Origin: Fimbriimonas sp.
GTDB taxonomy: Bacteria; Armatimonadota; Fimbriimonadia; Fimbriimonadales; Fimbriimonadaceae
Direction: 5' to 3'
Assembly: GCA_030447945.1 (NCBI GenBank)
Contig: JAUJNV010000034.1
Span: 1 to 18,023, forward strand
Length of the DNA: 18,023 nt
In this document: piece by piece, positions 1-18,023 of the stretch
Layout: every line of letters starts with the position of its first letter
How positions within the stretch are numbered: position 1 is the stretch's first letter
Notes under the pieces: generated by a model
Databases searched by the model: none
The model's input: the letters and a program-made list of their open reading frames with translations, nothing else
What the model was told of the DNA's origin: nothing
Program-made: the position numbers and the translations under genes

Positions 1-678
1 GCCTACGGCGATGTTGCGGAGATGATGGACGGGCTGGCGGAGGCCATGCGGCGCACTTCGGGATCCGATCCGCTCCTCCGCGCGGCGGCGCTCTCATTTG
101 CCTTCGTATACGTCCACCCTCTCGGCGACGGCAACGGGCGCGTCAGCCGGTTCGTGATCAACGACGTCTTCCGCCGGGACGGGGTGGTGGAGGAACCGCT
201 GGTCGTCCCCGTCTCGGCCACGATCGGTAAGGACAGGGCCGCGTACGACCGCGTCCTCGAAACCTTCTCCTCCCCGTTCAGGCGGCGCTACTCGGGCTCT
301 TGGCGCTTCGCCACGGAGACCCAGTACCCGGACGGCGTGATCTCCAACTTCGAGTTCGACGAGTACGACGACGCGCGCCACGCCTGGCGCTACCTCGACC
401 TGACCGACCATGCCGTCTACCTGGCGCGGGTCGTGGGCGAGACGATTCGCCGCGAGATGGCGGAGGAAGCGGACTTCCTCCGCAGGCACTACCGCATGCG
501 CCAGAGACTGGGCGAGGTGATCCAAGCCGGCGACAACACCCTGGATCGCATCATCCGCTCCGTCGGCGAGAACAAGCGGATCACGGGCGTTCTCAAAGCG
601 GAGTACCCGATCCTCGAAGATCCCGAGATCGCCGAGCGTGTCCTGTGGGCTGTACTCAGCGGCCCGGACCGGGAGTAG
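1..678 (+). CDS. Fic family protein (AMP-transferase), 5' end outside window
   Basis: Fic enzymes usually transfer AMP from ATP to a hydroxyl of a target protein; some act as toxins. The reading frame is open from the first base, so the N-terminus lies outside the window and 225 residues are visible. The Fic active-site motif HPLGDGNGR is at bases 115-141, with the catalytic histidine, the acidic residue and the GNGR anion-binding segment all present, so the enzyme looks catalytically competent. The C-terminal region after about base 540 (DNTLDRIIRSVGENKR onward) resembles the small winged-helix-like tail found in many stand-alone Fic proteins. The inhibitory helix, if there is one, cannot be judged because the N-terminus is missing. 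No partner antitoxin is visible downstream. The stop TAG is at 676-678. Family assignment is firm; the target is unknown. Confidence 0.9.
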   Translation, partial: AYGDVAEMMDGLAEAMRRTSGSDPLLRAAALSFAFVYVHPLGDGNGRVSRFVINDVFRRDGVVEEPLVVPVSATIGKDRAAYDRVLETFSSPFRRRYSGSWRFATETQYPDGVISNFEFDEYDDARHAWRYLDLTDHAVYLARVVGETIRREMAEEADFLRRHYRMRQRLGEVIQAGDNTLDRIIRSVGENKRITGVLKAEYPILEDPEIAERVLWAVLSGPDRE

Positions 679-709
679 CGGATGTTAGGCCGAATCCTCG
701 GCGCCTCGT

Positions 710-833
710 GGGCGAATGGCGTTCAAGTGGATACGCATCCGGTCCCGGACGGAGCATGAGATGAACCCGGGCCACCGAAGGTCTGGCTTCCACACCGAAG
801 GGGTGACCGGTTCGAATCCAGTACCGCCCACCA
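710..833 (+). tRNA. tRNA-like sequence, split or degenerate
   Basis: The 3' part is a convincing tRNA end: T arm ACCGG-TTCGAAT-CCAGT (one C-A mismatch), acceptor ACCGCCC, discriminator A and an encoded CCA at 831-833, followed by a T run. The 5' part starts GGGCG, which pairs with CGCCC of the acceptor (5 of 7 pairs), then has TG and a D arm GCG/CGC whose loop holds the GG pair, as in many Arg tRNAs. The two halves lie in the correct order, but the span is 124 bases against the usual 75-90, and no clean 5-bp anticodon stem with a 7-base loop is found. A CTTCCAC heptamer at about 788-794 could be an anticodon loop but has a poor stem. It may be a tRNA with a short insertion or intron, a decayed tRNA, or an integration remnant. 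Confidence 0.4.
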
Positions 834-841
834 TTTTTCCA

Positions 842-1501
842 TCATCGAGCAGGCGTCATGCTCTGAAGCGCCGTCCACAGTAGGACGCGAGCCCGTTGCT
901 GTTCAGGATCGCTTGGCCGCCCGGGAAGCTTCATGACGATGAAGTAGAGATCCCGCTTAACGGCGGCGTACGCACAGAGGAGATCCGATCCGTCTTCCAG
1001 AAGCCACCATCCGCCGTAAGCGGGAAGGTTGCCCGCGCGGAACGAGTCGGGGCCTGACACGCGGCGCACCGGCCGGTACTCCTTCAGGGCCCCGCTCTCG
1101 AGCTTTGGATATAGCTCCGCCATGCCGGTAGCAGGGCGCTCGGCCCCCAGCCGCCAAGCGGACGTTTCGACCAGCAGGACCGCCCCTTTCAGGCCGGGGA
1201 GCGTGATACGGAGCGTCTCGTGGCGAGGAAGGCGGGGCCGGCGTGGTTGGGGGTAGTCCAGATACTCCGGGTGGTGACTCACGACCGCTCCGGCCGGGAT
1301 CAACACGGACAACGCACCCACTTTCATCCGCCGGACCGATGCAGGCCCCGAGCAGCGGAAGTGCCAGCCGAGCCCCAGTGCGACAAGTAGCGCGTACGCG
1401 AGGATCTTGAGCGGCATCGGCACCGGCTGTCCCGCTCTTACCACTGCCCTTCCCTCACGAAGGCCCTCCCGCAAACTGGCAAACGTCGAACGTAGGCTCA
1501 A
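842..1501 (-). CDS. Hypothetical single-span membrane protein
   Basis: I do not recognise the family of this 219-residue protein. It has a basic N-terminus, one hydrophobic segment at about residues 30-46 (ILAYALLVALGLGW) followed by FRCSG, and a 170-residue soluble part that would lie outside the membrane. The C-terminal half (GWWLLEDGSDLLCAYAAVKRD) has the alternating pattern of a beta-rich domain. The longest frame starts with TTG at 1501 and has AAGGGG about 11 bases upstream; an internal ATG at residue 29, just before the membrane segment, is the alternative. The 293 bases between it and the next gene are a divergent intergenic region. No function can be assigned. Confidence 0.6.
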   Translation of the reverse strand: MSLRSTFASLREGLREGRAVVRAGQPVPMPLKILAYALLVALGLGWHFRCSGPASVRRMKVGALSVLIPAGAVVSHHPEYLDYPQPRRPRLPRHETLRITLPGLKGAVLLVETSAWRLGAERPATGMAELYPKLESGALKEYRPVRRVSGPDSFRAGNLPAYGGWWLLEDGSDLLCAYAAVKRDLYFIVMKLPGRPSDPEQQRARVLLWTALQSMTPAR

Positions 1502-1794
1502 CGGATCGTCGGCCCCTTGCGAGTCATTGCAGCGCCCGCTCGTTCGTGGGTGCCGCCGACTCGCTGGACGGCCCTTTGCGGTTCCGCGGCAGCCTTTGGG
1601 GGCGCTGCAATCGCCTTGACCACGAGCATGTCTACGCCGATTGGCGTGAAGGAGAATCCGCGCCGGATGCCCCCGGCGGGCGGCGCGCTCGTCAAAAAGG
1701 ACGACTCTTCAGGGAGAACCCGCGCGGCAGGGACGGGGTCCCAGTCCGGGGGCGGGCTTCGGCGCGGCCTTTGGCATTCATCAAGGAGAGCACA

Positions 1795-2205
1795 ATGGAC
1801 AACGATCAGACAGGCAATTCGGCGGCGGACGCGCAGAGTCAGGGCATGGCGCTGGGCATGGCCCAGGCCGCCCGCGAGGAAGCGGCGACCGTGGCGGGAA
1901 CGGCCACCGGAATGGCGGCGGCGACCGCGCAGGCCGCGCGGGAGTACGCGGCGCTCGGGACGGGGACGGCGACAGGCATGGCCGCGGGGGCAGCCCAGGC
2001 GGCGCGAGAAGCCACCGCGATGGCAACCGGCGGGGCGGCGGGGCTCGCCACCGGAACCGCTCAGGCCGCCCGCGAGACGGCGGCGGGAGCCATCGGCTCC
2101 GCAACCGGCGCGGCCAGCGGATTCAGCTTGGGGCTGCTCGTCGGCGTAATGACCGGCATGTTCGCGATCATGGTCGGCATGACGATCGGTCGCAACGAGA
2201 AGTAG
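1795..2205 (+). CDS. Alanine-rich 22-residue-repeat protein with C-terminal membrane segment
   Basis: The start ATG at 1795 is chosen because AAGGAGAG lies 6 bases upstream, the best ribosome site in this part of the window. The 136-residue product has a polar N-terminus of 17 residues, then four consecutive 22-residue repeats (bases 1846-2109), each carrying a core like TAQAARE-x-AA and ending in a G-T-A-T-G-like turn. It then has a glycine-rich hydrophobic segment (LGLLVGVMTGMFAIMVGMTIG) and a short charged tail. The core closely resembles the 11-residue motif of group 3 LEA proteins (TAQAAKEKAGE), and 22 is twice 11. An amphipathic helix lying on or near a membrane and anchored by its C-terminus is likely; a role in desiccation or membrane stress is inference from the motif. 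The family is not firmly identified. Confidence 0.8.
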   Translation: MDNDQTGNSAADAQSQGMALGMAQAAREEAATVAGTATGMAAATAQAAREYAALGTGTATGMAAGAAQAAREATAMATGGAAGLATGTAQAARETAAGAIGSATGAASGFSLGLLVGVMTGMFAIMVGMTIGRNEK

Positions 2206-2215
2206 GCCTGCGGGG

Positions 2216-2322
2216 GAGATATGAGATGTGAGATATGAGATATGAGATGAGAGATCCGGGCACCGGTGGTCTTCTCTTTCCCATCTCCAATCTCACATCT
2301 CTCATCTCTCATCTCACATCTC
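2216..2322. repeat. Heptamer-repeat inverted pair, GAGATAT type
   Basis: The left arm 2216-2255 is a tandem array of 7-base units (GAGATAT, GAGATGT, GAGATAT, GAGATAT, GAGATGA). The right arm 2283-2322 is an array of the complementary units (ATCTCAC, ATCTCTC). The arms are separated by about 27 bases of ordinary sequence. A long imperfect hairpin would form in either transcript. It begins 11 bases after the stop of the 22-residue-repeat gene and ends just before the DinB-like stump. Confidence 0.85.
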
Positions 2323-2346
2323 CTGGTTCGTGTTACGATGGCTCCC

Positions 2347-2418
2347 ATGGACCTTCAGGAGCAGATCGTGGATGCTTGGCGCATCCACAACCACATCCAC
2401 CTTTACCTGCTGGGCTAG
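2347..2418 (+). pseudogene. DinB-like N-terminal stump, truncated
   Basis: ATG at 2347 opens a 23-codon frame (MDLQEQIVDAWRIHNHIHLY, then LLG) that ends in TAG at 2416-2418. It resembles the first helix of DinB/DUF664-type four-helix proteins, metal-binding enzymes acting in thiol or stress chemistry, whose N-terminus commonly reads as a leading helix with W-R-x-x-N and L-Y-L-L. The frame breaks off exactly where the next heptamer array begins, and no downstream continuation of the family is found. TACGATGGCTCCC lies directly upstream of the ATG, so a promoter could still be present. A short unrelated peptide is the alternative. Confidence 0.45.
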
Positions 2419-2420
2419 AG

Positions 2421-2512
2421 GGGAGAGGGGTTGAGGGTTGAGGTACAAGCCTGTCCGGGAAATCCAAAACCCGAAACCTAAAACCCAAAACCTCAACCCT
2501 CTCGAAAGCCCC
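2421..2512. repeat. Heptamer-repeat inverted pair, GGTTGAG and AAAACCC types
   Basis: The left arm contains GGTTGAG repeated (2430-2443), followed by the motif GAGGTACAAGCC at 2440-2451. The right part 2466-2490 is an array of AAAACCC/AAAACCT heptamers. Bases 2491-2501 (CCTCAACCCTC) are the exact inverted copy of 2433-2443. It therefore combines two unit types, one of them paired and the other single. It starts immediately after the stop of the DinB-like stump. A further short hairpin (CGAAAGCCCC with GGGGTTTCG, about 2503-2530) lies between it and the sigma-factor gene. Confidence 0.8.
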
Positions 2513-2560
2513 AACTTTCTCGGGGTTTCGTAACGACTAGAAGGGCAGGATGGGACGCAG

Positions 2561-3151
2561 GTGAGCATGAGGCTCCTCACGGGAGGGGGGACTCGGAGCA
2601 GGGCCGAGGCCGGGGACGAAGTTCTGCGCGTGCAGCGCGCGGCGGCCGGCAATCAGGCTGCGTTCGAAAACCTGTTCCGTGAGCATCAAGACGGGCTGCG
2701 CCGGTTCCTCGCGAGCCGCGTAAAGCCGCCGTTCCTCGACGACCTCCTGCAGGAGGTGTGGCTCGCCGCATGGACGTCGCTCCCGCGCTACGACGAGCGG
2801 TGCCGCTTCAAGACATGGCTCTTCGCCGTCGCGGTCAACAAGTATCGCGACCACTGCCGCCGCCGCGCCCGTGCGGTGACCGAGGTGTCTCTGAGCGAGG
2901 TCGAGGGGTGGGCAGGGACGGGCGACCTGTCGGGAAGGCTGGAGGCGACCGAAGCGGTGAGAGCCATGCTGCAGACCCTTTCGGCGGCGCAGCGCGAGGT
3001 GTTGGACCTCTACTACGGCTCGGGGCTCACCCTAGCCGAGGTAGGGCGAGCGCTGGGGAGGAACCTCAACACCGTCAAGTATCAGTTTTATCGAGCCCAC
3101 GCAGTTCTCGCGCAGGCTTTGAAGGAGGAAGAGAATGGCCAAGGAATGTGA
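2561..3151 (+). CDS. ECF-family RNA polymerase sigma factor
   Basis: This 196-residue protein has the two-domain ECF layout. Region 2 is at about residues 34-102, with the typical FENLFREHQDGLRRFL opening, the DLLQEVWLAAW helix that binds the core polymerase, and the FKTWLFAVAVNKYRDHCRRR segment for -10 recognition. A short linker follows, then region 4 at about 132-186 with the helix-turn-helix GLTLAEVGRALGRNLNTVKY. It directs core RNA polymerase to a dedicated promoter set. The start used is GTG at 2561; ATG at 2567 in the same frame is equally possible. It overlaps the following anti-sigma gene by 17 bases, so the two are translated as a pair and the anti-sigma factor probably holds it inactive. 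Confidence 0.93.
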   Translation: MSMRLLTGGGTRSRAEAGDEVLRVQRAAAGNQAAFENLFREHQDGLRRFLASRVKPPFLDDLLQEVWLAAWTSLPRYDERCRFKTWLFAVAVNKYRDHCRRRARAVTEVSLSEVEGWAGTGDLSGRLEATEAVRAMLQTLSAAQREVLDLYYGSGLTLAEVGRALGRNLNTVKYQFYRAHAVLAQALKEEENGQGM

Positions 3152-3641
3152 GGCCCGAGACGCCGAACTGCTTATGCTCGACCACGGCGGGCTCTCGTGG
3201 GGACGGAGGGCGATCACCCTCGCGCATCTGATGCGCTGTCCGGAGTGCCGCAAGCGCCGCGACGAGCTCGCCCGCACGTCCGCATGGATGGCGAACGCCA
3301 TCGGCACCGGGATGGCCCACGCGACACCAGGCCCCAGCGTGTCGATCCTGAATATGAGCGCCCTCGTGTTGGCGGGGGCGATGCTGGGGACCTACGTAGG
3401 CGCGCGCACCGCGCCGGCCGCCCCCCCCGAGCCCTCGATCGCCACCGCTTCCTCGTGCGGCGCCCACCGCCCGGCGCCTGCCGTGGCGGTAGAGGAGGCG
3501 AAGGCCGTACCCGCGAGCGGCTCCACGCCGAAGGTCTCGGAGGCGCCGCAAGGCGCGTGCTCCATTAATGGGAAAGGGGAGAAGGTCGAAGCGCCCGCGC
3601 CCGGCGGAGCGTGCGGCCAATGCGGCGAGAGCGGAGGCTGA
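3135..3641 (+). CDS. Zinc-finger-type anti-sigma factor with cysteine-bearing C-terminal tail
   Basis: This 168-residue protein has an N-terminal zinc-binding anti-sigma motif, H31-x3-C35-x2-C38 (HLMRCPEC), with H17 or C5 as a possible fourth ligand. One membrane span follows at about residues 70-88 (ILNMSALVLAGAMLGTYVGA), then a Pro/Ala-rich outer segment. The tail carries four cysteines (SSCGAH, GACSING, GACGQCGESGG), including a final C-x2-C. By family analogy the cytoplasmic domain sequesters the sigma factor encoded just upstream. The gene begins inside that gene, and AAGGAGG about 8 bases before its ATG supports translational coupling. The outer cysteines suggest a redox- or metal-responsive sensor, but that is inference. 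Confidence 0.85.
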   Translation: MAKECEARDAELLMLDHGGLSWGRRAITLAHLMRCPECRKRRDELARTSAWMANAIGTGMAHATPGPSVSILNMSALVLAGAMLGTYVGARTAPAAPPEPSIATASSCGAHRPAPAVAVEEAKAVPASGSTPKVSEAPQGACSINGKGEKVEAPAPGGACGQCGESGG

Positions 3642-3655
3642 TCCCGATCAGCCTC
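3634..3655. terminator. Palindromic hairpin between convergent genes
   Basis: GAGGCTGATC at 3634-3643 and GATCAGCCTC at 3646-3655 are perfect inverted copies separated by two bases. The hairpin overlaps the stop codon of the anti-sigma gene and lies 8 bases from the stop of the convergent minus-strand gene. It could serve as a terminator in both directions. No T run follows, so intrinsic termination is not certain. Confidence 0.5.
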
Positions 3656-3662
3656 GGGTCCT

Positions 3663-4430
3663 CTAGCGTTCCGCAGGTTCCTCCAGCGTGCTCCAAGAAT
3701 CCACTGCGGCGGCACGGCGTCGGGGGACGCGCGGAAGAGGGGGCGCGCGACGGGCCGCCCACCCGACGATCAGGGGAATGAAGCTGAGGAGACCGTAGGT
3801 GAGGAAACTCAGCACCAGCCCCGGGTGGCCCAGCGGCATTCCTTGCCCGATGGCCAGCCCCGCCACCGCAAACCCCCAGCCGAAGAAGGCATATGAGAGT
3901 CGCACCCATAGCGACGGACTGGCGACGGATGCTCTCCATACGCGCTCGAAGACAAACTGGGCTGCGTTGGGCACGTTCCGGGCCAGCGTCTTCAGGATCA
4001 CGGAGACCCCGGTCCCCATCGCGGAGAACAGCAGCAGTGCATACGGCATGGACTCCCACCGCTTCACGAGAAACGACCACTCCGGCCGATCCGGTTCGAT
4101 ATACGCGCTCACCTCCTGGCCCACCTCGAACATCGCCCTCACCCGGGGATCGTACGACTCCATGGGTGTGGCGGGGGAGAGGGGAAACGTGCGGGAAGAC
4201 TCGTACATCCTCCCTCCGAACGCATAGCGGTAACGGAAGAGATACACACGAAACCGGCCCGAGCGATAGGTATGATGCCTGCCCACTTCCGCCTCCGTCA
4301 CCACGGCAGGAACGGTCGTTTGCATCGCCATCGCCCGGCGCTGGGTCTCCGACTGGACGTAGCCCAAGCCCGTCAAGACAGCGTAGAGGAGGATGGGAAC
4401 GAGAAAGCCGAAGCGGGCGAGCCCTGGCAC
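3663..4430 (-). CDS. DUF3592-like membrane protein
   Basis: This 255-residue protein has a hydrophobic segment at residues 7-24, a soluble stretch of about 100 residues, and three or four further hydrophobic segments at about 128-148, 176-196 and 203-224. The soluble stretch contains YRYAFGGRMYESSR (67-80) followed by GQEVSAYIEPDRPEWSFL (104-121). This is the typical DUF3592 pattern of a small beta domain in which a Y-x-V-x-G-x-x-Y strand precedes a G-x-x-V-x-x-x-Y-x-P-x-x-P motif. The function of that family is not known to me. The start is GTG at 4430, with GGAGGGAG about 12 bases upstream. It follows the upstream minus-strand gene by 44 bases and probably shares its transcript. Confidence 0.75.
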   Translation of the reverse strand: MPGLARFGFLVPILLYAVLTGLGYVQSETQRRAMAMQTTVPAVVTEAEVGRHHTYRSGRFRVYLFRYRYAFGGRMYESSRTFPLSPATPMESYDPRVRAMFEVGQEVSAYIEPDRPEWSFLVKRWESMPYALLLFSAMGTGVSVILKTLARNVPNAAQFVFERVWRASVASPSLWVRLSYAFFGWGFAVAGLAIGQGMPLGHPGLVLSFLTYGLLSFIPLIVGWAARRAPPLPRVPRRRAAAVDSWSTLEEPAER

Positions 4431-4474
4431 TGGTTACGCGGCTCCCTCCGAGGAGGTGGCGCAGCATCACGTCC

Positions 4475-4975
4475 TCAGCACTCCTCTTTGTCCGTGAGGT
4501 AGCTCTGCAATTCCGTCGGCGAGACGACGAGGACGTTCGGCTTCGCCAGGCGCACGAACTCCTCGAACGACACGTCCTCGACTTCGCCCGTTTGGCGGAA
4601 CTCGTCGTACATGGTCCGCAGCACGTGCATCTCCGTGGGGAGCGTCGGGAAGGCGTCGAGCCAAAGCCCCGGCCGGTCGTCGCCGCTGCTGTAGGCGACC
4701 GCCGCGATGAACGCGTGCGCTACGGCCCCTCCCGCGGGCTCCGGCGAGCCGTCGAGTGACCAGTGCCCCTCGCGCGCCTCGAACCCCGCCCCCTCCAACA
4801 CCTCCCGCGCGGCCTCCACGGACACCTTCGCCACGCAAACCACCAACGCTTGGCGATCGAGCCGTGCGGAAGTGACGAGCGACCCCGCCGGGTGCGGCGC
4901 GAGATAAGCCTCACGGTGCCCCAGCACCCGCTGCACCGTCTGCGCAAACTGCTCGAAGGGGACGTGGAGGGTCAT
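4475..4975 (-). CDS. Hypothetical soluble protein
   Basis: I do not recognise this 166-residue soluble protein. It has no signal peptide or membrane segment. The ATG at 4975 is preferred because the frame upstream of it (20 more codons) is only the translated heptamer repeat. The sequence looks like alternating alpha and beta elements (RQALVVCVAKVSVEAAREVL, then FEEFVRLAKPNVLVVSPTEL) and ends in DKEEC. The heptamer array touches the start codon and leaves no visible ribosome site, so either the original leader was displaced or the transcript is leaderless. It probably forms a two-gene transcript with the DUF3592-like gene downstream. Confidence 0.6.
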   Translation of the reverse strand: MTLHVPFEQFAQTVQRVLGHREAYLAPHPAGSLVTSARLDRQALVVCVAKVSVEAAREVLEGAGFEAREGHWSLDGSPEPAGGAVAHAFIAAVAYSSGDDRPGLWLDAFPTLPTEMHVLRTMYDEFRQTGEVEDVSFEEFVRLAKPNVLVVSPTELQSYLTDKEEC

Positions 4976-5019
4976 GGGGGGATGATGGCTGATTGCTGAT
5001 GGGTGATGGGTGATGGGTG
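4976..5019. repeat. Heptamer array, TGATGGG type, left boundary of the four-helix unit
   Basis: The sequence runs from GGGGGATGATGGCTGATTGC into three copies of TGATGGG. It lies between the start codon of the hypothetical gene on the minus strand and the stop codon of the four-helix-bundle gene. The inverted copy is at 5434-5556. Both outer ends read GGGGGATGAT inward, so the two arms form terminal inverted repeats. Confidence 0.8.
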
Positions 5020-5394
5020 TCACCGCGTCGTCCACTCGTCAGCATAGGCAATCATGCCGCCTAAGGTGCGCAAGACGGCTTCGTAACCGCTTCGTAATTC
5101 GACTCCCTCGGCCTCTGCGATGTATCCGCACCGGACGCTGAAGTCGAGCCACGTCTGTGTCTCGGCGGCTTCGGCCTTAGAGTCGTACAACTTGCTCACG
5201 AAAACCGCCGGGTAGCGTCGTGTGTGCCACGCCTCCGCAAGGTTGGCGCAGACCGACCTATCTGAGCGCCGCCATTGGTCGGTAAGCGGAGACACCTCGG
5301 ACTTTGGAAAAGCCTCCGAAAGCTCGAAAAGGCGCATCGCCAATGTAAATGCGCGTTGATAAACCTGAAGATCGTCGTGACCCTGCACCAACAT
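5020..5394 (-). CDS. Four helix bundle protein (S23 rRNA intervening-sequence / Avd-like family)
   Basis: The 124-residue product fits the usual family length of 115-130. It opens with the D-L-x-V-Y-x-x-A motif (HDDLQVYQRAF), then has helix 2 with LTDQWRRSDRSVCANLAEAW, helix 3 with FVSKLYDSKAEAAETQTWL, and a final helix with YEAVLRTLGGMI. All are hallmarks of the TIGR02436 family. Homologues are encoded in 23S rRNA intervening sequences; a related protein (Avd) assists reverse transcriptase in diversity-generating retroelements. No reverse transcriptase or rRNA is seen here. The start at 5394 is preferred; ATG at 5436 or GTG at 5439 in frame would take the N-terminus into the adjoining heptamer repeat. 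Nucleic-acid binding is plausible from the family, but the role here is unknown. Confidence 0.88.
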   Translation of the reverse strand: MLVQGHDDLQVYQRAFTLAMRLFELSEAFPKSEVSPLTDQWRRSDRSVCANLAEAWHTRRYPAVFVSKLYDSKAEAAETQTWLDFSVRCGYIAEAEGVELRSGYEAVLRTLGGMIAYADEWTTR

Positions 5395-5433
5395 CGCCTT
5401 CAAAGTTCGACTTGCTCCCACAAGTTTCCTTCT

Positions 5434-5556
5434 CATCACCCATCAGATATCACTCATCACCTCTCCCCATCAGCCCTCATCCTTTACCCATCACCCCCAT
5501 CACCTCCCTCCCCTCACCCATCAGCAATCACCCTCACCCATCAGATATCATCCCCC
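5434..5556. repeat. Heptamer array, CCCATCA type, right boundary of the four-helix unit
   Basis: This 123-base run of degenerate CCCATCA and CACCCAT units is the inverted counterpart of 4976-5019, and it is longer than that arm. CAGATATCA occurs at both ends of it, and CAGCAATCA near the right end matches the inverse of TGATTGCTG in the left arm. It ends at CATCCCCC, immediately before the GTG start of acs. Confidence 0.8.
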
Positions 5557-7613
<2,057 letters not shown>

Positions 7614-7634
7614 CCTCCCAAGAGCCCGAAGGGT

Positions 7635-7733
7635 TGTAGCCGCAGGATGTTTGTGCCTGCGTAAGAGCTTACGGATCACCCGCAGCTTTTCGGGCATCGA
7701 CGAGCCCACGCAGGCACGGAGCCTGCGGCTACA
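7635..7733. repeat. Inverted repeat TGTAGCCGCAGG, possible terminator
   Basis: TGTAGCCGCAGG (7635-7646) plus GTGCCTGCGT (7653-7662) are matched in reverse by ACGCAGGCAC (7708-7717) and CCTGCGGCTACA (7722-7733). The hairpin lies 21 bases after the acs stop and ends about 80 bases before the next gene on the same strand. It is not of the 7-base-period type and is a separate repeat family. It could end the acs transcript. Confidence 0.7.
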
Positions 7734-7811
7734 GGGCCCTCCGGGCCCCGCCGGCCGAATTTGCACACAGACCCTAGGCGGCACCAACCTCTTCGCGGCT
7801 AATCTACGGGC

Positions 7812-8633
7812 ATGACACCCAAGGCCAAGCGGCGGGTGAAGTGGGGGCTGGGGACGCTCGGGGTGTGGGGGGCGGGGCTCGTGGGGCTCTACCAGTACCA
7901 GCCTTGGCGCTACGACTTCGTCCCCCGCACACTCCCGAACCCGAACCCGCCGGTGGACCCCGACTCCTCGCGGCTCTTCGCGAAGGGGACACGCGTGACG
8001 CTGATCACCGCCCACCCCGACGACGCCGAGTTCTATCTCGGGGGGACGCTGACCAAGCTTAAGGAGTCGGGCGCGGTGCTGAGCCTCGTCGTCTGCACGG
8101 ACGGCGACAAAGCGTACTACCGCGGCCTCTGGGGCGAGGACGCCGTGCGAAACCGGCGCGTGCGGCGGGCGGAGCAGACGGAGGCGGCGAAGCGGTGGGG
8201 GGCGACCGACGTCGTCTACCTCGGCTTCCCCGACGCGCGTCTCCCGAGCGAGGGACCGGTGGTGACGAGGCTAGTGGAGCAGCTCCAGAGGCTCCAGCCG
8301 GAGTACATCCTCGGCTTCGACAGCCAATACCCGCCGCGCCGCAGCCACGGCGACCACCGCCGAGCAGGCGAGGCGACCGACGCCGCCGTCCGCCAAGCCG
8401 GAGTGGGCCGCTGGCTCTTGAAGTACTCGACGATCGCGCCGAACTATGTCGTGGACATCACGGGCAAGTGGGAGGCGAAGAAAGACCTCCTCCGGGTCCA
8501 CGCCAGCCAGTTCAAGCCGGAGAGGTTCGCCTTCATCGAGGGCCTCGTCGGCGGCATCGCGCGTCGAGACGGCCAGCGGATCGGCGTGGAGATGGGCGAG
8601 GGGCTCCGGGCGGTGAAGCTGGGGGGGCGCTGA
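7812..8633 (+). CDS. PIG-L/LmbE family deacetylase, membrane-anchored
   Basis: Members of this family are zinc-dependent hydrolases that remove acetyl groups from N-acetylglucosamine-type sugars. The 273-residue protein shows the family zinc-site motif AHPDDAE at residues 67-73 and the second ligand motif H-x-D-H (HGDH, 179-182), so the active site looks complete. The N-terminus has a hydrophobic segment at about residues 12-27 after a basic stretch (KAKRR), so the enzyme is probably tethered to the membrane. The start ATG at 7812 has no Shine-Dalgarno sequence; TAATCT ends 6 bases upstream, which would suit a leaderless transcript. The substrate is unknown. The stop TGA (8631) is shared with the repeat that separates it from the convergent gene. 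Confidence 0.88.
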   Translation: MTPKAKRRVKWGLGTLGVWGAGLVGLYQYQPWRYDFVPRTLPNPNPPVDPDSSRLFAKGTRVTLITAHPDDAEFYLGGTLTKLKESGAVLSLVVCTDGDKAYYRGLWGEDAVRNRRVRRAEQTEAAKRWGATDVVYLGFPDARLPSEGPVVTRLVEQLQRLQPEYILGFDSQYPPRRSHGDHRRAGEATDAAVRQAGVGRWLLKYSTIAPNYVVDITGKWEAKKDLLRVHASQFKPERFAFIEGLVGGIARRDGQRIGVEMGEGLRAVKLGGR

Positions 8634-8734
8634 CGCGCTTGTGGTTTGTAGCTTGTAGTTTGTGGGGGGTGGCCTGAGTAAGGATCCGCCCTTCACAAGC
8701 TACAAACCACAAGCCACACGCCACAGGCGCGTCA
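8631..8734. repeat. Heptamer-repeat inverted pair between convergent stops, TTGTGGT type
   Basis: The left arm reads TGACGCGC, then TTGTGGT-TTGTAGC-TTGTAGT-TTGTGGG (to about 8667). The right arm 8694-8734 is the inverted copy and ends in GCGCGTCA. The outer eight bases of each arm contain the stop codon of the flanking gene in mirror symmetry (TGA at 8631-8633 on plus, at 8734-8732 on minus). The element can fold from either strand and is well placed to terminate both transcripts. Confidence 0.85.
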
Positions 8735-9184
8735 GTCCGGCCGCGAGTTGCCCGTCCGCTTGGGGTTGATTGGGCCGTCGGGCGGGGTCTTTTTTCGCTG
8801 GCGGGAGGGCTTGGCAGGCTGGGGCGTCGGCGGTACGGGGTCGGGGGAGGCGCCGTCGCCGGCGGCTTCCACGCCCTGCATGGCCTCGAGCTCCTCTTGT
8901 CCGGTGGGGGAGGCGGAGGTGATGGGGACGTCGCCGGCGGTCTTGCCGACTTTCGTGGTCTTTTTCTTGGTATCCACATCGGGCTTGGGCGGCTCGGCCT
9001 CGGGTTCGGTTCCGCGAGGCTCGTCATCCGGTGCCCGTAGGTACTCGCCCGCCTTCACGAGCGCGTCTCCCAGGGAACGGGTGAACGGCTTCATGTGGCG
9101 CAGGGCGACGGGCACGAGCGCCGCCGCGAGCACGATCAGCCCCGCGCGGCCGGGAGGAATGATGCCTTGGGGAGGGAGTCTCAT
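8732..9184 (-). CDS. Hypothetical small membrane protein with charged tail
   Basis: This 150-residue protein is of unrecognised family. One hydrophobic segment occupies about residues 14-29 (AGLIVLAAALVPVALR), followed by a short helical stretch (FTRSLGDALVKAGEYL). The remaining 100 residues are low-complexity and rich in Pro, Glu, Lys and Thr, and look disordered. It is the third gene of the minus-strand series after ileS and lspA, 69 bases beyond lspA. The gap between them is filled by a heptamer repeat that ends a few bases from its ATG and leaves no ribosome site. Confidence 0.6.
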   Translation of the reverse strand: MRLPPQGIIPPGRAGLIVLAAALVPVALRHMKPFTRSLGDALVKAGEYLRAPDDEPRGTEPEAEPPKPDVDTKKKTTKVGKTAGDVPITSASPTGQEELEAMQGVEAAGDGASPDPVPPTPQPAKPSRQRKKTPPDGPINPKRTGNSRPD

Positions 9185-9190
9185 GGTGGG

Positions 9191-9269
9191 GCGTTGAGGC
9201 GTTGAGTTAGCTTCCCCTTTACCTTACACCGGTTAATGATCCCCTCTCCTCCCCTAACACTCAACACTC
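9191..9269. repeat. Heptamer-repeat inverted pair between lspA and downstream gene, GCGTTGA type
   Basis: The left arm 9191-9210 (GCGTTGAGGCGTTGAGTTAG) is mirrored by CTAACACTCAACACTC at 9254-9269. The right arm encodes the last residues and stop codon of lspA (ESVEC-stop). The unit GCGTTGA is the same as that of the element inside acs. Confidence 0.75.
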
Positions 9270-9946
9270 TCCCCCGAGGTTTCAGTCGCGGGGGAGGGCC
9301 GGGGCTTTTGGCCCGCTTCGCGGAGCCAGGCGAACATCAGCATCACCGTCGCGACGGTGATGCAGGAGTCGGCGATGTTGAACACCGGGAAGTTAATCGG
9401 GCGGAACCAGAGCATGTCGGTCACGCGCCCGTGCGCGATGCGATCGATGAGGTTGCCGATCGCTCCGCTCGCGAGCAGCCCCATGGCGAAGTGAGACCAA
9501 GAGGACTCCCTCGGGTGGCGCAGGCTGTACCAGGCCGCGCCCAGCGCGATCGCCACGGCGACCGGCGCGAGCAGGACGCCCTGCCCCTGCAAGAGTCCGA
9601 AGGCGATCCCTTCGTTGTAGGTGAGCGTGAACTCGAATATCCCCGGGAAAGGAGGACTTCCGGGAAGGCCTCCCCCCTCCGCCATGGACCCCCGCGCCCA
9701 AGCCTTCACGACCTGATCCACCGCCACCATCAGCACGAGCGTCCCCCAGAAGGCAAGGCGGTGCTTCAGGAGGCTGCCTTTTGAGATGATGGGTGAGGGA
9801 GGGGTGATGGGTGATGGGTGATGGGTAATGGGTGAGAGAGGTGAGGGATCTGCGAACAGCGTATCGCCGTTCTCACCTCTCACACCTCCTTCACCTCTCT
9901 CACCACCCTCACCCAATTCACCCCCCTCAACCCTCACCTCACTCAT
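9254..9946 (-). CDS. lspA: Lipoprotein signal peptidase (signal peptidase II) with repeat-encoded N-terminal extension
   Basis: LspA cleaves the signal peptide of diacylglyceryl-modified prolipoproteins in the inner membrane. The core from about residue 61 has the four hydrophobic segments, the D-Q-x-x-K motif after the first segment, YNEGIAFGLL, and both catalytic aspartates (GNLIDR, D168; FNIADS, D193). The ATG at 9946 overlaps the ileS stop as ATGA, the usual sign of translational coupling. That start gives about 58 extra hydrophilic residues rich in Gly/Glu and then Pro/Ser/His, translated straight from the heptamer arrays at 9786-9945. No standard internal start lies just before the first membrane segment. 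The last residues also come from a heptamer arm. ileS-lspA is a common gene order. Confidence 0.92.
   Translation of the reverse strand: MSEVRVEGGELGEGGERGEGGVRGENGDTLFADPSPLSPITHHPSPITPPSPIISKGSLLKHRLAFWGTLVLMVAVDQVVKAWARGSMAEGGGLPGSPPFPGIFEFTLTYNEGIAFGLLQGQGVLLAPVAVAIALGAAWYSLRHPRESSWSHFAMGLLASGAIGNLIDRIAHGRVTDMLWFRPINFPVFNIADSCITVATVMLMFAWLREAGQKPRPSPATETSGESVEC
9786..9945. repeat. Heptamer-repeat inverted pair at the ileS-lspA junction, TGATGGG type
   Basis: The left arm 9786-9849 contains repeated TGATGGG units, then GTGAGAG/GTGAGGG. The right arm 9871-9945 is built of CACCTCT, CACCCTC and CAACCCT units. The core TGATGGG is shared with the arms bounding the four-helix-bundle unit at 4976-5556. 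It occupies the 5' end of the lspA reading frame and begins inside the ileS stop codon. Confidence 0.8.
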
Positions 9947-12747
9947 ATCCCCAGCACCCTTCGGTCGCGGGCGGTGAGGGGCACTTCGGAACCGTTCCAT
10001 GAGACGACCTCGACGTCGGGGCGGCGGAGGCGGGAGCGCTCGCACTTGAGGAACCCGCTCTTGCGGAAGGCGACCGCGCGCGGACCTTCCTCCAGATCCA
10101 CCCAGCTCACCTTGAGCAGGTTCGCGAGCTCGTCCGTCCCGAAGGAGCGCAGCACGGCAAGCGGCTGCCCCTCTTCGTGGATCGTGGCGATGGCGTCCTG
10201 GCTGTCCTTCACGTCGTCCGTTCCCTTCCACGCCTCGAACGCCGCGAACGCGTCGGCCCGCACCCTCAGGAGTGCCGCGAAGCGCTCCCCCAGGCCGCTC
10301 GCGGCGATCTCTTCCAGCCGCTCCGCGCTCGGTGGGTCGAAGGTCTGGACATGCACCGTGTCTCCGGCTTCCGGATCACCGGCAGGAGTGCCGGTGCCGC
10401 GGGGAGGGTTGGAAGGATGCGGGATGCGCGCCCAGGTCTCCTCGGCGGTGTGCATGAGGATGGGGGCGAGGAGCTTGACGAGGGTGAGGAGCACGTGGTG
10501 GCAGGCGGCTTGGCCCGAGCGGCGCTCGGGGGAGTCCGTCTGCTCGCAGTACATCCGGTCCTTGATCGCGTCAAGGTAGAAGCGCGACATCTCCTCGCGG
10601 CAGAAGTTGTGGATGCGGCCGATAACCGCGCCGAAGTCGTACCGCTCGTAGGCGGCGACGCACTCCGCCGCGAGCAGGTCCGCCTGCTCCATCGCCCAGA
10701 GGTCCAGAGGCAGCTCCGGCGGCTCGCCGGGCTCGAACCCCGCGAGGTTCGAGAGCAGGAACCGCAGGGTGTTGCGGACGTTTCGGTAACTCTCGCCGAA
10801 CTGCTTCAGGAGCGCTTCGGAGCAGGGGACGTCGTTCGCCCAGTCCACGCTCGCCACCCAGTACCGCAGCACGTCCGCGCCGTGCGTCTCGGCGGCCTTC
10901 ACCGGGTCGACGACGTTCCCGAACCGCTTGGACATCTTCTGCCCCTTTTCGTCGTTGACGAACCCGTGCGTCACGACCTGCTTGTACGGCGCCGCGCCAC
11001 GCGTCCCCTCGGCGATGATGAGCGACGCGTTGAACCAGCCGCGATGCTGGTCGGAGCCCTCGAGGTAGAGGTCGGCGGGCCACTCTTCTTTCCAAGCCGC
11101 TTCGACGTTCCCTTCCAGCACGCACAGCGACGTGGAGCCGGCGTCGAACCACACGTCCAGCACGTCGGTCTCCTTCGCGAACTCCGTCTCCCCCGTCTCC
11201 GGGTGCCGGTACCCCTCGGGGAGGATCTCGCTCGGGTCCTTGTCGAACCAGGCGTCCGAGCCTTCTCGCTCGAGGAGCCGCGCGACGGCCTCGATCGCGA
11301 CCGGGTCGAGCACCGGCCGACGGGTCTGCGCGCCGTAGAAGACGGGGATGCCCACGCCCCACGGTCGCTGGCGGGAGACGCACCAGTCGGGGCGGTTGCG
11401 GACCATCGCCTCGATCCGGTTGAAGCCCGAAGGGGGAACCCAGCCGACCTTCTCGACCTCCTCCAGCATCGCCGGGCGCAGGGGGTCGATGGAGACGAAC
11501 CACTGCTCGGTCGCCCGGAAGATCACGGGCTGCCCGTCCCGCTCCGCGTACGGGTAGGAGTGGCGGTAGTCGTACGCGTTCAGGAGGTTGCCCACCTCGG
11601 CGAGCCGGTCGACGACGACCGTGTCGCACTCCTTGTAGTAGGTTCCGGCGAACTCGCCCGCCTCGGCGGTGAGCACACCCCGCTCATCCACCGTGTTCGG
11701 GACGGGCAGGCCGTATTTCTGGCCCGTATAGAAGTCGTCGCGGCCGTGCGAGGGGGCAGTGTGGACGACGCCCGTGCCGTCCTCGGTCGTCACGTACTCG
11801 GCGAGCACGCCCACCGACGGTCGGTCGAAGATCGGGTGCTTGAACGCGATCCCCTGCAGGTCCTCGCCCTGGATCCGTCCGACGACCTCGTACCCGTCCC
11901 ACCCGACGGCGTCGGCGACGCGCGGCAGCAGATCGTGTAGGACGAGGTAGTGGTCGTTCCCCACTCGCGCCACCGCGTACTCGAACTCCGGGTGGAAGGC
12001 GCACGCGAGGTTGGAGGGGATGGTCCACGGCGTGGTCGTCCAGATGACGGTGTAGAGGTTTGGGTAGTCCGCCAGGAGGTCCTGGGGGTCCTCCAGCAGG
12101 GGGAAGCGGACGTAGATCGCGCGGGAGACGTGGTCGTGGTAGACGATCTCGGTGTCCGCGAGGGCGGTGCGGGAGGTCGGGCTCCAGAGGGTCGGGCGCA
12201 GGCCCTTGTAGACGTAGCCGCCCTCGACGAGCCGCCGGAACACGCGCACGATCTCCGCCTCGAAGCGGAAGTCCATCGTCGTGTACGGCTTTTCCCAGAG
12301 CCCGAAGACGCCGAGTCGCTTGAACTGTGCGGTCTGCACCCCCACGTACTCCGCCGCGTGCTCGCGGCAGGCCCGGCGCAGCTCGATGACGCTGGGCGTG
12401 ATCTTTTTATCCGTGAACTTCTTCATCACGGTCTGCTCGATGGGCAGCCCGTGGTTGTCGAAGCCGGGGACGTAGGGGCAGCGGAAGCCCATCATCGTGC
12501 GCGACTTCGTGACGAAGTCCTTGAGGACCTTGTTCAGCGCGGTTCCGATGTGGATGGGCGAGTTCGTGTAAGGCGGGCCGTCGTGCAGAACGAAGCTCGG
12601 CGCGTCCTTGCGGGCGGCCTGGATCTCGTGGTAGATGCTCCGCCGCTCCCACTCCTCCTGGAGGCGCGCCTCCAGTTGGGGAAGGTTCGCCTTCATCGGG
12701 ATCGTCGCCTCCCCATCGGGAAGATTCAGCGTGCTCCGGAGGTCCAT
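9943..12747 (-). CDS. ileS: Isoleucyl-tRNA synthetase
   Basis: It charges tRNA-Ile with isoleucine using ATP and acts in the cytosol. The 934-residue class I synthetase has the HIGH motif as HIGT (residues 66-69, in SPIHIGTALNK), the editing domain, and KMSKR at 604-608. The start ATG at 12747 (MDLRSTLNLPDGE) is chosen because the frame upstream is only translated repeat sequence. The C-terminus reads KCERSRLRRPDVE and ends LTARDRRVLGI. Where bacterial enzymes of this type normally carry two C-x-x-C pairs for zinc, only one cysteine remains. TACAAT, a good -10 box, lies 12 bases before the ATG. The stop overlaps the lspA start (ATGA). Confidence 0.97.
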   Translation of the reverse strand: MDLRSTLNLPDGEATIPMKANLPQLEARLQEEWERRSIYHEIQAARKDAPSFVLHDGPPYTNSPIHIGTALNKVLKDFVTKSRTMMGFRCPYVPGFDNHGLPIEQTVMKKFTDKKITPSVIELRRACREHAAEYVGVQTAQFKRLGVFGLWEKPYTTMDFRFEAEIVRVFRRLVEGGYVYKGLRPTLWSPTSRTALADTEIVYHDHVSRAIYVRFPLLEDPQDLLADYPNLYTVIWTTTPWTIPSNLACAFHPEFEYAVARVGNDHYLVLHDLLPRVADAVGWDGYEVVGRIQGEDLQGIAFKHPIFDRPSVGVLAEYVTTEDGTGVVHTAPSHGRDDFYTGQKYGLPVPNTVDERGVLTAEAGEFAGTYYKECDTVVVDRLAEVGNLLNAYDYRHSYPYAERDGQPVIFRATEQWFVSIDPLRPAMLEEVEKVGWVPPSGFNRIEAMVRNRPDWCVSRQRPWGVGIPVFYGAQTRRPVLDPVAIEAVARLLEREGSDAWFDKDPSEILPEGYRHPETGETEFAKETDVLDVWFDAGSTSLCVLEGNVEAAWKEEWPADLYLEGSDQHRGWFNASLIIAEGTRGAAPYKQVVTHGFVNDEKGQKMSKRFGNVVDPVKAAETHGADVLRYWVASVDWANDVPCSEALLKQFGESYRNVRNTLRFLLSNLAGFEPGEPPELPLDLWAMEQADLLAAECVAAYERYDFGAVIGRIHNFCREEMSRFYLDAIKDRMYCEQTDSPERRSGQAACHHVLLTLVKLLAPILMHTAEETWARIPHPSNPPRGTGTPAGDPEAGDTVHVQTFDPPSAERLEEIAASGLGERFAALLRVRADAFAAFEAWKGTDDVKDSQDAIATIHEEGQPLAVLRSFGTDELANLLKVSWVDLEEGPRAVAFRKSGFLKCERSRLRRPDVEVVSWNGSEVPLTARDRRVLGI

Positions 12748-12759
12748 GGGGAAGAGCGC

Positions 12760-12765
12760 ATTGTA
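12760..12765 (-). promoter_or_regulatory. Candidate -10 box for ileS
   Basis: TACAAT on the minus strand, 12 bases before the ileS ATG, matches the sigma-70 -10 consensus in five of six positions. No clear -35 box is seen 17 bases further upstream. The 5' untranslated leader would be only about 5 bases. An identical TACAAT lies 9 bases before the PhyH start (15609-15614). Confidence 0.35.
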
Positions 12766-12792
12766 CCTGCGGCCTCCGGGAGCCCCTCTGGG

Positions 12793-12901
12793 AGGGTTAC
12801 AGGTTTCAGGTTGAAGGTTTCCGGCTGGGAGGTGAGGGATGGGGGTTGAGGGCTGAGGTACTAACCTATACCTGGACACCTGAACACCCGAACCCCCTCT
12901 G
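12793..12901. repeat. Heptamer-type repeat upstream of ileS, AGGTTTC and ACCTGAAC types
   Basis: The left part contains AGGTTTC-AGGTTGA-AGGTTTC (12800-12820), then GAGGTGAGGG and GGGTTGAGGGCTGAGG. The sequence GAGGTACTAACC follows at 12855-12866. The right part 12864-12901 has ACCTAT-ACCTGGAC-ACCTGAAC-ACCCGAAC, a 7-8 base period, and mirrors the left arm imperfectly. It fills the space between the divergent ileS and DUF1579 genes. Confidence 0.7.
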
Positions 12902-12946
12902 CGGTCATGTGGAAAATTTTGTGTAGAAAAGATACGGCCTAATCGC

Positions 12947-12957
12947 TAGAATGGCTC
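12947..12957 (+). promoter_or_regulatory. Candidate -10 region of DUF1579 gene (TAGAATGGCTC)
   Basis: TAGAATGGCTC lies 30 bases before the ATG at 12988. The same 11 bases occur on the minus strand upstream of the lipoprotein gene (14361-14351), and a 9-of-11 match (TACGATGGCTC) precedes the DinB-like stump at 2334. The recurrence just upstream of three starts suggests a promoter box. No convincing -35 is present. Confidence 0.35.
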
Positions 12958-12987
12958 CCGGCGGACCGCCCACATCTCTCTAAAGCC

Positions 12988-13515
12988 ATGAAAAGAATCG
13001 CACTCGCCCTCCTCGTCCTCGGCGCCTTCGCGTCCGTTCGCCCCGTCCTCGCCCAAGGGATGCCCAAGCCGCCGCCGGAGATGAAGAAGCTCGACATCTT
13101 CCTCGGCGAGTGGAGCGGCAAGACCTCGTTCCATGCGCCCGGGCAGCCCGCGATGAGCGTGGACAGCACCATGAAGTCCGACGCTTTTGCCGGGGGGATG
13201 TACCTCCGGACGGTCTACGCGATGGACATTCCCGGCGTGGGCAAGATGGAGGGCACCGTCCTCGCGTTTTGGGATGCGGAAGCCAGGCAGTACCGCTGCT
13301 ACACCTTCGAGAACGCGGCGCCGACCCCGCGCGAGGAGTCAGGCACGTTCGCGGGGAATAAGCTCGTGCTGGTGAGCAAACCGCACGGCGGAACGGTCAC
13401 CCGCTCCACGTTCGACTTCAAGAGCGATCGGGAGGTCCTGTTCACCGTCGAGATAAAGCAGGGCGAGAAGTGGGTCAAGGCCGGCAGAGGGCTGTACACG
13501 AAGAAGGGGGGTTAG
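12988..13515 (+). CDS. Exported DUF1579 family protein
   Basis: This 175-residue protein has a clear signal peptide: MKRIALALLVLGAFASVRPV, then LAQG, with likely cleavage after the alanine at 22. The mature part follows the DUF1579 pattern: a leading L-x-x-F-L-G-E-W-S-G (residues 35-44), a central G-G-M-Y-L-R segment, and FWDAEARQYRCYTFEN, which predict a small beta-barrel of the lipocalin/fatty-acid-binding sort. The biochemical role of the family is not known to me; binding a small hydrophobic ligand outside the cytoplasm is a guess from the fold. It stands alone and is convergent with the lipoprotein gene, with a strong hairpin between them. Confidence 0.82.
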   Translation: MKRIALALLVLGAFASVRPVLAQGMPKPPPEMKKLDIFLGEWSGKTSFHAPGQPAMSVDSTMKSDAFAGGMYLRTVYAMDIPGVGKMEGTVLAFWDAEARQYRCYTFENAAPTPREESGTFAGNKLVLVSKPHGGTVTRSTFDFKSDREVLFTVEIKQGEKWVKAGRGLYTKKGG

Positions 13516-13524
13516 GCGGTGCGT

Positions 13525-13550
13525 CCTCCCTTGGAAGACTCCAAGGGAGG
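13525..13550. terminator. Bidirectional hairpin terminator
   Basis: CCTCCCTTGGA (13525-13535) and TCCAAGGGAGG (13540-13550) form a perfect 11-bp stem with a 4-base loop. It is centred in the 45-base gap between the stops of the convergent DUF1579 and lipoprotein genes. There is no long T run on either side. Confidence 0.7.
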
Positions 13551-13560
13551 GCCGCCGACG

Positions 13561-14343
13561 CTACTCGCCGAGCTTGAACGAATTCAGGATGACCGGCAGC
13601 TCGCCCTTGGTGCCGAGGTCGTCGATGCTCTTGATCTCCGGCGCCACGTCGGAGGCGAGCATGACGAGGGTCACGCCCTCCTTCTTTCCGGCGGGACCCG
13701 GCAGGAAGACGAGCTTCCCCCAGAGCGTGATCTCGCCTCGCTTGGAATCCGTGGGGTGGGACTCGAACCGCAGCTCGTACCCCTTGTAGTCACCGACCGT
13801 GGTCTCGCCTTCGCCCAGCTTCTGGTACTTGGGGAAGCCCGCCTTGAGCTGCTCCTCGAACTTCTGGATGAGCTGCGGAATGAGGACCTTGTCGGTCGCC
13901 TCGGCGCCGCTGCCGGAGAAGTAGCCGACCGCGAAATTCTCGGGTTCGAAGTCGCTCCCCTCGGGGACAGGCCGGATGACCTTGATAAAGTTCTGCGCGG
14001 TAGGGCTCCCGATCCCGGGGCCGACGGTCCACGTGCTGGGGTAGTCAAAGGAGAAGTCGACGTAGTTCGCCGCCAGCTTCTCCGCTACCGCGTTCTTCTC
14101 GCGCGAGTTGACGAACTTCGTGGTCGCGACGGCCGAGTCGTCCGTACCGCTCGATGTAGCGGTGCTGCCCGGGGCGTCGTCCGACCCCGCGCCGCTCGAC
14201 GTAGCCGTGCTGACGGCTGGATCGTCGTTCTGCGCGGTCGTGCCGGACTTGTCGCCGCAGCCACCTACGGCAAGGATTGCGGCGAGGGCGAGAACCGTCC
14301 AAGGCGCTGACGAAAGGCGAGTGGGTGTCTTGTGCATCTTCAT
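13561..14343 (-). CDS. Putative lipoprotein with PsbP/DUF1795-like domain
   Basis: This 260-residue precursor has a type II signal peptide: hydrophobic residues 15-26, then AVGGC with the lipidated cysteine at 29, a substrate type for the LspA encoded in this window. A flexible linker at about 30-75 is rich in Ser, Thr, Gly and Asp and contains two near copies of STATSSG followed by D residues. The folded part begins near YVDFSFDYPSTWTVGPG and continues with matching strands, ending with VILNSFKLGE. This is the layout of PsbP/Mog1/DUF1795-like domains (F-x-x-x-Y-P-x-x-W). The function is unknown. The start ATG is at 14343; an in-frame ATG two codons later is possible. It is convergent with the DUF1579 gene. 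Confidence 0.82.
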   Translation of the reverse strand: MKMHKTPTRLSSAPWTVLALAAILAVGGCGDKSGTTAQNDDPAVSTATSSGAGSDDAPGSTATSSGTDDSAVATTKFVNSREKNAVAEKLAANYVDFSFDYPSTWTVGPGIGSPTAQNFIKVIRPVPEGSDFEPENFAVGYFSGSGAEATDKVLIPQLIQKFEEQLKAGFPKYQKLGEGETTVGDYKGYELRFESHPTDSKRGEITLWGKLVFLPGPAGKKEGVTLVMLASDVAPEIKSIDDLGTKGELPVILNSFKLGE

Positions 14344-14350
14344 CTGAGGT

Positions 14351-14361
14351 GAGCCATTCTA
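14351..14361 (-). promoter_or_regulatory. Candidate -10 region of the lipoprotein gene (TAGAATGGCTC)
   Basis: On the minus strand TAGAATGGCTC ends 7 bases before the ATG at 14343. It is identical to the sequence upstream of the DUF1579 gene. The transcript would have only a very short leader. Confidence 0.35.
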
Positions 14362-14422
14362 TCACGATGGACCCAGGGCCCACGCAACCTTTCCTTTCCG
14401 CCGCTCGTCCGACCCTGCGACT

Positions 14423-14578
14423 ATGGGTTGCTTTCGCGCGATTCTGTGTCTGCTCCTCCCGCCCCTCGCGGTGCTCGACAAGGGGTGCGGCTCCGTCCTG
14501 ATCGTGTGCGTCCTTACCGCCCTCGGCTGGGTCCCCGGCGTCATCGCCGCCCTGGTGCTTTGCTCGAAGGAACCGTAG
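14423..14578 (+). CDS. YqaE/Pmp3 (UPF0057) family small membrane protein
   Basis: ATG at 14423 opens a 51-residue frame, too short for many gene callers. The protein has two hydrophobic helices. The first contains ILCLLLPPLAVLDKGCG, the conserved L-P-P-L-x-V signature, and the second LTALGWVPGVIAALVLC, matching the family L-x-x-L-G-x-x-P-G-x-x-H/A-A. Members of this family (yeast Pmp3, bacterial YqaE) sit in the plasma membrane and influence membrane potential and salt tolerance. It lies 79 bases from the divergent lipoprotein gene. A heptamer repeat begins 5 bases after its stop. Confidence 0.87.
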   Translation: MGCFRAILCLLLPPLAVLDKGCGSVLIVCVLTALGWVPGVIAALVLCSKEP

Positions 14579-14583
14579 GGGTG

Positions 14584-14700
14584 GGTCGTTGGTCGTTGAT
14601 CGTTGATCCGGTGGGGAAGCATGCCTGCCCATGTGGGCAACGGACTGTGCTCTTGTTCCACGGATCACGACCAACGACCAACAATCAACGACTAACCACG
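14584..14700. repeat. Heptamer-repeat inverted pair, GTCGTTG type
   Basis: The left arm 14584-14610 is GGTCGTTG-GTCGTTG-ATCGTTG-ATCCG. The right arm 14661-14700 is CGGATCA, CGACCAA, CGACCAA, CAATCAA, CGACTAA. The 50-base middle holds a second short palindrome (GCCTGCCCATGTGGGC). It lies between the YqaE stop and the convergent PhyH gene, whose stop falls in the right arm, and may end both transcripts. Confidence 0.85.
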
Positions 14701-15599
14701 TCTCCCGCGCTGCAGTACGTGCCGGGGGTGTGTACCAGGTGGGCTACCTTGAGCTCTGTCGCGCCGCGTCTCCGAGGGGGCGGGTCGGAAGGGCTCGTCC
14801 GCGCGCCACTCGTACTGGGGTTCGTTCGGGAAGGCCTTTCGGTAGGCGTCGAGCGCGACGGGGAGGAGGCGCATCCGCTTTTCGATCCACTCCCGATCCC
14901 ACGGGCCTTCGGAGAGGATCTGCTCGGCGCTGCGGAACTCGTAGTAGATCGTGCGGCGCAGGGCGTTCCCCTGCGCCCGCTCGGAGCCGTGAGCGACCAT
15001 CACGTCGTGCAGCAGCACATCCCCCGGCTCCATCTCCGCGTGGATCACGCCAGGCGCCTCCCAACCGTGTTGGGCCTCGAGCGCGCAAAAAATCGAACGG
15101 CTTGCCCTGGCTTCCCGGAATCACGCGCAGAGCCCTGCGCCCTTCCTCGAGGCGTCGAGGTAGAGGTCGTAATTGAAGATCCGGTGGTTGCGCGGGTGCA
15201 CCGCGTCCTGGTGCCAGCGGATCTTTTCGCCGTCTCCTTCCTGCTTGAACACCATGCTCTCGTAAGTGGGCACGAAGTTGCGCCCGCAGAGGCTCTCCGC
15301 GACCGCGAGCACTTGGGGCGCGCCCAGCATCTCAAGCGAGGCGGGTTCCCCTTGTCGTGCAGGTAATCCACCCGGAACATCACCCTCCCGTTCTCGCGCT
15401 GCGCGAAGGCGAAATCGTCGTGGCCGGGCTCGTCCGGCGTCAGGCGATGCCCCTGCTCGATCCACCGGCGTCCTGCCTCCTGCAATCGCGCCAGGAGCGG
15501 CCCGGCGATCCAGTTCCGCAGGATGACGTAGCCGTCCCGATCGAATGCGGCGATCTGCTCCTCGGTGAGGTGGTAAGGCGTGAGGGTGGCGGCGCTCAT
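14692..15599 (-). pseudogene. Phytanoyl-CoA dioxygenase (PhyH) family protein, frame-broken as sequenced
   Basis: PhyH proteins are Fe(II)/2-oxoglutarate-dependent oxygenases. The start is ATG at 15599 (opening with PYHLTEEQIAAFDRDGYVIL, the family's N-terminal pattern). The metal ligands are intact: H-x-D in RWHQDAVHP (15205-15213) and the distal histidine in VAHGSERAQ (14989-14991), followed by the 2-oxoglutarate-binding arginine in LRRTIYYEF. The frame shifts at about 15343 (a C missing in a C run), just upstream of 15121 (a G missing) and near 15088 (T6 where T5 is needed). Reading through these gives about 300 residues, normal for the family. All three shifts lie in base runs, so sequencing error is likely. 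TACAAT ends 9 bases before the start. The substrate is unknown. Confidence 0.85.
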
Positions 15600-15623
15600 A
15601 AGGCTTTTATTGTAAGGCTTCTG

Positions 15624-15664
15624 GAAGTTAGAAGTTAAAGGGGAGAGATGTGAGATGTGAGGTA
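15624..15664. repeat. Heptamer array, GAAGTTA and GAGATGT types, single arm
   Basis: GAAGTTA occurs twice (15624-15637), then GAGATGT twice, then GAGGTAC. The motif GAGGTACAAGCC (15659-15670) is identical to 2440-2451. No inverted partner is evident. It lies between the PhyH start and the nucleoside phosphorylase stop. Confidence 0.7.
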
Positions 15665-15686
15665 CAAGCCCATCCCTGTCCCCTCC

Positions 15687-17015
15687 TCAGAGGGCGGTCA
15701 GCACTAGAGGTGGGGGCTCGACTTGGGTGTCACTTACCTCGAACGCCTCCGCGCGCGCCGTACGGCCTCCTCTGCCGCGGCGTCGTTGGCGGCGTGGATC
15801 GTGAACAGCGGCTGGCCGGGACGACCCTCGTCCCCACGTTCGCGATCTCCAGGCCTACCGCCGGGTCGATCGTGTCCTCCTTCCGTTGCCGGCCGCCGCC
15901 CAAGGCGACTACCGCCCGCCCCCCACCGTTTCGGCGTCGACGCGCGCGACCCAGCCTTCGTCTCCTGCGTGCTCCACCGTCCGCTGGACGGGAGCCACGG
16001 GGAGCGGAGCGTCCGCGGCGGCGCCCTGCGCTTGGACCCACGCCCGCGCCTTTTCCAGCGCCTTGCCGGAGGCCCACGCGCTTTCGGCGGGGGCGCGGGC
16101 CTCTTCGCGGGTGGCGGCGAGGCCGGAGGCCTCCACGGTGAGGGCGGCGAGCTCTAGGCAGAGGGCGGCGACCCTTTCGGTGGGGGTTCCGGATGCGCTC
16201 GGGACGAGCGCGGTCCCCAAGGCTGTCGCGGGGGTGAGGACGCGCAGGGCTTCGGCAACCTCCAGGGCGTTGCCCACCGCCGAGCCGAGGGGCTGGCTCA
16301 TGTCGGTGACGGCGATGCGGATGCGCAGGCCGCAAAGCCTGCCCGTCTCCGCGAGGGCGCGGGCGAGGGTTTCCGCCTCTTCGCGGGTCCGCATGAACGC
16401 GCCGGAGCCGCACTTCACGTCGAGCACCACCGTGTCCGCGCCGCCCGCCAGCTTCTTGCTGAGGATGCTGGAGACGATGAGGGGTACGGAGGCGACTGTC
16501 GCGGTGGCGTCGCGCAGGGCGTAGAGCGCCTTGTCGGCGGGCGCGAGGTTCGGCGTCTGCCCCGTGAGCGCGAGGCCGATCCGCCCCGCCTGCGCCACCA
16601 TCTCCTCCGGCGAGAGGTCGAGTCGGAAGCCGGGGACGGAGGCGAGCTTGTCCACTGTGCCGCCCGTGATCCCGAGCCCCCGCCCGCTCATCTTCACGAT
16701 CGTCAGCCCGCACGCCGCGAGCAGGGGGAGCAGCACGATGGTCGTCTTGTCGCCGACGCCCCCGGTGCTGTGCTTATCTACCCTCGGCGCGGGCAGCCCC
16801 GAGAGTTCCAGCCGCACTCCGCTATCGGCCATGCCGAGCGTGAGCCACGCCGTTTCCTCCTCGTCCAGGGGATTGAGGTAGGCGGCCATGAGCCAGGCGG
16901 CGAGCTGGTAGTCGGGCACGCTTCCGTCCGCCGCCGCCTTAGCCAGCGCACGAAGGTCCGCCTCCGAGTGCTTCTGGCCGTCGCGGCGGGCGGCAATGAG
17001 GGCTTGGGTGTCCAC
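15687..17015 (-). CDS. Pyrimidine-nucleoside (thymidine) phosphorylase, C-terminal frame shifts
   Basis: The enzyme splits thymidine, deoxyuridine or uridine with phosphate to the base and a sugar-1-phosphate in nucleoside salvage. The GTG at 17015 (VDTQALIAARRDGQKH) matches the usual family start. The phosphate-binding KHSTGGVGDK is at residues 81-90 and the family signature SGRGLGITGGTVDKL at 110-124. The frame holds to about 15911, where G6 replaces an expected G4 and causes an early stop. Reading on through two further single-base losses restores RAVVALGGGRQRKEDTID, then NVGTRV and a C-terminus ending at TGA 15689-15687. The composite has about 442 residues, the usual length. Choosing between deoA and pdp from sequence alone is not safe, so no symbol is given. 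Confidence 0.92.
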
Positions 17016-17061
17016 AGCCCACAGTGTTCCCGAACGTGTCTCCGTAAGTGAAACTCTGCAC

Positions 17062-17199
17062 TTGCGGGGAGCCATTGCCGTTACGCTCCCGCGAACCTGG
17101 GAGAGCCTGATCACTGGCGATTCCCACGTTAGACCCTCAGCCGAGAGCCGCCGCTCCTACTTTCGCAATCTTGAGCGCACACGGGCGCTCGGGCTCTGA
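17062..17199 (+). CDS. Small SWERLI/RTYYRN-domain protein, single copy
   Basis: The frame encodes a 45-residue unit with IAVTLPRTWESLITG, then SRRSYFRNLERTRALGL before TGA. It is clearly homologous to the two units of the gene at 17473. The start is uncertain: TTG at 17062 with GGGGAG-like bases after it, GTG at 17008 overlapping the divergent phosphorylase start, or ATT at 17074 preceded by GGGGAGCC. The motif R-x-Y-x-R-N-x-x-x-x-x-A-L-G-L would suit a short basic helix pair. I do not recognise the family. It may be a degraded or minimal copy of the neighbour. Confidence 0.45.
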   Translation: MRGAIAVTLPRTWESLITGDSHVRPSAESRRSYFRNLERTRALGL

Positions 17200-17398
17200 G
17201 AGTTGTCCTCTTTCGAGCCGCCGCATTTGCGCTCCTGAGGAGGGGGATGATGAGCAGGGCTAAGAACAGAATCACTGCAACCAGAGCCCATTCCAGCCCT
17301 TTCGCTGCGTAGCGGGTGTTACGCCTTGCAACGTAGGTGACGGCGTAAATGGCGGCAACCACCAGAACCACCAAGGGAGGCAGGGTGAGCTTCTCCAT
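17129..17398 (-). CDS. Small hypothetical membrane protein
   Basis: An 89-residue frame starts with ATG at 17398 and has two hydrophobic segments, residues 5-23 (TLPPLVVLVVAAIYAVTYV) and 37-54 (WALVAVILFLALLIIPLL), separated by a basic loop. The last 25 residues lie antisense to the end of the SWERLI-domain copy at 17062-17199, so the two frames overlap tail to tail and the tail is probably not conserved. No family is recognised and no ribosome site is seen. The hydrophobic pattern is the only support. Confidence 0.4.
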   Translation of the reverse strand: MEKLTLPPLVVLVVAAIYAVTYVARRNTRYAAKGLEWALVAVILFLALLIIPLLRSANAAARKRTTLRARAPVCAQDCESRSGGSRLRV

Positions 17399-17472
17399 TG
17401 CAACTCTACCAAGGGTCCACCTTTCAGGCAGCAGTGGCGGAGCTTGCCGCTGTCTTCAGGTCAAATGCAAGT

Positions 17473-17871
17473 ATGCACAAACCCATCATCGTCACCCTGC
17501 TGCCAAGCTGGGAGCGCCTCATTGCGGGCGCTCCTGAGGAACCACCCGCTCCCCAGAGTCAGCGAACGTACTACCGCAACCGAGCGCGCCTCAGGGCGCT
17601 CGGGCTCCCTGTAGACACTCCCTACACGGAAGCGCCACAGGCTCAACCCTCCTCGGAAGATGCCGCCATAAAGCCCACTGCCGTCACCCTTCCCGAAAGC
17701 TGGGAGCGCCTGATCTCAGGCGCTCCTGAGCCACGTCAGGCACCTGTAAGCAAGCGGACGCAATACCGCAATAAAGCTCATCTCAAGGCGCTGGGGCTCC
17801 CTGTAGACACTCCTGCCGACGGAACGCCTACGTGCGTTCAGCCGATGACAGAGAAGATCGACTGCCAATAG
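17473..17871 (+). CDS. Two-unit SWERLI/RTYYRN repeat protein
   Basis: The 132-residue product from ATG 17473 (MHKPIIVTLLPSWERLI) consists of two 64-residue tandem units and a short tail. Each unit has VTL-x-x-SWERLI-x-GAPE, a 10-residue variable spacer, then S-x-RT-x-YRN-x-A-x-LKALGLPVDTP. The second unit starts 192 bases after the first, and the two share a 20-base identity (GGGCTCCCTGTAGACACTCC at 17602-17621 and 17794-17813), which suggests recent duplication. A third copy is the small gene at 17062. The basic R/N/K pattern hints at nucleic-acid binding, but the family is not recognised. Base composition is less GC-rich here than in the housekeeping genes, so recent acquisition is possible. 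Confidence 0.65.
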   Translation: MHKPIIVTLLPSWERLIAGAPEEPPAPQSQRTYYRNRARLRALGLPVDTPYTEAPQAQPSSEDAAIKPTAVTLPESWERLISGAPEPRQAPVSKRTQYRNKAHLKALGLPVDTPADGTPTCVQPMTEKIDCQ

Positions 17872-18023
17872 GGGGACTCCTCCGTACTGTTCCTGGACAG
17901 GACTACTCTACGTCACGCTTCCTGGAGCCCCAGAAGACTCTCCATCACTGTGAACCTGGACCCGAGCGGGTTCCATCGTCTCCTGTTGCCATGCCACCAG
18001 TAGATACCACCGATGTTTTCCCT
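17872..18023. other. No feature seen at right edge
   Basis: These 152 bases after the last stop hold no convincing frame, hairpin or repeat. The composition is more mixed than in the rest of the window. A gene may begin beyond the edge. Confidence 0.5.

Follow-up and report, generated by a model that had tools for sequence, protein, structure and literature searches.

Heptamer-repeat hairpins between and within protein genes of a Fimbriimonas contig, a probable family of S23/IVP-linked elements

The 18,023-nt stretch of a Fimbriimonas contig analysed here, referred to below as the window, carries short tandem arrays with a period of about seven nucleotides at separate loci, several of them with an inverted copy close by, and the question is what produces them. 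Heptanucleotide repeats are abundant in scattered bacteria, but we know of no agreed cause for them; cyanobacterial STRRs are heptameric repeats. Genes of the S23/IVP ("four helix bundle") family are common and, to our knowledge, have no known function. The analysis below connects this puzzling gene family with this puzzling repeat class. We consider it fairly likely that the hairpins are members of a single family of small elements, similar to the intervening sequences (IVS) of 23S rRNA but sited between or inside protein genes, with gene-less relatives.

A lag scan found 11 lag-7 arrays in the window; 20 second-order Markov sequences had 0.05 on average. Other lags gave three arrays (lag 8), three (lag 9), one (lag 12) and none (lags 5, 6, 10 and 11). 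TRF reported period-7 arrays at the positions named in a first-pass annotation, and period-8 arrays at 6969 and 9190; the two methods together bear out the claim of heptamer arrays at about ten loci. The period had also been called constant, which overstates the case: it is 8 at 6970 and 9 in two parts of C-rich arms (5486-5517 and 9883-9913). As expected of heptamer repeats, the arrays consist of tandem 7-nt units, dispersed and mostly intergenic. Their units are mostly locus-specific in the window, with TGATGGG at two loci; no genome-wide common consensus unit is apparent, and units also vary among IVP loci within one genome, for example G037. No sampled stretch matches the density of lag-7 arrays in the window (11 in 18 kb, as against 6 or fewer in 20 kb), which we count against the favoured reading. 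The features are listed here, with strand for the gene, RNA fold z-scores (z), and the percentage of random placements that equal the observed partner.

2214 to 2326: gene-less hairpin, unit GAGATAT/GAGATGT, G-rich arm first; z -3.9
2416 to 2502: candidate hairpin, unit GGGTTGA; borderline, 1% equal; z -1.6
4976 to 5024: outer array, unit TGATGGG; the C-rich downstream arm relative to the IVP gene
5020 to 5439, reverse strand: gene for an IVP/S23 four-helix-bundle protein (PF05635, TIGR02436; also 2gsc and 2rld)
5432 to 5556: outer array; the G-rich upstream arm relative to the IVP gene, abutting the acsA start codon
6968 to 7045: gene-less hairpin within the acsA reading frame, in frame and with no stop; z -8.4
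8636 to 8730: gene-less hairpin, unit GCTTGTA/GTTTGTA; z -8.2
9188 to 9206: short array GGCGTTGA, 2 copies; partner not significant, 21% equal; z +0.4
9787 to 9945: gene-less hairpin, unit TGATGGG, reaching the ileS stop codon; z -5.6
12795 to 12898: weak array pair upstream of ileS; 4% equal; z +0.2
14577 to 14699: gene-less hairpin, unit GTCGTTG, beginning at stop codon 14576-14578; z -4.4
15624 to 15662: solitary arrays GAAGTTA and GAGATGT, no partner, 53% equal; z +0.3

For six pairs the inverted partner scores higher than 99% of random placements, and in all six the G-rich arm comes first (binomial p = 0.03). Nine pairs, every one G-rich first, had been claimed. That was an overcount, in which 2421 is borderline, 12793 weak, and 9191 and 15624 unsupported, but the polarity is true of all six supported pairs. 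Five of the nine folded hairpins, which are the supported gene-less ones, have z-scores from -3.9 to -8.4. The hairpin at 2214-2326, with a partner score of 23.5 against a 99% null value of 14.0, begins 8 nt past stop codon 2203-2205; that at 8636-8730 is flanked by a stop codon on each side, the two in convergent orientation (8631-8633 and 8732-8734); and a short truncated reading frame (2338-2418) has its stop codon where the candidate at 2416-2502 starts. The hairpin at 6968-7045 appears as extra residues in the acsA product by comparison with eight relatives. Rickettsia palindromic elements are likewise small hairpins in frame within protein genes, although they are not known to be heptamer arrays or to have an IVP gene. 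Among 21 class loci from the ileS region of relatives, no pair with G-rich periodic arms was found at the strict threshold.

The loci at 4976 and 5434 had been read as one more inverted heptamer pair. The arms are confirmed, with a partner score of 24.5 and the outer end of the 4976-5024 array, GGGGGATGAT, mirrored at the opposite end of the element, but this is no plain hairpin, since the arms enclose the IVP gene. The gene matches PF05635 with an E-value of 2.9e-26 and 92.2 bits (cut-off 33.8), and TIGR02436 with 82.2 bits (cut-off 24). The element 4976-5556 lies in the divergent promoter gap between geneA and acsA, where eight relatives have no such element: the gap measures about 70-106 bp in seven of them and 239 in the eighth, against 581 bp in the window. 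Eleven relatives were compared, and in three of these geneA was not found beside acsA, so that the comparison is impossible there, a point counted against the favoured reading.

Arms of this kind surround IVP genes widely. Among the IVP loci fetched from the matches listed, inverted flanks score above 14 at 56 of the 77 that belong to this class, at 32 of the 37 from Acidobacteriota, at 22 of the 30 from Pseudomonadota and at 15 of the 21 on plasmids, as against 5 of 425 control ORFs, which were drawn from Armatimonadota and Acidobacteriota stretches. Every fetched locus was counted in the sets of 37, 30 and 21, while the 77 are those that remained after removal of five duplicates (L206, L216, L220, L223, L227), of six loci whose match to IVP is weak or distant (L051-L054, L061, L062) and of five that lie close to the end of a contig (L050, L059, L064, L068, L092). 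Nulls came from random segments, control ORFs and a trimmed groES/groEL comparison. The threshold of 14.0 was adopted for the class loci; the laxer 99% point of the random-segment null, 13.0, gives 63 of 77, and that null, with a maximum of 44.5, may contain real elements. Polarity at the 124 directional loci is G-first in 117 and C-first in 7. When the loci were grouped by similarity into 101 clusters, about 78.5 passed, with on average 72.3 G-first and 5.2 C-first. The best lag is 7 in 83 of 125 passing loci; periods 8 to 11 also occur, and these, like the seven C-first loci, count against the favoured reading. The arm-gene-arm architecture with G-first polarity is present in four phyla. Many units at these loci lack a G-tract of three and have kept the inverted partner nonetheless, and one locus, L086, carries a GGGAATC array. 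The likeness to cyanobacterial heptamer repeats remarked on in the first-pass annotation holds insofar as IVP genes on cyanobacterial plasmids bear such arms, although the commonest period there is 8; the cross-locus null for plasmids is weak because plasmid loci have units in common. Two 50-kb Nostoc plasmid stretches, searched for gene-less hairpins, yielded the IVP element of one stretch along with two inverted repeats that are not periodic; the second stretch also has an IVP gene, whose weaker arms fell below the scan threshold.

The arrays also co-occur with the gene across the genomes sampled. Stretches from IVP-bearing genomes contain period-7 arrays in 17 of 40 cases and those from IVP-free genomes in 1 of 40 (Fisher p 2e-5), a comparison between hand-picked genomes (the Acidobacteriota ones mostly with several IVP genes) that differ also in lineage, size and RAYT load, both of which we count against the favoured reading. 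Of all lags, 7 shows the largest contrast between the two sets, so the proposed seven-base peak survived its check in relatives. Seventeen distinct gene-less hairpins, 14 G-first and 3 C-first, came from 1.09 Mb of IVP-bearing stretches of other genomes than that of the window; 1.13 Mb of IVP-free stretches, searched in the same way, had none. C-first pairs, which might have proved equally common, are therefore a minority at IVP loci (7 of 124) and among gene-less hairpins (3 of 17) alike. Counting against the polarity claim, a stricter ungapped scan of ten relatives yielded no more than two periodic pairs beyond the window; one lay in an IVP-bearing genome and the other in an IVP-free one, and each had its C-rich arm first. 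Away from IVP genes, arrays of period 7 to 9 are mostly solitary (27 of 103 have a partner), which also counts against the favoured reading.

Orthologous sites show how the arms change. Of 27 groES-IVP-groEL loci, one was a duplicate (L216) and was set aside; in the remaining 26 the arm score averages 16.2 within loci against 8.0 +/- 2.6 across loci, and in 23 of the 26 no more than 3 of 50 cross scores attain the locus's own. The unit often changes between genomes while the arms stay matched, and this replacement of both arms together at a single orthologous position offers a natural record of how inverted repeats are kept in step. In three Acidobacteriota genomes whose flanks are 96-98% identical, two have one IVP element in common, and the third has a different gene with different arms at the identical site. 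Array lengths vary by 7-nt steps between close relatives, for which slippage may be responsible, and upstream and downstream lengths are weakly correlated (Spearman 0.29, 106 loci).

One of the closest known counterparts is the Coxiella 23S IVS (PMC4990558), which carries S23p downstream of tandem heptamers, is closed by a 28-bp terminal stem and is excised by RNase III. Element 4976-5556 resembles 23S rRNA IVSs in its S23/IVP ORF, a gene that the short forms in the window lack, and in terminal inverted repeats able to form a stem. It differs in lying between protein genes (geneA and acsA) instead of in rRNA, and in that arrays and units here are mostly locus-specific. The full form, here 4976-5556, comprises a G-rich array, an S23/IVP gene and a C-rich array, and the short form just two arrays with a spacer of about 15-70 nt; the architecture and co-occurrence of the short forms suggest that they are gene-less derivatives. 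In a transcript crossing the element, both arrays would pair into a long stem, one that could function in many registers because it is tandem. The stem would probably be cut by RNase III, freeing the insert or insulating it from what lies on either side, in the way PMC4990558 reports for the Coxiella IVS; both this cutting and the movement of elements are inferred. Arrays would lengthen and shorten through unit slippage, and their matching might be maintained by a copying step, such as template switching in the hairpin, or by selection on the stem. A common generating mechanism had been proposed at the outset; shared origin is supported, in the form of an S23/IVP-linked element family and not of slippage or hairpin-primed synthesis alone.

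Simple slippage would have the polymerase prefer 7-nt slips and template switching at quasi-palindromes copy the arm, with the IVP gene a tolerant bystander. The 7-nt steps and the weak length correlation agree with this, and a slippage proposal for heptanucleotides is mentioned in PMC4679880. We nevertheless think it unlikely, for it predicts neither that most IVP loci should have arms when 5 of 425 other small ORFs do, nor that period-7 arrays should be scarce, and paired ones lacking, in the sampled IVP-free stretches, nor the G-first polarity. The hairpins might instead be ordinary terminators or mRNA stabilisers between genes, their periodicity incidental: of the six supported pairs, four have a stop codon no more than 8 nt from one end or the other (2203, 8631/8732, 9943 and 14576), the five gene-less hairpins fold well, and two terminator-like sites, out of seven in the window, overlap 8636-8730 at its ends. 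Those seven sites are no excess over shuffled sequences (8.6 +/- 3.0), however, one hairpin lies within acsA, the IVP element occupies a divergent promoter gap, and 11 arrays stand against 0.05 expected, all of which makes this account quite improbable. Intrinsic terminators, sought as a short stem followed by a T-run, were rejected as an identity for the hairpins on that count against shuffles; no site overlaps a supported pair other than 8636-8730.

REP/REPIN elements are small dispersed palindromes whose units have a common consensus and are not heptamer arrays. That elements of this type, mobilised by RAYT (Y1_Tnp) transposases, explain the window seems to us very improbable, even though the hairpins here are likewise small, dispersed and palindromic. 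RAYT counts per genome are higher in IVP-bearing genomes (2-26) than in IVP-free ones (0-7; 10 genomes each), and inverted flanks above 14 occur at 8 of 10 RAYT loci, so that inverted flanks alone are not specific to IVP genes. The RAYT flanks look like non-periodic palindromes, however, with a period-7 array near 1 of 10 loci; stretches of 14, 20 and 20 kb from three IVP-free genomes with 4-7 RAYTs contain no period-7 arrays; and the hairpin units here mostly change from locus to locus. A REP/REPIN identity as such was also rejected, as the window units are not conserved and no palindromic consensus of the RAYT-flanking kind was found. Selection for G-tracts as G-quadruplex elements, proposed for GGGNATC repeats in PMC4692102, fits several units (TGATGGG, GGGTTGA), but GAGATAT, GTTTGTA and GTCGTTG in the window have no run of three G, and neither do many IVP-locus units whose inverted partner persists; of the alternatives we find this one the hardest to credit.

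If the S23/IVP genes and the repeats are one system, arrays predict the site of protein action, and the gene predicts which genomes contain arrays. We offer a wider form of the IVS-like reading tentatively, as something we would not yet bet on: S23/IVP genes may be a pan-bacterial class of mRNA intervening elements, in which an Avd/S23-fold protein is carried between self-renewing heptamer arrays that pair into a processed stem; the element would seed gene-less copies and be the main source of the heptanucleotide repeats known from scattered bacteria. Known examples are GGGAATC in Xanthomonas, with 70 and 75 close convergent pairs, one per strand, GGGGA(C/T)T in Nostoc (both PMC4692102) and TAACTGA in Beggiatoaceae (PMC4679880). 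These, like STRRs and the window arrays, are dispersed and intergenic, but a shared consensus unit characterises GGGNATC and STRR repeats, whereas the unit here mostly varies by locus within one genome. The consulted portions of PMC4692102 and PMC4679880 draw no link to S23/IVP genes, and that of PMC4692102 reports no general association of the Xanthomonas repeats with mobile elements, which counts against the favoured reading.

The likeness to Avd prompted a search for reverse-transcriptase dependence, which was rejected: RVT_1 was found in 4 of the 10 genomes with IVP genes and in 3 of the 10 without, which is no difference. An Rfam scan of the window returned no family at gathering score. 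A spacer segment resembling GGTACAAGCC is common to three of the window hairpins.

The window was scanned lag by lag for 28-nt stretches that match themselves at 76% or more when shifted by that lag. Lag 7 gave 11 arrays, where Markov sequences gave 0.05; lags 8 and 9 gave three each, lag 12 one, and lags 5, 6, 10 and 11 none. The tandem arrays of about 7 nt reported in the first-pass annotation are present where it placed them, and the period it called constant is mostly 7, with departures to 8 and 9. Its nine inverted pairs were too many. Six, all with the G-rich arm first, have an inverted partner that outscores 99% of random placements; the locus at 2421 is borderline, that at 12793 is weak, and for 9191 and 15624 neither the inverted-partner test nor the fold test supports pairing. 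Three array loci have in common a GGTACAAGCC-like spacer segment (near 2443, 12857 and 15661), beside the G-rich arm at its inner end.

One pair of arms encloses a gene, and we call this arrangement the full form. The features concerned are:

4973-4975, start codon of geneA, the neighbor facing acsA
4976-5024, array arm
5020-5439, minus strand, open frame of the intervening-sequence protein (IVP)
5432-5556, array arm
5557-7613, acsA, whose start codon begins at 5557
6968-7045, gene-less hairpin (short form) within acsA
9943-12747, minus strand, isoleucyl-tRNA synthetase gene (ileS)

The IVP frame matches PF05635 (23S rRNA-intervening sequence protein, four helix bundle, S23 protein), and its solved relatives are 2rld and 2gsc (XCC0516), the latter from Xanthomonas (PMC4990558). 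The outer ends of the element are mirrored (GGGGGATGAT) and directly adjoin the two start codons. The gap between these facing genes measures about 70-106 bp in seven relatives, 239 bp in one, and 581 bp in the window, while geneA was not found beside acsA in three further relatives. The same site is thus seen occupied and empty, and because the gap is far shorter in eight relatives, the element would most simply be a gain in the window's lineage. The ileS product is at most 75% identical to those of relatives; no closer relative was found, so all comparisons run across species.

The hairpin within acsA is an in-frame insertion: the reading frame that encodes the C-terminal half runs open through it, and there the window has extra residues relative to eight relatives, in a loop of variable length. 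Several frame changes with overlapping frames lie upstream of it, so acsA may be decaying or mis-sequenced. A further minus-strand gene (14744-15599) and the thymidine phosphorylase gene (15730-17114) are likewise broken up across overlapping frames, as gene decay or sequencing errors would leave them; ileS, in contrast, is intact.

PF05635 was searched in the 113 genomes of the GTDB class of one ileS-matching relative ("the class"), which we take to be Fimbriimonadia, and in two other phyla; none of 14 control genomes had a match. Inverted complementarity was then scored between the upstream and downstream flanks of each IVP gene, with a threshold of 14 set at the 99th percentile of random segments. 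Of 425 control small ORFs, drawn from stretches of Armatimonadota and Acidobacteriota, only 5 reach it. A first analysis against random segments had given 63 of 77 class loci at threshold 13.

Table. IVP genes and their inverted flanks. Class loci include the window; one class locus has equal arms. The plasmid loci are 20 cyanobacterial and one from Azospirillum.
Group; genomes with PF05635 (over cut-off); loci passing 14; passing loci with best lag 7; G-first:C-first
Class; 54/113 (51); 56/77; 37; 50:5
Acidobacteriota; 58/119 (55); 32/37; 23; 30:2
Pseudomonadota; 61/398 (57); 22/30; 20; 22:0
Plasmids; not applicable; 15/21; 3; 15:0

Passing plasmid loci favor lag 8 (8 of 15). When similar loci are merged into 101 clusters, about 78.5 pass, with a mean of 72.3 G-first against 5.2 C-first. 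The repeats are real, and the fixed G-first polarity proposed for the window holds widely, with exceptions; a stricter ungapped scan of ten relatives found two periodic pairs, both C-first.

Array density was compared between hand-picked genomes, using stretches no longer than 20 kb that were sited irrespective of IVP position. The class gave 12 lag-7 arrays per 400 kb in IVP-bearing genomes (6 of 20 stretches) against 1 per 400 kb in IVP-free ones (1 of 20), and Acidobacteriota 30 per 286 kb (11 of 20) against 0 per 337 kb (0 of 20). Pooled, lag-7 arrays occur in 17 of 40 IVP-bearing and 1 of 40 IVP-free stretches (Fisher p 2e-5); an earlier hand-placed sample had given 21 per 400 kb (3 beside an IVP gene) against 1 per 394 kb. 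Apart from lag 14 (2 x 7) and, in Acidobacteriota, lag 8 (13 against 1), other lags show a smaller contrast. Lag-7 arrays go with the IVP gene as an association rather than a proof, because genome size and lineage differ between the two groups, and most of the Acidobacteriota picks were IVP-rich.

The sampled IVP-bearing genomes contain 103 lag 7-9 arrays away from IVP genes, and 27 of these have an inverted partner. They form 17 distinct gene-less hairpins, 14 G-first and 3 C-first, with spacers of 10-150 nt in 15. By the same method, 1.09 Mb of IVP-bearing sequence gave 107 such arrays with 18 pairs, one of which encloses an IVP gene, whereas 1.13 Mb of IVP-free stretches gave 21 arrays and no inverted pair. 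Of nine gene-less hairpins folded as RNA, five have strong predicted stems (z -3.9 to -8.4). With 11 lag-7 arrays in 18 kb, against at most 6 per 20 kb in every other sampled stretch, the short forms of the window are unusually dense; they are not unique, since those 17 hairpins occur in other IVP-bearing genomes.

The repeats are best seen as members of a family of elements, tied to the S23/IVP gene, that resemble the intervening sequence (IVS) of 23S rRNA, with mobility and RNase III processing putative. The IVS of Coxiella, which RNase III excises, has the same kind of gene, upstream tandem heptamers and a terminal stem of 28 bp (PMC4990558); the window element shares with it the S23-type gene, the upstream heptamers and terminal inverted repeats able to form a stem. 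Inverted flanks as such are not special to IVP, since 8 of 10 loci of RAYT (the Y1_Tnp transposase of REP/REPIN elements) also pass 14. RAYT loci differ in the rarity of period-7 arrays (1 of 10), and their flanks look like non-periodic REP palindromes. Among ten IVP-bearing and ten IVP-free genomes of the class, RAYT genes number 2-26 and 0-7 per genome, respectively, possibly a confounder or a shared tolerance of small elements. For the IVS-like reading, the RAYT flanks count against and the lack of pairs in the IVP-free stretches counts for. PF05635 also resembles Avd of diversity-generating retroelements (PMC10053308); reverse transcriptase genes showed no difference between IVP-bearing and IVP-free genomes. 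In Xanthomonas, paired and convergent GGGAATC arrays (70 and 75 pairs) are reported in PMC4692102, whose authors generally saw no tie between the heptamer repeats and mobile elements; unlike the IVP-linked arrays here, they are given no S23 link in that description. Among the literature matches listed, no title or abstract ties IVP genes outside rRNA to inverted heptamer arrays, which is weak evidence of absence. On this reading the kind of element is known, as IVS, but its setting and scale are new.

Under the IVS-like reading, the arrays would pair within transcripts and be cut there by RNase III, making an element within an operon a light burden on its neighbors. Positions at operon junctions fit: for instance, one element lies directly before an apparent gltX, whose first codons contain C-rich repeats, and in four genomes another separates two metabolic genes (names by eye). 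In L302 and L303 (about 1840-1900), the C-rich side of an IVP element reads in frame as the N-terminus of an apparent glutamyl-tRNA synthetase (by eye). Speculatively, G-first order on both strands might favor R-loops or help a nascent G-rich arm to pair.

Arms turn over in a matched manner. In the class, groES and groEL are separated by an IVP gene, or by a weak IVP-like match, at 26 loci. The mean arm-matching score is 16.2 within a locus and 8.0 +/- 2.6 across loci, and at 23 of the 26 the score of a locus itself is equaled or exceeded by at most 3 of 50 cross scores; L234 and two loci with distant IVP matches, L051 and L053, depart from this. The units include 7-, 9-, 10- and 11-nt words, and some genomes have a common unit. 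Either the stem is selected, or it is restored by copying between arms. In three Acidobacteriota genomes (L258, L260, L277) with flanks 96-98% identical, two have the same IVP element, whereas the third has a different one at the identical site, with other arms and another gene sequence. The elements appear to have been exchanged there, since different elements occupy one site within near-identical flanks. The neighboring gene end is more divergent beside the junction. Three Nostoc plasmids have a common unit of about 670-710 bp with an IVP gene, its right end a C-rich array directly past which the sequences diverge. L143 and L147 regain 70% similarity over 165 bp slightly past the divergent part, and L138 and L143 have further upstream sequence in common; the alignment suggests movement without amounting to proof.

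Elsewhere in the window, the stop codon of a 26-residue frame (2338-2418) coincides with the onset of the 2416 array, and the frame resembles the beginning of a longer gene, truncated at the array. Positions 760-833 resemble by eye a tRNA 3' end (GGTTCGAATCC ... CCACCA), in which ARAGORN finds no tRNA; the stretch may be an integration scar or what is left of a truncated tRNA. An Ala/Gly-rich ORF contains a 66-bp tandem repeat (1861-2006), and in an ORF at 17398-17871 a segment of about 190 bp occurs twice in diverged form, both copies having a GGAGCGCCT...GGCGCTCC palindrome.
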